From Salinisphaera sp. Q1T1-3 (GTDB lineage: Bacteria > Pseudomonadota > Gammaproteobacteria > Nevskiales > Salinisphaeraceae), in the NCBI RefSeq assembly GCF_003602005.1, contig NZ_QZWD01000001.1:1-64000 (forward strand): 64,000 nt of DNA. The letters run 5' to 3'. The position numbers and the translations under genes are program-made. Positions within the stretch are counted from its first letter, which is position 1, and each line of letters starts with the position of its first letter. Positions 1 through 64,000 of this stretch are shown here, one piece after another. The notes under the pieces are model-generated. The model saw nothing but the letters and a program-made list of their open reading frames with translations. It was not told where the DNA came from and searched no databases.

Positions 1-116
1 TGCCGGCCTGGTTCGACGACTACAACAACACGCACCCGCACAAGGCGCTGAACATGCGCTCACCGCGGGAATTCAGACAGGCTCAGGCAAGTAAGAATGC
101 GTGTCCGGTTTTATAG
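1..116 (+). pseudogene. IS3-family transposase OrfB, C-terminal end only (cut by window start)
   Basis: Reading from position 3 the frame gives about 37 residues containing [22 protein letters not shown], here split as WFDDYNNTHPHKA followed by LNMRSPREF, and stops at TAG 114-116. This is the usual ending of IS3-family OrfB proteins (integrase core, the W-DDYN-HPH-L-SP-EF tail). The rest of the gene lies outside the window, so I cannot say whether it is intact. The stop codon lies inside the presumed right end of the element. It differs in sequence from the second OrfB immediately downstream, so two different IS3 elements are present. Confidence 0.7.
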
Positions 117-127
117 GGGCAACTCCA
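102..127. repeat. Probable right terminal repeat of the first IS3 element
   Basis: The stretch beginning TGTCCGGTTTTATAGGGGC and ending CAACTCCA has the TG...CA form and position expected for the right end of an IS3-family element, directly after the OrfB tail. Homologous sequence to a different IS3 element (orfA tail) begins immediately after it. The matching left end is outside the window, so the assignment cannot be verified here. Confidence 0.45.
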
Positions 128-193
128 CGTCTCAAGAAGGAGCGGGATTTTTTACGCGACGCGGCCACATTCTTCGCCAAGGAATCGTCCTGA
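128..193 (+). pseudogene. IS3-family OrfA, last 21 codons
   Basis: The frame starting at 128 encodes [21 protein letters not shown] and ends at TGA 191-193. [18 protein letters not shown] is the characteristic C-terminus of the small helix-turn-helix/leucine-zipper protein OrfA of IS3 elements, which overlaps the start of orfB in another frame. Everything upstream of this tail has been replaced by the end of a different IS3 element, so OrfA is destroyed and the element can no longer make the OrfAB fusion transposase. Confidence 0.7.
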
Positions 194-1053
194 AATATCG
201 GGCGATCGAGTGTGGCCGCGAACAGTATCCCGTACGCCTGATGTGCCGCTGCTTACGGGTCTCACCCAGCGGGTTCTACGACTGGCGAGGTCGCCAGCCC
301 AGTGCCCGCGCGAGAGACAACAGGCGGCTTCTCAAGCGCATCCGCTCTATTCATGCGGATCAGCATGGTGTGATCGGCGCACGTCGCATGCATGAAGAAT
401 TGGGCTTTGAAGGCGAAACCGCCAGTCGCAATCGCATTGCGCGACTGATGGCCCGCCATGGCATCCGCGGCATCCCGATCGCCAAGTCCCTGCGTTACAA
501 ACCGTCGGGTTTGCGGCCACTGGGGCTGCGTAATCATCTCGAGCGCGACTTTGTCGCGCTCGAACCCAATATTAAATGGGTCACCGACATCACCCAGATC
601 CGGACGGGCGAAGGGTGGCTGTTTCTCTGTGTGGTGATCGATCTATACAGCAAGCTCGTCATCGGCTGGTCGATGGACGCGACCCAGCAGCGGCAGCTGG
701 TTTTGGACGCCATGACCGCCGCCCTGGGGCAGCGCGATGATCACCGGCAAGCCGTGATCTTACATTCGGATCGAGGCACGCAATTTACCAGTCACGAAGT
801 TCAGCAGTTTCTCAAGGATCAGAATCTGATCAGCAGCATGAGTGCGGTCGGGCATTGCGGTGACAACGCCGCATGCGAGGGCTTCTTCGGCATGCTCAAA
901 CGTGAGCGCGTCAGACGGCGTCGTTATCGAACCCGCTCCGAGGCCAGATCAGATGTCTTCGACTACATCGAGCGATTTCACAATCACCGGATACGACGTA
1001 GGCTGGAAGCCGAGAAACAGCGGCTCTCAACCCGGTTCGAACCGTCCGTGTAA
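187..1053 (+). CDS. IS3-family transposase OrfB (element 5'-truncated)
   Basis: About 288 residues. The N-terminal part ([20 protein letters not shown], then SPSGFYDW) is the HTH_21 region of IS3 OrfB; the rve integrase core follows with all three catalytic acids visible: D in WVTDIT, D in LHSDRG, E in [12 protein letters not shown]. The frame is open from 97, but the part before about 187 is orfA sequence read out of frame, so 187 is a boundary of homology and not a proven start. In IS3 elements OrfB is normally made by a -1 frameshift from OrfA; with OrfA gone, expression and activity are doubtful. The C-terminus ([15 protein letters not shown]..) looks like the normal ending of one OrfB subgroup, so the protein itself is probably not truncated at that side. 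Confidence 0.75.
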
Positions 1054-1084
1054 ATGGGGGCTAACCCGCTTGAGAGGCGCTGCG

Positions 1085-1287
1085 ATCTGACGAGACGCCG
1101 GCCAATGGCGTGCAAGCGCCATGAGCGTCAGGCGTTGGCCGATCAGGCAGGCACACACGGCCTGTGATGTGGTGTGGGCGTTACGTTGATCGATCTCGAA
1201 GACAGACCCGAGACACGTCTGCACTACCGTACTCGCGTGCATGACGGCCTCCGCATTTTGGTCGATACGAAGGGTACTATCCGTCAT
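1085..1287 (-). pseudogene. IS4-type transposase, N-terminal fragment
   Basis: On the minus strand a start at 1287 gives MTDSTLRIDQNAEAVMHAS and then a segment rich in CLIGQRLTLMALARHWPA, resembling the N-terminal region of IS4-family transposases (a short helical domain of the form ..RLTLTALGR..). After about 65 residues the frame runs into the end of the IS3 element and the rest of the transposase is missing. Family assignment is from memory of the pattern and is only moderately secure; the fragment is certainly too short to be functional. The 78 bases up to the FkbM gene show nothing recognisable. Confidence 0.5.
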
Positions 1288-1365
1288 GCACGCCCTTCTG
1301 ACCACCCCTCGAATAACGCTAAATATCTGTTAAAGAATGAATAATTGTGGGGAGCCCTCAGGGGG

Positions 1366-2184
1366 TTACCCATCCTCGAGAGGAGGTTTGACGTAAAAGG
1401 CGTCGTAATGTTCGTTTGTTTCTCGAGTTTTAGGCTGCGGCGTCTGGTTAGCGAATCCTGCTTGCTGCATATGCTCATCGATCTCATGAGGCGCCACGCC
1501 GAAGCGTGCCAAGTATTTTTGATCGATTTCTACGATTGCCGAACGCGTTTGAGATCGACCTAGTAAAGACCCAAGCGATTTCAGCGCGAGCAGTTCGGCT
1601 CCTTCTACGTCTACTTTGATATTTAATTCCCGCTCACCAACAATTTTGCTAGCGAGCTTTAAGTCTGAAGCGAGATTGGCGGCCCATATTTCACTAGACA
1701 AGTCATATGAGATAAATGTCGCGCCTGAGTGCCGGGTGCTCCCGTTTAGTCGAATACCGGAGCTTTGATCTGAAAGCGCCAGATTAAAAGGAGTGATGTT
1801 TCGAAAGCCATTCCGATTTATATTCTCAACCAGCTGTGAGAACAGCTCCAGTTGTGGTTCAAAAGAAAGCACTCGTCCGGTGGGGCCAACGCTCCCCGCG
1901 GCTATAAGGGAATAAAGCCCGCAGTTTGCACCGATATCCATGAACACCGAACCGGCGGGTAAATTTCTAAGATGCCTAGTAAGCGCGCTACCATATAACC
2001 CGAGAATAGCAGCGCGATTAGTGAAGTCGGAAAAGTTGGAAACCAGCTGTACCCCGTACGCGCTCTGCACCGGATAACCGTCCAAGGATTTTCCGGTGAG
2101 GGATAGCAGCCGAGATTTGCCGGGTAACTCTGGCGCCTTATTCAGGCATCTAACCAATTGGTTTGCCAAGTTCGCACGAAACAT
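1366..2184 (-). CDS. FkbM-family SAM-dependent methyltransferase
   Basis: 272 residues from the chosen start. Contains the FkbM/Methyltransf_21 pattern: DIGANCG at about residues 83-89 (SAM motif I), LSFEPQ about 25 residues later (acidic residue binding the ribose), and KVDVEGAE towards the C-terminus. FkbM proteins O-methylate sugars or small molecules; among polysaccharide genes a sugar O-methyltransferase is likely (inference). The ATG at 2184 is preceded by AGGTGG at a 4-5 base spacing, which is better than the in-frame ATG at 2256, so I chose it. Base composition is clearly lower in GC than the housekeeping genes further on, suggesting acquisition with the surface-polysaccharide region. 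It is the first gene after the IS wreckage. Confidence 0.8.
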   Translation of the reverse strand: MFRANLANQLVRCLNKAPELPGKSRLLSLTGKSLDGYPVQSAYGVQLVSNFSDFTNRAAILGLYGSALTRHLRNLPAGSVFMDIGANCGLYSLIAAGSVGPTGRVLSFEPQLELFSQLVENINRNGFRNITPFNLALSDQSSGIRLNGSTRHSGATFISYDLSSEIWAANLASDLKLASKIVGERELNIKVDVEGAELLALKSLGSLLGRSQTRSAIVEIDQKYLARFGVAPHEIDEHMQQAGFANQTPQPKTRETNEHYDAFYVKPPLEDG

Positions 2185-2803
2185 AAATCCACCTATTATA
2201 TTAGCCAGTGAAATATCGGCCTCGGTTAACCGACTAGTTATTACCACATAGTACATATGCCTATGGACAGTGCCGAAATCGTGTTAAGCCACGTGCTATT
2301 TGAGCCTGGGAGGGGCGCCGGATAGCGAGTGGCCTGTCGCCTCTTCGGCTCAGGCCAATTTACAGAACGGATGGTGCATTCCCAAGGTTTTCCGGAAGAT
2401 GACGCGTATTGGCGGCAGACGAGCGTGCCGGTCATTGGTAAAATCCTGAGCTGACGCCGACGGCAATGATAACTCTGTCGCCTCAATTGCCTGTGTTTCG
2501 AAGAAAATCGAGTCGCTCGCTTTATATCTGACGATACTGTGCTGGCGATGCCGAGCATTCTTTCGAATGCCTTTCGTTGATCGATAGTGCGCGCTATATC
2601 TATACAGGCGCTAGGTAGATCGGGTTGTTACTCGATGTATGTCCGAGTCGATCGGGCTTCAGGCTTGCCCACTGCCCACTGGGGCTGAAGCGCGCCGCTC
2701 ACCGAGGCTGGGTTATGGGTTACTTCGTGCATGGCGGAATTTATTAAGCGTTCGGGCGTTCCTACACCGTAGACTATGTCCATCGAAGTGATGATGAAGC
2801 GAT
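2185..2803. other. 619-base stretch without a convincing gene
   Basis: Between the FkbM gene (minus) and the WcaJ-type gene (plus). I see no conserved gene. A short plus-strand frame open from 2326 to the TGA at 2452-2454 ends ..FPEDDAYWRQTSVPVIGKI and has a protein-like composition; it could be the tail of a decayed gene but I do not recognise it. The promoter of the WcaJ-type gene should lie in the last 150 bases; no strong -35/-10 pair stands out. Confidence 0.4.
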
Positions 2804-4198
2804 ATGTTCCAACGCGGTTTCCTGAGAGATCACAGCACCATTTCCGCCGGCCTTTACGTAATGGTCGATCTCCTCATGATCGTCGTTGGCGCGTATGTGG
2901 CATATGTCTGGTGCCTTGGGCAAAGCGGTCTGGACGGATACTACCGAGGACCCGTACTGGTCGGGATACTGTTGACACTCTCGGTATTCCCAGCTCTCGG
3001 GCTGTATGATTCGTGGCGAGGACGTAGCCCGATCGACCAGATGCGTGCGGTCACTGTTGGCTGGTTCGGTGTCATTCTCGGTCTGATTCTTATTGGTTTC
3101 GCGCTCAAGCAGAGCGCGAATTATTCCAGGCTCTGGGTGGTCACCTGGGGATTCTGGACCTGGGCACTTCTGGTTCTCGGTCGATTTGCGACATTCGCTG
3201 TTCTGCGCCAGCTACGGATTCAGGGATGGAATCATCGTCGCATTCTGATTGTGGGGAATCATGCGCTCGCCGAAGAAGTGTTGGCGCGTGTTGAGTCGAC
3301 ACCTTCGACAGGCTGGGAAGTGATTGCCGCGGCGATGGTGGACCACGATGGGTCTCGGCATGTCGGCAAGGTACGTGTGGTTGGTTATCGGCAGCGTATC
3401 GAGCGGCTTGCGCGACGTTTCGGTGCCGATGAAATCTGGCTCTGTCTACCGCTCGAGCAACAAGCGTTGATTGACCGTGTTCGCTGGGACTTCCGGCATA
3501 GCACGATTACGATGCGCCTGGTGCCAAATCTTCACGGCATGCGGCTGATACAGCATCCGGTGGCCGAGATTCTCGGCGTGCCGATGCTGAACTTGAGTGT
3601 GTCACCGATGCAGGGGTGGAGTCGCCTGATCAAGGCGTTGGAAGATCGTGCGTTGGCTTTTCTTATCCTCACCATGATAAGTCCTGTCCTGCTGGTGCTG
3701 GCGATTGGCGTCAAAATGAGCTCGCCAGGTCCTATCTTTTTCAGGCAGAAACGAATGGGCTGGAACGGACGGCTTTTCACGATTTTAAAATTCCGCTCCA
3801 TGCCTGTGGATGTGGAATCGAAGACCGGTGCAGTTTGGGCCAAGGCAGGCGAAAAACGCTCAACGAAGTTTGGATCGTTCCTGCGGAGAACAAGTCTCGA
3901 TGAGCTGCCCCAGTTCATCAACGTGTTGTTGGGGAATATGTCAATCGTCGGGCCGCGTCCCGAGCGTCCTGTATTCGTGGATCAGTTCAAGGAAGAAATA
4001 CCAGGCTACATGCAGAAGCATATGGTCAAGGCCGGCATCACGGGCTGGGCGCAAGTTAACGGTTGGCGAGGATCAACCGATCTACAGAAACGTATTGAGC
4101 ATGATTTATATTACATCGAGCATTGGTCCTTCTGGTTCGATCTGAAGATCATTTTCTTGACTGTATTCAAGGGCTTTATAAGCAAGAATGCCTACTGA
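2804..4198 (+). CDS. Undecaprenyl-phosphate sugar phosphotransferase (WcaJ/WbaP type)
   Basis: 464 residues, normal for the family. It transfers a hexose-1-phosphate from a nucleotide sugar to undecaprenyl phosphate in the inner membrane, the first step of repeat-unit assembly. The N-terminal third has several membrane helices (residues about 12-130), then a CoA_binding_3-like Rossmann segment (RRILIVGNHALAEEVL), one more helix (about 287-308) and the catalytic Bac_transf domain with KFRSMP, DELPQF, VGPRPERP and the ending EHWSFWFDLKIIFLT. The Asp-Glu pair of DELPQ and the PRP motif are the known functional residues. The start at 2804 places the first membrane helix normally. It is the initiating enzyme of the exopolysaccharide locus; the sugar (glucose or galactose) cannot be told from sequence. 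Convergent with the next gene; the 119 bases between hold only short inverted repeats. Confidence 0.9.
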   Translation: MFQRGFLRDHSTISAGLYVMVDLLMIVVGAYVAYVWCLGQSGLDGYYRGPVLVGILLTLSVFPALGLYDSWRGRSPIDQMRAVTVGWFGVILGLILIGFALKQSANYSRLWVVTWGFWTWALLVLGRFATFAVLRQLRIQGWNHRRILIVGNHALAEEVLARVESTPSTGWEVIAAAMVDHDGSRHVGKVRVVGYRQRIERLARRFGADEIWLCLPLEQQALIDRVRWDFRHSTITMRLVPNLHGMRLIQHPVAEILGVPMLNLSVSPMQGWSRLIKALEDRALAFLILTMISPVLLVLAIGVKMSSPGPIFFRQKRMGWNGRLFTILKFRSMPVDVESKTGAVWAKAGEKRSTKFGSFLRRTSLDELPQFINVLLGNMSIVGPRPERPVFVDQFKEEIPGYMQKHMVKAGITGWAQVNGWRGSTDLQKRIEHDLYYIEHWSFWFDLKIIFLTVFKGFISKNAY

Positions 4199-4317
4199 AC
4201 ATGTTAAGCGTGCTAGCGCACGTCAATCATCTCGATAATTAATGCTCGGCGAGCGCTGTGCGCTCACTATCCTCGCTGGTTCTACATTAAAATTTCGGTT
4301 TCCAGCTAATTTAAGCG

Positions 4318-5460
4318 TTATCTTTTCAAACTGTCGTAAGGGTTGTTGTATCGACCTCGGAAGTTCTCGAGTGAAGTGATCTTCCGATCCAGGAGACAGG
4401 CGATTCGCCCGGTGGTCGAGTTTTTATGCTGTGTTTTTCGCCCATGTTTGTCGAAACCGTGTGAGTACAAACCTGAACGCGCGCGTTGTCGCAATTGCCC
4501 GACCTTGCGCCTCAGAAGTCTTCCACGTCGAAAGTTGGCAGATTGGATTTCTTTTTCGAGCGGATATTTGCTTCTTACCTCGCGTTCGAGAAATTCACAC
4601 CATTTTTTCAGTGTGGCCTCGACGCTGACTTCCCTGGCTCGTATCAGCGATCGGTGTCGCATCTGCTCGTAGACCTGTGGATTGCTCTTGAGCTCTTCCA
4701 GGGTCCGGATCATTTCGGCAGAATCGCGAATGTGCATGAAGTCGATCCGGTGCAAACCGTGATAATGAAATGCCGGCTCGTCGCCCACGAAAGCCACGCA
4801 ACCGGCAATCCACGCGTTATAGAGTTTGCTTGCTGGCTTCGATTGCAGGTAGTACGGACTACCGTCTCTGATCGCCAATACAATGTCGATGTCGTTGTAT
4901 CGAGTCCATGACGAGGGCTCGTGACATATGACGAGCTCGACCCCCATGCGTTTGAGCGCGTCGTGAAAGGCTTCAGTACGAAATTCATCCGCAAGATTTT
5001 TTTCCAGACCGAAGAAGCCGATTCGGGATATGGTGTTGCCGCGGTCGACGGATCGGGGCGAGAGACCGAATTGTGGCCAATGCGGAATGAAGAATGAGCG
5101 CTCCCACTCGATGGAAGAGGGGCTCTGAACCACTTCGAAATCGCAGCCGAAGGATCTTTCACGGTCAGCGCGAATCGCGACCAAGACGCACTCGTGAGTA
5201 TTGCTCAGTTGTGCCAAATCGTCATGATGAGCGATACATATCGCGCCTGGCACAACGTCAGCGGATATAGAGACTGCTGCCAGGGCGTCCCGAACTCTCG
5301 TATACGTGTTGATGATCCATACGTCGCGGCCGTCGCGACAGAGGTCAGAGATTTCGTCATTGGAAATCGATTTTTCTCCGAAGAGGAAGGGTTTCCAAAA
5401 ATCCAAGTCGCGATGTACGAATACGATTGGAGTCGGGGACAATCCTGTTTCGGAGTTCAT
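4318..5460 (-). CDS. Glycosyltransferase-like protein of the polysaccharide locus
   Basis: 380 residues from ATG 5460, which has GAGAG 7-8 bases upstream; an in-frame ATG at 5496 lacks this. No signal peptide or membrane helix. The C-terminal half (ASKLYNAWIAGCVAFVGDEPAFHY, then a motif about 25 residues on, AEMIRTLEELKSNP..) resembles the sugar-nucleotide-binding half of GT-B glycosyltransferases or glycosyltransferase-like proteins, where K-N-A--G-P/C-V--...E..Y marks the donor site. The N-terminal half is not recognisable to me. It lies next to WcaJ on the opposite strand, fitting a role in adding or modifying sugars of the repeat unit. The function is inferred mainly from context and the C-terminal pattern; a non-catalytic relative is possible. 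Confidence 0.6.
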   Translation of the reverse strand: MNSETGLSPTPIVFVHRDLDFWKPFLFGEKSISNDEISDLCRDGRDVWIINTYTRVRDALAAVSISADVVPGAICIAHHDDLAQLSNTHECVLVAIRADRERSFGCDFEVVQSPSSIEWERSFFIPHWPQFGLSPRSVDRGNTISRIGFFGLEKNLADEFRTEAFHDALKRMGVELVICHEPSSWTRYNDIDIVLAIRDGSPYYLQSKPASKLYNAWIAGCVAFVGDEPAFHYHGLHRIDFMHIRDSAEMIRTLEELKSNPQVYEQMRHRSLIRAREVSVEATLKKWCEFLEREVRSKYPLEKEIQSANFRRGRLLRRKVGQLRQRARSGLYSHGFDKHGRKTQHKNSTTGRIACLLDRKITSLENFRGRYNNPYDSLKR

Positions 5461-5594
5461 CAAGCAACTCTCATCATTTTTGACTTGGCGACCCATGCCC
5501 TAGCTTGAAGTATGCCGCAGTTTCTGGGGGCTTGTGCCGTATGAAGTGAATGCACCTAAACCCTCCAGATTTTATATATCATAACCTTGACCTA

Positions 5595-5880
5595 GGGTCT
5601 GCTGGGGTTTCGTTCGAGTGCCTTTTCGTCGAGAGACCGCAGTGTGTCCGACAAGGCGCGAGTTGCCGATCACGGCGTGCCACGATCCAGACTGGCAACG
5701 CCGCAGGGCCCGATTTGCCGGCCCAACCCAAAGGGACAAGCGCCCCAAAATTAAAATACGACGGCAATACAGCGTTCTAGCAGGCTGGCGCAGCATGACT
5801 GCGCGGTGCCTGCGACGCCTCGTATTGCCGCCCATCGTCAATTTCAGGGCGCGCTTGGCGCGGACTCGCACGAAACCTCT
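5595..5880 (+). repeat. CTAG-associated dispersed repeat, copy A
   Basis: Full-length copy of the dispersed repeat described under findings. Left end is the variant GGGTCTGCTGGGGTTTCG directly after the TA of a CTAG (5592-5595). The right end is shortened (ACTCGCACGAAACCTC) and runs into a second CTAG (5879-5882). Inside are the conserved blocks CCTTTTCGTCGAGAGACCGC, the palindromic block around GTGCCACGATC, GGGACAAGCGCCCCAAAAT, GGCAATACAGCGTTCTAGC and GCCCATCGTCAATTTCAGGG. Small frames across it are conserved only because the DNA is. The remaining parts of the gene-free interval 5461-6127 show nothing I can name. Confidence 0.85.
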
Positions 5881-6127
5881 AGGACGGCTGGGCTAACATT
5901 TGGCTATGTACTGAACGATTGAGCACGGCGGGCTCGCCGAGCCGTAGAGGCGTTTGGATCTGCATTGGATTGACCGAATCGACGACGCGAGTTCAAGCGC
6001 GGCGCGCAAAAGTTTTTTAAATCGTTCCTCGCCTTGTACGCTTCCAAAGCGTGCGTCATCGATACATTTCAAGGCAGCAGATGGTTGGGTCGTCTAGTCT
6101 CGCACGAGTCGCGCCTTTTCCGGCGGC

Positions 6128-7138
6128 TCAGCTCGGTTTGTAATAATCGAGATACCAGTCGACGAATTTTTCGACGCCTTCAGCGACCGATGTCTGAGGG
6201 CGGTAGTCGACGGCATTGAACAGACCATCGACACTGGCATGGGTTGCTTCAACATCCCCCGGCTGCATGGGCAGCATTTCCTTGTCAGCCGTCACGTCTA
6301 GGCATTTTTCCAGCTCTTCAATATAGTCCATCAATGGCACGGGATTGCCGTTGCCGATGTTATAGACGCGCCATGGAGCCGGGCTGCTGTCGGGTTGCGG
6401 GACATCACTGTTCCACGCGGCGTCGGGCGTGGCGGGTTGGTAGAGGATGCGAACGATGCCCTCGACGATATCGTCGACGTAGGTGAAATCGCGGCGGTGA
6501 TGTCCGTGATTGAAGACCGGTATCGATTCGCCGGCCAGCATTTTCTTCGTGAATAGGAACAGCGCCATGTCGGGCCGTCCCCACGGGCCGTAGACGGTAA
6601 AGAACCGGAGTCCGGTGGTTGGTAGCCGATGGAGGTGGGCGTAGGAATGCGCCATCAATTCGGTAGCGCGTTTCGTCGCGGCATAGATCGCGAGTGGGTG
6701 GTCGGCATCGCCTGAGGGGTCGAACGGCATGTCTGTCGAGGCGCCGTAGACCGAACTCGTCGAGGCATACACGAGATGTGCGGCTTTGGTGTGGCGGCAG
6801 CCCTCGAGAACGTTGAGCGTGCCCGTGACGTTGGCATCCACGTAATCATGGGGATGATCGATGGAGTGCCTGACGCCGGCCTGCGCGGCGAGATGAACGA
6901 CCCGATCGAAGCGATGTGTCTCGAACAATTCACGCATGCCGTCGCGATCCGAGATATCCAGCTCAACCTGAGTGAAGTCGTTATATTCAAGCAGCTGGTT
7001 CACACGGGCATGTTTGAGTGCAACATCATAATAAGGGTCGTAATTGTCGACGCCGACGACGGTTTCGCCGGCTGCGAGTAATCGCTTGGCGACATGGAAA
7101 CCGATGAAACCAGCGCTGCCCGTGACAAGAATGCTCAC
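6128..7138 (-). CDS. UDP-glucuronate 4-epimerase (NAD-dependent epimerase/dehydratase)
   Basis: 336 residues, the family's usual length. Extended short-chain dehydrogenase: GSAGFIG at 7-13 binds NAD, and the catalytic triad is visible as the Ser of ASTSSVYG (about 126-132) with Y152 and K156 in YAATK. LAAQAGVRHSIDHPHDYVD, LRFFTVYGPWGRPDMALFLF and RRDFTYVDDIVEG are hallmarks of the CapI/LspL/WbnF group that interconverts UDP-glucuronate and UDP-galacturonate. I start at the GTG 7138 because SILVTGSAGFIG is the typical N-terminus; the longer open frame upstream is not conserved-looking. No good Shine-Dalgarno is visible. It is divergent from manC (231 bases apart) and supplies an acidic sugar donor for the polysaccharide. 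Confidence 0.85.
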   Translation of the reverse strand: MSILVTGSAGFIGFHVAKRLLAAGETVVGVDNYDPYYDVALKHARVNQLLEYNDFTQVELDISDRDGMRELFETHRFDRVVHLAAQAGVRHSIDHPHDYVDANVTGTLNVLEGCRHTKAAHLVYASTSSVYGASTDMPFDPSGDADHPLAIYAATKRATELMAHSYAHLHRLPTTGLRFFTVYGPWGRPDMALFLFTKKMLAGESIPVFNHGHHRRDFTYVDDIVEGIVRILYQPATPDAAWNSDVPQPDSSPAPWRVYNIGNGNPVPLMDYIEELEKCLDVTADKEMLPMQPGDVEATHASVDGLFNAVDYRPQTSVAEGVEKFVDWYLDYYKPS

Positions 7139-7369
7139 AATCGACTGTCGGTAGAGAATCAACGGCGCGATTGTAACAGCACGGCGCCGTCGAACAGCCC
7201 GGCTCGGATGGCGAAGAAATCGTGACAGGGGCCAGTAATGTGCCGCTTTGTAGTACGATTTCGCGGCGCCCGGGTCTTGATGTTCGACTTGGGGATATAG
7301 ACGGATCATTCCAGTCTGACGCGCTTTCGCGTGCGGACGATTTTCTAACGCGCAACAGAACGAATTTCT

Positions 7370-8791
7370 ATGCTTGTACCTGTTCTTCTTGTCGGTGGCG
7401 TCGGCACGCGACTCTGGCCGTCTTCGCGCCAAAGCCGGCCCAAGCAATTCCTGCCGCTCGTTGACGGTGAGTCCAGCCTGTTTGCTGATACGCTCGCCAG
7501 GCTGGAAGGGCTTGCGGATCTGGGTGAGCCGATCGCGGTCGGGGCAGAAGAATTCCGGTTCATGATCGCAGAGCAGATGCAGGCCGCCGGCTATACCGGC
7601 CGTATTCTGCTCGAGCCTGCGCCGCGCAATACGGCAGCCGCCGTCGCGGCCGCGGCGCACGAGGCGCGCCGGTTGCACGGTGACGAGGTCGAGCTACTGG
7701 TCTTGCCCACGGATCATGCAATCGCCGATGCCGAAGCGTTCAAGTCAAGCGTGGCGGTTGCCCGTGGCGCGATTGCCGATGGGGCGCTGGCACTGTTTGG
7801 CGTGACGCCGGATGGCCCGGAGACCGGGTATGGCTATATTCGGGCAGGTATGGATACGGCGCCGGGACTGCGCCGGGTGGATGCGTTCACCGAAAAACCG
7901 GATGCGGCACGCGCAAGCGAATTCGTTGCGAGCGGAGATTATTTCTGGAATAGCGGGATGTTCGCTTTTCGCGCGGTCGATTATCTTGAGTTGCTGTCGG
8001 AGTTCGCGAGCGATATTCACGACGGGGTGGCCGCGGCATACGCGAATGCACAGGCCGATATCGATTTCCTCCGGCTCGATGCGGCCGCGTTCGAGGCTGT
8101 GCGCGCGGATTCCATCGACTATGCGGTGATGGAAAAGACGGATCGCGCTGTCATGGCTGAGCTGGATGCCGCCTGGTCGGATCTCGGGAGCTGGACAGCG
8201 GTCGCTCGTGCTCGCGGACTGGACGCCCGCGGCAATGCAGCGATGGGCGACGTCTGGCTGGAGGACAGCGATGGCTGTGTCGTACGTAGCGAAAGCAGAC
8301 TGGTGACCGTGCTTGGCATGAAGGATGCCATAGTCGTCGAGACGCCGGATGCGGTGCTCGTCGCCGATCGCGGCCGCGAACAGGAAATCAAGCAACTGGT
8401 GAACAAGCTCGAGGCAGCAGGGCGCAGCGAAGCGACCGCGCATCGCAAGGCTTATCGCCCGTGGGGTAGTTATCGCCAGATTGCGAGCGGTCCGCGCTAC
8501 CAGGTCAAGCATATTCGAGTGTCGCCTGGCGGGCGACTGTCGCTGCAGTCGCATCATCATCGGGCCGAGCACTGGGTCGTGGTACGTGGTACGGCACGCG
8601 TGACTTGCGACGAGGAAGTGCAGCTTCTGACCGAAAATCAGTCGACCTATCTGCCGCTTGGCGCGGTACATCGGCTGGAAAACCCGGGCAAGGTAGACCT
8701 GGATCTGATCGAAGTGCAATCCGGCAGCTATCTCGGAGAAGACGATATCGTGCGTTACGACGATGTCTACGGTCGGACCGACAACGGCTGA
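7370..8791 (+). CDS. manC: Mannose-1-phosphate guanylyltransferase / mannose-6-phosphate isomerase
   Basis: 473 residues, matching bifunctional ManC/AlgA/XanB proteins. N-terminal nucleotidyltransferase domain with [12 protein letters not shown] at 9-20 and RPKQ at 23-26 (GTP/Mg and substrate binding), ENT-type motif FTEKPD and NSGMF in the middle; C-terminal type II phosphomannose isomerase cupin from about residue 355 ([30 protein letters not shown], ending [24 protein letters not shown]). It makes GDP-mannose from fructose-6-phosphate (isomerase) and mannose-1-phosphate (with a separate phosphomannomutase, not in the window). The stop is 46 bases before the next gene, which is in the same direction, so both are likely one transcript. 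Confidence 0.92.
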
Positions 8792-8837
8792 GGGGCGTCT
8801 TTCGACGTCTGATGAAACTGCAACGATTGGATGCGTG

Positions 8838-10112
8838 ATGGATCTGTCTGCTTCTGACGCGGTCGCTGTGATCGGGCTCGGCTATGTCGGCCTGCCGCTC
8901 GCCGTCGCGTTCGGTCATACGCGACCGACGATCGGGTTCGACGTGGACGAGCAGCGTGTTGCCCAGTTGCGACAGGGGCATGATCGAACCCGCGAAGTGA
9001 CCGCCGAGCGATTGGCGGCGTCGGGGCACCTGTCGTTGAGTGCCGATTCCGCGGCGATCGCCGAAGCCCGGGTCTACATCGTTACGGTCCCCACACCCGT
9101 GACAGAGGCCAAGGTCCCGAACTTTGGCCCCCTGGAAAACGCCTCGCGCACGATCGCGCCCTATCTGCGCGAAGGCGACATCGTGGTCTATGAATCCACG
9201 GTTTATCCAGGGGCCACCGAAGAGCGCTGTGTGCCGCTTCTGGAGGCGGGGTCCGGGTTGTGTTTTCGCTCGGATTTTCACGTCGGTTACAGCCCCGAAC
9301 GGGCCAACCCGGGCGATGTCGAGCATACGCTGTCGAGCATCGTGAAAATCGTCGGGGGGTCGTCTGACGAAGCCACGGCAACGCTAGCGGATCTCTATGG
9401 TGAAGTCGTGACGGCCGGTGTGCATACCGTATCGTCCATCGCTGTCGCCGAGGCGGCGAAAGTCATAGAGAACATTCAGCGTGATATCAACGTGGCACTC
9501 GTGAACGAGTTGGCACAGATCTTTTCGCGTTTGCAGCTGCCGACCGATGAAATCCTGCGTGCAGCCGGCACCAAATGGAATTTCCTCCCGTTCAAGCCCG
9601 GGCTTGTCGGCGGGCATTGCATCGGTGTGGACCCGTATTACCTGACTTATCGCGCGCAGGCGATCGGTTATCACCCCGAAATGATTCTTGCCGGCCGACG
9701 GATCAACGACGGCATGGGACGCTACATCAGCCAGGAGGTCGTCCGGCTCATGCTGCGCCGGCGTATCCAGGTCAACGGGGCGCGCATTCTCGTCATGGGG
9801 CTCACCTTCAAGGAAAACTGCCCTGATACGCGCAACACGCGCGTCGTCGACATCGTGCACGAGTTGCGCGCAATGGACGCAAACGTGGATGTCTTCGATC
9901 CGTGGGTGTCGGGCGAAGGCCTGGAAAGCGACGAGATCCAGCTGATCGAGGCGCCGGCGGCGGCCACGTACGACGCCATCATCGTTGCTGTCGCGCATCG
10001 CGAGTTCATCGCGATGGGGATCGGGCAGATTCGGTCCTGGGCGCGATCGGAGCACGTCATCTACGACGTGAAGTCGGTATTTCCGGAGCGCGAGGTGTCT
10101 GGACGACTTTGA
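8838..10112 (+). CDS. tviB: Nucleotide-sugar dehydrogenase, TviB/WbpA-like (UDP-N-acetylhexosamine 6-dehydrogenase)
   Basis: 424 residues from ATG 8838. UDP-glucose/GDP-mannose dehydrogenase superfamily: Rossmann motif [15 protein letters not shown] at 11-25, central dimer domain with [10 protein letters not shown] and [20 protein letters not shown], and the catalytic cysteine in [13 protein letters not shown] (C261). [20 protein letters not shown] in the C-terminal domain is typical of the Vi-antigen TviB and WbpA group, which oxidises UDP-GlcNAc to UDP-GlcNAcA by two NAD-dependent steps. GenBank-like longer starts (ATG 8763) would add 25 residues unrelated to the family. With manC and the uronate epimerase it points to an acidic exopolysaccharide containing an N-acetylhexosaminuronic acid; specificity is inferred by resemblance. 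Confidence 0.85.
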
Positions 10113-10179
10113 CCGAGGCCAGTCATGACGACGGCGAATACCCTGCGATCAGCCAGTTTCGACTGGGTACGGGTCGACT

Positions 10180-10488
10180 AAGGTCTCTTGGGGTTTCGTG
10201 CGAGTCCGCGCCAAGCGCGTCCTGAAATTGACAATGGGCGGCAAGACGAGGCGTTGCCGGCGCCGGGCAGTCATGCTGCGCCAGCGGGCTACAACGCTGT
10301 ATTGCCGTCGTGTTCTTGATTTCGGGGCGCTTGTCCCTTCGGGTTGGGCCGCCCATGAAAAATCGACGATGGGCGCCCTGCGGCGTTGCGAGTCTGGATC
10401 GTGGCACGCCACGATCGGCGACTCGCGCCTTGCCGGACACACTGCGGTCTCTCGACGAAAAGGCGCTCGAACGAAACATCAAAAGGCC
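10180..10488 (-). repeat. CTAG-associated dispersed repeat, copy B (fills 10113-10488)
   Basis: Full-length copy in the opposite orientation to copy A. The end at 10488 (complement GGGCCTTTTGATGTTTCG) directly adjoins the TAG stop of the minus-strand hypothetical gene (10489-10491), inside CTAG 10489-10492. The other end is the variant AGGTCTCTTGGGGTTTCG following CTA at 10178-10180. It carries the palindrome ATCGTGGC-AC-GCCACGAT at about 10398-10415 and the extra GCCCATGAAAAATCGACGATGGGC hairpin, written here as GCCCAT ... ATGGGC arms around 10348-10376. The 67 bases between tviB and this copy hold nothing recognised. Confidence 0.85.
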
Positions 10489-11157
10489 CTAGAAAGCGAA
10501 CAGGACGCCCATGCCGACTGCCATTTGATCGCGAAGGCTCTGCTGATCGTCGCGGAGCTGTTCTTTGGGCAGCGCAAGGCCGCCCTGAATGCCGACGCTC
10601 TTGTTGACCCAGTTCTGAGCCATGAAACCGCGCAAGCCGGTATAGCTATTGAAAAGCTTCTGCTCGTCGGTCAGCTGCTCCCCGTCATCGATATTTGGAT
10701 TGAGCTGGCTTGCAAGGCTTGCTGTAGGCGAGGCCGTCTTCGTTCCGTTTGGACCGGTTCGCTGATAGCCCAACGCCATATCCGGCGTCGCATCTGGCGG
10801 CGGCAGCGTCAGCTCAAGTGGGCGGGGTACCAAATGCTGATCGATGCTAACGAGTTTTTCCGACTTGCCCGATTTTTTCTCGATTCGCGGTTTGGGCTTC
10901 GTAAGCGTACCCATCGGTGACCATCGTAGGCTCGCAGAAGATGACAAAACCGAGTAGAAGCCGAAATTCGATGTTTTAGCAAGCGCCGGAGGAGAGGGCT
11001 CCGGTTCGGCAAATGGCGTCGATGTGTTAGTAAGGCGGTTATCGATATCAAATCGGTTTACTGCAATCCAGGTAGTTCCCGCGGCCGCAATAAGCAACAT
11101 GCAGGCCCCGACGCGTGAAGCATTGATCTGACCGATTCGAGTTGGAAATGCCTTCAT
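10489..11157 (-). CDS. Hypothetical membrane-anchored protein
   Basis: 222 residues, not recognised. One hydrophobic stretch near the N-terminus (about residues 15-33, ASRVGACMLLIAAAGTTWIAV) after a basic start reads as a signal anchor or uncleaved signal, so most of the protein is probably periplasmic. It is followed by a proline-rich segment (about 50-60), a lysine/arginine-rich segment (about 84-100) and another proline cluster PRPLELTLPPPD. It lies 179 bases downstream of, and on the same strand as, the pilin oligosaccharyltransferase candidate, so it may belong to that surface locus (inference only). The TAG stop is formed at the junction with dispersed repeat copy B, so the native 3' end may have been set by that insertion. 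Confidence 0.5.
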   Translation of the reverse strand: MKAFPTRIGQINASRVGACMLLIAAAGTTWIAVNRFDIDNRLTNTSTPFAEPEPSPPALAKTSNFGFYSVLSSSASLRWSPMGTLTKPKPRIEKKSGKSEKLVSIDQHLVPRPLELTLPPPDATPDMALGYQRTGPNGTKTASPTASLASQLNPNIDDGEQLTDEQKLFNSYTGLRGFMAQNWVNKSVGIQGGLALPKEQLRDDQQSLRDQMAVGMGVLFAF

Positions 11158-11217
11158 TGAAGATCGGTAAACGATCGATTGCTTGGAGGGTATCAGATTA
11201 CCACGGAGCTCTTAGCA

Positions 11218-11242
11218 AATACTTTTTGAATGCAAAAGTATT
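11218..11242. repeat. Perfect inverted repeat in the intergenic region
   Basis: AATACTTTT, a 7-base loop TGAATGC, then AAAAGTATT: nine paired bases in an AT-rich interval between the oligosaccharyltransferase candidate and the hypothetical gene. It could be a weak terminator of the upstream gene or an operator; no T-run follows on the minus strand, so I cannot decide. Confidence 0.4.
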
Positions 11243-11336
11243 ACGTTCGCGCGTGAATCAGATAGCACAGTAAGTGTTAACTGCCCGGTTGATGCTTAAG
11301 ATTCTTTGGGATATCTCTTCACATATTGGGATTAGG

Positions 11337-12794
11337 CTACTTGGTTAATGTCCCGTCGGACCAGAAACGAGGCTCGTAAGAATTTCTCGCTTGGGTTGGT
11401 GATTTGACAGTGTTTTTTGAAAATTTTTCAAAAAATCCAACACTTGTAAATCCCGCTACGTAAATAATTGAAGCAATAATGACTACTCGCGAGAAGTGAA
11501 TCTGGAGAGGTTTCGCAGGTTCGCGAATCGGCCCGACGTTCGGTGTGTTATAAGTGCGATATATCAGGCCCGCGCAACCTGTAATGATAACGAACATGGC
11601 CGTACTTATAGGCATGACTAAAAGCCCGCTCACCAAAGAATGTATTCCCGCTGCTCCAAGCGAAGCGGTTATGCCCACGATAATATTTTGAACATCAGCG
11701 GGAAAATCTTTCGAATATGAGCCTTCGACAGCACGCTTCGAAAAACGAAGCCAGCCAAAGCCTAGATACCCCGCTACACCTAAGAAAACGCTTGTCGCTG
11801 GGATTCCCCATTCCGCGGCCAATTGAAGGGGGGTATTGTGTGGATTAGCTGCTACACCAGTATTGTACGTTGCAAATTGCATCGGCCCTATTCCAATTAG
11901 AGGCGACGCTTTGATCGATTGCCAGGCTAGAATCCAGAGCTGGCTTCTGCCACTCAGTTCGGTGCTTTCCAAGTGCGTGTTGGTAACCTCATTCCATCCA
12001 AACATGAGTCGGGCGAATAAAAATCCGATAGCGGCCAAGCTAAGCGTTCTGAAAGCATATCTACGCCCGATACGACCATAGAATAGGCAGACAAAAATAG
12101 AAACGGCTACTGTCGCGTATAGGGTCCCGCGTCCACCGCTAATCCATAAGAGCGACCAGAAAAAACCGCCTAAAATAAGTATGAAAGATTGCCAAATCCA
12201 TGTCGAAATTTTTGATGACGGAGGCGAGATGACAAGAGTCGTGGTGATCAGTGGCAACGACCATGTTTGATATTGATTGAATAATCTTATATTCCAAAAA
12301 TTAGCAGTCAGTTGCGATTTATCAACGCTTTCGCCTTGAAAGTAGGCTATAAAAATAGTTATTACGGCGATGTAAACGGTAACTAGAACCGATGTAAAAA
12401 CTAGCAGCGGATACACTCGAAAAGCAGCGCGTTTGGCGCGGTTTTCAGAATAGGCAATACGATAGATCGAAAGAAATAACAATCCGAAAAAGGTTGTCTC
12501 TAATACCCCCCAGTACGGCCGCTCCGCGTTAACTGCCGATACAAGGCCGAGCGCCAATGCGCATGATAATATTACTGTTGCCTTTGATGTACGTAGAAGG
12601 GGAGAGACCTCAACTGCTGAAAGCGCAGTAAGACACACGGCCAGTGTTAACGCGATTCGGCATTCGTCAAAACTCAATGCCGGGAAAAAGGGGATCAGCA
12701 GCCAAGCATAAAAGACATTTGTATTTTTTTTTATTTTTGCCCAGATATGAAATATAAAAGCGATCGCCTGACTGACAGACGATCGCTCGATCAT
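11337..12794 (-). CDS. O-antigen ligase/polymerase-like protein, probable pilin oligosaccharyltransferase (TfpO/PglL type)
   Basis: 485 residues with ten or more membrane helices and the Wzy_C/O-antigen-ligase pattern in the second half: GRSQLWILAWQSIKASPLIG-IG-M, then NPHNTPLQLAAEWGIPA, where the His of PHN is the conserved functional residue of WaaL, Wzy and PglL/TfpO enzymes. Such proteins transfer glycans from undecaprenyl diphosphate to lipid A core, another repeat unit or a protein in the periplasm. The gene begins 36 bases after the pilA stop on the same strand, the arrangement seen for TfpO (PilO) in Pseudomonas and Acinetobacter, so pilin is the likely acceptor (inference from context). 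Start ATG 12794 has no clear Shine-Dalgarno. It is distinctly AT-richer than the surrounding genes, a sign of acquisition. Confidence 0.7.
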   Translation of the reverse strand: MIERSSVSQAIAFIFHIWAKIKKNTNVFYAWLLIPFFPALSFDECRIALTLAVCLTALSAVEVSPLLRTSKATVILSCALALGLVSAVNAERPYWGVLETTFFGLLFLSIYRIAYSENRAKRAAFRVYPLLVFTSVLVTVYIAVITIFIAYFQGESVDKSQLTANFWNIRLFNQYQTWSLPLITTTLVISPPSSKISTWIWQSFILILGGFFWSLLWISGGRGTLYATVAVSIFVCLFYGRIGRRYAFRTLSLAAIGFLFARLMFGWNEVTNTHLESTELSGRSQLWILAWQSIKASPLIGIGPMQFATYNTGVAANPHNTPLQLAAEWGIPATSVFLGVAGYLGFGWLRFSKRAVEGSYSKDFPADVQNIIVGITASLGAAGIHSLVSGLLVMPISTAMFVIITGCAGLIYRTYNTPNVGPIREPAKPLQIHFSRVVIIASIIYVAGFTSVGFFEKFSKNTVKSPTQARNSYEPRFWSDGTLTK

Positions 12795-12830
12795 GCTATT
12801 ATTTAAATCTGTTTCGCGATTTGACGACTT

Positions 12831-13295
12831 TTATCCGCTGTGTGTGCAACTGGAAGGCAGGTATTTAGCCTGAGCGGTACTTCCACACGACCAACTCGTG
12901 CTCCCCCCACCGGCGGCGTCGGTTCCAGACGAGTTGTCATTCATAGTTAAGGTGAGAGTATCGGAAGCAATTCCGCTCGATACACCTGAGCTTTTCATCG
13001 TAGCTGTAATCGTGCAAGCCGGAGCAGTTCCGCCAGTCGATACGGAGGCAACGTACTGCCCATTGTAATTATTCGCGCTCCCAATACTTCCATCGCCATT
13101 CGTTGGGCAGCTACCGTTGGTCGAGTAATATTCGATCACGTCGTTTTTGAGGCCGTCGGTCAAAGAGACCGCTTCAGCCATCTGAGAGCGCGCGACGTAG
13201 TTCTGATACTGCGGAATGGCAATCGCAGCCAGGATACCGATGATCGCCACAACGATCATCAGTTCGATCAGAGTAAAGCCTTGTTGTTTCTGCAT
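12831..13295 (-). CDS. pilA: Type IV major pilin
   Basis: 154 residues. Short leader MQKQQG followed by [20 protein letters not shown]: cleavage after Gly6 and methylation of Phe1 by PilD, Glu5 conserved, then the hydrophobic alpha1 spine. Cysteines pair in the C-terminal region (for example in TSWSCG and PSSCTHSG), giving the D-region disulphide of type IVa pilins. The tail after the last Cys is short and carries Thr and Ser, possible acceptors for the neighbouring oligosaccharyltransferase. GGGGGA lies about nine bases before the ATG. Exported pilin is assembled by the Pil machinery encoded elsewhere. I looked for a sigma-54 (GG-N10-GC) promoter in the 173 bases upstream and did not find a convincing one. 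Confidence 0.92.
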
Positions 13296-13388
13296 GGTGT
13301 CAGTTCCCCCACGAATGTGACGACTCGCACTTGCACGGCGGGTCGGAATAGACCGTTCCTACGGGTCGAACGGCGACAATAGAAATCA

Positions 13389-13408
13389 ATGCCTTAGCCG
13401 AAAGGCAT
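13389..13408 (-). terminator. Hairpin downstream of infA
   Basis: ATGCCTT, loop of six, AAGGCAT: seven perfect pairs, 61 bases beyond the infA stop on the minus strand and before pilA. The bases that follow on the minus strand (TGATTTCTATT) are T-rich but not a clean U-run, so it is a weak terminator candidate separating infA from pilA. Confidence 0.4.
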
Positions 13409-13469
13409 AGTCAAGTATTATTCGATGACACGCTGTCTGGCAATGGCATCGGCCACCAGTCGCGCTGTG

Positions 13470-13688
13470 TTAGCGCCCGCGATAGGTGATGCGGCCTTTC
13501 GTCAGATCGTACGGCGTGATCTGGACGGTCACGCTATCGCCGCGCAGGATGCGGATGTAATGCTTTCGCATCTTGCCCGAGATGTGGGCCGTCACGATGT
13601 GGCCGTTTTCCAGCTTCACGCGGAAGGTGGTGTTGGGCAGGGTCTCGACGACCGTGCCTTCCATTTCGATATGATCTTCTTTCGCCAT
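13470..13688 (-). CDS. infA: Translation initiation factor IF-1
   Basis: 72 residues, the standard length. [19 protein letters not shown], then [20 protein letters not shown] and [19 protein letters not shown]: the complete S1/OB-fold of IF-1, which occupies the A site of the 30S subunit with IF-2 and IF-3 during initiation. The start at 13688 fits every IF-1; an upstream in-frame ATG (13760) would add residues foreign to the family. The aat gene lies just upstream on the same strand, a common gammaproteobacterial neighbourhood (aat-infA). Confidence 0.97.
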
Positions 13689-13797
13689 TAATGCGCTCTT
13701 GGTCAGGATTCGTAGGCGTTGTCGCGCGTGATTATCGTCGAGCAGGCGCTCTGGATTCAATCCATACGTCGTCTTCGAGGGATCGGATGCTTGTCAA

Positions 13798-14574
13798 TCA
13801 AGCGTTTTCGCCGCGCGATGCCTGCAGTTGGCGGCTGTTGCCGAGGTGTGATTCGTGTTGTGGCGCGTCGATATCGAACCGCCAGGCGCCGATTTCTGCG
13901 CCGGGCGCGGGCCGGGCGGCGATGGCGCCGAGGAACTTCTCGCGCGAGAGGTCGATGGCCCCCATGCGGTATAGATGGCCGGAACCGACCTGGCCGTCGA
14001 GCAGGGTAAACCCCCAGGCATCGAGTTGGCGGCAGAGCCAGGCCAGGGCGATTTTGCTGGCATCGGTTTCGAGGCTGAACATGCTCTCGCCGAAGAAGAC
14101 GCGCCCACGGGCGAGGCCGTATAACCCGCCAATGAGGCGCTGATCGCGCCAGACTTCGATGGAATGCGCATGGCCGCGATCGTGCAATTGTTGATACGCC
14201 GCGCGCATCTCCGGGCCGAGCCAGGTACCTTCGGTCTGTTCGCGCAGCGCCGCGCACTGACGGATGACGCCGGGAAAGTCGCGGTCGAGGGTGACGGCAT
14301 AATCCGTCTTGGCGAGCGTTCGCCGGAATCGACGAGACAGTCGCAGGCCGTCGGTTGGAAAGACGGTTCTCGGATCGGGGCTCCACCAGAGGATGGCTTC
14401 ATCCGGGTTGTACCAGGGGAATATGCCGAGGTCGTAGGCCCGCAGGAGTCGTTCGGGGGAAAGATCGCCCCCCATGGCCAGCAGCCCGTTCGGCTCGTTC
14501 AGGGCCAGTCGGGGGTCGGGAAAAGCGCCGTTGGGCTGGTTCGGATCCAGCCAGTAGAGCCGCAGGCCACTCAT
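13798..14574 (-). CDS. aat: Leucyl/phenylalanyl-tRNA--protein transferase
   Basis: 258 residues. Family hallmarks [49 protein letters not shown] and [29 protein letters not shown] are all present in order, forming the GNAT-fold catalytic core. The cytoplasmic enzyme adds Leu or Phe from tRNA to proteins with N-terminal Arg or Lys, marking them for ClpS/ClpAP (N-end rule). Its ATG overlaps the stop of the preceding acyltransferase gene by four bases, so the two are translationally coupled. The protein is slightly longer than usual at the C-terminus after the core. Confidence 0.95.
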   Translation of the reverse strand: [258 protein letters not shown]

Positions 14575-15716
14575 GAGGGCTCGCGCGTGGCGTCATCGGC
14601 AAAACTGCTGCGGGCCCATTGATCGGCCTCGAATTCGGCCATCATGTCGCCTTCCCGTTCGACGAAGTCGGCAACGGCGTCCCGTAGTCGGGGGTCGACC
14701 ATGATATGTGTCGACCAGGTCGTGACCGGCTCGAAACCGCGTCGGATCTTGTGTTCGCCCTGGGCGCCGGCGTCGAAACAGGCCAGGCCGTGGGCGATGC
14801 AGTAGTCGATGCCAGCGTAATAGCAGGTTTCGAAGTGCAGGCTGTGATAATCGGTCGCACAGCCCCAGTGTCGGCCGTAGAGGGTATCCGCACCGACCAT
14901 CATGAACGCCATGCCGACCGGGTCTTCGTCGTGGTAGGCGATGAAGAAGCGGACATGCTCGGGCATGCGCTCGGAAAGCTCGTGGAAGAAGGCTCGCGTC
15001 AGATACGGTTCCTGGCCGCGCATCGCGTAGGTCCGCCCGTAGAACGCATAAAGGATTTCCCAGAGCGGCTCGGATATTTCGTCCGGCCGGCGAACGACCA
15101 CTTGTACACCGTCGTCGTGAACGCGACGCCGCTCTCGCCTGATTTCCTTGCGACGCTTCGCGGACAGTCGGGACAGGAAGTCGTCGAAGTCGCGATAGTC
15201 GCGATTGAACCAACGATACTGACAGCCACGCCTGGCATTGGCGTCGACGCCCAGCATGGCGGCCGCGCTGGCGTCGTCGTCGAACAGGCTGTGAAGGGAC
15301 GACACGCCGAGATGGCTCGGCAGATCGGCCAACGCGGTTGCGAGTGTGCGGCGTGCGGCGTCGTCCCGTGCCAGAAGTCGGGGCCCGGCGACCGGCGTGA
15401 ACGGAATCGCGTTCAGCAGCTTTGGGTAATAATCAAGACCGATCTGGTGATAGGCATTCGCCCAGGAGAAATCGAAGACGAACTCGCCGTACGAGTGTGC
15501 TTTCAAATAGAGCGGCGCGGCCGCGATCAGGACGCCGTCATCGTCTTCCAGCAGCGCGTGTGCCGGCTGCCAGCCTTCTTCAGCGGAAACACTGCCACTG
15601 GCTTCCAGCGCGGCCAGGAATCCGTGCCTTGTGAACGGTTGATCGCTGGCGATGAGTGCATCCCATGCCGCGGGCGATATCTGTTCAATGCGGTCTATCT
15701 GTCTGAGCGTCGGCAT
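14571..15716 (-). CDS. GNAT-fold protein of the DUF482/COG3146 family (putative peptidogalycan-type acyltransferase)
   Basis: 381 residues, cytoplasmic, no membrane segment. The sequence shows the family pattern: FTRHGFLAALEASGSV near residue 28, PLYLKAHSYGEFVFDFSWAN about 90-110, the positively charged helix LSAKRRKEIRRERRR near 185-200, then a C-terminal GNAT-like half with MRGQEPYLTRAFF and FETCYYAGIDYCIAHGL. Members are predicted N-acyltransferases related to Fem proteins; no reaction is established that I know of. It is the first gene of a coupled pair with aat (four-base overlap), an association often seen in gammaproteobacteria, perhaps hinting at an aminoacyl-tRNA-linked substrate (inference). 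Confidence 0.8.
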   Translation of the reverse strand: MPTLRQIDRIEQISPAAWDALIASDQPFTRHGFLAALEASGSVSAEEGWQPAHALLEDDDGVLIAAAPLYLKAHSYGEFVFDFSWANAYHQIGLDYYPKLLNAIPFTPVAGPRLLARDDAARRTLATALADLPSHLGVSSLHSLFDDDASAAAMLGVDANARRGCQYRWFNRDYRDFDDFLSRLSAKRRKEIRRERRRVHDDGVQVVVRRPDEISEPLWEILYAFYGRTYAMRGQEPYLTRAFFHELSERMPEHVRFFIAYHDEDPVGMAFMMVGADTLYGRHWGCATDYHSLHFETCYYAGIDYCIAHGLACFDAGAQGEHKIRRGFEPVTTWSTHIMVDPRLRDAVADFVEREGDMMAEFEADQWARSSFADDATREPS

Positions 15717-15745
15717 GTGTCTAGCTCATCGCACTTGCCGCGTTC

Positions 15746-15776
15746 CCGCAAGCACCCGCTTTGGTAGGGCTTGCGG
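15746..15776. terminator. Hairpin between the 111-residue gene and the acyltransferase gene
   Basis: CCGCAAGC and GCTTGCGG (eight perfect pairs, 15-base loop) in the 102-base interval downstream of the small hypothetical gene on the minus strand. There is no U-run, so termination is only suggested by position. Confidence 0.35.
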
Positions 15777-15818
15777 AAAGGGGGCACATCAATATCGCGC
15801 TCGACAGCTCCGAATTAT

Positions 15819-16154
15819 TCAATGCATCGCGTAGGCGTTGGGCACGGTTTCACGCAGAGCGAACTGTACGCAGGCATCGTGCTCGAATTCGTTGAGCTCG
15901 TCCTGTGCATCGTGTGTGCGCCCGGCTTCGGTGAGCCGTCCGCTGGCATCGAAGCTGACGATGGCGCCAATTGTCTTGACCTGAATTTCGCCGTTTTCGT
16001 TGGTGGTATCGTCGAATGCGACCTGGACATAACGCAGCTGCTGGTCAGCGAAACGGGGCAGATCCTGTTTGCCTTCGGCGACCGCGGAGGCCTCGTCCTC
16101 GTTGAATTCTTCGATGGCGCCTTCGTCCGTGAGCAGAAAATGACGGATCGACAT
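15819..16154 (-). CDS. Small acidic hypothetical protein
   Basis: 111 residues, cytoplasmic, strongly acidic (for example EEFNEDEASAVAEG near the N-terminus and AQDELNEFEHDAC near the C-terminus), no membrane segment. I do not recognise a family. The composition and codon use look like a real protein, and GAGGA sits seven bases before ATG 16154. It is divergent from ftsK, with 158 bases between that contain two inverted repeats. Alternating short hydrophobic runs (LRYVQVAFDD, VKTIGAIVSFDA) suggest a small beta-rich fold. No function is proposed. Confidence 0.6.
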   Translation of the reverse strand: MSIRHFLLTDEGAIEEFNEDEASAVAEGKQDLPRFADQQLRYVQVAFDDTTNENGEIQVKTIGAIVSFDASGRLTEAGRTHDAQDELNEFEHDACVQFALRETVPNAYAMH

Positions 16155-16210
16155 GCAGTCCTCGTGCGCTTTGATAACGCTATGGATATAGACGCAAATC
16201 GTCGTTTTTC

Positions 16211-16266
16211 AAGCACCTGCCCGAAGAGTGGGTGCTTTGAGCTACAATGTTGGATGTATATCCAAC
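16211..16266. promoter_or_regulatory. Two inverted repeats upstream of ftsK
   Basis: AAGCACC (16211-16217) pairs with GGTGCTT (16231-16237); then a possible -10 element TACAAT (16243-16248) is followed immediately by GTTGGAT-N4-ATCCAAC (16249-16266). A dyad directly after the -10 of the ftsK-side promoter is a good place for a repressor. It does not resemble the LexA box. The intergenic region also serves the divergent small hypothetical gene. Confidence 0.4.
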
Positions 16267-16312
16267 GACGGTGGACGCGGTACTCGGGCCGCGTGCCGAA
16301 CATGGGGCGTTG

Positions 16313-18847
16313 ATGGCCAAGGCAGCAGCGAAGCAGTCGCGTGCAGGGCAATCCAGCAAGGCACAGAAAGCCGGACCGAAGTCGAGCCGCCGCGCGGCGG
16401 CCAATGACGCGGTTTCGGAGCCCAGTGCCTATCGGCAGCGAATGGGGCGTCTCGTGCGCGAGGCGGCGTTGTTCGTGGCTTTGGCCATCACGCTGTTTCT
16501 GTTTGTTGCCCTGAGCTCGTACAGCTCGGCCGATCCCGGGTGGGCAACGCCGGGCAACGGCACGGCGATCAAGAATCTGCTGGGCGCCCCGGGGGCCTGG
16601 TTCGCCGATGTATTGCTCGGGTTGTTCGGTTATCTCGGATTCGTCGCGCCGCTGCTGGTGCTCTACGCCGGCTGGCTGATCTACGCCGATCGCGACGCGA
16701 CTACCGACGAAGCGTTGTCCAAGGGCGTGCGCGGCGTGTCGTTGCTGTTCTGTCTCATTGCAGCCTGTGGCCTGGCATGGCTGTTTCTTGGCAGCGCCCG
16801 GACGAGCCCCCTGCCGCAGGGAGGTGGCGGCATCATCGGCGCATTGGCCGCGGGATCGGTCGCGGGCCTCATCAATGCCCTTGGCGCCGCCTGGCTGTTG
16901 ATCACCATCTTCATGATCACGTTGTCGATGGGCCTCGGTTTTTCCTGGCTCGGGGTGGCGGAGCGTATCGGCCAGATGGTGCTCGGCGGCGCCTATCGGG
17001 CGATCATGGGGCTGTTTGATCGCCTGGCTGCATGGCGGGCGAATTTCGCCGAACGCCGCGCCGAAGCACGCGCGGCGAAGGCCGCACGACCGGCCAGGCC
17101 GCCGAAGCCGCCCAAACCGGCAAAGACACCCAGGCCGGCGCCCGCGAGCGAGCCGAAAACTGGCGCGACGCCAGCCGCACCGTCGCCCGCGCCGGAGGCG
17201 GAGACCGCCCAGGCGTCGGCCCCGGCGATTCAAAAGCCTTCCAAAAAGGACAAGAAGAAAAACAAGGCTGCGAAACCTGCGGAACAGCTCAGCCTGGCGA
17301 TGGAAGGCGATGTCGAGGTGCCGACCTACGATCCGGAGCGGGACAGCCCCATTCCGCCGGTTGCGTTACTCGATCCAGCGCGCGCGGCCAAGTCCGATCA
17401 GGACGATGCGGTGTTGCAGCATATGTCGGAGCAGCTCGAGCAGCATCTCTCCGATTTCAACGTGCAGGCCAAAGTCGTGGCCGTGCAGCCCGGCCCGGTC
17501 GTGACTCGGTTCGAGATCGACCCGGCGCCGGGGGTGAAGGTCAACCAGATTTCCAATCTGGCCAAGGATCTGGCGCGCGCGATGTCGACGACCAGCGTGC
17601 GTGTTGTCGAGGTGATCCCCGGCAAGTCGGTGGTCGGACTGGAGATTCCCAACGCGGATCGCGAGATCGTGGCGCTGCGCGAGATTCTGGAGGCCCCGGT
17701 CTACACCGATTCGAAATCGCCGCTGACGCTGGCGCTTGGCAAGGACATCGGCGGGGCGGCCGTTACGGCCGACCTGGCCAAGATGCCGCATATGCTGGTG
17801 GCCGGTACGACAGGCTCGGGTAAGTCGGTGGCGGTCAATGCCATGATCCTGTCGATACTGCACAAGGCGACGGCCGATCAGGTCCGACTGATCATGATCG
17901 ATCCGAAGATGCTGGAACTGTCGGTCTACGAAGGCATTCCGCATCTTCTGGCACCGGTCGTCACCGATATGAAGGATGCCGCGAACGCGCTGCGCTGGTG
18001 TGTGGGCGAGATGGAGCGTCGCTACAAGCTGATGGCCGCCCTCGGCGTGCGCAACATGGCGGGCTTCAACACCAAGGTGCAGAAGGCGCTGGACGCCGGG
18101 CAGCCGATCGAGGACCCGATCGCGAAGAACGCGCAGTCGAACGAGGCCGCGGAGGCCGGTGAAGAGGTGCCCACGCTGGAGCCGTTGCCCGCAGTGGTGA
18201 TCGTGGTCGACGAGCTGGCCGACATGATGATGGTGGTCGGCAAGAAGGTCGAGGAACTGATCGCGCGTATCGCCCAGAAGGCGCGCGCCGCCGGGCTGCA
18301 CATGATTCTTGCGACACAGCGACCGTCGGTGGATGTGATCACCGGCCTGATCAAGGCCAATATTCCGACGCGAGTCGCCTTTCAGGTCGCCTCGAAGATT
18401 GACTCCCGCACGATTCTCGACCAACAGGGCGCCGAAAGCCTGCTCGGCCACGGCGATATGCTTTATCTCCCGCCGGGTACCGGCTTTTCCAATCGTGTTC
18501 ACGGCGCCTTCGTCGACGATCACGAGGTGCACAGGGTGGTCGAATACATCAAGCAGACCGGCACGCCGGACTATATCGACGAAATTCTCGAAGGCGGCAG
18601 TGAAGGCGGCGAAGGCAGCGACGGCGAAGACGAGGACGCCGAGGCGGACCCGCTCTACGATCAGGCCGTGGCGATCGTGCTCAAGACGCGCAAGGCCTCG
18701 ATCTCGTACGTGCAGCGCCGGCTGCGGGTGGGATACAACCGCTCGGCCCGGCTGATCGAGCAGATGGAGAACGCGGGCGTCGTCGGCCCGGCCGAAGGCA
18801 GCGGTGGTCGCGAGGTGCTGGCGCCGGCACCGCCTGATGAGGAATGA
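16313..18847 (+). CDS. ftsK: DNA translocase FtsK
   Basis: 844 residues from ATG 16313; an upstream in-frame ATG at 16247 would add 22 residues lying over the dyad. N-terminal domain with four membrane helices (about 50-230) anchors it at the divisome; a proline/alanine/lysine-rich linker follows (about 255-340), short compared with E. coli. The motor has DNA-binding alpha/beta domains, Walker A GTTGSGKS (about 499-506), Walker [14 protein letters not shown] and the ASCE ATPase end; the C-terminal gamma winged helix ([36 protein letters not shown], cited in parts) reads KOPS and activates XerCD at dif. It moves chromosome dimers to the septum. Downstream genes lolA, vanZ-like and rarA follow closely, an order shared with many gammaproteobacteria. 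Confidence 0.96.
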
Positions 18848-18944
18848 TTGTGGGTCGCGGGTTCAGTCGGAATTCACGACGCGTGGCCGAGGCTTGCGCC
18901 CTGATTTGCCGCCGATGGCGGCTTCCGTGATGAGGAAGATTATG

Positions 18945-19595
18945 ATGCGCCGAATTCGTCTGGTGGCAGCCGCACTGCTGCTCGGTGTGGCCGGTCTGGC
19001 ACAGGCTGCGCCCGGTTCGACGGCACTCACCGATTTCTACAACAAGGTGAATACGCTGTCCGCGGACTTCCAGCAGGTGCAGCGTGACGATGACGGCAAC
19101 GTGGTGCAGCAGGCCAGCGGCACGTTCCTGCTATCGCGTCCGGACAAGTTCCGCTGGACGTACAAGCAGCCGTATAAACAGGTCATCGTCAGCAATGGCA
19201 AGGTCTTCAAGTTCTATGACGTCGATTTGGCACAGGTGACCGTGCGCGATATCGGGGCTTCGCTTAAAGCCACGCCGGCGTTGCTGCTCACCGGCGGCGA
19301 AGCACTTTCCGATGCCTTTTCCATCAAGGATGCCGGCACGCACGACGGTCTGCACTGGGTGCACCTGACGCCGAAGGCCGACGATACAGACTTCCAGTCG
19401 GTGGATCTCGGCCTGAAGAACAATGTGCCCGCGCTGATGCGCTTGCACGATAATCTCGGCCAGACCACGAGCATCAGCTTCGGTAACGTCAAGGTCAATC
19501 CGAAGCTCGATGACAGCCGGTTCACGTTGAAGGTGCCCGACAACGTCGAGATCGTCGACAGCCGCGACCAGGCCGCGTCTGCGAATGGGGGCTGA
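18945..19595 (+). CDS. lolA: Outer-membrane lipoprotein carrier protein LolA
   Basis: 216 residues. Signal peptide MRRIRLVAAALLLGVAGLAQA then the mature LolA fold: TDFYNKVNTLSADFQQ, ASGTFLLSRPDKFRWTYKQPY-Q-IVSNGK, FYDVDLAQVTVR, and PKADDTDFQSVDLGL. LolA is the periplasmic shuttle that takes lipoproteins from LolCDE to LolB. GAGGAAG at 18932-18938 is best spaced for ATG 18945, though ATG 18942 and 18930 are in frame. It sits between ftsK and rarA as in E. coli. The coding region overlaps the following VanZ-like gene by 11 bases. Confidence 0.95.
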   Translation: MRRIRLVAAALLLGVAGLAQAAPGSTALTDFYNKVNTLSADFQQVQRDDDGNVVQQASGTFLLSRPDKFRWTYKQPYKQVIVSNGKVFKFYDVDLAQVTVRDIGASLKATPALLLTGGEALSDAFSIKDAGTHDGLHWVHLTPKADDTDFQSVDLGLKNNVPALMRLHDNLGQTTSISFGNVKVNPKLDDSRFTLKVPDNVEIVDSRDQAASANGG

Positions 19596-19998
19596 GTCGG
19601 GCAGGGCCGATGCGCGGCCGCGCCATCTATTTGCGCTGTGGTTGCTCGTCGGGCTCGGTTTATGCGGTGTCTTCATCTACGGCTGTCTGATGCCGTCGCC
19701 CCCGAGCGAGCCGCAGATCCCGTATTTCGACAAGCTCGAGCATGCGTTTGCCTTCACCGTCATGGCGGCATGGTTCGGCACGCTGTTCGCCGGGCGTAAC
19801 GGTCTCGTATTGCTGGCACTCAGCGCATTCGGCGTGCTCACGGAAGTGATGCAATGGGCCAGCGGCTATCGTGACGGCGATCCTCTGGACTGGATGGCCG
19901 ATACTTTCGGTATCCTGATTGGCCTGGTTCTTGTCCGGGCCGGCGCCATGCGCTGGCTCGTCTATCTCGATCGACGTGTCGCAACAGCAAGAAATTGA
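19585..19998 (+). CDS. VanZ-like integral membrane protein
   Basis: 137 residues with about four membrane helices. PYFDKLEHAFAFTVMAAWFG and ALSAFGVLTEVMQWASGYRDGDPLDWMADTFGILIG carry the VanZ-family signature (D-K--H---F and E--Q--...R--D--D---N/D--G). Role unknown; the family name comes from a teicoplanin-resistance accessory gene, but chromosomal relatives are not shown to give resistance. It starts inside lolA (11-base overlap) and its 3' end overlaps the probable rarA start, so the three genes are co-translated. Confidence 0.8.
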   Translation: MGAESGRADARPRHLFALWLLVGLGLCGVFIYGCLMPSPPSEPQIPYFDKLEHAFAFTVMAAWFGTLFAGRNGLVLLALSAFGVLTEVMQWASGYRDGDPLDWMADTFGILIGLVLVRAGAMRWLVYLDRRVATARN

Positions 19999-21355
19999 TC
20001 TCGACGATACGGCGGTGAATACCGCCCGCCCGCTGGCCGATCGGATGCGCCCGGCCACGCTCGAGGAATATGTCGGCCAGTCGCATATTCTGGGGGCCGA
20101 CAAGCCCCTGGCGCGGGTGCTGGCCGCAGGTCGCATTCATTCGATGATCCTCTGGGGGCCGCCCGGCACCGGCAAGACGACGCTCGCGCGTCTGTTGGCC
20201 GACCGGGTCGCCATGCGATTCGTGCAGATCTCGGCGGTGATGGCCGGGGTCAAGGACATCCGCGCTGCGGTCGCCGAAGCCCGTGGCGCAAAGGCCGAGC
20301 AGGGGCAGGGCACGCTGTTGTTCGTCGATGAGGTGCATCGTTTCAACAAGGCACAACAGGACGGATTGCTGCCCTATGTGGAGGACGGCACCGTGGTCCT
20401 GGTCGGCGCGACGACGGAAAACCCTTCGTTCGAGGTGAATAACGCCCTGTTGTCCCGCACACGGACATACGTTCTGCGGGCCTTGGACGTGGCGGCGATT
20501 CGTGCGCTCATCGATCGGGCGCTTGGCGACGACGTGCGCGGACTGGCCGCGACCGGGGTCGACATGGCGCCCGACCTGCGTGATCAGCTCGCCGCGCGTG
20601 CCGATGGCGATGCGCGACGCGCGCTCAACCTGCTCGAACTGGCGGCCGACATCGCGGCCGGCCGTGATGATCACGCGATCACGCAGGACGAGCTCGATGA
20701 AGTGTTGCGCGAAGGGCTGCGACGCTTCGACAAGGGCGGGGACTATTTCTACGACCAGATGTCAGCGCTTCACAAGAGCGTGCGGGGCAGCGACCCGGAT
20801 GCGACCGTGTACTGGATGTCGCGCATGCTGGATGCCGGGTGCGATCCGCGCTATATCGCGCGGCGCGTGACGCGCATGGCCAGCGAAGACATCGGCAACG
20901 CGGACCCGCGCGCGTTGCGCATCGCGCTGGATGCCTGGGACACCTATGAGCGTCTCGGCTCGCCCGAGGGCGAGCTCACCATCGCGCAGGCCGCGATCTA
21001 TCTGGCATGTGCGCCGAAGTCCAACGCCGTTTATACCGCCTACAAGGCTGCGATGGCGGCGGCCAGGGAACATGGCACGCTCGACGTGCCGATGCATATT
21101 CGCAATGCCCCCACGCGCCTGATGAAGGATCTGGGCTACGGCGATGGATATCGGTACGCGCACAACGAAGACGACGGGTACGCGGCGGGGGATACGTATC
21201 TTCCGGAAGCCCTCGTCGGCACGCACTACTATGAGCCGGTGCCGCGCGGCCTGGAAATCAAGATCGGGGAAAAGCTGGCGCGTCTGCGGGCTCGGGATGC
21301 ACACGGACCGGCCCGCGAGACCAAAAGCCATCCCGAATCCGATAACGGCGGCTGA
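19976..21355 (+). CDS. rarA: Replication-associated recombination protein RarA (AAA+ ATPase)
   Basis: 459 residues from GTG 19976. PLADRMRPATLEEYVGQSHILG opens the clamp-loader-like AAA+ module; Walker A GPPGTGKTTLA, Walker B LFVDEVHRF, sensor I ATTENPSFEVN and the arginine finger region LLSRTRTYVL are present, followed by the MgsA/RarA C-terminal tetramerisation domain (ARDEDIGNADP-type segment seen as ASEDIGNADPRAL, then YDVPMHIRNAPT-like LDVPMHIRNAPTRLMKDLGYG). It acts at stalled forks and single-strand gaps. The start is uncertain: GTG 19976 overlaps the VanZ-like gene and has no clear Shine-Dalgarno; ATG 20045 is the next possibility and would remove part of the conserved N-terminus. Confidence 0.93.
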   Translation: MSQQQEIDLDDTAVNTARPLADRMRPATLEEYVGQSHILGADKPLARVLAAGRIHSMILWGPPGTGKTTLARLLADRVAMRFVQISAVMAGVKDIRAAVAEARGAKAEQGQGTLLFVDEVHRFNKAQQDGLLPYVEDGTVVLVGATTENPSFEVNNALLSRTRTYVLRALDVAAIRALIDRALGDDVRGLAATGVDMAPDLRDQLAARADGDARRALNLLELAADIAAGRDDHAITQDELDEVLREGLRRFDKGGDYFYDQMSALHKSVRGSDPDATVYWMSRMLDAGCDPRYIARRVTRMASEDIGNADPRALRIALDAWDTYERLGSPEGELTIAQAAIYLACAPKSNAVYTAYKAAMAAAREHGTLDVPMHIRNAPTRLMKDLGYGDGYRYAHNEDDGYAAGDTYLPEALVGTHYYEPVPRGLEIKIGEKLARLRARDAHGPARETKSHPESDNGG

Positions 21356-21410
21356 GCAGCGCTTGTTGCCGGGCCCTGCGCACGGCGGTCCGACCCATGG
21401 ATCGCCCTGG

Positions 21411-21465
21411 GGCCGGTTAACCCTATCCGCGCGGGCTGTCTTGCGGCCCAGAATCGCGATCCGGC
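21411..21465 (-). repeat. Second repeat type (R2), partial copy
   Basis: The segment from GGCCGGTTAACCCTATCC to GAATCGCGATCCGGC matches, at roughly 80 percent by eye, the reverse complement of 44083-44137 next to parE. It carries a degenerate version of the same GGCCTGTTRA end as the main repeat family. It lies 20 bases before copy C, 55 bases after the rarA stop. Confidence 0.6.
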
Positions 21466-21487
21466 CAGGGGTAGCGCCGGCCGCGCT

Positions 21488-21650
21488 AGGGCCTGTTGAT
21501 GTGTCGTTCGAGCGTCTTTTCGTCGAGAGACCGCCGTGTGTCCGGCAAGGCGCGAGTCGCCCATCGTGGCGTGTCACGATTCAGGCTCACAACGCTGCAG
21601 GGCGCGATGTCGGGCGCAACCCGAAGGGACGAGGCTTGTGTGTCCCGCAA
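21488..21650 (+). repeat. CTAG-associated dispersed repeat, copy C (3' part degraded)
   Basis: Begins GGGCCTGTTGATGTGTCG after the TA of CTAG (21486-21489), then CTTTTCGTCGAGAGACCGCC, GTGTCCGGCAAGGCGCGAGT, the palindrome ATCGTGGC-GTG-TCACGAT region, and CGCAACCCGAAGGGAC. Similarity fades after about 21650 and no right end is visible. The rest of the gene-free interval to 21822 is unremarkable. Confidence 0.75.
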
Positions 21651-21822
21651 TCCGGCGTTGCCGCTGCGCTCCGGCTGCCTTGTCTTGCCTGAAGGGCGGC
21701 CGGCGACTCACGCGGATAGGGGGACCGACCGTGGTCGAAGCCGGTCGCGATGCATCATGTGGCTTCCTGCCGTTGTTATCCGCGAACCGCGTGACGACGC
21801 CACAATCGGCGGCGGCGACGCA

Positions 21823-22509
21823 TCAGTGCCGCCCGCTCGTGTCCGCCGCTATGATCTGTGCAGCGCAATCCAGTAGATCGGACGCCACGATATCCGGCCG
21901 TGCGGCCGATGCATGTCGCGTTGCGTGACCGCGCGCCACGAAAGCGGCCCGCAAGCCAGCGTGCATGGCCCCCGAGGTATCCCAATCGTGGGCGGCAATC
22001 AGGCGCAGGTCGCCTGGCGCGACGCCCAGCGCTTCGATGGCGACGGCATAGGCTTTCGGATGCGGTTTGTAGCATCGCGCTGGCGCCACCGAGAGCACGT
22101 AATCGAATCGATGGGTGAGCCCGGCGTGGCGGAACTGGGCATCGACCGTCGCCTGAGCCGAATTGGTTAGCGCGGTTAATGAAAACCCGGCTTCGGAGAG
22201 CTTTTCCAGCGCGGTCACGGCCTCGGCATGTGGCGGCAGATGGGCAATCGCGTCGAAGACCCGAGCGCGTGCGGTATCACTCAGGTGGCAATCGCGTTCG
22301 GCTGCCAGCTGGCACAGGGCGTGTTCGGCCAGGGTCGTGAAATCGACGAAACGATCGGTCAGCGTCACGACGGTGGACCAGTGCAGCAATCGATTGAACC
22401 AGTCGCGACGCGCCCGAGGATCACCAAAGATATCGGCAAAGAGCGCGTCGAGCGGGGAGAGGTCGAGCAGTGTTTCGTTGACGTCGAAGACGAGATGTGT
22501 GGCAGCCAT
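21823..22509 (-). CDS. HAD-superfamily hydrolase, (S)-2-haloacid dehalogenase type
   Basis: 228 residues from ATG 22509. HAD motif I is LVFDVNETLLD near residues 6-16 (nucleophile Asp), motif II LTALTNS about 115, the Lys of motif III in CYKPHPKAY, and motif IV LIAAHDWDTSGAMHAG, where HDWD is typical of haloacid dehalogenase-type members that process 2-haloalkanoates to 2-hydroxy acids. In many organisms such proteins have other small-molecule substrates, so the natural substrate is open. The in-frame ATG at 22542 adds 11 residues before the conserved N-terminus and was not used. Divergent from the response regulator gene. Confidence 0.82.
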   Translation of the reverse strand: MAATHLVFDVNETLLDLSPLDALFADIFGDPRARRDWFNRLLHWSTVVTLTDRFVDFTTLAEHALCQLAAERDCHLSDTARARVFDAIAHLPPHAEAVTALEKLSEAGFSLTALTNSAQATVDAQFRHAGLTHRFDYVLSVAPARCYKPHPKAYAVAIEALGVAPGDLRLIAAHDWDTSGAMHAGLRAAFVARGHATRHASAARPDIVASDLLDCAAQIIAADTSGRH

Positions 22510-23005
22510 GGCGCAATATCCGGCTCGTGGCGAATCGGGCAATCACGATATCGCAGGATGCAATGCCTGCGTTGCAGGGACAGGACAGCCAGGCCGGCGA
22601 CGAATATCCATCGCATTATTGCGCAGAGCGCGCGTGGTGGACCAGGTGGACACTGGTTCCGCCAAGCCGAGACGACGACAACCCACATCAAGGGCGCCCG
22701 GCTTGGCCGCCGGGCGGGCGCGATCCCGCAAATCGGGCAGCAGAGGCCAACCTGAATTCAACCACACAGACCTGTGCGCCATGGCTCGTGCAGGACATGC
22801 CGCGGCGGGGGTCGGCTGCCGGCGCCTCGGAGGATTCGCCGTGCCGGGACAACCAGGCGGTTATGGTCTGGCGTCCATCGGTAATGGATAATCTGGATTT
22901 TTCAGTTGCTATCGGCGAGTGCTCTTGGCCTGCGTATCGTCAAAAGGTCTATACTCGATCCGTTGTAATTTGTTTTGTTTCCATCACATCGCCAAGGCAG
23001 GTCTC
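22510..23005. other. 496-base intergenic region with a possible promoter for the response regulator
   Basis: No gene recognised; codon pattern is not protein-like in any frame. The last 90 bases turn AT-rich and contain TATACT (22950-22955) with TTGGCC (22925-22930) at a 19-base spacing, a weak sigma-70-type promoter for the response regulator whose ATG is at 23006. Confidence 0.4.
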
Positions 23006-23698
23006 ATGGCAGCCACTCCGAACGCGGACAGCATGCGCAAGGTGATCATCGCGGACGATCATCCTCTGTTTCGTACGGCGCTTTCCCAAGCGGTGACGCA
23101 GGCGCTAGGGCAGCCGGACCTCGTCGCGTTGGGGAGTGTGGAAGAGCTCAATGCCTGGCTTGCCGAATCGGGCAGCGAAGCCGATCTGTTGCTGCTGGAT
23201 CTCAACATGCCCGGTGCCCGCGGGTACTCGTCGCTGGTGCATGCCAAAAGCGTGGTGCCGACGCTGCCGGTGATCGTGGTCTCGGCGCACGAGGATGCCA
23301 GCGTGGCACAGGCCTCGGTGGAACACGGCGCCTCCGGCTTCATTCCCAAGTCCGCGTCGCCGGAGGTCATGGCCCAGGCGATCGATGAAGTCCTGGCCGG
23401 GCGGACGTGGCTGCCCGAAGGCACCGAGGATGCCCAGGCGGCCAAGGACGATTTCACCGAGAAGCTGGCAACGCTGACCCCGCAGCAACAACGTGTGTTG
23501 ATGATGCTGACCGATGGCCTGCTCAACAAGCAGATCGCCATCGACCTGGATATCTCGGAGGCCACGGTCAAGGCGCATATCACGGCGATCCTGCGCAAGC
23601 TGGATGTCCACACACGGACACAGGCCGTGATCGCTGCGCGCAGCCTTGAAATCGACTGGCAGAGTTACGCACGAAAAGAACTCGGCTCCGGTTCCTGA
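23006..23698 (+). CDS. LuxR/NarL-family response regulator, CrbR/ErdR-like
   Basis: 230 residues. Receiver domain: acidic pair in VIIADDHPLF (about 17-18), phospho-acceptor D65 in LLLLDLNMPG, the Ser of VIVVSAHED and the Lys of GFIPKSA. DNA-binding LuxR_C domain: FTEKLATLTPQQQRVLMMLT, then GLLNKQIAIDLDISEATVKAH and LRKLDVHTRTQAVIAA. The LTPQQ-RVL-ML--GLLNKQIA pattern resembles CrbR/ErdR regulators, which turn on acetyl-CoA synthetase with the SLC5-domain kinase CrbS/MxtR. A kinase of that kind is encoded 1.5 kb away on the other strand, supporting pairing (inference). I start at ATG 23006 with AGG in AAGGCAGGTCTC upstream. Confidence 0.85.
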   Translation: MAATPNADSMRKVIIADDHPLFRTALSQAVTQALGQPDLVALGSVEELNAWLAESGSEADLLLLDLNMPGARGYSSLVHAKSVVPTLPVIVVSAHEDASVAQASVEHGASGFIPKSASPEVMAQAIDEVLAGRTWLPEGTEDAQAAKDDFTEKLATLTPQQQRVLMMLTDGLLNKQIAIDLDISEATVKAHITAILRKLDVHTRTQAVIAARSLEIDWQSYARKELGSGS

Positions 23699-23892
23699 GC
23701 CGAGACGACGCACATGGACCGCGCGACCGTGTAGGCGCGGCATCGCCGCGCGCTCAGACGCCGTACGGCGTGATGCCAAGGCCGCAGGTATCGCCCATCG
23801 ATGGCGATCTATTGCAGGGCCCTGTTTCTGTAGGCTTTACGCATGATCTTGCTTTGTGCGCCAGGGCCCATGCGCGAAGAGTGACAAATTCA

Positions 23893-23920
23893 TTGCGCTG
23901 AACGTCACGCGCGCTATATA
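23893..23920 (+). promoter_or_regulatory. Putative sigma-70 promoter of the PEP-CTERM gene
   Basis: TTGCGC, 16 bases, TATATA, in an AT-rich 297-base interval, with about 75 bases left as leader before the chosen ATG. Direction and spacing are right; the -35 is only moderately close to consensus. Confidence 0.4.
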
Positions 23921-23995
23921 TTTGTGTGGCAGAAGTTATAAGAAAAATAACCAAGCGACGCGTGTGTTCTCTACATTCAGTACATGGGCTCGTTA

Positions 23996-24673
23996 ATGAA
24001 AAACATCGTTCGTAAAGCCGCTTTTGTCGGGGCCGTCTTTCTTGTCAGCGGTGGTATCGCCCAGGCGACGCAGATTACTTTCGAGCAGTCCCTGGATCGC
24101 GACAGCGTGCCTACCTCGTCGGTTTCGGGTGTCCGCAGCGTCGATTTCAACAGTGGTCTCTGCGGCTATGCCAGTTGCACCGGCAACTACGAGATTTTGA
24201 GCGACAGCGTGCTACACCCGGGCCCATATACCGGTTCCCGACGCGATCCGACCAAGTTCTTGAGTGTCGTCGGCGTCGCACCGGCCACCTTTGGTCTCGG
24301 TCAGAGTGCCAATTATTTCGGTCTGCTATGGGGCTCGGCCGATCCGGGTAACCTGATCCGGTTTCTCGACGGTCGCAATGTGGTGGCCAGTTACAACGGC
24401 GCCAGCATCTTTTCCGGTGCAACCGATGGCAGCCAGAGCCTGGCGGCCAGCAACCGTTACGTGAATTTCTTCAATCTACCGTCCTTCATTACGGTTGAGT
24501 TCTCCAGCTCGACCTATGGCTTCGAGAGCGATAACCATACGTTTGGTAACGTCAGCTTCCGTGACGTGCCCGAGCCCGGCTCGCTGGCGATGTTTGCGCT
24601 GGGCCTTTGTGGTCTCGGCTGGCTCGTACGACGTCGTCAGGGCAAGCCGGCGGACTCGGCAGCGCAGCTCTGA
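23996..24673 (+). CDS. PEP-CTERM sorting-domain protein
   Basis: 225 residues from ATG 23996 (ATG 23984 is in frame, four residues longer; neither has a strong Shine-Dalgarno). Signal peptide MKNIVRKAAFVGAVFLVSGG-IAQA, a Gly/Ser/Asn-rich beta-type body with two cysteines close together (GLCGYASC), and a C-terminal PEP-CTERM tail: VPEP at about 191-194, a hydrophobic helix SLAMFALGLCGLGWLV and the basic RRRQGK. Exosortase is expected to cut at VPEP and release or attach the protein outside the cell; such proteins go with exopolysaccharide systems. No exosortase gene is in the window. It sits between the response regulator and the kinase of the probable acetate-switch pair. Confidence 0.85.
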   Translation: MKNIVRKAAFVGAVFLVSGGIAQATQITFEQSLDRDSVPTSSVSGVRSVDFNSGLCGYASCTGNYEILSDSVLHPGPYTGSRRDPTKFLSVVGVAPATFGLGQSANYFGLLWGSADPGNLIRFLDGRNVVASYNGASIFSGATDGSQSLAASNRYVNFFNLPSFITVEFSSSTYGFESDNHTFGNVSFRDVPEPGSLAMFALGLCGLGWLVRRRQGKPADSAAQL

Positions 24674-24980
24674 CCGTTTGACGGCTCATGGCCGGCATCG
24701 GTTGTAGGAGCGACGCACGCGGTTGTTCCAGAGCCGGTTGATAGATTGACGGTGATGCTTGGTTTCGAATAGGCCCTGCGGTTGATGATCGCGGGGCGTG
24801 TCTCGTCGTGCGATCAGACCCTGCTGAACAATCCGGAAGGGCAAGCGTCTGGCTTCGTCCGACATGCCGCATCGGCGTTGTCGCGATTACTCGGAAACCG
24901 GCGGATGACCGGCGGCGTCGGCCACCGGCGCAGGGCGCGCTGTCATCGTGCAGCTCTCGATGGACCCGCGTCGCGCTCCT

Positions 24981-25150
24981 CGGCACAACCCGTCGGAACA
25001 AGCGCCTCCGGATCAAAAATGAAGCGGCAGTTCAAGGTGGCAGCACGCTGACGTGGAACCGCACGCGATGCGTGCGACGCCTCGTCTTGCCGCTCATCGT
25101 CAATGTCAGGCGCGCCGGACCGGGACGCACACGAAACATTGAAAGATCCG
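24981..25150 (+). repeat. CTAG-associated dispersed repeat, copy D (degraded right half)
   Basis: Recognisable blocks are GGAACAAGCGCC, CGACGCCTCGTCTTGCCGC, TCATCGTCAATGTCAGGCGC and the end CGCACACGAAACATTGAAAG, ten bases from the stop of the downstream minus-strand kinase gene. The left half is missing or unrecognisable. The rest of the gene-free interval 24674-24980 shows no gene. Confidence 0.6.
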
Positions 25151-25160
25151 GGGCGGTTTG

Positions 25161-28100
25161 TCAGTAGACTTCGACTTCGCCAGCGATGGTCGGTCCGTAA
25201 ATGGCAGCGCGTAGTTTGACCGGCCCGATCGGCTTGTAGATGATCCCGGTACTGCTGGCCTCCGCGCGGGCGACGATGGTCTGGTCGCGGTTTGCGGTGA
25301 CGAGCAGGAAACGGGTATCGGGAAAATCCGGGCGCAGGCGCTCGATGCGGCTCATGCCGTTTTCCACGTCCGCGCCGAGATCGTAATCGAAGATGGCCAC
25401 GTCGAAGGATTCGTCGGCCATGATGGCCGCGGCGTCCTCGGGCGGCGCGGTCATGCAATCGATGTCCCAGCGCTCGAGCAGGCCGACGAGTGCATCGAGC
25501 GAAGCCGGATCGTCGTCGACGCAAAGCGCCGTTCCGATCGACTTGTGCCCGGCTTTGTCGCTGTCTTCGGCATGTGGTTGCGCCGGGGCAGTCTCCGGGG
25601 CGACGCGTTCCACGGTCAGGCGAAAGACCGTACCCCGACCGGGCTTGGAGTCGACGTCGATGCGATGGCCGAGCAGCCGGGACATCCGGTCGGCCAGGGA
25701 AAGGCCCAGGCCGAGCCCGCGTTCGGCCGCGCCGTGGCTGGTCGTGCCGCGCTGGAACTCCTCGAAGATCGAGCCGAGCTGATCGGTCTCGATGCCCGGG
25801 CCGGTATCCCAGATCTCGATGCGCAGAGCCTCACGTTGCCGGCGTGCGCCGATCAGCACATGGCCGGTTTCGGTGTAGCGCACGGCGTTGGACAGAAAAT
25901 TCTGCAGGATGCGCCGCAGCAGGTTGGGATCGCTGCGGACCCAGGCCGAGCAGGGCACGGCATGTAAAGACAGGCCGGCATTGCGTGCGAGCACTTCGAA
26001 TTCATGCGTCAGCGGATCGAGAATGCGGGATAGCGGGAAGGATTGGGGTTTCACGTCCCACGCGCCGGCGTCGATCTTGGAGATATCGAGCAATGGCTCG
26101 AGCAGTGTCTGGGCCGATTCCAGCGATGCCTGGATCTGCTTAAGCGCACTGTGCTGGGCATCCCGCGTGCCTTGCTCTGCGCCGGCCGCAAACAGGCGGG
26201 CGGCGTTGAGCGGCTGCAGCAGATCGTGGCTGGCGGCCGCCAGGAAACGCGTTTTCGACAGATTGGCGCGTTCGGCGTCGCGTCGCGCTTCAAGGGCAGC
26301 GCGCTGGGCGACGGCGCGTTGTTCGTTTTCCCGGCGCAGGCCTGCGTTGGCGCGCGAGAGCTCCTCGGTGCGCGCGGAGACCCGGGCTTCGAGTTCTTCG
26401 TTCATCCGCGTCAGCGCGGCCTCGTTGCGCTTGAACTCGGTGATGTCGTTGAACGTCGTCACGAAGCCGCCCCCGGGCATGGGGTTGCCGGTCATCTGCA
26501 ACACTGTGTTGTTGCGTCGGTGACGTTCGAACTGGTGTGGCTTGCCTTCGCGCAGGTGTTCAAGCCGCTTGCGCACGTGCTCTTCGACCGAGCCGGGCCC
26601 GCATTCGCCGCGCATGGCATTGAAGCGGATCAGGTCGGCGATATGTCGGCCGGTACGCGCCAGGCCGGGCGGGTACTCGAAAAGCTCGAGATAGCGCGTG
26701 TTCCAGGCCACGAGCCGCAGATCCTGATCGACCACCGAGATGCCCTGATCGATGTTCTCCAGGGCAGCCTGCAACACATTGCGATTGAACTGGACCGCAT
26801 CGGCCGTGCGATCCAGCAGGCGGACCATGTCGTCGAGCGCGAGATCGCGCTGTCGCAGCCCGCTGGCGAGCATCAATCGTGCCGAGGAACTGCCGACCAC
26901 GCCGGCCAGTCGTTGTTCGGCGAACTGCAGCAATGAGGCATCCACGATCTGGTGGGTCAGCAGCTGCCGATCGTGATGGCCGGCATATTCATTGAGCGCG
27001 GCCCGAGCCGACTGCGGCCCGAGAAAACGCTGTAACAGCACCTCGAGCTCCCCGACCCGGATCGCCGGCGGACGCACGTCCGAGCGCGACGCGCTGGCGC
27101 GGCGGACGCCGAGGTTCACGAACGCCACCGCCTGTGCCCGCTCGATGAGCGTGATCGATGTATTCATCGAAACAGCGGCGGTGACGAAGATCTGGACCGC
27201 CAGTGTCCAGAACACGCCGTGGGTGAGCGGATCGCCGAAATGCGTGTCGAACAGTGCCTGTGGCTGGAGCCAGTCGATATCGAGCGGACCGGTGGTCAGC
27301 CAGGCATCCGGCAGCCAGCCCTGCACGGCCATCATCGGCAGCACGAGCGTGTACAGCCAGACGATGAGCCCGGCGATCAGCCCGTTCATTGCGCCGCGCC
27401 GGGTGATGCGCCGGATGAAGATGCCACCGATCATGGGCGTGACGAACAGCACGGCACCGGATAACGACAGCAGGCCGATCCCGGCCAGCGTCTGTCCGGT
27501 CGCGAACAGGCGATACACGCCCCAGGCCATGATCAGAATGAGACCGATGAGCACGCGCCGGGTGATCAGCAACGAGCGGCTCAGGTCGCGCGACTGGCCG
27601 AATTTCACCCAGGGCAGGCGCATCACCACCGGAACGACGACTTCGTTGCACAGCATCGTGGCCAGCGTGATCGTGGCCATGATCACCATGCTGGTCGCCG
27701 CGGACAGGCCGCCTACGTAGGCGGCCAGCGTCAGCCAGGACGAGCCGTTGGCCAGGGTCAGGGCCATCACGAAGCGATCCGGCTCGACCGTCGTGGTGCC
27801 GAACAGAACGATGCCGGCCGCGGCCAGGGGCACGACGAACAACGACATCAGGAACAGATAGACCGGAAACAGCCAGCGTGCAGTGGCCAGATCGCGGCTG
27901 TCGGTGTTCTCGACGACGCCCACGTGAAACTGGCGCGGCAGGCAGAACACCGCGGCCGTGGACAGCACGAGGATTGTGATGAAGCGCGGCGTGATCAGTG
28001 GCGCGTTGAACAACGCGTTGAAGCTGTCCGTGGCATGCGCACGGGCCATCAGCTCGCCGAGCCCGCCGAACATCACGAATGTGACATAGGCGCCGACGAT

Positions 28101-28730
28101 GCTGAACATGCTGAGCTTGATCAGCGACTCGAACGCGATCGCGCGAATGATCCCCTGGTGGGATTCGCGCGGGTTCACGTGCCGGGTACCGAAGGCGACG
28201 GTGAAGATCGCCATGCCAATGGCCACCAGCAGGCCGGTGTCGGTCCAGCCGGACAGCGCGATATCCGAGCCGGGTCGGCTGTAGACGCCGTGCACGATGG
28301 TATTGAACGACATCGTGATCGCATCGAGCTGTAGCGCGATATAGGGCAGGATCACGACCAGGGCGACCAAGGCGACCAGCCCCGCCAGACTCTGCGACTT
28401 GCCGTAGCGCGCGCCGATGAAGTCGGCGATCGAGGTCGTATTCTGCTGCTTGGCGATCAGCAGCATCTTGCGCAGGACCGGCGCGAACACGCCGAAGGCG
28501 ATGATCGGGCCGATGTAGACCGCCAGATAGCTCCAGCCGTCGGTCGCCGCGGCGCCCACGTTGCCGAAGAACGACCACGACGTGCAGTAAACGGCCAGCG
28601 ACAGCGCATAGATCACCGGTCGCGGCCCCGGCCGACGGCGCCGACGCCCGCGTCGATCGCCCTGATAGGCGATATAGAACAGCAGGCCGAGATAGATCAG
28701 CGAAATCGTGATGAGCAGCCAGGGACCGAT
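25161..28730 (-). CDS. SLC5-domain hybrid sensor histidine kinase, CrbS/MxtR-like
   Basis: About 1189 residues from the proposed start. N-terminal sodium:solute symporter domain with 13-14 helices (starts ..[19 protein letters not shown], then [20 protein letters not shown]), a STAC-like linker, a PAS domain ([21 protein letters not shown]), a coiled coil, HisKA with the phospho-His in [17 protein letters not shown], HATPase_c (N box [19 protein letters not shown]) and a C-terminal receiver with the Asp of [11 protein letters not shown]. This order is that of CrbS/MxtR, which controls acetate assimilation with CrbR/ErdR. The first helix lies upstream of the in-frame GTG at 28616; an AAGGAG at 28744-28739 is followed eight bases later by ATC (28730), with no ATG, GTG or TTG available, so an unusual start is proposed (see findings). 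The safe minimum is 25161-28616. Confidence 0.88.
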
Positions 28731-28806
28731 GACGAGTTCTCCTTGGGCCGTACAGGCAAAAGCGATACGCGTGACGGGTGCGACTGCAGCCGCGTCGACA
28801 GCCGAC

Positions 28807-28812
28807 TATAAT
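28807..28812 (+). promoter_or_regulatory. serS: -10 element of the serS promoter
   Basis: A perfect TATAAT lies 31 bases before the serS ATG, between serS and the divergent kinase gene. The -35 position holds CTGCAG or nearby GTGCGA, a poor match, so the -10 carries the evidence. The transcript would have a leader of about 25 bases with no room for a T-box. Confidence 0.55.
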
Positions 28813-28842
28813 GCGCGCGACCACTCCAGCGACCAAACCGTC

Positions 28843-30120
28843 ATGCTCGATCCCCGTCTGCTCCGTCAAGATCCGCACGGCGTGGCCGAGCGCCTCGCGC
28901 GTCGTGGCTACGCCTTCGATGCCACGGCCTATGCCGCGCTCGATGACCAGCGAAAAACATTGCAGACGCAGGCCGAGGAGCTCCAGGCCGAGCGCAACCA
29001 GCGCTCGAAGTCGATCGGCAAGGCCAAGGCCGCCGGAGACGATATCGAGCCGCTCAAGGCGGCTGTCGCCGGGCTCGGGGAACGACTGGATGCAGCCAAG
29101 ACCGAACTGGAACAGGTCCAGGCCGAGCTTGAAGCGATTCAGCAGGATCTGCCGAACCTGCCCGACGACGCCATGCCGGACGGCGCCGATGAAAGCGACA
29201 ATCGTGTCCTGCGGGAGGTGGGCACGCCGCGCGCCTTCGATTTTGCGGTGCGCGATCATGTCGCCGTCGGGGAAGGGCTCGGCGGTCTCGACGCGCCCAC
29301 AGCCGCCAGGATCACCGGCGCGCGCTTCACCGTGCTGTCCGGCGGCGTGGCACGCCTGCACCGCGCGCTGATCGCCTTCATGCTCGATACGCACACCGGG
29401 ACCGGCTACACCGAAGTCAACGTGCCTTACATCGTCAACGCGGATGCGCTGTACGGCACCGGTCAGCTGCCCAAGTTCGGGGACGACCTGTTCCGACTGG
29501 TCGAGCCGGAAGACTATTATCTGATTCCAACGGCCGAAGTGCCGGTATCGAACATGGTTGCGGGTGAGATCATCGAGCCCGAGCGACTGCCACTGCGCTA
29601 CGTCGCGCATACGCCGTGCTTTCGAGCCGAGGCGGGCGCGGCCGGCCGCGATGTCCGCGGCATGATCCGCCAGCATCAGTTCGAAAAGGTCGAACTGATC
29701 AATATCGCGCATCCGGATGACTCGACTGCCTGCCACGAGGCGATGCTGGCGTCGGCCGAGCGCGTGCTGGCGGCACTCGAACTGCCTTATCGCGTGGTCG
29801 ACCTGTGCGGTGGGGACATCGGTTTCTCGGCGGCGCGGACCTTCGATCTCGAAGTCTGGTTGCCCAGCCAGGAGACATACCGCGAGATCTCGTCGATCAG
29901 CAACACCCGGGATTTCCAGGCGCGCCGCATGGGCGCGCGCTATCGCGATGCCGAGACCGGCAAGCCGCGCCTGCTGCATACGCTCAACGGGTCGGGCGTG
30001 GCCGCCGGCCGGGCGCTGGTCGCCGTGCTGGAGAATCATCAGCAGGCCGACGGCAGCGTCCGGGTGCCCGACGCGCTCGTGCCCTACATGGGCGGTCTGC
30101 GCACCATCGTCGCGGCCTGA
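28843..30120 (+). CDS. serS: Seryl-tRNA synthetase
   Basis: 425 residues. N-terminal tRNA-binding coiled coil (residues about 30-105, [26 protein letters not shown], cited in part) followed by the class II catalytic core: motif 1 around [22 protein letters not shown] for ATP/serine, motif 2 [24 protein letters not shown] (cited by its ends CFRAEAG and RQHQFEK) and motif 3 [16 protein letters not shown]. It charges tRNA-Ser and tRNA-Sec. The start at 28843 gives [10 protein letters not shown], the standard N-terminus; upstream in-frame ATGs lie over the promoter. Confidence 0.97.
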
Positions 30121-30132
30121 GCCCGATCCCGG

Positions 30133-30154
30133 GCCGGCATGCCTGAATGCCGGC
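30133..30154. terminator. Bidirectional hairpin between serS and cysB
   Basis: GCCGGCAT, six-base loop, ATGCCGGC, starting 13 bases after the serS stop; cysB ends 37 bases further on the other strand. Eight perfect GC-rich pairs but no U-run in either direction. Confidence 0.5.
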
Positions 30155-30190
30155 TGCGACGTCGCGGCCGCCGGCCCACCGCGCTGTCGC

Positions 30191-31171
30191 TCAGCGCAGC
30201 GGCAGCTCCGGCCATAGTTCGCGCAGCAGGTCATCGAAGCGCGGGCCGGGATAGGTCTCGATCGCGCGGTCGATGATCTGCGGCGTCAGATGGGGGGCGA
30301 ACATGCCGATGAAGCGGCGCATGTAGCCGGCGAGGAACAGGTTGCGGCGAAAGCCGATGTGAGTCGTGCTCGACTCGAAGAGATGGCTGGCATCGAGTTG
30401 CACGAGATCGCTGTCCGTTGTCGCGTCGTAGGCCATGTTGGCAACGACTCCGACGCCGAGCCCGAGGCGGACATACGTCTTGATGACGTCGGCATCGACA
30501 GCCGTCAGCACCACGTTCGGCGTCATGCCGTGTTCGGCGAAGGCATTGTCCAGATGCGAGCGGCCGGTGAAGCCGAAGGTGTAGGTCACGATCGGATGGT
30601 CGGCGAGTGCGGCGATCGTCAGTTCGTCGACATTGGCCAGGGGGTGATCGCGCGGGACCAGCACGCAGCGATTCCAGTGATAGCAGGGCAGCATGATCAG
30701 CTCGTCGAAATGCTCGAGCGCCTCGGTGGCGATCGCGAAATCGGCATCGCCGGCTGCGGCCCAGCCGGCGATCTGCGGCGGCGCGCCCTGGTTCAGATGC
30801 AGCGAGACTTTCGGATAGGCCGTGCGGAATCGGGCAATCGTGTCGGGCAGCGCATAGCGGGCCTGGGTATGCGTGGTGGCCACGCAAAGCGAGCCCCGGT
30901 CGGCGTCGGCGAACTCGCTGGCCGTGCGGTTGATGTTGTCCACCTCGGACAACACGCGACGCGTGGTCTCCAGAATTCGCTGGCCGGCCGGCGTGATGCC
31001 GTCGAGATGCTTGCCGTTGCGCTCGAAGATCAGCAGCCCGAGCTCTTCCTCCAGCAGGCGGATCTGCTTGCTCACACCGGGTTGTGATGTGTGCAGAGAC
31101 TTCGCGGCCGCGGTGATGTTGAGCTTCTGGCGCGCGACTTCATGGATGTATTGGAGTTGTCGAAGCTTCAC
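30191..31171 (-). CDS. cysB: LysR-family transcriptional regulator CysB
   Basis: 326 residues from GTG 31171, close to the 324 of E. coli CysB. VKLRQLQYIHEVARQKLNIT and AAKSLHTSQPGVSKQIRLLEEELG make the winged helix; the effector domain shows the CysB/Cbl pattern TTHTQARYALPD, HLNQGAPPQI, VTYTFGFTGRSHLD and VGVVANMAYD, the sites that bind N-acetylserine and sulfate or thiosulfate. CysB activates cysteine biosynthesis and sulfur-source genes. An in-frame ATG at 31213 would add 14 residues; family alignment favours GTG. It is divergent from the TauE/SafE permease, which is a plausible target. Confidence 0.93.
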   Translation of the reverse strand: MKLRQLQYIHEVARQKLNITAAAKSLHTSQPGVSKQIRLLEEELGLLIFERNGKHLDGITPAGQRILETTRRVLSEVDNINRTASEFADADRGSLCVATTHTQARYALPDTIARFRTAYPKVSLHLNQGAPPQIAGWAAAGDADFAIATEALEHFDELIMLPCYHWNRCVLVPRDHPLANVDELTIAALADHPIVTYTFGFTGRSHLDNAFAEHGMTPNVVLTAVDADVIKTYVRLGLGVGVVANMAYDATTDSDLVQLDASHLFESSTTHIGFRRNLFLAGYMRRFIGMFAPHLTPQIIDRAIETYPGPRFDDLLRELWPELPLR

Positions 31172-31308
31172 GTTGTTTCGATATGCGAAATCGTTCTCAC
31201 TGAATGATTGCATATCACTTTGAGTATTGAAACGGCGGTGATAGGGTGCCGGCTTTCCGGCAGCGGCCGAGCACGGGCTGCACGCCGACGATTTCACAAG
31301 GATCCTGC

Positions 31309-32106
31309 ATGTTCTCGTTTTCGATAGCCGGACTCGTCGTCGGTGCGGCAGTCGGCCTCACCGGGGTCGGTGGCGGCTCGTTGATGACGCCGCTGCTCAT
31401 CCTGCTGTTCGGTTTCGCCCCCTCGGCAGCCGTTGGCACCGACCTGTTGTACGCCGCGGGTACCAAGGCTTTTGGTACCTGGCTGCACGGGCGGCAGCAG
31501 ACGGTGGACTGGCGTGTCGTCGGGCTCATGGCGTCGGGCAGTATCCCGGCCGCGATCCTGACTGTCGCGATGCTGCACCATGTCGGGATCACCCCGGCGG
31601 TGCAGGAGATGATGGTCCTGGTACTCGCGTTTGCGATGGTGCTCACCGCGATTCTGACCTTCGTGCGCCGGCCGCTTGTCGCCTGGCTGCACAAGCGCAT
31701 GGTCTTTGCCTCGGCCGATCGTCAGAGGCTGCTCAAGCTGCGCCCGGCGATCACCGTCGCCGGTGGCGTCGCGCTCGGCGTGCTGGTCAGCCTGTCCTCG
31801 GTCGGCGCGGGCGTACTGGGCACCACCATGCTGCTGATTCTCTACCCCAACACCCGCGCCGTACGGATCGTGGGCACGGATATCGCACATGCGGTGCCCT
31901 TGACGCTGATTGCCGGGCTCGGTCATCTCACGCTGGGCACCACCGACATTCCGGTGCTGTTCATGCTCCTGCTGGGCTCCATACCGGGGATCTATATCGG
32001 CACACGTCTGGCCTCGCGCATGCCGGACGGCGCCTTGCGTCCGATCATCGCTGTCTTGTTGTTCGGCATCGCGGTGAGCATGATCTTCAAGACCATGCAC
32101 CTGTGA
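31309..32106 (+). CDS. TauE/SafE-family sulfite/organosulfonate exporter
   Basis: 265 residues, about eight membrane helices. Two TauE/SafE half-repeats are visible: GLVVGAAVGLTGVGGGSLMTPLLILLFG (residues about 6-33) and GGVALGVLVSLSSVGAGVLGTTMLLIL (about 165-190), each with the G-(V/S)GGG/GAG loop. The family exports sulfite, sulfoacetate or related small anions. Its place between cysB and cysG supports a sulfur substrate such as sulfite (inference). AAGGAT lies nine bases before ATG 31309; an in-frame ATG at 31246 would overlap the promoter region. Confidence 0.88.
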   Translation: MFSFSIAGLVVGAAVGLTGVGGGSLMTPLLILLFGFAPSAAVGTDLLYAAGTKAFGTWLHGRQQTVDWRVVGLMASGSIPAAILTVAMLHHVGITPAVQEMMVLVLAFAMVLTAILTFVRRPLVAWLHKRMVFASADRQRLLKLRPAITVAGGVALGVLVSLSSVGAGVLGTTMLLILYPNTRAVRIVGTDIAHAVPLTLIAGLGHLTLGTTDIPVLFMLLLGSIPGIYIGTRLASRMPDGALRPIIAVLLFGIAVSMIFKTMHL

Positions 32107-32277
32107 TCGCACTATCGACGCGTGTTGATGAAAAGGTATCGGCGGGCCGGGCACGGGTGCGACGAGTGCTTGTGATGCGGCGATCGTTGACGCAATCTTG
32201 CCGTCCGATTTGACGAGCTCTGCCTGCGGGACGCGATTTCGACTGGGATGCAAGGCCGAGAACTCGATTCATCACCG

Positions 32278-33675
32278 ATGCCGACGGCGAACTATCCGGT
32301 CTCGCTGAAGCTCGACGGTTGCCGTGTGCTCGTGGCCGGCGGCGGCCGGATCGCCACGCGTCGGATTCCGCGGCTGCTGGCCGCCGGGGCACGCGTGCAT
32401 GTCGTGGCCCCCGAAATCGCCCCCGATCTGCGCGCTGCTGTCGACGACGATGCGCTCACGTGGTCGGCACGCGCGGTCGACCCGGCGGACATCGACGGTT
32501 GTCGTCTGGTGTTCGCGGCGACCGACGACAGTGCGATCAATCGCGAGCTCGCCGTCGCGGCCCGATCGCGTGGCGCACTGGTCCAGCGGGCCGACCATGC
32601 CGCCGATTCGGATTTTCTGGTGCCGGCGCTGGTAGAGCGCGGTCCGTTGCAGATCGCCATCGCCAGTGCGGCGTCGGCGCCGAGCCTGACGCGACGCCTG
32701 CGCGCCCGGCTTGAGACCCTGGTGCCGGCAGCCTACGGCGACCTCGCGCGACTCGCCGGAGGTTTCCGCGAGGCCGTGCGGACACGCGTGCCACGTGAGC
32801 GACGAGGGGCGTTCTGGAACCGGGTTTTCGACGGACCGATTGCCGAGCAGGTCTTCGCGGGACGCTACGAGGCCGCCGAACGCGCGCTCGAGACGGCACT
32901 GGCCGATGCGCATGCGGGACTGGAGGCCGTGCGCGGCGAGGTCTATCTGGTCGGCAGCGGACCCGGAGATCCGGATCTGTTGACCTTCCGCGCGCTCCGG
33001 CTCATGCAACAGGCCGATGTCGTGCTCTACGACAGCCTGACGGCACCGGAGATTCTGGCACTGGTCGCGCCCGAGGCCGAGCGGGTTCATGTCGGCAAGC
33101 GCGCCGATCGTCACACGCTGGCCCAGTCGCGTATCAACACATTGATGGTCGAACTCGCGCAGGCGGGGCGGCGCGTGCTGCGGCTCAAGGGCGGGGACCC
33201 GTTCGTGTTCGGACGTGGCGGCGAGGAGATTGCGGAGCTGGCCGAGGCCGGCGTGTCGTTCCAGATCGTCCCGGGCGTGACCGCCGCCAACGGTTGTGCC
33301 GCCTACGCGGGCATACCACTGACGCACCGCGATTTCGCGCAATCGGTGATATTCGTCACCGGGCATCTACAGGCCGGCGAACTGAAACTGTCGTGGCCGG
33401 AACTGGCGCGTCCCGGCCAGACGGTCGTGTTCTACATGGGGCGTCGCAATCTGGATATCATCTGTCGGTCGCTGACGACGCATGGGCTGGCCAGCGACTG
33501 GCCGGCCGCCATGGTGATCGACGGCACGACACGACAGCAGCGGTTGATCGTCGGCACCCTGGCGGATCTGCCGGCACGTGTCGCGGCCGAACCGGCGACC
33601 GGGCCAGCGCTACTCATCGTCGGCGAGGTCGTGCGTCTCCACGACACGCTCGGCTGGTTCGAACCGACGCCGTAA
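32278..33675 (+). CDS. cysG: Siroheme synthase (trifunctional)
   Basis: 465 residues, full length. N-terminal precorrin-2 dehydrogenase/ferrochelatase CysG_B: LKLDGCRVLVAGGGRIATRRI (NAD site), central AYGDLARLAGGFREAVRT, and C-terminal uroporphyrinogen-III methyltransferase CysG_A: YLVGSGPGDPDLLTFRALR, VHVGKRADRHT, VLRLKGGDPFVFGRGGEE and TAANGCAAYAGIPLTHRD. It makes siroheme for sulfite and nitrite reductases, linking it to the cysB/tauE neighbours. I start at ATG 32278 (MPTANYPVSLKLDG); an in-frame ATG at 32248 adds ten residues. The 171 bases from the permease hold no recognised signal. Confidence 0.95.
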   Translation: MPTANYPVSLKLDGCRVLVAGGGRIATRRIPRLLAAGARVHVVAPEIAPDLRAAVDDDALTWSARAVDPADIDGCRLVFAATDDSAINRELAVAARSRGALVQRADHAADSDFLVPALVERGPLQIAIASAASAPSLTRRLRARLETLVPAAYGDLARLAGGFREAVRTRVPRERRGAFWNRVFDGPIAEQVFAGRYEAAERALETALADAHAGLEAVRGEVYLVGSGPGDPDLLTFRALRLMQQADVVLYDSLTAPEILALVAPEAERVHVGKRADRHTLAQSRINTLMVELAQAGRRVLRLKGGDPFVFGRGGEEIAELAEAGVSFQIVPGVTAANGCAAYAGIPLTHRDFAQSVIFVTGHLQAGELKLSWPELARPGQTVVFYMGRRNLDIICRSLTTHGLASDWPAAMVIDGTTRQQRLIVGTLADLPARVAAEPATGPALLIVGEVVRLHDTLGWFEPTP

Positions 33676-33722
33676 GCCCGCTCGGCGGTGCAAGCCGTCG
33701 GATCGCGTGACGACGCGCCCTC

Positions 33723-33993
33723 GGGCCGGTTGATGTGTCATGCGAGTCCGCGCCAAGTGCGCCCGGAAATTGACGATGGGCGGCCAGACGAGGCGTCGCA
33801 CGCATGGCGTGTCATGCGGCGCCAGCGTGCTGGAACGCTGTATTGCCGTCGTGTTTTTGATTTTGGGGCGCTTGTCCCTTCGGGTTGGGCCGCAGATCCC
33901 GCCCCGCGGCGTTGCCAGTCCGGATCAAGGCACGCCACCCACGACACGGGTTGTGGCGCAAACGCGGCGCTCGTATGCAACATCAACAGACCC
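33723..33993 (-). repeat. CTAG-associated dispersed repeat, copy E
   Basis: Full-length copy in the orientation of B, 47 bases after the cysG stop. Left end GGGCCGGTTGATGTGTCATG, right end TGCAACATCAACAGACCC with the variant block CGCAAACGCGGCGCTCG next to it. The middle extra hairpin of copies B and F is replaced by CAGATCCCGCCCC. The flanks are CTC and TGG, so the CTAG is not preserved here. Apart from this repeat and the terminator, the gap 33676-34099 is empty. Confidence 0.8.
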
Positions 33994-34034
33994 TGGGCTC
34001 GATCTCGTACCGGCCGCATGCGGGGAGTCGAACA

Positions 34035-34066
34035 ATAAAAAAGCCCGACCGTGACACGGTCGGGCT
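34035..34066 (-). terminator. Rho-independent terminator of the Bax-inhibitor-type gene
   Basis: On the minus strand AGCCCGACCGTG, one-base loop, CACGGTCGGGCT followed by a run of T (TTTTTTATT). Twelve perfect pairs plus U-run, 34 bases beyond the gene's stop: the clearest intrinsic terminator in the window. Confidence 0.9.
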
Positions 34067-34099
34067 CGTTCGAGTCGCACCTCTGTCAGGCGCGTGCCA

Positions 34100-34774
34100 T
34101 CAGTCGTCGCCGCCGAAGACGCCAAGCAGCTGCAGGAGACTGAGGAACAGGTTGTAGATCGTGACGAACAGCGTCACGGTCGCGAGGATGTAGTTCGTCT
34201 CGCCGCCGTGAATGATTTCGCCCGTCTGATAGACGATGAGCCCGCTCATCAGCAGCACGAACATCAACGAGACAGCCAGCGACAGGGCAGGAATCGAGAA
34301 CACCACGGCGATGATGCTCATCACGAAGGCAACCAGAATACCGACGGTCAGCATGCCGGCCCACTGGTTGAAGCGACGACCGGACATGAGCGTGAAGGCA
34401 GACAGGCCGATGAAGATCGCGCCGGTGCCACCCATGGCCATTGTGACCAGCTGCGCGCCGTTCGAGAACTGCTGAAGATACATGTCGATGATCGGGCCGA
34501 GCGTATAGCCCATGAAGCCCGTCAGCGCGAAGATGCTGACAAGCCCCCAGCCGCTGTTCGCGGTCGCGTTGACGGCGAAAAGCAGGCCGAAATAACCGAC
34601 CAATGTGATGATCAGGCCCGGGTAGGGCAGATGAAGCGCTGCGGTGAAGCCGGCCACGACCGCCGAAAACAACAGCGTTGCCGACAACAGCATGTAGGTG
34701 TTGCGCAGGACGTTGTTGGTGGCAAGCGCTGTCTGGGCGCGACTGGTATAGGTGGTTGTCTGTTCCACGCTCAT
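34100..34774 (-). CDS. yccA: Bax inhibitor-1 family membrane protein (YccA-like)
   Basis: 224 residues with seven predicted membrane helices, the BI-1/YccA topology: RNTYMLLSATLLFSAVVAG first, LTGFMGYTLGPIID in the middle and a last helix ILATVTLFVTIYNLFLSLL, cited in part, ending GVFGGDD. The two conserved acidic residues of the family (in GPIID and the C-terminal part) are present. E. coli YccA is a substrate and modulator of FtsH; the BsYetJ relatives are pH-dependent calcium leak channels. Monocistronic, with its own terminator. The 588 bases upstream contain only copy F. Confidence 0.88.
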   Translation of the reverse strand: MSVEQTTTYTSRAQTALATNNVLRNTYMLLSATLLFSAVVAGFTAALHLPYPGLIITLVGYFGLLFAVNATANSGWGLVSIFALTGFMGYTLGPIIDMYLQQFSNGAQLVTMAMGGTGAIFIGLSAFTLMSGRRFNQWAGMLTVGILVAFVMSIIAVVFSIPALSLAVSLMFVLLMSGLIVYQTGEIIHGGETNYILATVTLFVTIYNLFLSLLQLLGVFGGDD

Positions 34775-35018
34775 GGATTACCTCGTTGACGACGTCTTCG
34801 GGACGCAAAAGCGGCCTCGGAACAAGACCGTAGCACGCTCGCGAGAAAAGCCAATCTGTTGTTGAAGGATGCACCGATCGGTCGGGCCCTCAATCGTACG
34901 GATTGGACCGCAACGCGGCCCGAAAGTTCGTTTCGACGGGCCGTGGCAGCCCCGGGAAAATCGAGACGTCGGCGACCCGACATCCCGGCCCGGCGCATGA
35001 CGGGTCCAAGCTGCGCCA

Positions 35019-35326
35019 GGGCCTGTTGATGTTTTGTGCGAGCGCCTTTTCGTCGAGAGACCGCCGTGTGTCCGGCAAGGCGCGAGTCGCCGATCGTGGC
35101 GCGCCACGATCCAGACGCGCAACGCCGCGGGGCGCCCATCGTCGATTTTTCATGGGCGGCCCACCCCGAAGGGACAAGCGCCCCAAAATCAAGAACAAGA
35201 CGGCAATACAGCGTTCTAGCCCGCTGGCGCAGAATGACACGCTATGCGTGCTATGCCTCGTCTTGCCGCCCATCGTCAATTTCAGGGCGCACTTGGCGCG
35301 GACTCGCACGAAACATCAACAGGCCC
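35019..35326 (+). repeat. CTAG-associated dispersed repeat, copy F (best-preserved)
   Basis: Starts GGGCCTGTTGATGTTTTGTG and ends CACGAAACATCAACAGGCCC followed by TAG, giving terminal inverted repeats of about 24 bases with one or two mismatches. Inside, in order: CTTTTCGTCGAGAGACCGCC, the perfect palindrome ATCGTGGCG-CGCCACGAT (about 35092-35109), a GCCCAT...ATGGGC hairpin, GGGACAAGCGCCCCAAAATC, CAATACAGCGTTCTAGCCCG and GCCCATCGTCAATTTCAGGG. Left flank is CCA instead of CTA. It lies between yccA and the hybrid kinase; the rest of 34775-35362 shows nothing. Confidence 0.9.
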
Positions 35327-35362
35327 TAGGCTGCGGTCTGGGGAGTCCGATTCGGATCGCGA

Positions 35363-38300
35363 ATGCAGTCGGTAAAGCACGGCCCGGCAGAGGCTGTTTC
35401 GAGACAGGGGATCAGCCTGCGGACACGTCTGATGGGCGCGTTCATCATCATCCTGGCGATGTTCGCCCTGGCGGGCATCGTGAGTGTGTGGGCTTTCTAT
35501 GGCGTCGAGCGGGCCGCGACCGAAGCATCGAGTCTGAATGATGTCCGTGCCGATCTCGACGGACTGGAGATTTCCGTCGTGCGTCAGGAAGGCGCGCTGC
35601 GCGGACTGGTGCTGAGCGGCGGTAACCAGCGTTATCTGGACACGCTGAGCGACATGAGTGGTCGCATCGACGAACAGCTCGCCGGATTGCAGGCGCTGAC
35701 GCTGTGGTCGGCCGGCGAGATCCAGAGCCTGAATGCGCTGCAGACGCTCGAGAAGAAATGGCGCTACACCGTGGCCCAACCGATCATGGCCAAGATTCAG
35801 CGTGGCGAACTGGCATCGGCGCGCCAGACATTGAACGACGGCGCCAGTCTGTCGATCTACGACCCGATGCGCGATGCATTGTCGACATTCCGGCATACCG
35901 TCAATAACGCACTCGACGTGCGACAGACCGAGCTGGCGGCACAGGAACGGGCCGCGCGCACAACCCTGATCGGTATGCTCGTCTTCGCGATCCTGGTCGG
36001 GCTGGCGGCTATCTGGATGACGCAGCGCCGCGTCACGAGTCCGCTGGCCGCTCTGACGGCAACGACTGAGCGGCTGACCCGCGGCGAGCGCGATCTGGGC
36101 GTTGCGCATCAGGACCAGCGAGACGAGATCGGGACGCTGGCGCGTGCGATCGAGCGCTTCCGGCTCGGCCTGATCACACAGGATCGACAGAGCTGGGTCG
36201 GGGATCATCGCGGCCGGCTGGTCGCGATGATGCACGACTTCGAGGATGACAAGGCGCTGGCCGAGGCGCTGCTCGCCGAAATCGCGCCGTTGATGGGGGC
36301 CGGAGCCGCCGCGTTGCTCGCCCCGATTTCCGCGGGCGCCGATGACGACGAAACGCGCGCTTTTCACGCGCTCGCCTGCTACGGCTGCAGCCGGCCCGCG
36401 GACTGGCAGGTGCGGCCCGGCGAAGGCCTGATCGGCCAGGTCCTGGTGAATCCGCGGCCGCTCACGCTCGACGGGGTGCCGTCTGAATATGCTGCGATCG
36501 AGACCGCAACGGGCGCGGCCCGCCCACGGCTCGTGATGATCGCCCCGGCCGAGGTCGGCGGGCACGTCGAGGCGGTGCTTGAGCTCGCGCTGTTCGAGCC
36601 TCCGAGCCCGTGGGCGCTCGAATTGTTCGAATCGATTCTGCCCAACGCCGCGCTGGCATTGCTTGCGTTGGCACGTGGGCGACGGACGCGGACGCTGCTC
36701 GCCGAATCGCAGGCCCGGACCGAGGCGCTGCGCGAGTCCGAAACCGCGCTGCGACGCCAGCAGAACGCGATGCAGGAGGCCAATGCCGAACTGCGCGCCC
36801 AGAGCGAAGAACTCGGCGCCCAGGCTGAGGAGCTTCGAGCCTCGGAAGAGGCGCTCAAGGTCCAGTCGGATGCCCTGCAGGCGACCAATGAAGAACTGCG
36901 GACCAAGCAGGAGATCATGAGCGGACAGCAGGAGGAGCTGTCGCGCATGAACACCGAGGCGCGCGAACGGGCCGACGCACTGGCTCGGGCGAATCAGTAC
37001 AAGTCGGAATTCCTGGCCAACATGTCGCATGAGCTGCGCACGCCGCTCAACAGCCTGTTGATCCTGTCGCGCAGTCTTGCCGATAACGACGAAGGCAATC
37101 TGGACCCGGAACAGGTCGAGGCAGCCACGATCATCCATGAATCGGGCAGCAATCTGCTGGCATTGATCAACGATATTCTCGATCTATCGAAGATCGAGGC
37201 CGGCAAGATGACGGTTTCGCCGATGCCGACAGCGATTTCCGCACTGGTGCGGCGTATCGAGCGCGATTTTACTCACGTGGCCCAGCGCAAAGGCCTCCGG
37301 TTCGCGGTGGACGTCGCCGATGGCGCGCCGGCCGAAGTTGTCACCGACAGCGGCAAGCTCGAGCAGATCGTGCGCAATCTGGTGAGCAATGCGATCAAGT
37401 TCACCGCCAGCGGCGAGGTGCGGGTGGAAATCGCTCCGGCGCCGGCCGATATTGCGCTGCGGCGCACCGACACGACGGCGGACGCGTTGTTCGCGGTCCA
37501 TGTGATCGATCAGGGCATCGGCATTCCCGAAGCCCGGCTGGAGCAGATTTTCCAGGCATTCGAACAGGTCGATGCGAGCACGAGCCGTCATTACGGCGGT
37601 ACCGGGCTCGGCTTGTCGATCTCGCGTGAGCTCACGAGCCTGCTGGGCGGCGAAATCCACGTTCGCAGCCGGCTCGGCGAGGGCAGTCGCTTCACAGCCC
37701 TCGTCGCCCGACGGCTGCCGATTGACGAGATCGGCTCGTCGGTCAGCGTTGAGGCGCTCGAACCGGGCCATACCGGCGATACCGCACGGCCAGCGCCGGA
37801 TACCGGCGTCCCCTCGGCCGACCGAGGGGACGTGGCGACGTCACGCGCGCGTCCGTTGTTGCTGATCATCGACGACGACACGACATTCGCCCGCGTAGTG
37901 CGCGATGTGGCGCACCAGCGCGGTTTCGACGTGGCGAGTGCGTTCGACGGAGAGCGCGGACTGGATATCGCCCGGCAGAGCACGCCCGATGCCATCGTGC
38001 TGGATCTGGGGCTGCCCGGCATGGACGGCTGGGCCGTGCTCGATCGCCTCAAGGCCAGTGCGCGCACGCGCGAGATTCCGGTGCATATCGTCTCGGCAGC
38101 CGACGACCCCGGTCAGGCGCGGCGGGCCGGGGCGGTCGGTTATCTGCAGAAGCCGATCGCGCAAGCGGATCTCGATACCCTGTTCACTCGCGCAGAGACA
38201 TTGAGCGGCCGGCCTGCCCAGCGGATTCTCGTCATCGACGACGATCAGGACGCGCAGACCGCCATCGGCCATCTGTTGCGCCGCGAGGCGATCGAGATCA

Positions 38301-39034
38301 CGCCGGAGACCACCGGCGCCGCCGGACTCGCGGCGCTCGATACCGGTACGTACGACTGTATCGTGCTGGATCTGCATCTGCCTGACATCAACGGTTTCGA
38401 TCTGTTGGAGCGTATCGCCACGCGGCCGAACAGTCCGCCGGTGGTCGTCTACTCCGGTCGCGAGCTGTCTGACGAGGAAGTGGCACGGTTGCGGGCGCAT
38501 ACCGACAGCATCGTCATCAAGGGCTCGCACGCACAGGATCGTCTGCTCGACGAGATCTCGTTGTTCTTCCATCGGCTGATCGATGATGACCAGACGCCGA
38601 CCAGGGCCGCCGGCCTGCCGGTTGCGCCAGTGGCCACACCGATTCCGCCGGATGAGCGCCGGGATCTGACCGGCACCACCGCGCTACTCGTCGACGACGA
38701 CATGCGCAACACCTTTGCTCTGTCACGCGTGCTTCGCACCACCGGTCTGAAAGTGCTCATGGCGGCCGATGGCTTCAAGGCGCTCGACCAGCTCGCGGCC
38801 AACGACGATGTCGCGGTGGTGCTCATGGACATCATGATGCCGGGCATGGACGGCTACGAGACGATCCGACGGATCCGGGCTCAGGAGGCGTACAAGGATC
38901 TGCCGATCATCGCGCTCACGGCCAAGGCCATGCCGGGCGATCGCGAGAAATGCCTGGCGGCCGGGGCCGACGATTATCTGACCAAACCGCTGGATACGGA
39001 TCTGCTGATCACACGGGTCGAGGCGCTCGTATGA
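35363..39034 (+). CDS. Hybrid sensor histidine kinase with HAMP, GAF and three receiver domains
   Basis: 1223 residues. Membrane helix about 22-46, periplasmic four-helix (CHASE3-like) sensor to about 200, second helix about 200-220, HAMP 221-275, a GAF-like domain about 290-435, a long coiled coil about 440-545, HisKA with H556 in MSHELRTPLN, HATPase_c (NLVSNAIKFT, GIGIPEARLEQIFQAFEQ, GGTGLGLSI) to about 780, then three receivers with acceptor Asp near 881 (VLDLGLPGMDG), 1003 (VLDLHLPDING) and 1156 (LMDIMMPGMDG). The coil contains GAQAEELRAS (485-494), an exact match to the chemoreceptor methylation-site pattern. The gene overlaps cheR by four bases and heads a cheR-cheB-diguanylate cyclase operon. 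The stimulus is unknown. Confidence 0.9.
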   Translation: MQSVKHGPAEAVSRQGISLRTRLMGAFIIILAMFALAGIVSVWAFYGVERAATEASSLNDVRADLDGLEISVVRQEGALRGLVLSGGNQRYLDTLSDMSGRIDEQLAGLQALTLWSAGEIQSLNALQTLEKKWRYTVAQPIMAKIQRGELASARQTLNDGASLSIYDPMRDALSTFRHTVNNALDVRQTELAAQERAARTTLIGMLVFAILVGLAAIWMTQRRVTSPLAALTATTERLTRGERDLGVAHQDQRDEIGTLARAIERFRLGLITQDRQSWVGDHRGRLVAMMHDFEDDKALAEALLAEIAPLMGAGAAALLAPISAGADDDETRAFHALACYGCSRPADWQVRPGEGLIGQVLVNPRPLTLDGVPSEYAAIETATGAARPRLVMIAPAEVGGHVEAVLELALFEPPSPWALELFESILPNAALALLALARGRRTRTLLAESQARTEALRESETALRRQQNAMQEANAELRAQSEELGAQAEELRASEEALKVQSDALQATNEELRTKQEIMSGQQEELSRMNTEARERADALARANQYKSEFLANMSHELRTPLNSLLILSRSLADNDEGNLDPEQVEAATIIHESGSNLLALINDILDLSKIEAGKMTVSPMPTAISALVRRIERDFTHVAQRKGLRFAVDVADGAPAEVVTDSGKLEQIVRNLVSNAIKFTASGEVRVEIAPAPADIALRRTDTTADALFAVHVIDQGIGIPEARLEQIFQAFEQVDASTSRHYGGTGLGLSISRELTSLLGGEIHVRSRLGEGSRFTALVARRLPIDEIGSSVSVEALEPGHTGDTARPAPDTGVPSADRGDVATSRARPLLLIIDDDTTFARVVRDVAHQRGFDVASAFDGERGLDIARQSTPDAIVLDLGLPGMDGWAVLDRLKASARTREIPVHIVSAADDPGQARRAGAVGYLQKPIAQADLDTLFTRAETLSGRPAQRILVIDDDQDAQTAIGHLLRREAIEITPETTGAAGLAALDTGTYDCIVLDLHLPDINGFDLLERIATRPNSPPVVVYSGRELSDEEVARLRAHTDSIVIKGSHAQDRLLDEISLFFHRLIDDDQTPTRAAGLPVAPVATPIPPDERRDLTGTTALLVDDDMRNTFALSRVLRTTGLKVLMAADGFKALDQLAANDDVAVVLMDIMMPGMDGYETIRRIRAQEAYKDLPIIALTAKAMPGDREKCLAAGADDYLTKPLDTDLLITRVEALV

Positions 39035-39906
39035 ACGGGTTTCAGCCGCGCGGTGATGGCGGCGGCGAACTCTCGGCGCTGGATCTCGAGGAGCAGGTTC
39101 TGGATGTCTTCGTCCAGGCGCTACGGATCCGTCATGGCTACGATTTTTCCGGCTATGCACGCGCTTCGCTCAAGCGACGAGTGCGCCAGTTGGCCAGCGA
39201 TCTCGAGGTCGCGCGTATCGGGGATCTGATTCCACGCCTGCTTTACGAGCCGGCGCTGTGCGACACCATCATCGAGCATCTGTCGGTCCCCGTGTCAGAT
39301 CTGTTCCGCGATCCCTGGGTCTTTGCCTCCTTGCGTGAAAAGGTGATGCCGGTCCTGGCGTCGTGGCCGCGCATCAACGTCTGGCAGGCCGGCTGTGCGT
39401 ACGGCGAGGAAGTCTTCTCGCTGGCCATCATGCTTTTCGAATGCGGCCTGGCGCGGCGCTCGCAGATCTATGCGACCGACATCAACGACCATGCGCTGGA
39501 AAAGGCGGCCGAGGGCATCTTCGGTGTCGAGCGTCTGGCAGATTTCGAGTCGAACTACCGGGCCGCCGGCGGCACCGCCGCACTCTCGGACTATTATCAT
39601 GCGCGCTACGCGCTGCTGCGCATGCGCCGCGAGCTTGGCGAACGGGTCACATTCGCGCATCACAATCTCGTGACCGACGGCGTTTTCGCCGAAGCGCACA
39701 TGATTCTCTGTCGCAACGTGTTGATCTATTTTTCCCAGCCGCTCAAGGATCGTGTGGTCAAGCTGTTTGCCGACAGCCTCGTGCATGGCGGTTTTCTCGT
39801 GCTTGGAGACAAGGAGACGCTGCAATTCTCGCGCTACGCGGACTGTTTCTCTCCCGTGGATGAGCAGGCCCGCATCTATCGGCTTCGCCGGCGGGCCCAT
39901 GCGTAG
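39031..39906 (+). CDS. CheR-type protein-glutamate O-methyltransferase
   Basis: 291 residues, from the ATG that overlaps the kinase stop (ATGA). N-terminal CheR helical domain (YDFSGYARASLKRRVRQL, the basic region used in substrate recognition) and the SAM-binding domain: VWQAGCAYGEEVFSLAIML (motif I, the G-CA-GEE-YS-A pattern), YATDINDHALEKA, and MILCRNVLIYFSQPLKDRVV. Family members methylate glutamates of chemoreceptors. No chemoreceptor gene is nearby, so the target may be the coiled coil of the kinase encoded just upstream (inference). No C-terminal TPR or pentapeptide-binding extension is present. Confidence 0.9.
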   Translation: MNGFQPRGDGGGELSALDLEEQVLDVFVQALRIRHGYDFSGYARASLKRRVRQLASDLEVARIGDLIPRLLYEPALCDTIIEHLSVPVSDLFRDPWVFASLREKVMPVLASWPRINVWQAGCAYGEEVFSLAIMLFECGLARRSQIYATDINDHALEKAAEGIFGVERLADFESNYRAAGGTAALSDYYHARYALLRMRRELGERVTFAHHNLVTDGVFAEAHMILCRNVLIYFSQPLKDRVVKLFADSLVHGGFLVLGDKETLQFSRYADCFSPVDEQARIYRLRRRAHA

Positions 39907-40492
39907 AGCCCGATGTGCGGCTCTGGCGATCGGCGGCTCGGCCGGTAGTCTGCCGGTCATCCGGGGGTTGATCGCCGCGCTGCCATGCGAGATGTCGCTG
40001 GCAGTCGTGGTGTGCATGCATACGAGTGCGCACGTGATTGACGATCTGTGCGCGGTACTGGGCGATACGGCGACGGTTTCAGTGGTCGAGGCGATCGACG
40101 GTGCCGCGGTCGAGCCCGGGCGGGTCTATATCGCCCCCGGTGGGTATCACTTGCTGGTGGAACGCAAGGCACGTTTCGCGCTTTGTGCCGGCCAGCGCAT
40201 CAACCATGTGCGGCCGGCGATCGATGTCCTGTTCGAAACCATGGCAGAGGCCTATCGTGGCCGTCTGGCCGGCATTCTGCTGTCTGGTCGTAATCACGAC
40301 GGGGCGATCGGGCTCACGCGCATCCGGGCGTTGGGTGGCCACGTACGCGTCCAGGATCCGGAGACAGCCGAGGCGCCTGAAATGCCGCGGGCGGCTCTGG
40401 CACTGGCCGCCCCCGACGGGCAAAATTCACCGGACGAACTGCAGAAGTTCGTGCGAGCGCTGGCATGGATCGGCCCGATTTCTGATGCGTGA
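39899..40492 (+). CDS. CheB-type protein-glutamate methylesterase (no receiver domain)
   Basis: 197 residues: only the CheB catalytic domain. The catalytic triad is visible: Ser in AIGGSAGSLPV (S14-16 region), His in VVCMHTSAHVID, Asp in SGRNHDGAIGLTRIRALGG, plus YIAPGGYHLLVE. The usual N-terminal receiver that gates CheB is missing, so its control must come from elsewhere, for example one of the three receivers of the kinase or the receiver of the next gene. Starts eight bases inside cheR. It should hydrolyse the methyl esters made by the neighbouring CheR. Confidence 0.88.
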   Translation: MRRARCAALAIGGSAGSLPVIRGLIAALPCEMSLAVVVCMHTSAHVIDDLCAVLGDTATVSVVEAIDGAAVEPGRVYIAPGGYHLLVERKARFALCAGQRINHVRPAIDVLFETMAEAYRGRLAGILLSGRNHDGAIGLTRIRALGGHVRVQDPETAEAPEMPRAALALAAPDGQNSPDELQKFVRALAWIGPISDA

Positions 40493-41513
40493 CCCTCAAA
40501 CTGCCACGGTAGCGGCGCCCAAGGTGCTGGTAGTCGATGATCTCTATGCCAATCGATTGTCGATGCGGCATATCCTGTCCGGTCTCCACGTCGAGATCGT
40601 CGAGGCAGACAGCGGCAATCAAGCGTTGGCCGCCTGTCTGGATCACGAATTCGCCCTGATCCTGCTCGATGTTCAGATGCCCGGCATGGACGGGGTCGAG
40701 GTCGCCGAGCTGATCCAGGGCGACGACCAGCTCCGCGAGACCCCGATCATTTTCGTGACCGCGGGGGCGACCGAGGACATGGACCGACTCAAGGGCTATG
40801 ACGTCGGAGCCGTGGACTACATCAGCAAGCCGCTCAATCCGGGGTTGCTCGCGGCCAAGGTCCGTAATTTCCTCGAGCTTTACGCCAATCGGTGTGCGCT
40901 CGTACAGGCCATGGCGGATCTGACCGAACGCAATGCGCAGCTCCAGGCCGAAGTCGAGCGCCGCAAGGCAGCCGAGGCCCGTGCCCAGCGTCTGGCCACA
41001 CACGATGCCCTCACCGGGTTGCCGAATCGGCTGCTGTTTCTCGACCGGCTTCGCCAGGCCATGGCGCGGGCCGATCGCGGCCGACGCCCGTTCGCACTCG
41101 GCTACCTGGATCTGGACGGTTTCAAGCCGGTCAACGATACCCACGGCCATCGGGCCGGGGATCATCTGCTCGAGTCGCTGGCGGCCCGCATGACCGGTCG
41201 ATTACGCCAGTGCGATACGGTCGCCAGGCTTGGCGGCGACGAATTCGCGGTGCTGTTTGATGGGGTTGCCGATGGCTCGACCGCCGAGGCCTTGGCCGAA
41301 ACGCTACGCGCCGAGATCGTCCGGCCGGTTGCCATGATCGCCGATGACGGCGGGGCGCCGGTCTCGTTACAGGTTGATTCGAGCCTGGGCATCGCGCTCT
41401 ATCCGGGCGATGCCGAGGGGCCGGATGCGCTCATGCATCAGGCCGATTGTGCGCTGTACGAAGCCAAGGCCGGCGGCAAGGGGCGTGTCCGGATTCATAA
41501 TCAGACTGCCTGA
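40485..41513 (+). CDS. Response regulator with GGDEF diguanylate cyclase domain
   Basis: 342 residues. Receiver domain (VLVVDDLYANRLSMRHIL, acceptor Asp in ILLDVQMPGMDG about residue 61, Lys in DYISKPLN) of the PleD/WspR kind, a short coiled coil (about 135-165), and a GGDEF domain: THDALTGLPNRLLFLDRL, DLDGFKPVNDTHGHRAGD, the intact active site RLGGDEFAVLF. The inhibitory site RxxD is present as RQCD five residues before GGDEF, so product inhibition by cyclic di-GMP is expected. Overlaps cheB by eight bases; last gene of the kinase-cheR-cheB-cyclase unit, making cyclic di-GMP the probable output. Confidence 0.92.
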   Translation: MRDPQTATVAAPKVLVVDDLYANRLSMRHILSGLHVEIVEADSGNQALAACLDHEFALILLDVQMPGMDGVEVAELIQGDDQLRETPIIFVTAGATEDMDRLKGYDVGAVDYISKPLNPGLLAAKVRNFLELYANRCALVQAMADLTERNAQLQAEVERRKAAEARAQRLATHDALTGLPNRLLFLDRLRQAMARADRGRRPFALGYLDLDGFKPVNDTHGHRAGDHLLESLAARMTGRLRQCDTVARLGGDEFAVLFDGVADGSTAEALAETLRAEIVRPVAMIADDGGAPVSLQVDSSLGIALYPGDAEGPDALMHQADCALYEAKAGGKGRVRIHNQTA

Positions 41514-41579
41514 GGTGCCGGCTATATCCCGTCATGCCGACTGCCGGTCGGAACGACGGCCGGTTCCGGGATACGAGGT

Positions 41580-41873
41580 TTATTCGTCGGCGGCCGGCTG
41601 TTCCGCGTCGAATGGGGCCAGGGTGTCGGTATCGTTCTGGCTGATCAGCTGATCGACCCGTAGCTCCGCGGATTTCAGCATCGCCTGGCACTGGCGGGCC
41701 AGCGTGACGCCTCGTTCGAACTGAGCCAGCGCGTCCTCTAGCGAAATCTCGCCGGTCTCAAGGCTTTCCACGAGCGATTCGAGCTCATCGACCGAGGATT
41801 CGAACGCCGCGAGCGGCGGTGCGTCTTCGTCGTTGGGGGCGGCTGAGACGGCGTCGGTGTCTTGATCGGTCAT
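41580..41873 (-). CDS. xseB: Exodeoxyribonuclease VII small subunit
   Basis: 97 residues. FESSVDELESLVESLETGEISLEDALAQFERGV, cited in part as LVESLETGEISLEDALAQFE, and LARQCQAMLKSAELRVDQLI are the helical hairpin typical of XseB. It binds the large subunit XseA in several copies to form the single-strand exonuclease. The N-terminal 20 residues and the C-terminal 15 are acidic extensions. Unlike in E. coli there is no ispA/dxs downstream; it stands alone, convergent with the cyclase gene and divergent from parE (127 bases). Confidence 0.92.
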   Translation of the reverse strand: MTDQDTDAVSAAPNDEDAPPLAAFESSVDELESLVESLETGEISLEDALAQFERGVTLARQCQAMLKSAELRVDQLISQNDTDTLAPFDAEQPAADE

Positions 41874-42000
41874 GAGACGACGTGGGGTCTGGTCGAATGG
41901 CAGGCTCGATTCTAACCGGCCTGAGGCACAGCGGGGGTTTCTTGCCAGTCGCGGGCGCTTGACTTAACGTGCCGCCAACTCCATTTGCCGCACACGAGAC

Positions 42001-43914
42001 GTGATGGCCAGCCAATACGATGCCGCCGATATCGAGGTGCTCTCCGGGCTCGACCCGGTGCGTAAGCGCCCGGGCATGTTCACCGAAACGTCCCGCCCGA
42101 ACCATCTCGCGCAGGAAGTCATCGACAACAGTGTCGACGAGGCACTGGCCGGTCATGCCAAATCGATCGAAGTCACACTGCATGCCGACGGTAGCCTGTC
42201 CGTGGTCGACGACGGCCGTGGCATGCCGGTCGATACGCACAGCCAGCACGGGGTATCCGGGGTCGAACTGATCCTGACCCGGTTGCACGCGGGCGGCAAA
42301 TTCTCGAGCAAGAACTATCAGTATTCGGGTGGCCTGCACGGGGTCGGCGTTTCGGTGGTCAACGCGCTGTCGACCGAACTGGTGGTCCAGGTCTGGCGCG
42401 ACGCCAAACATTACGAGATGCGTTTCGCCAACGGTGAGAAGACCAGCGATCTGGCGGTCATCGGGCAGTGCGCGAAAAGCCGTACCGGCACGATGCTGCG
42501 TTTCACGCCGGATACGCATTATTTCGATAATCCGCGGATCGCCACGCCGCGCCTGAAGCATCTGCTGCGGGCCAAGGCCGTGCTTTGTCCGAACCTGAAG
42601 GTCCGCTTCGTCGACGAGGCAGCGCAGGAAGACATCGTCTGGCAATACGCCGATGGGCTGGCCGATTACATGGCCGATGCGCTCGAGGGCGTGGACACTG
42701 TCATCGCGCCGGCGTTTACCGGCGGCGAGAACGAAGGCGGCCAGACCGTCGACTGGGCGCTGACCTGGATCGCCCCGGACCAGCCCGGCGTGGACGGCGT
42801 GACCGAGTCCTACGTCAATCTCATCCCCACCGCGTCGGGCGGCACCCACGTCAACGGCCTGCGCACGGGCCTCACCGAGGCCGTGCGCGAGTTCTGCGAG
42901 TTCCGGAACCTGTTGCCACGCGGCGTCAAGATCACGCCGGAGGACGTGTGGTCGGGCTGCACCTATGTGCTGTCGGTCAAGATGAGCGAGCCGCAGTTCT
43001 CCGGCCAGACGAAGGAACGTCTGTCCTCGCGTGATATCAGCGGGTTCGTCTCGAATGCGGTCAAGGATGCCTTCTCGCTTTGGCTCAACCGCCATGCCGA
43101 GACCGGCGAGACACTGGCCCAGATCATCATCGGCAATGCCCAGGCGCGCGCCAAGAGCGCGAAGAAGGTCAAGCGCAAGAAAGTCACCCAGGGGCCGGCG
43201 CTGCCGGGCAAGCTCACCGATTGCGTGACCGACGACCCGACGCGCTCGGAGTTGTTTCTCGTGGAGGGCGACTCGGCCGGCGGCTCGGCCAAGCAGGCGC
43301 GCGATCGTAATTTCCAGGCCGTGATGCCGCTGCGCGGCAAGATTCTCAACGCCTGGGAGGTCGAGGCCGCCGATATCATGGCCTCCAACGAGATCCATGA
43401 TATTTCCGTGGCGCTCGGGCTTGAGCCCGGTTCCGAAAATCTCGAGCGCCTGCGCTATAACAAGGTCTGCATTCTGGCGGATGCCGATTCCGATGGATTG
43501 CACATCGCCACGCTGCTCTGTGCCCTGTTCGTCAAACACTTCCGACCGCTGGTCGCCCGCGGCCATGTCTTCGTCGCGATGCCGCCGCTGTTTCGGATCG
43601 ATGCCGGCAAGGAAGTCTTCTATGCGCTCGATCGCGACGAACGCGATGCGACCATCAAGCGCCTGGAAAACGAAAAGAAACAGCGCAAGATCAGCGTGAC
43701 CCGGTTCAAGGGGCTGGGTGAAATGAGCGCTCTGCAATTGCGCGAGACCACCATGGCGCCGGACACCCGCCGCCTCGTCCAGCTCGGTATCGAGCCGGAG
43801 GATGGCGCGACCGTGGGCGTGGACGAACTGCTCGACATGCTGCTGGCAAAAAAACGGGCCGCCGATCGCCGGGACTGGCTGGAGGCACGCGGTCACGAGG
43901 CGGAAGTCGACTAG
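42001..43914 (+). CDS. parE: DNA topoisomerase IV subunit B
   Basis: 637 residues. GHKL ATPase (EVIDNSVDEALAGHAKSI, VVDDGRGMPVDTH, YQYSGGLHGVGVSVVNALS), transducer domain and TOPRIM with LFLVEGDSAGGSAKQARDR and the metal-binding DADSDG. GYSGVE-type and GLHGVG sequence details and the short length distinguish ParE from GyrB. With ParC it decatenates sister chromosomes. The TAG stop (43912-43914) is formed at the edge of dispersed repeat copy G. parC follows 617 bases downstream in the same direction, an unusual gap partly filled by the repeat. Confidence 0.97.
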   Translation: MMASQYDAADIEVLSGLDPVRKRPGMFTETSRPNHLAQEVIDNSVDEALAGHAKSIEVTLHADGSLSVVDDGRGMPVDTHSQHGVSGVELILTRLHAGGKFSSKNYQYSGGLHGVGVSVVNALSTELVVQVWRDAKHYEMRFANGEKTSDLAVIGQCAKSRTGTMLRFTPDTHYFDNPRIATPRLKHLLRAKAVLCPNLKVRFVDEAAQEDIVWQYADGLADYMADALEGVDTVIAPAFTGGENEGGQTVDWALTWIAPDQPGVDGVTESYVNLIPTASGGTHVNGLRTGLTEAVREFCEFRNLLPRGVKITPEDVWSGCTYVLSVKMSEPQFSGQTKERLSSRDISGFVSNAVKDAFSLWLNRHAETGETLAQIIIGNAQARAKSAKKVKRKKVTQGPALPGKLTDCVTDDPTRSELFLVEGDSAGGSAKQARDRNFQAVMPLRGKILNAWEVEAADIMASNEIHDISVALGLEPGSENLERLRYNKVCILADADSDGLHIATLLCALFVKHFRPLVARGHVFVAMPPLFRIDAGKEVFYALDRDERDATIKRLENEKKQRKISVTRFKGLGEMSALQLRETTMAPDTRRLVQLGIEPEDGATVGVDELLDMLLAKKRAADRRDWLEARGHEAEVD

Positions 43915-44137
43915 GGCCTGTTAATACGTCCCGCGTGCGCCGCGTCGGCGGCTCGGCGTGCGACACGAGGCGGCGGGGCGCCGTGTCGATATGTGACACG
44001 AGCGCGCGGCAACGCAGATTGCGGGACGAGCCGCAGCCCCTCGAATGGCGCCAGGATCGGGCCCCGCGGCGTAGTGCAACTTGCCGAATCGCGATTCTGG
44101 GCAGCAATACGACGCGCGTGGATAGGGCCAACAGGCA
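43914..44137 (+). repeat. Dispersed repeat copy G (R2-type interior)
   Basis: Begins GGGCCTGTTAATACGTCCCG, its first G completing the parE stop TAG within CTAG, and ends GTGGATAGGGCCAACAGGCA. The interior differs from the main family; the last 55 bases (44083-44137) match the reverse complement of 21411-21465. The remainder of the parE-parC gap (to 44531) has one hairpin, CCTTGCC-CACA-GGCAAGG (44188-44205), possibly a parE terminator without U-run, and no gene. Confidence 0.65.
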
Positions 44138-44531
44138 TTCGGGCGCTGCGTCACGAGATTTCAAACCCAAGACCAAGACAGGCGAGGCCTTGCCCACAGG
44201 CAAGGAATGGCCCGGTCGCGCAGAGATCGCCCAGCGCGTGGCGCGTCGGTCATGAGGCTCACCTCGTCTCTCGGCTCGTGTACTGCCAGGTCGCGTTGGG
44301 CGGCATCACAGTGATTGGCGCCGGCGTTGACAGGCCCGGGCCTCGGCAACGGCTTCCGGGCCGTGTTGCGATCGCGCCGGGCCTCGGTCAGTGGATGTCA
44401 GCGGCCGGTCAGGCGCCGAGCGTATTGCATCGCACGCGGTCGCCGGTATGGTTGCCGTGGGCGCGCATGGCCCGGTACTGTCCGTTTCGCCGGGCCGTTT
44501 CCGGCATGCCACGATTCTTCAGCGAGACACG

Positions 44532-46751
44532 ATGGCCACGACCTTCGAACACGAAAGCGAGCGTCTACCGCTCAATGCCTTTGCCGAAAAGGCGTATCTC
44601 GATTATGCGATGTACGTCATCCTCGATCGTGCGCTGCCGCACGTCGGGGACGGTCTCAAGCCGGTTCAGCGGCGCATCGTCTATGCGATGAGCGAGCTGG
44701 GCCTGTCGGCGGCCTCGAAGCCCAAAAAGGCCGCGCGCACGGTCGGCGATGTGATCGGCAAGTTCCATCCGCACGGGGACTCGGCCTGTTACGAGGCCAT
44801 GGTCATCATGGCCCAGCCGTTTACCTATCGCTATCCGTTGGTCGACGGGCAGGGCAACTGGGGCACGGCCGACGACCCGAAGTCGTTCGCGGCGATGCGC
44901 TATACGGAGTCACGTCTGACGGCGTATGCCGCCACACTGCTCGCCGAGCTGGGGCAGGGCACGGTCGACTGGCAGCCCAACTTCGATGGCACGCTCGACG
45001 AGCCGGCGACTCTGCCGGCGCGTCTGCCCAACGTGCTGCTCAACGGCGGGACCGGAATTGCGGTCGGCATGGCCACCGATATCCCGCCGCACAACCTGCG
45101 CGAGGTGGCGGCGGCCACGACCCATCTGCTCGAGCATCCGGAGGCCGATCTCGATGCGCTGATGGCGCACCTGCCGGCACCGGATTTTCCGACCGGTGCA
45201 GAAATCATCACGCCGGCCGCCGAGATTCGTCAGCTCTACGCAACGGGCAACGGCCAGATCAAGGTGCGCGCGACCTACATCGTTGAAAACGGCGAGGTGG
45301 TCATCGATGCGTTGCCGTACCAGACCTCCGGCGCCAAGGTTCTGGAGCAGATCGCCGGTCAGATGGCAGCCAAGAAACTGCCCATGGTCTCGGATCTGCG
45401 CGACGAATCCGATCACGAGAACCCCACGCGGCTCGTCATCGTCCCGCGCTCCAACCGGGTCGACGTCGAAGCCATGATGGCGCATCTGTTCGCGACCACG
45501 GGCCTGGAGAAGAATGTCCGCGCGAACCTCAACGTCATCGGTCTCGACGGCGCGCCGAAGGTCAAGAATCTGCGCGACCTGCTCACGGAATGGCTGACGT
45601 ATCGCACCGCCACGGTGCGCCGCCGGCTCGAGCATCGTCTCGATCAGGTCGTCGATCGGCTGCATATCCTCGAAGGGCTGCTGGTCGCGTATCTGAATAT
45701 CGACGAGGTCATTCGTCTCATCCGGACCGAGGATGACCCCAAGCCGGTGATGATGGAGACCTTCGGGATCACGGATGTCCAGGCCGATGCCATCCTGAAC
45801 CTGCGTCTGCGACATCTGATGAAGCTCGAGGAATTCAAGATCCGCGGCGAGCAGGAAGAACTCGAGGCCGAGCGCCAGGATCTCGAGGCCACGCTCGGCT
45901 CCGACAAGCGATTGAAGGCATTGATCGCCGACGAGATTGCGGCCGATGCCGAGAAATACGGTGACGATCGCCGCAGCCGGCTCGTCGAGCGAACCCAGGC
46001 CAAGGCCCTCTCGGAAGCCGATCTGCTACCAAGCGAGCCGATCACGGTCGTGCTTTCGCGCGAGGGCTGGATCCGGGCCGCCAAGGGGCACGACGTCGAT
46101 GTCGGCGGCCTGAACTACCGCACCGGCGACGGCTATCTCGCCTCGGCCCGCGGCCGCTCGAACGACATGCTGATCGCTCTGGATTCGACCGGACGCAGTT
46201 ACAGCCTCGCCGCACATCGGCTGCCGTCGGCGCGCGGCCAGGGCGAACCGTTGACCGGCAGCCTGAATCCGGCCGACGGTGCCAGCTTCGTTGGTGTGGC
46301 GCTCGGCGCCGAGTCACTGGTCTGTGTTCTGGCCTCGAGTGCCGGCAATGGGTTCGCCACCACGCTGGCCGACATGGCCAGCAAGCAGAAGGCCGGCAAG
46401 GCCACGCTGTCGCCCGGCAAGAGCGCGGCGGCGATGGCGCCGAGCACGGTCGATGCCGAGGCTGCGGAGCTCTGCGTGGTCACCAGCAGCGGTCATCTTC
46501 TGTGCCTGGCGCTTGATGAACTGCCACGTCTGAGCAAGGGCAAGGGCAACAAACTGGTGGCGCTCAAGGCCGGCGAGACGCTGGTGGCGATCCAGGCTCT
46601 AGCCGAGCAGGCCACGCTGGTCGTGCACAGCGGCAAACGGCACATGACGCTCAAGTCGGCCGAACGTGATGCCTATCGCGGGCCGCGCGCCTCCCGCGGC
46701 CGGCAGCTGCCACGCGGCTTCACTTCGGTTCAGGCGCTCGGCGTGGATTGA
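44532..46751 (+). CDS. parC: DNA topoisomerase IV subunit A
   Basis: 739 residues. N-terminal breakage-reunion domain: [34 protein letters not shown], quinolone-resistance region [17 protein letters not shown] with the Ser and Glu equivalent to E. coli S80/E84 (no resistance substitution visible), and the catalytic Tyr in [10 protein letters not shown]. The C-terminal beta-pinwheel is shorter than GyrA's and lacks a clear GyrA box, as expected for ParC. The start at 44532 ([14 protein letters not shown]) is chosen by family; a longer in-frame ATG at 44391 adds 47 unrelated residues. Confidence 0.96.
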
Positions 46752-46804
46752 GCCAGCCCGGTATCGGCCGTGAGACGGCCAGGCGGGGCCGCCTCATCGT
46801 GGCG

Positions 46805-46831
46805 CCTGAGCCGGGCTGTGCCCGGCTCAGG
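46805..46831. terminator. Convergent hairpin between parC and epmB
   Basis: CCTGAGCCGGGC, loop TGT, GCCCGGCTCAGG: twelve perfect pairs. It overlaps the epmB stop codon (46827-46829) and lies 53 bases after the parC stop. It has no U-run but its strength and place suggest transcription stop or RNA protection for both genes. Confidence 0.6.
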
Positions 46832-47873
46832 CCACGCCGATGACCTGCTTGGCCGTATCGCCGGCCTGCTCGCGAGCGAGTTTGGGCACGAGATAACCGG
46901 GTAGGCGGGCGGCCACGGCGCGCATGAGCGCGATCGCACGTTGCTCGGGGACCTCGAAATGGTGCACGCCGGCGACGCGATCCAGCAGATGCAGGTAGTA
47001 CGGCGAGACGCCGGCATCGAACAGGGCTTCGCTCAAGGCGATCTGTGCCTCGGCGCTGTCGTTGACCCCGGCCAGCAACACGGCCTGGTTGAGCAGCGTG
47101 GCCCCGGCGCGCTGGAGGGCTCGCAGACGCGCGCACACGCCCGGGCTCAGCTCGCGAGCATGGTTGACGTGGACGACGACGACGACCCGAGCCCGCCGCG
47201 CGGCGATCCAGTCGAGCAGGCCGGCATCGATGCGCTCGGGCAGCACGATGGCCGTACGGGTGTGCAGGCGCAGGCGGCGCACGTGGGTGATGGCATCGAG
47301 TGCCGCGCCGATCGTCGCAAGCCGGTCGTTGGTCAGCGACAGTGGATCGCCGCCCGACAGAATGATCTCGGCCAGTGACGCATCGGCGGCGATGCGTGCG
47401 ATAACCTGGCGCATCCGCGAGCCGCCGGCGTGATGGGCGCTGTAGTCGAAATGGCGCCGAAAACAATAGCGACAGTGCACCGCACAGGCCCCGGTGGTCA
47501 CCAGCAAGGCCCGGCCGTGGTATTTGTGCAGCAGGCCGTCACCGGTCGTGCTGTCCAGGTCGCCGACCGCATCCCATGCGAAACCCGGACGTTCGATGGT
47601 CTCTGCGTCGAGCGGCAGCACCTGACGTAGCAACGGGTCGTCGATGTCGCCCGGCGTCATCCGGGCGAGATAGGACTCGGGCACGCGAAGACCGAACAGC
47701 GCGGCGGCCCGACGCGCGGCATCGAGCTGCTCGGCGGGCAACGCCAGACGCGAGAACAGCGTCTCGACGTCGGTGACCGAGGCGCGCATCGCCTGCTGCC
47801 AGCCCGGCGTGGGATGCGATAGACTGCGCGCCGTCACGGCGCCGGGCGCAGGGGATGTGAGACTCTCGGCCAT
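46827..47873 (-). CDS. epmB: EF-P beta-lysylation protein EpmB (lysine 2,3-aminomutase family)
   Basis: 348 residues, radical-SAM/PLP enzyme: the [4Fe-4S] motif [12 protein letters not shown], the PLP/SAM region [16 protein letters not shown] and [20 protein letters not shown]. EpmB converts alpha-lysine into (R)-beta-lysine, which EpmA attaches to EF-P. It is divergent from efp (68 bases) with epmA beyond, so all parts of the modification are together. The start ATG 47873 leaves the normal N-terminal region ([21 protein letters not shown]). Confidence 0.92.
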
Positions 47874-47941
47874 GCCGTCATTCTACGCATCGTGGCTCGG
47901 CATCGGGCGGCGATGCGCGAACAGTTCCGGAGATTCGATTT

Positions 47942-48514
47942 ATGGCGCAATATTCCACAAACCAGTTCAAGGGTGGCCTGAAGATCATCCTCGATGGTGA
48001 CCCCTACAGCATCGTGGAGAACGAATTCGTCAAACCCGGCAAGGGGCAGGCGTTCAACCGTGTGAAGGTGCGCAATCTCAAGACCAATCGCGTGGTCGAG
48101 CGCACGTTCAAGTCGGGGGACTCGGTCGAGGCGGCCGACGTGTTCAACCTCGATCTGCAGTTTCTGTATCACGACGGCGAGTTCTACCATTTCATGGATC
48201 CGAACAGCTTCGAGCAGTACCAGGCCGCGGAAGCCGCGGTCGGCGATGCGGCGAAGTGGATCAAGCCCGAGGACAAGTGCGACGTCACCCTCTGGAACGG
48301 TGTGCCGTTGCAGGTGGATGCGCCGAATTTTCTGGTCGCCAAGGTCATCGAGACCGATCCGGGCGTGCGGGGCAACACCTCGTCGGGCGGCACCAAGCCG
48401 GCCACGCTGGAAACCGGTGCTGTGGTGCAGGTGCCGTTGTTCATCGAACAAGGCGAAGTGCTGCGCGTTGACACGCGCAAGGCCGAGTACGTCTCCCGCG
48501 CCGGCGACAGCTGA
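47942..48514 (+). CDS. efp: Elongation factor P
   Basis: 190 residues, three OB-like domains. The modified residue is the Lys of [10 protein letters not shown] (K35 counted with Met, equivalent to E. coli K34), which receives beta-lysine. Other family marks: [28 protein letters not shown] and the C-terminal [25 protein letters not shown] rescues ribosomes stalled at polyproline. epmA follows after seven bases. Confidence 0.96.
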
Positions 48515-48521
48515 CTCGGGC

Positions 48522-49475
48522 GTGGGCTTGCGGGCATTCGACGGCGGTTCGGGCGTCGCCCCGGCGATGATTGCCAGACGCGCCGCGCTGCTCGCTGCCC
48601 TCCGGCAGGTGATGGCCGATCTCGATGTGCTCGAGATCGACGGCGCGGTGCTCTCGGCAGCCGCGCCGGCCGAGCGTGCGCTCGACTGCCTGGCGGTCGT
48701 CGAGGCCGGCTGGCTGGTGCCGTCGCCGGAACACGGGCTCAAGCGACTGCTTGTCGAGTTGCGTCGCGACTGTTATCAGCTCGGCCATGTCTTTCGGGCC
48801 GGTGAGCACGGGCGCTGGCACAATCCGGAATTCACGATGCTCGAGTGGTATCGCCTTGGCGCTTCAATGGCCGATGCCGTGGATACGCTGGACGCGGTCC
48901 TCCAGGAGGCCGGTGCGCCGAGGCGGGTTCGTTGTCGGCGTTATGCCGATGTGTTCGCCGAAGCCACCGGGCTTGATGTCCGGACCGCCGATACCGAAGC
49001 GCTGGCAGCACATGCGCGGGCGCAGGGCATAGCGCCCGCCGATGCGGATGCCGGTGACCGGGTGTTCTGGCTCGATCTGCTCATGGCGTTCTGTGTGCAA
49101 CCGACGCTCGGGCGCGATGGGCCGGAAGTGATCACGCATTTCCCGGCCGACGATGCCGTTCTCGTCGAACTCGATCCGCACGATCCGCGCTTCGCGCAAC
49201 GGTTCGAGTGCTTCTGGCAGGGCATCGAGCTGGCCAACGGCGCTGTCGAGCTGACCGATGTCGAACAGGCACGTAAGCGCATGGTGCGCGAACAACAGGC
49301 CCGTCGGGCGGCCGGCAGCGCCGTACCACCGATCGATGAGCGCCTGCTACAGGCCATGACGGCAGGATTGCCACGCTGCGCGGGCGTTGCCCTCGGGGTC
49401 GATCGCCTGCTGGCGCTGCTCACGGGTGCTGAGCAGCTGGCTGATGTGGTGCCTTTCGCCTGGCCGGCCCGCTGA
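48522..49475 (+). CDS. epmA: EF-P--(R)-beta-lysine ligase EpmA (GenX/PoxA)
   Basis: 317 residues from GTG 48522 (E. coli 325). A class II lysyl-tRNA-synthetase core lacking the anticodon-binding domain: SPEHGLKRLLVELRRDCYQLG, VFRAGEHGRWHNPEFTMLEWYR (motif 2, cited in part), and motif 3 GLPRCAGVALGVDRLLALL. It activates beta-lysine and transfers it to EF-P. The start is uncertain: GTG 48522 preserves the N-terminal segment before IARRAALLAALRQV; ATG 48567 would be 15 residues shorter. Lies seven bases after efp, so the two are co-transcribed. Confidence 0.92.
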   Translation: MGLRAFDGGSGVAPAMIARRAALLAALRQVMADLDVLEIDGAVLSAAAPAERALDCLAVVEAGWLVPSPEHGLKRLLVELRRDCYQLGHVFRAGEHGRWHNPEFTMLEWYRLGASMADAVDTLDAVLQEAGAPRRVRCRRYADVFAEATGLDVRTADTEALAAHARAQGIAPADADAGDRVFWLDLLMAFCVQPTLGRDGPEVITHFPADDAVLVELDPHDPRFAQRFECFWQGIELANGAVELTDVEQARKRMVREQQARRAAGSAVPPIDERLLQAMTAGLPRCAGVALGVDRLLALLTGAEQLADVVPFAWPAR

Positions 49476-49513
49476 GCCGACAGGCCAGCCACGGCCCGGC
49501 GTCGCGGCGTTCG

Positions 49514-50389
49514 TCAGCGGCAGTGGCCGAGTGGGGCGTTGAGCTTCACCGGCATGCCCGGGGCCAACACGTCGTCAAACGCCATGACATCGGCGCCGAA
49601 CAGCGCGATCACGCTCGATCCGAGACAGAAATGCCCCATCTCGTCGCCGCGTTCGTAAGCATGATCGGCCGGGTTGAATCGCTGCGCGCGCGCCGCCCGT
49701 CGATGGGGCGGGCAGACACGCCCGGTCGCCACATCGTGTATGCCGCCCACAATGAAGGCACCGACCAGGACCAGCGCCATCGGCCCGTTCTCGGTTTCGA
49801 ACAGGCTCACGAGGCGTTCGTTGCGGGCGAATAGTCGGCTGACCGCACGCACGCAGCGCGGATTCACGCCGAACAGCCGGCCGGGCACGTAGCGTGTGGC
49901 CTGCAACCGGCCAGCACTCGGCATATGGACGCGGTGGTAATTCGACGGCGCCAGATAGAAGGTCGCATAGCGGCCGCCGGTGAAACGTGCCGCCAGGGTT
50001 GAATCGTCCAGCAGACTCGCGACGTCGTAGGCCACGCCCTTGGTCTGGAAAAGCTGGCCGGCCTCGATGTCGCCCAAGGCACCGAGCGTGCCATCGACCG
50101 GGCAGACCAGCGCCGTCGCATCGTCCGGAGCTGGCCGAGCGCCGCTGGCTAGGCGCCGCGTGAAAAACGCGTTGAAACTGTCGTAGGCGTAGGCATCCGG
50201 CTCGGCGGCCTCGCTCATGTCGATGGCCGGATAACCTTTCAGAAATGCGCGAATCAACGCGTTCTTCAGCCAGCGCCGGCGAGCGCCGGCCAGGCTGAGC
50301 GCCGCGCGTGAGATCGCCCGGGTCGGCAGACAGCCCAGTGTCGTGGCAAAGATTCGATCGCCGGTCGTGGCAGGCAGCGGTGCGGACAT
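49514..50389 (-). CDS. psd: Phosphatidylserine decarboxylase proenzyme
   Basis: 291 residues. Membrane-associated enzyme making phosphatidylethanolamine. The self-cleavage site is LGSS in EMGHFCLGSSVIALF near the C-terminus (usual form LGST), the second Gly-Ser bond giving the pyruvoyl group. DGTLGALGDIEAGQLFQTKG, the catalytic His in YLAPSNYHRVHMP and NPRCVRAVSRLFARNERLV complete the family pattern. It overlaps nothing and is convergent with epmA (38 bases between stops) and divergent from prmB. The 277 bases upstream hold nothing recognised. Confidence 0.94.
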   Translation of the reverse strand: MSAPLPATTGDRIFATTLGCLPTRAISRAALSLAGARRRWLKNALIRAFLKGYPAIDMSEAAEPDAYAYDSFNAFFTRRLASGARPAPDDATALVCPVDGTLGALGDIEAGQLFQTKGVAYDVASLLDDSTLAARFTGGRYATFYLAPSNYHRVHMPSAGRLQATRYVPGRLFGVNPRCVRAVSRLFARNERLVSLFETENGPMALVLVGAFIVGGIHDVATGRVCPPHRRAARAQRFNPADHAYERGDEMGHFCLGSSVIALFGADVMAFDDVLAPGMPVKLNAPLGHCR

Positions 50390-50666
50390 CGGCTCCTCAA
50401 GGGTCGGGTGGCAGTCTCGTGGCCGGTCTTGCCGGGCGTGTGGCGGACACCTTCTGCATTCTACGTGACCGCGCTGCCGATCGATGACCGCGGGCGGGCG
50501 GAAACCGGCCGTCGAGGCGCTATGGCCGGCCGCGAGCCAGCCTCGGCCCGCACGACCGTGTCAGGTGAAGGCGACGGGCGCATCGCGACAACGCGCCGAG
50601 AACATCCCCCCGAAGCGGCGCGTGGTTTATCCTGTTGTGCTATCGCTTCGATGATCAGCTAACGGC

Positions 50667-51596
50667 ATGGCAGAAACACAGGCCGACGTGTCGACGTCGC
50701 TCACGCGTATTCTCGATTACATTCGCTGGGGGGCGTCGCGCTTCGTGGCAGCGGATCTGTCCTACGGACACGGCAGCGACAACGCGATCGACGAGGCGGC
50801 TCATCTCGTGCTCGATGCGCTCGGGCTCGATCATCACCTGCCGGACATCTATTTCGAGTCGGTGCTCACGCCTGCCGAAAGGGCCGCAGCCATCGCGATC
50901 ATCGAGCGGCGTATCGAGACGCGGCTGCCGGCGCCATACCTGACCGGCCGGGCCTGGTTCGCGGAGCTCGAATTCTTCGTCGACGAGCGCGTGATCGTGC
51001 CGCGTTCGCCGATCGCCGAGCTCATCGAGGGCGGTTTCCAGCCGTGGCTGGGGCATCGCGAACCGCTGTCGGTGCTCGATCTGTGTACGGGCTGCGGCGC
51101 CATTGCGATTGCCTGCGCCGATGCGTTTCCGGACGCGCGCGTGGTCGGTACCGACGCCAGCCCGGAGGCGCTCGCGGTCGCTGAAATCAATTGCGACAAA
51201 CACGACACCGGTCCACAGGTCGAACTGGTACAGGCCGACCTGTTCGATGGACTCGCGCCGCAGCGTTTCGACCTGATCGTGACCAATCCGCCGTACGTCA
51301 CGCAGGACGAATACGCCGGTCTGGACCCGGAATTCCAGCATGAGCCGGGCTTTGCCTTCCACGGCGATGCCGAGGATCTGACACTGGTCGAGCGTATCCT
51401 GTTCGGCGCGCCCGATTATCTGTCCGAGGACGGTCTGCTGATCATCGAAGTCGGCGCTTCGGCTTTCCTGCTGGAAGCCAAGTACCCGGATCTGCCCGTG
51501 ACCTGGATCGACCTGGAGCGCGGTGGCATGGGTATCGGTGCGTTCGAGGCCGAGGATCTGGCGGCCTGGGTCCAGGCCCAGCGCGAGGAGGGCTGA
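50667..51596 (+). CDS. prmB: Ribosomal protein L3 glutamine N5-methyltransferase
   Basis: 309 residues. N-terminal helical domain, then the class I SAM fold: [20 protein letters not shown] (motif I), [17 protein letters not shown] and the catalytic TNPPYV. The substrate-recognition segment [35 protein letters not shown], cited in part, is of PrmB and not PrmC type ([17 protein letters not shown]). It methylates Gln150 of L3. aroC starts two bases after its stop, the common prmB-aroC pair of gammaproteobacteria. Confidence 0.94.
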
Positions 51597-51598
51597 CC

Positions 51599-52699
51599 AT
51601 GGCCGGCAACACCTGGGGGCAGCACTTCACGGTCACCTCGTTCGGGGAATCGCATGGCCCGGCGATCGGTTGCGTGATCGATGGCTGCCCGCCCGGCATC
51701 GCCGTCGATGCGTCTGTCCTGCAGGCCGATCTCGATCGACGCAAGCCCGGGACGTCGCGCTACGTCACGCAGCGTCGTGAAGCCGACGAGGCCAGGATTC
51801 TCTCGGGCGTGTTCGAGGGCCGGACCACCGGCACGCCGATCGCAATCGTCATCGAGAATACCGACCAGCGCTCGCGGGACTATTCCAGGATCGCCGATGT
51901 ATTCCGCCCCAATCATGCCGATTATGCGTACACGCAGAAGTACGGCTTTCGTGATTATCGCGGCGGCGGACGTTCCTCGGCCCGCGAGACGGCCACGCGT
52001 GTCGCCGCCGGGGCGATCGCGCGTCGCGTGCTGGCCGAGACCTGGGGCATCGAGATCCAGGGCTGGCTTTCGCAGCTCGGCGATATCCATCTCGGCGACG
52101 ATGATCTGGCCGCAGCGCGCGAGAATCCGTTCTTCTGTGCCGAACCGGCCCGTATTCCCGAGCTTGAATCGTTCATGACCCAGCTGCGACGCGACGGCGA
52201 CTCGATCGGCGCGCGTATCGAGGTGATGGCCAGGGGCGTTCCGCCGGGCTGGGGCGAGCCGGTCTTCGATCGGCTCGACGCCGATATCGCCAAGGCGTTG
52301 ATGAGCATCAACGCCGTCAAGGGCGTAGAGATCGGAGACGGCTTCGCCGCCGTGGCCATGCGGGGGTCGACCCATCGAGACGAGATGACGCCGGACGGCT
52401 TCAAGACCAATCATTCGGGAGGCGTCCAGGGCGGCATCTCGTCGGGCCAGGCGATTCGCGCGAGCCTGGCACTCAAGCCGACCTCGAGCATCATCATTCC
52501 CGGTGAGACCGTGACGACCAGCGGCGAGTCCACGCAGATGCACACGACCGGTCGACACGATCCCTGTGTCGGCCTGCGAGCGACCCCGATCGCCGAGGCC
52601 ATGCTGGCGATCACACTGCTCGATCACGCGTTGCGCCATCGCGGACAGAATGCGGACGTAGTGCCGCCGCTGCCCACACTGCCCGGCGCGATCACGTAA
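51599..52699 (+). CDS. aroC: Chorismate synthase
   Basis: 366 residues, full length. [20 protein letters not shown] with the N-terminal signature [38 protein letters not shown] (signature 2, FMN site) and RGSTHRDEM plus the C-terminal [18 protein letters not shown] are all present. It converts 5-enolpyruvylshikimate-3-phosphate to chorismate with reduced FMN. Located directly after prmB. Confidence 0.97.
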
Positions 52700-52730
52700 T
52701 GTAGAGCGGGCAGGGACAAGGGGGATGCGC

Positions 52731-53711
52731 ATGAGACAGGCTGGACGCAGCGGGATGGCGGCTGTGGCGCTCGCCGTCGGGTTGGCCGTCATGGCCGGGC
52801 CGGCCGCGGCCACGCCGGTCGACGAGGCGGTTCAGGCGCTGTCTGCCGGCCAGTCGCAGGCCGCACTCGACCGGCTGGATGCCTGGATTCGGGCGCATCC
52901 CGACGACCAGCGTGCCCGTTTTCTCCAGGCCAGCGCGCTGGCGGATACCGGCCAGACAAGCCGGGCGATTCAGGTATTCGAAGACCTCAACGCGCCGGAC
53001 GCCCCACGTGCGGATGTGCTGAACAATCTCGGCATTCTGTATGCGCGCGACGGCCGGCTCGACAGCGCGCGCGAGGCGTTGATGCGCGCGGTGGCTCTGG
53101 CGCCGGACAACGACATGGTGCGGCGCAACCTGGGCGACGTGTATCTGGCGCTGGCCGGCGCGGCCTACGATGGCGCCGGTCCGGCCGCGGCCCGTCGCCG
53201 ACAGCAGTTGACCCGTCTGTTGCCGGCACTGGCGGATCTGAAATCCGGCCCGGCAGACGACACGGACACCGCCCCGGCGCCCGCGGCTCGTATCGACGCT
53301 GCTACAAATGGGCACGGCCCGGATGACGCGCCGCAGGCCACGGCCGCGTCGAACCGGCCCGAGACCGGCGATGTGCTGCGCCAGGCGATCGCCGCCGTCT
53401 TGAGTGCGCGCGCCACGGCACGCAACGAGTCTGATCTTGCCGGCTGGCTGGCGACCTACAGCGACGATTTCCAGCCAGGGGACGACGAGAACCGTGCAGA
53501 CTGGATCCAGCGACAGCGTACGCTGCTGGCGGATCCGCCGGCCGCAGCGCGGCGTGTCGCCAACGTCGATGTCGACCGGGTGGGGCCGGACCGCGTGGAT
53601 GCCACCTGGGACGAGATCAGTGCCGACAACGGGCCGCGCGTCGCCGAGCGCGGGGTGCTCGTTCGCGAAGACGGCAGCTGGCGCATCCGCGCGCTCGGCG
53701 GTGGCTCCTGA
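52731..53711 (+). CDS. TPR protein with a C-terminal SnoaL/Cds6-like domain
   Basis: 326 residues from ATG 52731 (AAGGGG six bases upstream; ATG 52725 is too close to it). Signal peptide of about 27 residues ending PAAA, so exported. TPR-like helices about 30-140: ALSAGQSQAALDRLDAWIRA, ARFLQASALADTGQTSRAI, DVLNNLGILYARDGRLDSAREALMRA, cited in part. A low-complexity linker (about 170-215) leads to a C-terminal domain, VLSARATARNESDLAGWLATYSDDFQPG ... ADWIQRQRTLLA ... GSWRIRALGG, resembling the NTF2-like dimerisation domain at the end of periplasmic L,D-transpeptidase proteins. No catalytic domain, so an adaptor or envelope protein is likely. Exact role unknown. Confidence 0.75.
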   Translation: MRQAGRSGMAAVALAVGLAVMAGPAAATPVDEAVQALSAGQSQAALDRLDAWIRAHPDDQRARFLQASALADTGQTSRAIQVFEDLNAPDAPRADVLNNLGILYARDGRLDSAREALMRAVALAPDNDMVRRNLGDVYLALAGAAYDGAGPAAARRRQQLTRLLPALADLKSGPADDTDTAPAPAARIDAATNGHGPDDAPQATAASNRPETGDVLRQAIAAVLSARATARNESDLAGWLATYSDDFQPGDDENRADWIQRQRTLLADPPAAARRVANVDVDRVGPDRVDATWDEISADNGPRVAERGVLVREDGSWRIRALGGGS

Positions 53712-53744
53712 GCCAGGCGCTGGCGAGCGGTTCTCAGGACGCGA

Positions 53745-53787
53745 TCTGTAGCGCCAACGCGGCGCTCGCACGACACATCGACAGGCT
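53745..53787 (-). repeat. Solitary end of the dispersed repeat (copy I)
   Basis: Only about 43 bases: complement reads AGCCTGTCGATGTGTCGTG, then CGAGCGCCGCGTTGGCGC, which folds as GCGCC-AACGC-GGCGC. It directly adjoins the TAG stop of the LysR gene, again in CTAG (53788-53791). The same variant end occurs in copies E and H. Confidence 0.65.
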
Positions 53788-54681
53788 CTAGTTGTCGAGG
53801 CCCGCGGCGATCTCGGTTGCCTCGGTCTCGAGCATGGCCACCAGCGCCCGGGCAGCATTCGACAGGGTGCGCTGGGGATGGCGCATGACCCCGAGGGTCC
53901 GGGCCATCGTCACGCCAGGCACTGCCAGCGGAGTGAGCGCGTTTGGCATGGCTCGCGGCAGCACCGTCCAGCCGAGCCCTACATCCGCCAGCATCCGCAG
54001 GGTCTCGAGCGAGTGACTTGTCATGCGAGGCCTCGGCACCGCGCCGGCACTCGCGAATGCCGAGGCGACGATCGCGAAAGTGTAGCTTTCCGGCGGCGGC
54101 AGTACGGCCGCGTGCCGGGCCAGCTCATCGGCCGTGACAGTCTCGCGGCCGGCCAGCGCATGCGCGTTGCCGACATAGATGTCGAGCGGATCGTGCCAGA
54201 TCGGCAGCGCGATCAGTCGCGGATGGGGCGTGACCGGCAGGGTGATGACCGCCAGCTCGCTTTCGCCGTTGACCACCTGGGCACAGGCCAGCTCGGAATC
54301 GGCGAACGAGATCTGTGGCGATACGGCCGGGTAGCGCGCGACGAAGCGGCGCAGTACGGCCGGCATCCGATGCATGCCGACATGATGAGACAGCGCGATA
54401 TCGAGCTGGCCCTCGATGCGCTCTGACAGATTATCCAGCGCCCGGTCGCCATCGGCGAGCGCGGCGATCGTCTGGCGGGCATGCGGCAGATAGGCCTGGC
54501 CGGCCTCGGTCAGATCGACCTCGCGTCCGGTTCGGTCGAGCAGTCGATGGCCCAGACGAGCCTCGAGCCCGGCCAGACGTTTGCTCACGGCCGGCTGGCT
54601 CAGGTGCAGACGCAGCGCGGCGGCGCCGAACGAGCCGGTTTCGGCGACGGCCACGAACGCAAGAAGAGCATCGATACGCAT
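53788..54681 (-). CDS. LysR-family transcriptional regulator, divergent from leuC
   Basis: 297 residues. Winged helix MRIDALLAFVAVAETGSFGA and AALRLHLSQPAVSKRLAGLEARLG, then a periplasmic-binding-type effector domain (ALSHHVGMHRMPAVLRRFVARYP, LALPIWHDPLDIYVG, VGLGWTVLPRAM). Effector unknown. It is divergent from leuC with 104 bases between, and a T-N11-A palindrome there (54693-54707) is the expected LysR site, so regulation of leucine biosynthesis is likely, with autoregulation. Its stop TAG lies at the edge of a dispersed-repeat end. Confidence 0.85.
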   Translation of the reverse strand: MRIDALLAFVAVAETGSFGAAALRLHLSQPAVSKRLAGLEARLGHRLLDRTGREVDLTEAGQAYLPHARQTIAALADGDRALDNLSERIEGQLDIALSHHVGMHRMPAVLRRFVARYPAVSPQISFADSELACAQVVNGESELAVITLPVTPHPRLIALPIWHDPLDIYVGNAHALAGRETVTADELARHAAVLPPPESYTFAIVASAFASAGAVPRPRMTSHSLETLRMLADVGLGWTVLPRAMPNALTPLAVPGVTMARTLGVMRHPQRTLSNAARALVAMLETEATEIAAGLDN

Positions 54682-54692
54682 TCACGTATTCT

Positions 54693-54707
54693 ATTCCGAA
54701 CTGGAAT
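54693..54707. promoter_or_regulatory. LysR-type operator between the regulator and leuC
   Basis: ATTCC-GAACT-GGAAT, a perfect dyad fitting the T-N11-A rule, 12 bases upstream of the LysR start and 79 before the leuC start. This place serves autorepression and activation of leuC at once. Confidence 0.55.
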
Positions 54708-54785
54708 CGATGACAGAAAAATATTCATTTGAGTAATGCGTCAGCCCTTTCTAGACTGCGCGCCACTGAAAACAGGAGCACGAGC

Positions 54786-56195
54786 ATGGGCCAGACGCTT
54801 TACGAGAAGATATGGAACGAGCATTGCGTCACGGACAACAGTGATGACGCGCTGCTCTACATCGACCGTCACATGGTCCATGAAGTCACCTCGCCCCAGG
54901 CCTTTGAAGGGCTGCGGCTGGCCGGCCGCGGCCTGTGGCGGACCAATGCGAATCTGGCGGTGCCGGACCACAACGTGCCGACGGTCAACCGCGACGGCGG
55001 TATTGCCGACCCGATTTCCCGCGCCCAGGTCGAAGCATTGCAGGCCAACTGCAACGCCTTCGGAGTCCGCCTGTTCGGCATGGGCGACCCGCGTCAGGGC
55101 ATCGTCCATATCATCGGCCCGGAGCAGGGCGCCACGCAGCCGGGCATGACCATCGTCTGCGGTGATTCGCACACCGCGACTCACGGCGCCTTCGGGGCGT
55201 TGGCCTTCGGTATCGGCACCTCGGAAGTCGAGCATGTTCTGGCCACGCAGACGCTGCCCCAGGCCCGGTCTAAGACCATGCTGGTGCGCGTCGACGGGCA
55301 CACCGCACCGGGGATTTCGGGCAAGGACATCATGCTCGCCATCATCGGCAAGATCGGCACTGCCGGCGGCACGGGCTATGTCATCGAGTACGGCGGCCAG
55401 GCGATCCGCGATCTGTCGATGGAAGGCCGCATGACGATGTGCAACATGTCCATCGAGGCCGGCGCACGCGCGGGCATGGTGGCCGTCGATGACAAGACGA
55501 TCGACTACATGCGCGGCCGGACGTATGCGCCGGACGAAACCCAGTGGGACGACGCCGAGCGCTACTGGCGCACGCTGGTTTCCGATGAGGATGCCGAATA
55601 CGATCGCGTGGTCACGCTCGACGCCGCCGAGATCGCGCCGCAGATCACCTGGGGAACCTCGCCCGAGATGGTGGTGCCGATTACCGCGCGTGTGCCGGAT
55701 CCGGCACACGCGCCCGATGCCGGTCAGGCAAAGAGCTGGACCCGAGCACTGGAATACATGGATCTGACTGCCGGTGTGCCAATGACCGAGATCATGCTGG
55801 ACAAGGTCTTTCTCGGCTCCTGTACCAATGCCCGCATCGAGGATCTGCGCGTCGCCGCACAATATCTGGCGGGCCGACGCATCGCGCCGAACATCAAGCT
55901 CGCCATGGTGGTGCCCGGTTCCGGTCTCGTGAAACTGCAGGCCGAAAAAGAGGGCCTGGATGCGATCTTCAAGGCCGCCGGTTTCGAATGGCGTGATGCC
56001 GGATGTTCCATGTGCCTGGGCATGAACGACGATAATCTGATGCCCGGCGAGCGCTGTGCCTCGACATCGAATCGCAATTTCGAGGGTCGTCAGGGCAAGG
56101 GCGGGCGTACCCATCTGGTCAGTCCCGCCATGGCGGCCGCCGCCGCGGTCTACGGCCACTTCGTCGATATTCGCGATCTGGATGGCGGCGCGTGA
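54786..56195 (+). CDS. leuC: 3-isopropylmalate dehydratase large subunit
   Basis: 469 residues from ATG 54786 (GGAG nine bases upstream). Aconitase-fold protein: [37 protein letters not shown], the three [4Fe-4S] cysteines in [15 protein letters not shown] and GCSMCLGMN, and [19 protein letters not shown], all conserved. With LeuD it isomerises 2- to 3-isopropylmalate. First gene of leuC-leuD-leuB; leuD starts 104 bases later. leuA is not adjacent. Confidence 0.97.
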
Positions 56196-56299
56196 CTCCG
56201 GGCCGCTCGATCGGGCCCCGGTTCGAGTTCGCGCCGCCGCTGCGTCGTCGCGGCGCTGATCGCATCGACTGATTTTCAACGAATTTCCGAGAGACCGAC

Positions 56300-56944
56300 A
56301 TGCAGGCATTCACCATTCACGAAGGGCTGGTCGCACCATTGGATCGCGCCAATGTCGATACTGACGCCATCATTCCGAAGCAGTATCTGAAATCGATCCG
56401 CAAGACCGGTTTTGGCCCGTACCTGTTCGACGACATGCGTTATCTCGACGCCGGCGGGCTGGATATCGATGTAGCCGATCGGCGCGAGGATCCGGATTTC
56501 GTGCTCAACCAGACGCCGTGGCGAGGGGCTTCGATCCTGCTCGCCCGCGAGAACTTCGGCTGCGGCTCCTCCCGCGAGCACGCCGTCTGGGCGCTCGAGA
56601 ACTACGGCTTTCGGGCCGTCATCGCGCCGAGCTTTGCCGATATCTTCTACAACAACTGCTTCAAGAACGGTGTGCTGCCGATCCGACTGGCCGACGACGA
56701 AGTGGATGCCCTGTTCGATGCCGCGCAGGATCCGCAGGGGCTGACCCTGCGCGTCGACCTGTTCGAGCAGCAGGTCAGTCGGGCCGACGGGCCGAGTTAT
56801 GCGTTCGCGATCGACGCCAATCGGCGTGCGAGCATGCTCGAAGGGCTCGATCACATCGGCGAAACGCTGCAACAGGCCGAGGCGATCCGGGCCTTCGAGA
56901 CGAAACGGGCCACGGATCGTCCGTGGCTGTTCCGCGATCTCTAG
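56300..56944 (+). CDS. leuD: 3-isopropylmalate dehydratase small subunit
   Basis: 214 residues. [40 protein letters not shown] and [21 protein letters not shown] form the swivel domain that closes over the LeuC cluster. GAGAG lies ten bases before the ATG. The stop TAG (56942-56944) is shared with the first base of dispersed repeat copy H, so the native end of the gene is where the insertion occurred. Confidence 0.96.
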
Positions 56945-57219
56945 GGCCTGCCGATGTTTCGTGCGAGTCCGCGCCAAGTGCGCTCGGAAATTGACGATGG
57001 GCGGCGAGACGAGGCGTCGTGCGCGCCGTGCAGTCATTCTGTGCCAGCGTGCTAGGGCCTGTTGATGTTTCGTCCGAGCGCCGCGTTGGCGCCACAAATC
57101 CCGCCCGGCGGCGTTGCGAGCCTTGATCGTGGCACGCCACGATACGGCGACTCGCGGCTTGTCCGACACACGGCGGTCTCTCGACGAAAAGGCGCTCACA
57201 CGAAACATCAACAGGCCCT
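56944..57219 (-). repeat. Dispersed repeat copy H, composite, between leuD and leuB
   Basis: First part (56944-57051) is one half of the repeat in the B orientation, starting GGGCCTGCCGATGTTTCGTG. At the repeat's own internal CTAG (57051-57054) a second complete end starts, GGGCCTGTTGATGTTTCGTC plus the variant CGAGCGCCGCGTTGGCGC, then the other half resumes (GCGTTGCGAG, palindrome ATCGTGGC-AC-GCCACGAT, CTCTCGACGAAAAGGCGCTC) and finishes CGAAACATCAACAGGCCC. It nearly fills the 368-base gap in the leu operon. Confidence 0.8.
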
Positions 57220-57312
57220 GGCGGGTTCTGGATTCGTGATCGGTGCGCGGTCGGCCGGTCACGGCATCGGCCCGTGCACCGTATTTTTCGCAACATGTTT
57301 CAAGGACGCCAT

Positions 57313-58389
57313 ATGACGTCACGTATTCTGGTCATGTCGGGCGATGGAGTCGGCCCGGAAATCTGTCGTGAAGCCGTCCGGGTGCTCGATGCCCTGGTCA
57401 GTGACCACGGGCTGGATGTCGAACTGGACGAAGCGCTGGTCGGCGGTGCCGCGTACGACGCCGAGGGCGACCCGCTTCCGCCGACCTCGCTGGCCGCCGC
57501 GCGCGAGGCCGATGCCGTGTTGTTCGGGGCCATCGGCGGGCCGCAGTGGGATGGACTACCGCGCGCGAGTCGGCCCGAATCGGGCCTGCTGCGGCTGCGC
57601 AGCGAACTCGATCTGTTCGCCAATCTGCGTCCGGCGATGCTCTATCCGCAGCTGGCCCATGCCTCGGCACTCAAGCCCGCGATGGTCTCGGCACTGGACA
57701 TCATGATCGTGCGCGAGCTGACGGGCGGCATCTATTTCGGCAAGCCGGCCGGCAACGGTGTCAACGAGGCCGGTCGCCGCGAGGCCTGGAACACGATGCG
57801 CTACGACGAGGACGAGATCGTGCGGATCGGACGTCGTGCCTTCGAGATCGCGCGGGCGCGCAACGGTCGGCTCTGCAGTGTCGACAAGGCCAATGTGCTC
57901 GATGTCAGCCAGCTCTGGCGCGACGTCATGACCGAGCTCGCCGCCGAATATCCGGACGTCGAGCTCACGCACATGTACGTCGACAACGCGGCGATGCAGC
58001 TCGTGCGGGCCCCCAAACAGTTCGATACCGTGGTTACCGGCAATCTGTTCGGCGATATTCTCTCGGATGCGGCGGCCATGCTGACCGGCTCCATCGGCAT
58101 GCTGCCCTCGGCCGCCCTCAACGCCACCGGACGCGGGATGTACGAGCCGGTTCATGGAAGCGCACCCGACATCGCCGGCCAGGGCGTGGCCAATCCGCTC
58201 GCGGCGATCCTGTCGGTGGCGATGATGCTGCGTTATTCGTTGAACCGGGGCGATCTGGCCGATCGTGTTGAGCATGCCGTTGGCCAGGCGCTCGACCGGG
58301 GGCTGCGCACGCGCGACATCATGGATGATGAAACCCAGATCGCCAGCACTCAGGAGATGGGAGGTGCGATTGTGGATATGCTACGTTGA
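57313..58389 (+). CDS. leuB: 3-isopropylmalate dehydrogenase
   Basis: 358 residues from ATG 57313 (AAGGAC eight bases upstream); a longer in-frame ATG at 57274 is less likely. [38 protein letters not shown] (substrate arginines), [29 protein letters not shown] and [19 protein letters not shown] cover the NAD-dependent isopropylmalate dehydrogenase pattern. It gives 2-oxoisocaproate for leucine. Separated from leuD by the repeat, which may affect its expression. Confidence 0.96.
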
Positions 58390-58454
58390 TATAAAAGGTT
58401 GATCTCGCACGTCTCCGGTTCGGGGTACCGGTCCACGGTGAGACATCGGAGCCG

Positions 58455-60803
58455 ATGTGGGGGAGTGCAAGGGGCATGGTGCGACGGTTTTCCGGACGTC
58501 GGGCGAATACAGTCGCGGCGCGTTGTCAGATGTGGGGCAGGCGCGTCGCTGCCGCGGCATCGATACTGGCAATGCTCGGTGGGTCCGGCACTGCCGCGGC
58601 GCTGTCCTTCGGCGCCATGCAGGTCCAATCGGCCCTGAATCAGCCGCTCCGGGCGCAGGTCTGGCTCAACGGCACCGCGACACCGGCCGAGTCGCTGGAT
58701 GTGCATATGGCCTCGGCCGCGCGTTTCGCCGACCTGGGCGTGCGCCGCAGCGCGCTGATCGACCGGATTCACATCGAGACCCAGCCGGACGGTAATCGCG
58801 TGCGTGTCACGCTCACCACGCAACGCCCGGTCGACGAACCCTTCGTGAACTTCGTGCTGGAGGCCGTCTCGGGCGGCGGTTCGTCGCTGCACGAATACAC
58901 GGCACTGCTCGACCCGGCCGAAGGCGATCGCCGAGCGGTATCCGGATCGGCGGCATATGGTGCGCCGGCAAACAATGATTCGCGATCGGCCGGGAACGCC
59001 GCACGTGTGCTGCCGCCCATTCCGCATTCGGCGCATGCAACCGGCGATCGCGCGATGCGTCATCGTGTTACGGCCGGCGAAACGTTATGGACGATTGCCG
59101 GCCGTCGGGCGCCGCCCGGCATATCGGTCTCGCGTGCGGCATGGGCCATCTATCAGGCCAATCCGGGGGCCTTCGGCAGCGGGCCCGGCGTTCTGCGGCA
59201 GGGGGCGATATTGAATATCCCCGCCGCCGCCCGGATGCGGGACGTATCGACTGACGCGGCCACGAGCCGACTGGCTGCCGCGTCCGGCGGCACGACGTCG
59301 GACGAAAGCCGTGTGGCATCGAACGACGCGGCGGCGACGCGTGCCAGCGGTCAGTCGCCGCCACCGCCGGATCGCATGGTCGCGGCAAGTCGGGACGACC
59401 GATCCAGCACAGCGGAGGCGGCCTCATCCGGGGGCGGTACACCGGTCGAGATCAGCGCGGCCGACGAGACAGCGACATTCGGTACGCTCATGCTGCCGGA
59501 GGATCGTGCCTGGCCGACATCGACGGCATCGCAGGGCACGCCGGACGGCGCCGAAGCCGCCGCCGATAACGCCACTGCCGGCGCGACGAGTGCGGCTGGC
59601 CCGATGGCGAATACGCCGGATGGGGCCAGTGACATGTCCGCGTCGTCCCTGAACGCACCGACTATCGAGCCGAGCACGTCCACGGCGTCTGATACGTCGT
59701 CGACGGGAACATCGAACAATGACGCGACCGAGGAGAGCACGCTTTTCGGGACGCGCAATCTGTTGTTGCTTCTCGTGCTGCTGCTGATCGCGTTTGCCTA
59801 TGTGCGTCGTCGACAGCAGCGGGCGCCGGCGGTATCCGGTGCTGCCGGCCAACCGACGGCCGGTGCGACCCGGGCGCGTACCGCGGGCGAGGCATCGACG
59901 TCGGCCGCGACATCGGATACCGGGCAGGCGCGTGCCGAACCGCCGCTACGGGACGAGCCGGCCTGGCTGGTGTCGGCGGCCACGCCGTCACGGCATGAAC
60001 GCGCGAAGACCACGTCCACGACCGCCGACGAGGCCGGTCCGGAAACATACAGCGACATCGATGATGGCGCGGACTCGAACGCGCCGCACGACGCCGGGTC
60101 AGACACGCACGACGAGACGCGTGATGCTGTCCCGAGCGCTGAATACGCGACACCGGAGACGTCTGCCTCGCCGGCAAGCGCACAGGTTTCGGCGCTGGCC
60201 GAGACCGGGCAGGAGACTCCCGCACCCGATGCGGCCCAGCCGTCGGCCGATGCCGACACACCGGCGGCCGAGAGCGGGCCGGGTGCGCCGCGTGAGCGCG
60301 ATCCCACGGTGGATTTCGAACCGGCCCCGTTCGAAAGCAGACCCCGCATGCATGACGCCGGTACCGCTGAGCCCGGGCTGGATTTCGATGCCGGAAGCAC
60401 GGCCCAGGAGACGACGTCATCCGATCCGGAGATCTCGCTGTCGTCGACCGGATCCGCTGCGTCGACCGAATCCGCTGAACCGGCCGACGCGTCGGAAAAC
60501 GCCGCATGGCCTGATACCGCCGCCGATGCGGAGACTCGCATCGAGACCCCGTCGCGCTATGGTCTCGAAATGATCGATCCCGGTGAGTTCGATCTGTACG
60601 ATGCCGGCTCGCCGAACGCCGAGACCCCCGATGAGAGCGACGACCAAGACAGCCTGCAGATCCGTCTCGATCTCGCCCGGATGTATATCGACATGGACGA
60701 CGTCTCGGCGGCACGCGAATTGGCCGAGGATGTCCGCGCCCGCGGCGACGAGTCACAGCGCGCGACGGCCGAGCGGTTGCTCGGCGAGATTGCCGCTCGC
60801 TGA
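58455..60803 (+). CDS. fimV: FimV-type peptidoglycan-binding pilus/polarity protein
   Basis: 782 residues. Signal peptide to about residue 50, then the FimV N-terminal domain (LSFGAMQVQSALNQPLRAQVWL ... DEPFVNFVLEA, cited in part), a LysM-like domain about 195-255 (VTAGETLWTIAGRRAPPGIS ... VLRQGAILNIP), a long Ala/Ser/Thr-rich linker, one membrane helix about 435-450 (NLLLLLVLLLIAFAYVRRR), an acidic cytoplasmic region rich in Glu/Asp/Ala and the conserved C-terminal TPR-like FimV domain (LQIRLDLARMYIDMDDVSAA). FimV (HubP in Vibrio) organises the pole for type IV pili. It matches the pilA gene here. The order leuB-fimV-truA-trpF is shared with Pseudomonas. Confidence 0.92.
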   Translation: MWGSARGMVRRFSGRRANTVAARCQMWGRRVAAAASILAMLGGSGTAAALSFGAMQVQSALNQPLRAQVWLNGTATPAESLDVHMASAARFADLGVRRSALIDRIHIETQPDGNRVRVTLTTQRPVDEPFVNFVLEAVSGGGSSLHEYTALLDPAEGDRRAVSGSAAYGAPANNDSRSAGNAARVLPPIPHSAHATGDRAMRHRVTAGETLWTIAGRRAPPGISVSRAAWAIYQANPGAFGSGPGVLRQGAILNIPAAARMRDVSTDAATSRLAAASGGTTSDESRVASNDAAATRASGQSPPPPDRMVAASRDDRSSTAEAASSGGGTPVEISAADETATFGTLMLPEDRAWPTSTASQGTPDGAEAAADNATAGATSAAGPMANTPDGASDMSASSLNAPTIEPSTSTASDTSSTGTSNNDATEESTLFGTRNLLLLLVLLLIAFAYVRRRQQRAPAVSGAAGQPTAGATRARTAGEASTSAATSDTGQARAEPPLRDEPAWLVSAATPSRHERAKTTSTTADEAGPETYSDIDDGADSNAPHDAGSDTHDETRDAVPSAEYATPETSASPASAQVSALAETGQETPAPDAAQPSADADTPAAESGPGAPRERDPTVDFEPAPFESRPRMHDAGTAEPGLDFDAGSTAQETTSSDPEISLSSTGSAASTESAEPADASENAAWPDTAADAETRIETPSRYGLEMIDPGEFDLYDAGSPNAETPDESDDQDSLQIRLDLARMYIDMDDVSAARELAEDVRARGDESQRATAERLLGEIAAR

Positions 60804-60839
60804 CTCGCAGGGCGTTGCGGCTCGGCGCGGGGCACCGTG

Positions 60840-61619
60840 ATGCGCTGGGCAGCCTGCATCGAATACGACGGCAGCGGCTATCACGGTTGGCAGAGCCAGC
60901 CCCATGCCGCCAGCGTGCAGGATACGCTCGAGGCAGCCTTGTCCCGGGTTGCCAACGAGCCGATTCGGGTCGTGTGCAGCGGTCGTACCGACACCGGCGT
61001 TCATGCACAGGGGCAGATCGTGCACTTCGATACCGCGGCTGTTCGTCGGGATCGCAGCTGGCTGCTCGGTACCAATCGATATCTGCCCGACGACATCGCG
61101 CCGCAGTGGTTCGTGCCGGTCTCTGACGATTTCCATGCGCGCTTTCAGGCGGTCGCACGGGAATATCGGTACTGGATCATGGATCGGGATGCCCCGTCGG
61201 CGCTGTGGCGCAACCGGGTCTGGCACGTTCATCACCGGCTCGATCACGAGGCAATGCACATCGCTGCCCAGTCGCTGCTCGGGCGACAGGACTTCTCTGC
61301 TTTTCGTGCGGCAGGCTGCCAGGCCAAGAGCCCCGTGCGCGACGTGCGCGCGATCTCGGTGGTGCGTCACGGCGACTGGATCCGGCTGGATATTCGTGCC
61401 AATGCCTTTCTCCATCACATGGTGCGCAATATCGTCGGCACGCTGGCCGTGATCGGCCGAGGCGAGGCGTCGACCGATTGGGTGGCAGCGCTGCTGCGCG
61501 GCGGCGATCGGAAACAGGCGGGCATGACCGCACCGGCGGCCGGTCTGTCATTACGCCGCGTGCACTATCCCGAGCCGGTCGCGCTTCCGGAACCGGCGAT
61601 CGACGACGCGGGCTGGTAG
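60840..61619 (+). CDS. truA: tRNA pseudouridine(38-40) synthase
   Basis: 259 residues. IEYDGSGYHGWQSQPHAASV, the catalytic Asp in VVCSGRTDTGVHAQGQIVHF and the C-terminal FLHHMVRNIVGTLAVIG are the TruA marks. It isomerises U38-40 in the anticodon arm. A GTG three bases upstream is an alternative start. trpF follows after 12 bases. Confidence 0.96.
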   Translation: MRWAACIEYDGSGYHGWQSQPHAASVQDTLEAALSRVANEPIRVVCSGRTDTGVHAQGQIVHFDTAAVRRDRSWLLGTNRYLPDDIAPQWFVPVSDDFHARFQAVAREYRYWIMDRDAPSALWRNRVWHVHHRLDHEAMHIAAQSLLGRQDFSAFRAAGCQAKSPVRDVRAISVVRHGDWIRLDIRANAFLHHMVRNIVGTLAVIGRGEASTDWVAALLRGGDRKQAGMTAPAAGLSLRRVHYPEPVALPEPAIDDAGW

Positions 61620-61631
61620 AATCATCCGGCT

Positions 61632-62297
61632 ATGACAGTCCTTGCTCGTCCATCGCCATTGGCGCCGCGGCGCGTGCGCACCAAGATCTGCGGCGTCGGT
61701 TCGACGGCCGACGCACGCGCGGCCGTGGCGGCCGGTGCGGATGCGCTGGGGCTGTCCTTCGCCCACAACAGTACGCGGCGCCTCGATCTGCCATTGGCCG
61801 ACGAGATCAGCCGCGCGGTCGGGCCGTTCGTGAGCCGCGTGGGGTTGTTCATGGACGACGACGCCTCCATGGTCAATGCCGTGCTGGCAGCGGTGTCGCT
61901 GGACATGCTTCAGTTTCACGGCGATGAATCGCCGGCGTTCTGTCGTCGATTCGGCAAGCCGTATATCAAGGCCGTGGCCATGGGCGAAGGCGACGTCTCG
62001 CTTCCGGCAGTCGCGGCGCGTTATCCGGATGCCGCGGCGCTGCTGCTGGATGGCAACCGACGCGGCCAGCCCGGCGGGCGCGGCGAGACATTCGACTGGG
62101 GCGTCGATTTTGGCGCGGTGGACGTCCCGGTCATCGTGGCCGGCGGGCTCCATGCCGGCAATGTGGGGCAGGCGATCGCATCGCTTGCGCCGTACGCCGT
62201 GGATGTCAGTAGTGGCGTCGAGGCCACACGTGGTGTGAAATCGACACAAAAGATGCAGGCGTTCATAAACGCGGTTCTCAAGGCAGGTCAGACATGA
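61632..62297 (+). CDS. trpF: Phosphoribosylanthranilate isomerase
   Basis: 221 residues, TIM barrel. Catalytic Cys in RTKICGVGS (about residue 20) and catalytic Asp in [10 protein letters not shown] (about 140), with LQFHGDES and [12 protein letters not shown] for the phosphate site. It opens PRA to CdRP in tryptophan synthesis. trpF-trpB overlap by four bases (ATGA). The N-terminal about ten residues ([10 protein letters not shown]) exceed the core. Confidence 0.96.
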
Positions 62298-63544
62298 GTA
62301 CGACGATATCGCCCGATACCCGTTCCCATCCGGCCCCCGGTGAGCATGCGTGGCGGGATACGCCGGATGGTCGCGGCCACTTCGGGCCCTACGGCGGCCG
62401 TTTCGTCGCCGAAACGCTCATGGCGCCGCTGGACGAGCTGGCGCGCGCCTATGATGAGGCGCGGGTCGATGAAGCCTTCATGGCACGGCTGCATGCCGAT
62501 CTGGCCGACTTCGTCGGCCGTCCGACGCCGCTGTATCACGCCGAGCGATTGTCCGAAAAGGCCGGCGGCGCGCAGATCTGGTTCAAACGCGAGGACCTGA
62601 GCCACACGGGCGCGCACAAGATCAACAATACCGTTGGTCAGGCCCTGTTGGCCGCGCGTATGGGCAAGACCCGCGTGATCGCGGAAACCGGCGCCGGTCA
62701 GCATGGCGTGGCGACTGCCACGGTCGCCGCCCGGCTCGGGCTGACATGCGTGGTCTACATGGGCAGCGAGGACATGCGACGACAGGCGACCAACGTCTAT
62801 CGCATGCGCCTGCTCGGCGCCGAGGTCCGGCCCGTGGACTCTGGCTCGAAGACGCTCAAGGATGCGATGAACGAAGCACTTCGCGACTGGGTCGCGAACG
62901 TGGACGATACGTTCTACATCATCGGCACGGTCGCCGGCCCGGCGCCGTATCCGGCCATGGTCCGCGATTTCCAGGCCGTGATCGGACAAGAGGCACGCCG
63001 CCAGATGCAGGAGCGTCTAAAACGCCTGCCGGACGCGCTCGTGGCGTGCGTCGGCGGCGGTTCGAATGCGATCGGTCTGTTCTATCCGTTCCTGGATGAC
63101 AAAGACGTGGCCATTCACGGCGTCGAGGCCGGTGGCGACGGCATCGAGACCGGTCGTCATGCCGCGCCCCTGTCCTCGGGGCGATCCGGCGTGCTGCACG
63201 GTAATCGGACGTACCTCATGCAGGACGACAACGGCCAGATTCTGGGCACGCACTCGATTTCCGCCGGGCTCGACTACCCGGGCGTCGGGCCGGAACATTC
63301 CTGGCTCAAGGATATCGGTCGCGCCAATTATGTCTCGGTGACCGATGCCGAAGCGCTCGATGCATTTCACGAATGCACCCGCATCGAAGGCATCATGCCC
63401 GCACTGGAATCGGCACATGCGGTGGCCTACGCACGCAAGCTCGCGGCCACGATGTCCCCGGACCAGGTCGTGCTGGTGAACATGTCCGGTCGCGGCGACA
63501 AGGATATGTCGAGTGTGGCCGAGGCGGCGGGAGAGACGCTGTGA
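62294..63544 (+). CDS. trpB: Tryptophan synthase beta chain
   Basis: 416 residues. PLP Lys in [32 protein letters not shown] near the start, [17 protein letters not shown], and the phosphate-binding GGGSNAIG are intact. It joins indole and serine. The first 30 residues form an extension before the conserved [10 protein letters not shown]. Four-base overlaps with trpF and trpA show translational coupling. Confidence 0.97.
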
Positions 63545-64000
63545 ACCGACTCGACACGCGTTTCGATGCGCTGCGGCAGCGCGGCCGGACGGCTCTCATC
63601 CCGTATCTGACGGCCGGGGATCCCGGACCGGATGCCACGGTCGGATTCATGCACGGCCTGGTCGAGGCCGGCGCCGATGTCATCGAGCTCGGTGTGCCGT
63701 TCACCGATCCGATGGCTGACGGCCCGGTGATCCAGGCGGCCTGTGAACGGGCGTTGGCCAACGGCACCAGCCTCAAGGGTGTGTTGTCGATGGTGGCGCA
63801 GTTCCGCGAGCGCGATGCCGAAACCCCGGTCGTGCTGATGGGGTATTACAACCCGATCGATCGCATGGGGCTGTCGACGTTCTGCGAGGCCGCTCGCAAC
63901 TCAGGCGTCGACGGCGTGCTGATTGTCGACGTCACGGCCGAGGAAGCGCCGGAAGTGCTGCCCGAGCTCAGTGCCGCCGCCTTGTCGCCCGTCTGCCTGA
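63541..64000 (+). CDS. trpA: Tryptophan synthase alpha chain (cut by window end)
   Basis: The first 153 codons are present, no stop before the end of the window. Starts at GTG 63541, overlapping the trpB stop (GTGA). Catalytic Glu in [20 protein letters not shown] (about residue 48) and Asp in the [12 protein letters not shown] segment (LTAGDPG, about 25) are seen; [13 protein letters not shown] follows. It cleaves indole-glycerol-phosphate to indole. In Pseudomonas-type order accD often comes next, not testable here. Confidence 0.95.

Follow-up and report, generated by a model that had tools for sequence, protein, structure and literature searches.

The 64-kb stretch of Salinisphaera DNA analysed here (the window) contains, dispersed among genes such as leuD (identified by TIGR00171 with 254.3 bits against a cut-off of 116.25), a family of short MITE-like repeats, whose 18-base end is matched ten times with at most 3 mismatches (chance mean 0.05). 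The first-pass annotation had listed nine places as copies of one family occurring in both orientations; a profile built from 88 copies and run on the window recovered eight of them, on both strands, each at E <= 1.7e-5 (Table 1). The ninth, 43914-44137, yielded two short pieces only, with E values of 0.28 and 0.19, and has no support as a copy (the same profile gave five matches at E<10 in a shuffled window); since the window copy there is unsupported, we rejected the parE-parC junction as a showcase empty site. The last listed place, 56944-57218, is two elements, the inner one nested within the outer, whose remaining half aligns with positions 308-199 of the reference MITE copy. The minus-strand 308-bp copy has TA on both sides if its outer base is placed at 10181, and the terminal TAG of the adjoining ORF 10489-11157 (minus strand) consists of the flanking TA and the first G of the copy; this ORF is absent from the gene calls and was therefore excluded from the stop counts given below.

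Table 1. Repeat copies and adjoining stop codons in the window
Feature	Position	Strand	Evidence
287-bp MITE copy with decayed right end	5595-5881	+	profile E 1.9e-84 / 4.6e-79
Full MITE copy, 308 bp	10182-10489	-	profile match, end pair
Partial MITE copy, left part	21489-21664	+	profile E 6.8e-31
Partial MITE copy, right part	24981-25146	+	profile E 1.5e-24
MITE copy, 271 bp, internal deletions	33723-33993	-	profile match, end pair
Full MITE copy, 308 bp, flanks CCA / TAG	35019-35326	+	end matches
Putative decayed end at the TAG stop of parE	43912-43931	+	only CTAGGGCCTGTT recognisable; profile E 0.28
Terminal fragment of a MITE copy	53733-53787	-	profile E 1.7e-5
TAG stop of LysR-type gene 53788-54681, flush with the element end	53788-53790	-	
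TAG stop of leuD (56300-56944), third base being the element's first G	56942-56944	+	
Outer MITE, remaining half, stopping at its own internal CTAG	56944-57054	-	
164-bp MITE inserted at the outer copy's internal CTAG	57055-57218	-	

Both terminal inverted repeats and a target duplication were found for the MITE copies, and 22 of 26 end pairs span 162-310 bp. In an 857.7-kb sample of the window's genome (G000), of which the elements make up about 2%, one of 111 ends lies inside a called gene, in agreement with the placement between genes described earlier, while the flanking dinucleotide is TA at 72 ends and CA at 19. Among 99 paired copies, 39 from G000 and 60 from relatives (the latter mostly best matches), TA is present on both sides in 37, on one side in 51 and on neither in 11. 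The 37 two-sided targets comprise CTAG (27), CTAA (4), TTAG (2), TTAA (2), CTAT (1) and CTAC (1); because they include 4-mers other than CTAG, it is TA rather than CTAG that is duplicated, which bears out the suggestion of a 2-base duplication mostly at CTAG.

None of the eight DDE_Tnp_1 matches of the genome lies on the window's contig, as expected of MITE-like repeats lacking a transposase, and the full-length partner that had been postulated was found elsewhere: an 860-bp insertion sequence (IS; G000:C58:85631-86490) with 18-base ends as in the MITEs (GGCCCTGTTGAGGTTTCG and GGGCCTGTTGATGTTTCA) and TA on both sides. The predicted 267-aa transposase scores 248.6 bits with NF033580 (IS5 family; cut-off 110) and exceeds the cut-offs of Pfam DDE_Tnp_1 and DUF4096, and by these profiles the IS belongs to the IS5 family, one of the two candidates named at first pass; its length, which falls within about 830-865 bp, and the 2-bp duplication suggest that it is IS427-group-like. 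By eye, the MITE and the IS have their ends only in common; the MITE therefore did not arise from this IS by simple deletion. MITE ends of the ATG/AGG/CCG subtypes (both strands) number 141/92/0 in G000, 3/106/17 in G005 and 0/0/61 in G001, and the IS ends in the same genomes are two ATG and one AGG of three, six AGG of six, and two CCG of two, respectively. The two ends of a copy in G000 match each other no better than shuffled ends (3.28 mismatches in both cases, 39 copies), so that neither gene conversion nor RNA pairing is indicated there; relatives do show within-copy matching (e.g. G013, 1.86 against 4.10 mismatches, 0/2000 shuffles), which we read as an effect of the end subtypes. A search with the partner transposase gave no match in the genus members G013, G009, G010, G007, G008 and G003, and distant matches only in G012 (25% identity) and G011 (36-42%). 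Strict MITE ends are nevertheless present in G013 (96), G009 (84), G007 (72), G010 (18) and G008 (11), and the copies there have therefore lost their partner or use another one. G002, G004 and G006 possess the IS or its remains, yet have 0-1 strict MITE ends.

A whole-genome search with the terminal repeats returned 335 ends (170+165, at most 2 mismatches) against none for a reversed-pattern control. The family was matched in all 13 other Salinisphaera genomes compared, and the right-end motif (at most 1 mismatch) occurs in 11 of 85 genomes of the order, all within the genus, three members of which lack it at this threshold. Beyond the genus, a single diverged copy was detected in a different genus of the family (G016), and a third (G015) gave a match of 63 bases. 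A scan of genome contigs, which names organisms and gives no upper bound, yielded at least 80 loci. The 308-bp copy has no match among plasmids at E 1e-5 or among phage records, and no IMG/VR contig contains the exact right-end motif (records near the window's genome may be excluded in all three cases); plasmid IS5-type transposases, in contrast, one of them annotated as ISPa67, show 58-63% identity over most of the protein (15 matches listed).

What is new here is the frequency with which the elements form in-frame TAG stop junctions: in the 857.7-kb sample, 26 of 111 ends, or 25 of 72 end clusters (34.7%, the two ends of the IS being counted as two clusters), complete the TAG of a called gene, counts that are limited to called genes because the hexamer-based caller misses some. 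In the relatives, 19 of 71 insertions adjoin in-frame TAG stops; these were taken from retrieved loci, for the most part those of the best matches, and G011 L137 and G012 L141 among them may represent a single inherited insertion. Of ten IS copies or remnants examined, eight do not adjoin the stop of a called gene. The 72 end clusters (convergent context 27, tandem 32, divergent 12, edge 1) stand beside 134 element-free noncoding CTAG sites (convergent 33, tandem 70, divergent 23, edge 8), and by raw counts the insertions lean toward the convergent context. The stop-codon placement of many copies had been overlooked in the first reading of the window.

Comparison of orthologous junctions reveals sites with and without the element, the latter all in other species, not in other strains. 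An absence of empty sites in relatives, which the first-pass annotation would have taken as refuting insertion, is thus not what is seen. The leuD-leuB gap is 24-56 nt long and free of the element in G005, G002, G003, G008 and G010; it carries an element in G000 and a copy of opposite orientation in G012, a difference at odds with the vertical inheritance that had been raised as the alternative to insertion. Longer gaps with no element detected, in G007 (482 nt), G013 (341 nt) and G001 (155 nt), were not counted as clean empty sites. In G000 the partner IS sits between murI and pdxY, both of which keep TAG ends beside it; 2-6 nt separate the stops of the two genes in G013, G009, G010 and G007, and in G005 the junction holds a truncated MITE. 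At both the leuD and the murI-pdxY junction, insertions have thus occurred repeatedly, in different species. A copy is also found near the lysR stop in both G013 and G000, a site left unused for comparison because the G013 walk runs into the element.

A transposase that actively seeks translation stops, beyond any CTAG preference, would explain these repeated hits, as well as the excess of the 25 stop-completing end clusters over the noncoding TA sites, 204 of 3418 of which (6%) are stops (p 2.4e-13). Noncoding CTAG sites, however, including those now flanking elements, are stops in 69 of 198 cases (34.8%), which equals the observed proportion (p 1.0); CTAG preference alone accounts for the stop-junction frequency, so active targeting is not needed, and we regard it as unlikely. 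An IS630/Tc1-type transposase, the other candidate mover named at first pass, would suit the flanks, as IS630 elements duplicate TA too, but those identified so far alongside these ends belong to the IS5 family, which leaves it hardly credible.

The gene-end position of many copies might instead reflect an RNA with a regulatory or structural role, inherited vertically, or a terminator-like element, selected for function at gene ends. The plus-strand 308-bp copy folds strongly (z -6.2 and -6.6 for the two strands), internal sequence is well conserved across the genus (mean column identity 81%, 36 copies), and RNAalifold with the same 36 copies reports a double change in 13 of 58 pairs (10 of the 13 in the terminal repeats). 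Against this, inner pairs with two Watson-Crick types (at least 3 sequences each) number one for one strand and none for the other in an alignment of 88 copies, which mixes module variants and is of limited sensitivity, and the GU/AC asymmetry is opposite at two inner stems (14 vs 1, and 1 vs 22); summed over inner pairs, GU cells outnumber AC cells for either predicted strand (308/37 and 178/24), as would be expected of any fold favouring GU. The stop is faced by either end of the element (right 14, left 11, unclear 1), the window has no Rfam match at the gathering threshold, no terminator-like site was found inside the two copies within 33000-36000, and both presence and orientation of the element vary between species. 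A regulatory RNA is thus not supported, and we consider this origin very improbable.

We hold it highly probable that the repeats are non-autonomous IS5-family MITEs, moved in trans by the 860-bp IS and inserted at TA, mostly in CTAG; they constitute a new family of small parasitic elements whose mover is very probably a resident IS. As judged from the sequences, the partner transposase would mobilise MITEs of about 130-320 bp through the 18-base ends, which alone are common with the IS, and insertion at TA, mostly within CTAG, duplicates the TA. Where insertion hits the TA of a stop, TAA or TAG, an in-frame TAG is left on the gene side in either orientation, because both ends start with G. 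Insertions inside genes would be purged by selection, and intergenic ones, like those on stop codons, would persist, which would produce the observed distribution; we infer that selection rather than targeting shapes it. CTAG preference (CTAG is scarce in coding DNA) combined with automatic stop reconstruction may offer a simple, testable reason why a gene-dense genome can carry hundreds of transposon copies without gene breakage. It is possible, if rather doubtful, that G-starting ends together with TA duplication are adaptive, making safe harbours of stops, even of those with 2-6 nt gaps, and that the same holds for other TA-duplicating IS groups with G-starting ends; if so, an IS427-type family could fill a gene-dense, GC-rich genome. 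The genus also provides a natural record of MITE ends against resident transposases, and caution is advisable in interpreting how Salinisphaera uses TAG, where its genes end at the 3' side and where its assemblies break, as these are partly shaped by the element.

Among known systems, RUP of Streptococcus pneumoniae and Correia/NEMIS of Neisseria are likewise short, TA-duplicating, non-autonomous repeats, and RUP is similarly ascribed to a resident IS, in that case IS630-Spn1; the excerpted account of these repeats describes no stop-rebuilding end (PMC2229807). IS427-group members tabulated for Paracoccus measure 832-865 bp, have ends of 13-21 bp and in most cases duplicate 2 bp, and the partner IS (18-bp ends, TA duplication) resembles them, although it has a single frame, whereas some members have two overlapping frames, and the table gives no target consensus (PMC3281130). 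MITEPsy1 of Pseudomonas syringae, as excerpted, differs from the Salinisphaera MITEs in its length of 100 bp, its six copies, two of which interrupt loci, and a reported 4-bp duplication, with no stop-codon pattern given there; it resembles them in its supposed IS5-family origin, its 18-bp ends and its targets, CTAG or YTAA (PMC3189936).

The 18-base end GGGCCTGTTGATGTTTCG has 10 matches in the window at up to 3 mismatches, where 0.05 would be expected by chance, and 335 ends were found genome-wide at up to 2 mismatches, compared with none for a reversed-pattern control. The first-pass annotation had listed nine repeat places in the window; eight of them match the family profile, but the one at 43914-44137 does not. 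Profile and end searches of an 857.7-kb sample of the G000 genome (contig C11 1-464000, which includes the window, the whole of C58, and C43 1-200000) yielded 94 merged places, 72 with an end at up to 3 mismatches, and the element DNA amounts to 18,287 bases. Full copies are about 308-310 bp long, and in the shorter size classes, near 218, 256-275 and 164, internal blocks are missing. At 57055 one MITE copy is nested within an internal CTAG of another. In a C11 copy the middle block aligns inverted to the reference, which suggests an internal inversion of palindromic modules. At two places in G005, another Salinisphaera genome, element-end pairs lie back to back with 2 bases between them, consistent with insertion into the flanking TA of a pre-existing copy. 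The right end includes a 16-base motif, GCTTGGCGCGGACTCG, which is very constant between species, whereas the outer end varies; this motif is absent from the IS ends inspected.

Coordinates of the intact insertion sequence and of individual MITE copies
Feature	Location	Length	Flanks
Intact IS	G000:C58:85631-86490	860 bp	TA at both sides
Reference MITE copy	window 35019-35326	308 bp	
Copy with inverted middle block	G000:C11:164649-164868		
Back-to-back end pair	G005:C7:48543-48582		
Back-to-back end pair	G005:C7:150717-150756		

TA is kept at both sides in 37 of the 99 paired copies, and the targets after removal of the element are CTAG (27), CTAA (4), TTAG (2), TTAA (2), CTAT (1) and CTAC (1). 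This bears out the proposed 2-base TA target duplication, mostly at CTAG, and the ten non-CTAG targets show that the duplication is TA and that the element starts with GGG. CA in place of TA flanks 19 of the 111 ends in the sample, probably as a decayed form of the duplication. CTAG itself is scarce (280 found, 566 expected from trinucleotides).

The flanking TA together with the first base of the element, G, reads TAG. Among the 111 ends of the sample there are 26 that complete a called gene's stop codon in frame, TAG in all 26 cases, and these ends fall in 25 of 72 clusters (the two ends of the IS counted as two clusters); in the relatives 19 of 71 insertions, spread over 9 genomes, do the same. 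The share at a stop would be 6% from noncoding TA sites and 35% from noncoding CTAG sites, and the observed clusters give 34.7%; 62 coding CTAG sites are available in the sample, yet only 1 of the 111 ends lies inside a called gene. As the CTAG-site expectation equals the observed share, CTAG preference, selection against genic hits and stop reconstruction suffice as an explanation. Both IS copies of G000 abut stops (3/3 ends), and none of the remaining 8 IS copies or remnants checked abuts a called gene. Among the literature matches listed, for some queries the best 15-20 of up to 1,687, and in passages of PMC3189936, PMC10969869, PMC2229807, PMC9241763 and PMC3281130, neither a Salinisphaera MITE nor a transposon whose end restores a stop codon is described; as these sources cover only a minority of subscription journals, the absence is weak evidence. 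In a 2024 review of prokaryotic MITEs (PMC10969869) the term "stop codon" occurs 0 times.

Empty sites, which the first-pass annotation had proposed to seek in relatives, were found in other species 3' of leuD (identified by TIGR00171) and between murI and pdxY. The distance from leuD to the next gene is 24-56 nt, free of the element, in G005, G010, G008, G002 and G003, while in G000 and G012 the leuD stop itself carries an element, facing opposite ways in the two genomes, hence two events. Wider gaps with no element detected occur in G007 (482 nt), G013 (341 nt) and G001 (155 nt). In G011 two contig ends carry the same end type (C148:4469, 52 nt from leuB, and C85:6), as if the assembly were broken inside one and the same insertion near leuB. 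In G007, G009, G010 and G013 a distance of 2-6 nt separates the stop codons of murI (glutamate racemase) and pdxY, two convergent genes, and the junction shows no family match; between the two genes lie the IS in G000 and a truncated MITE in G005 (E 1.2e-48). Other repeat-like, AT-richer stretches (gcgaatcaacgcgaatg, ccacagattacgcagatt) were seen in the leuD-leuB gaps of G007 and G013 and the parE-parC gap of G002.

The suggested full-length partner does exist elsewhere in the genome: two of the 8 DDE_Tnp_1 matches in G000 adjoin family ends (at most 2 mismatches). The intact IS encodes a 267-aa IS5-family transposase, and the second element extends past a contig end. G005 has three IS copies with AGG ends (6/6), and CCG ends are found in IS remains of G001, G002 and G004 and in an IS of G006. 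In the three genomes that have both an IS and many MITE copies, the MITE end subtypes parallel those of the IS: strict ATG, AGG and CCG ends number 141, 92 and 0 in G000, 3, 106 and 17 in G005, and 0, 0 and 61 in G001. Against this parallel, however, no IS was detected in G013, G007, G008 and G010, whose MITEs are CCG-rich, or in G009, whose MITEs are of AGG and ATG type, and the IS of G002 is CCG, yet its single strict MITE end is AGG. Long and short right-module forms share one end type within G005, G007 and G013, so end type and internal form are independent there.

The reference copy folds strongly on both strands, as is expected of palindromic DNA. Summed GU cells exceed AC cells for both predicted strands, but the asymmetry at single pairs is inconsistent, inner covariation is almost nil, and the end facing the stop is balanced (right 14, left 11, unclear 1). 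We therefore infer that the structure reflects DNA-level palindromes rather than a conserved RNA.

A family match is present in all 13 other Salinisphaera genomes examined, and the right-end motif at up to 1 mismatch occurs in 11 of 85 genomes of the order, every one Salinisphaera. A sister genus (G016) has a single diverged copy, and G015, from another genus of the family Salinisphaeraceae, a 63-base match. The 308-bp MITE copy had no match in plasmid and phage records, nor had the exact right-end motif in IMG/VR contigs. In G009 many listed ends are found no more than about 130 bases from where a contig stops; counts of copies in draft genomes are therefore probably too low. The right-end motif was also seen in a record titled Endozoicomonas sp. 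G2_2 (L236, NZ_JAGHQU010000003.1), possibly a mislabelled Salinisphaera. The window also contains, at 23984-24673, a gene for an exosortase-dependent surface protein of the Npun_F0296 type.
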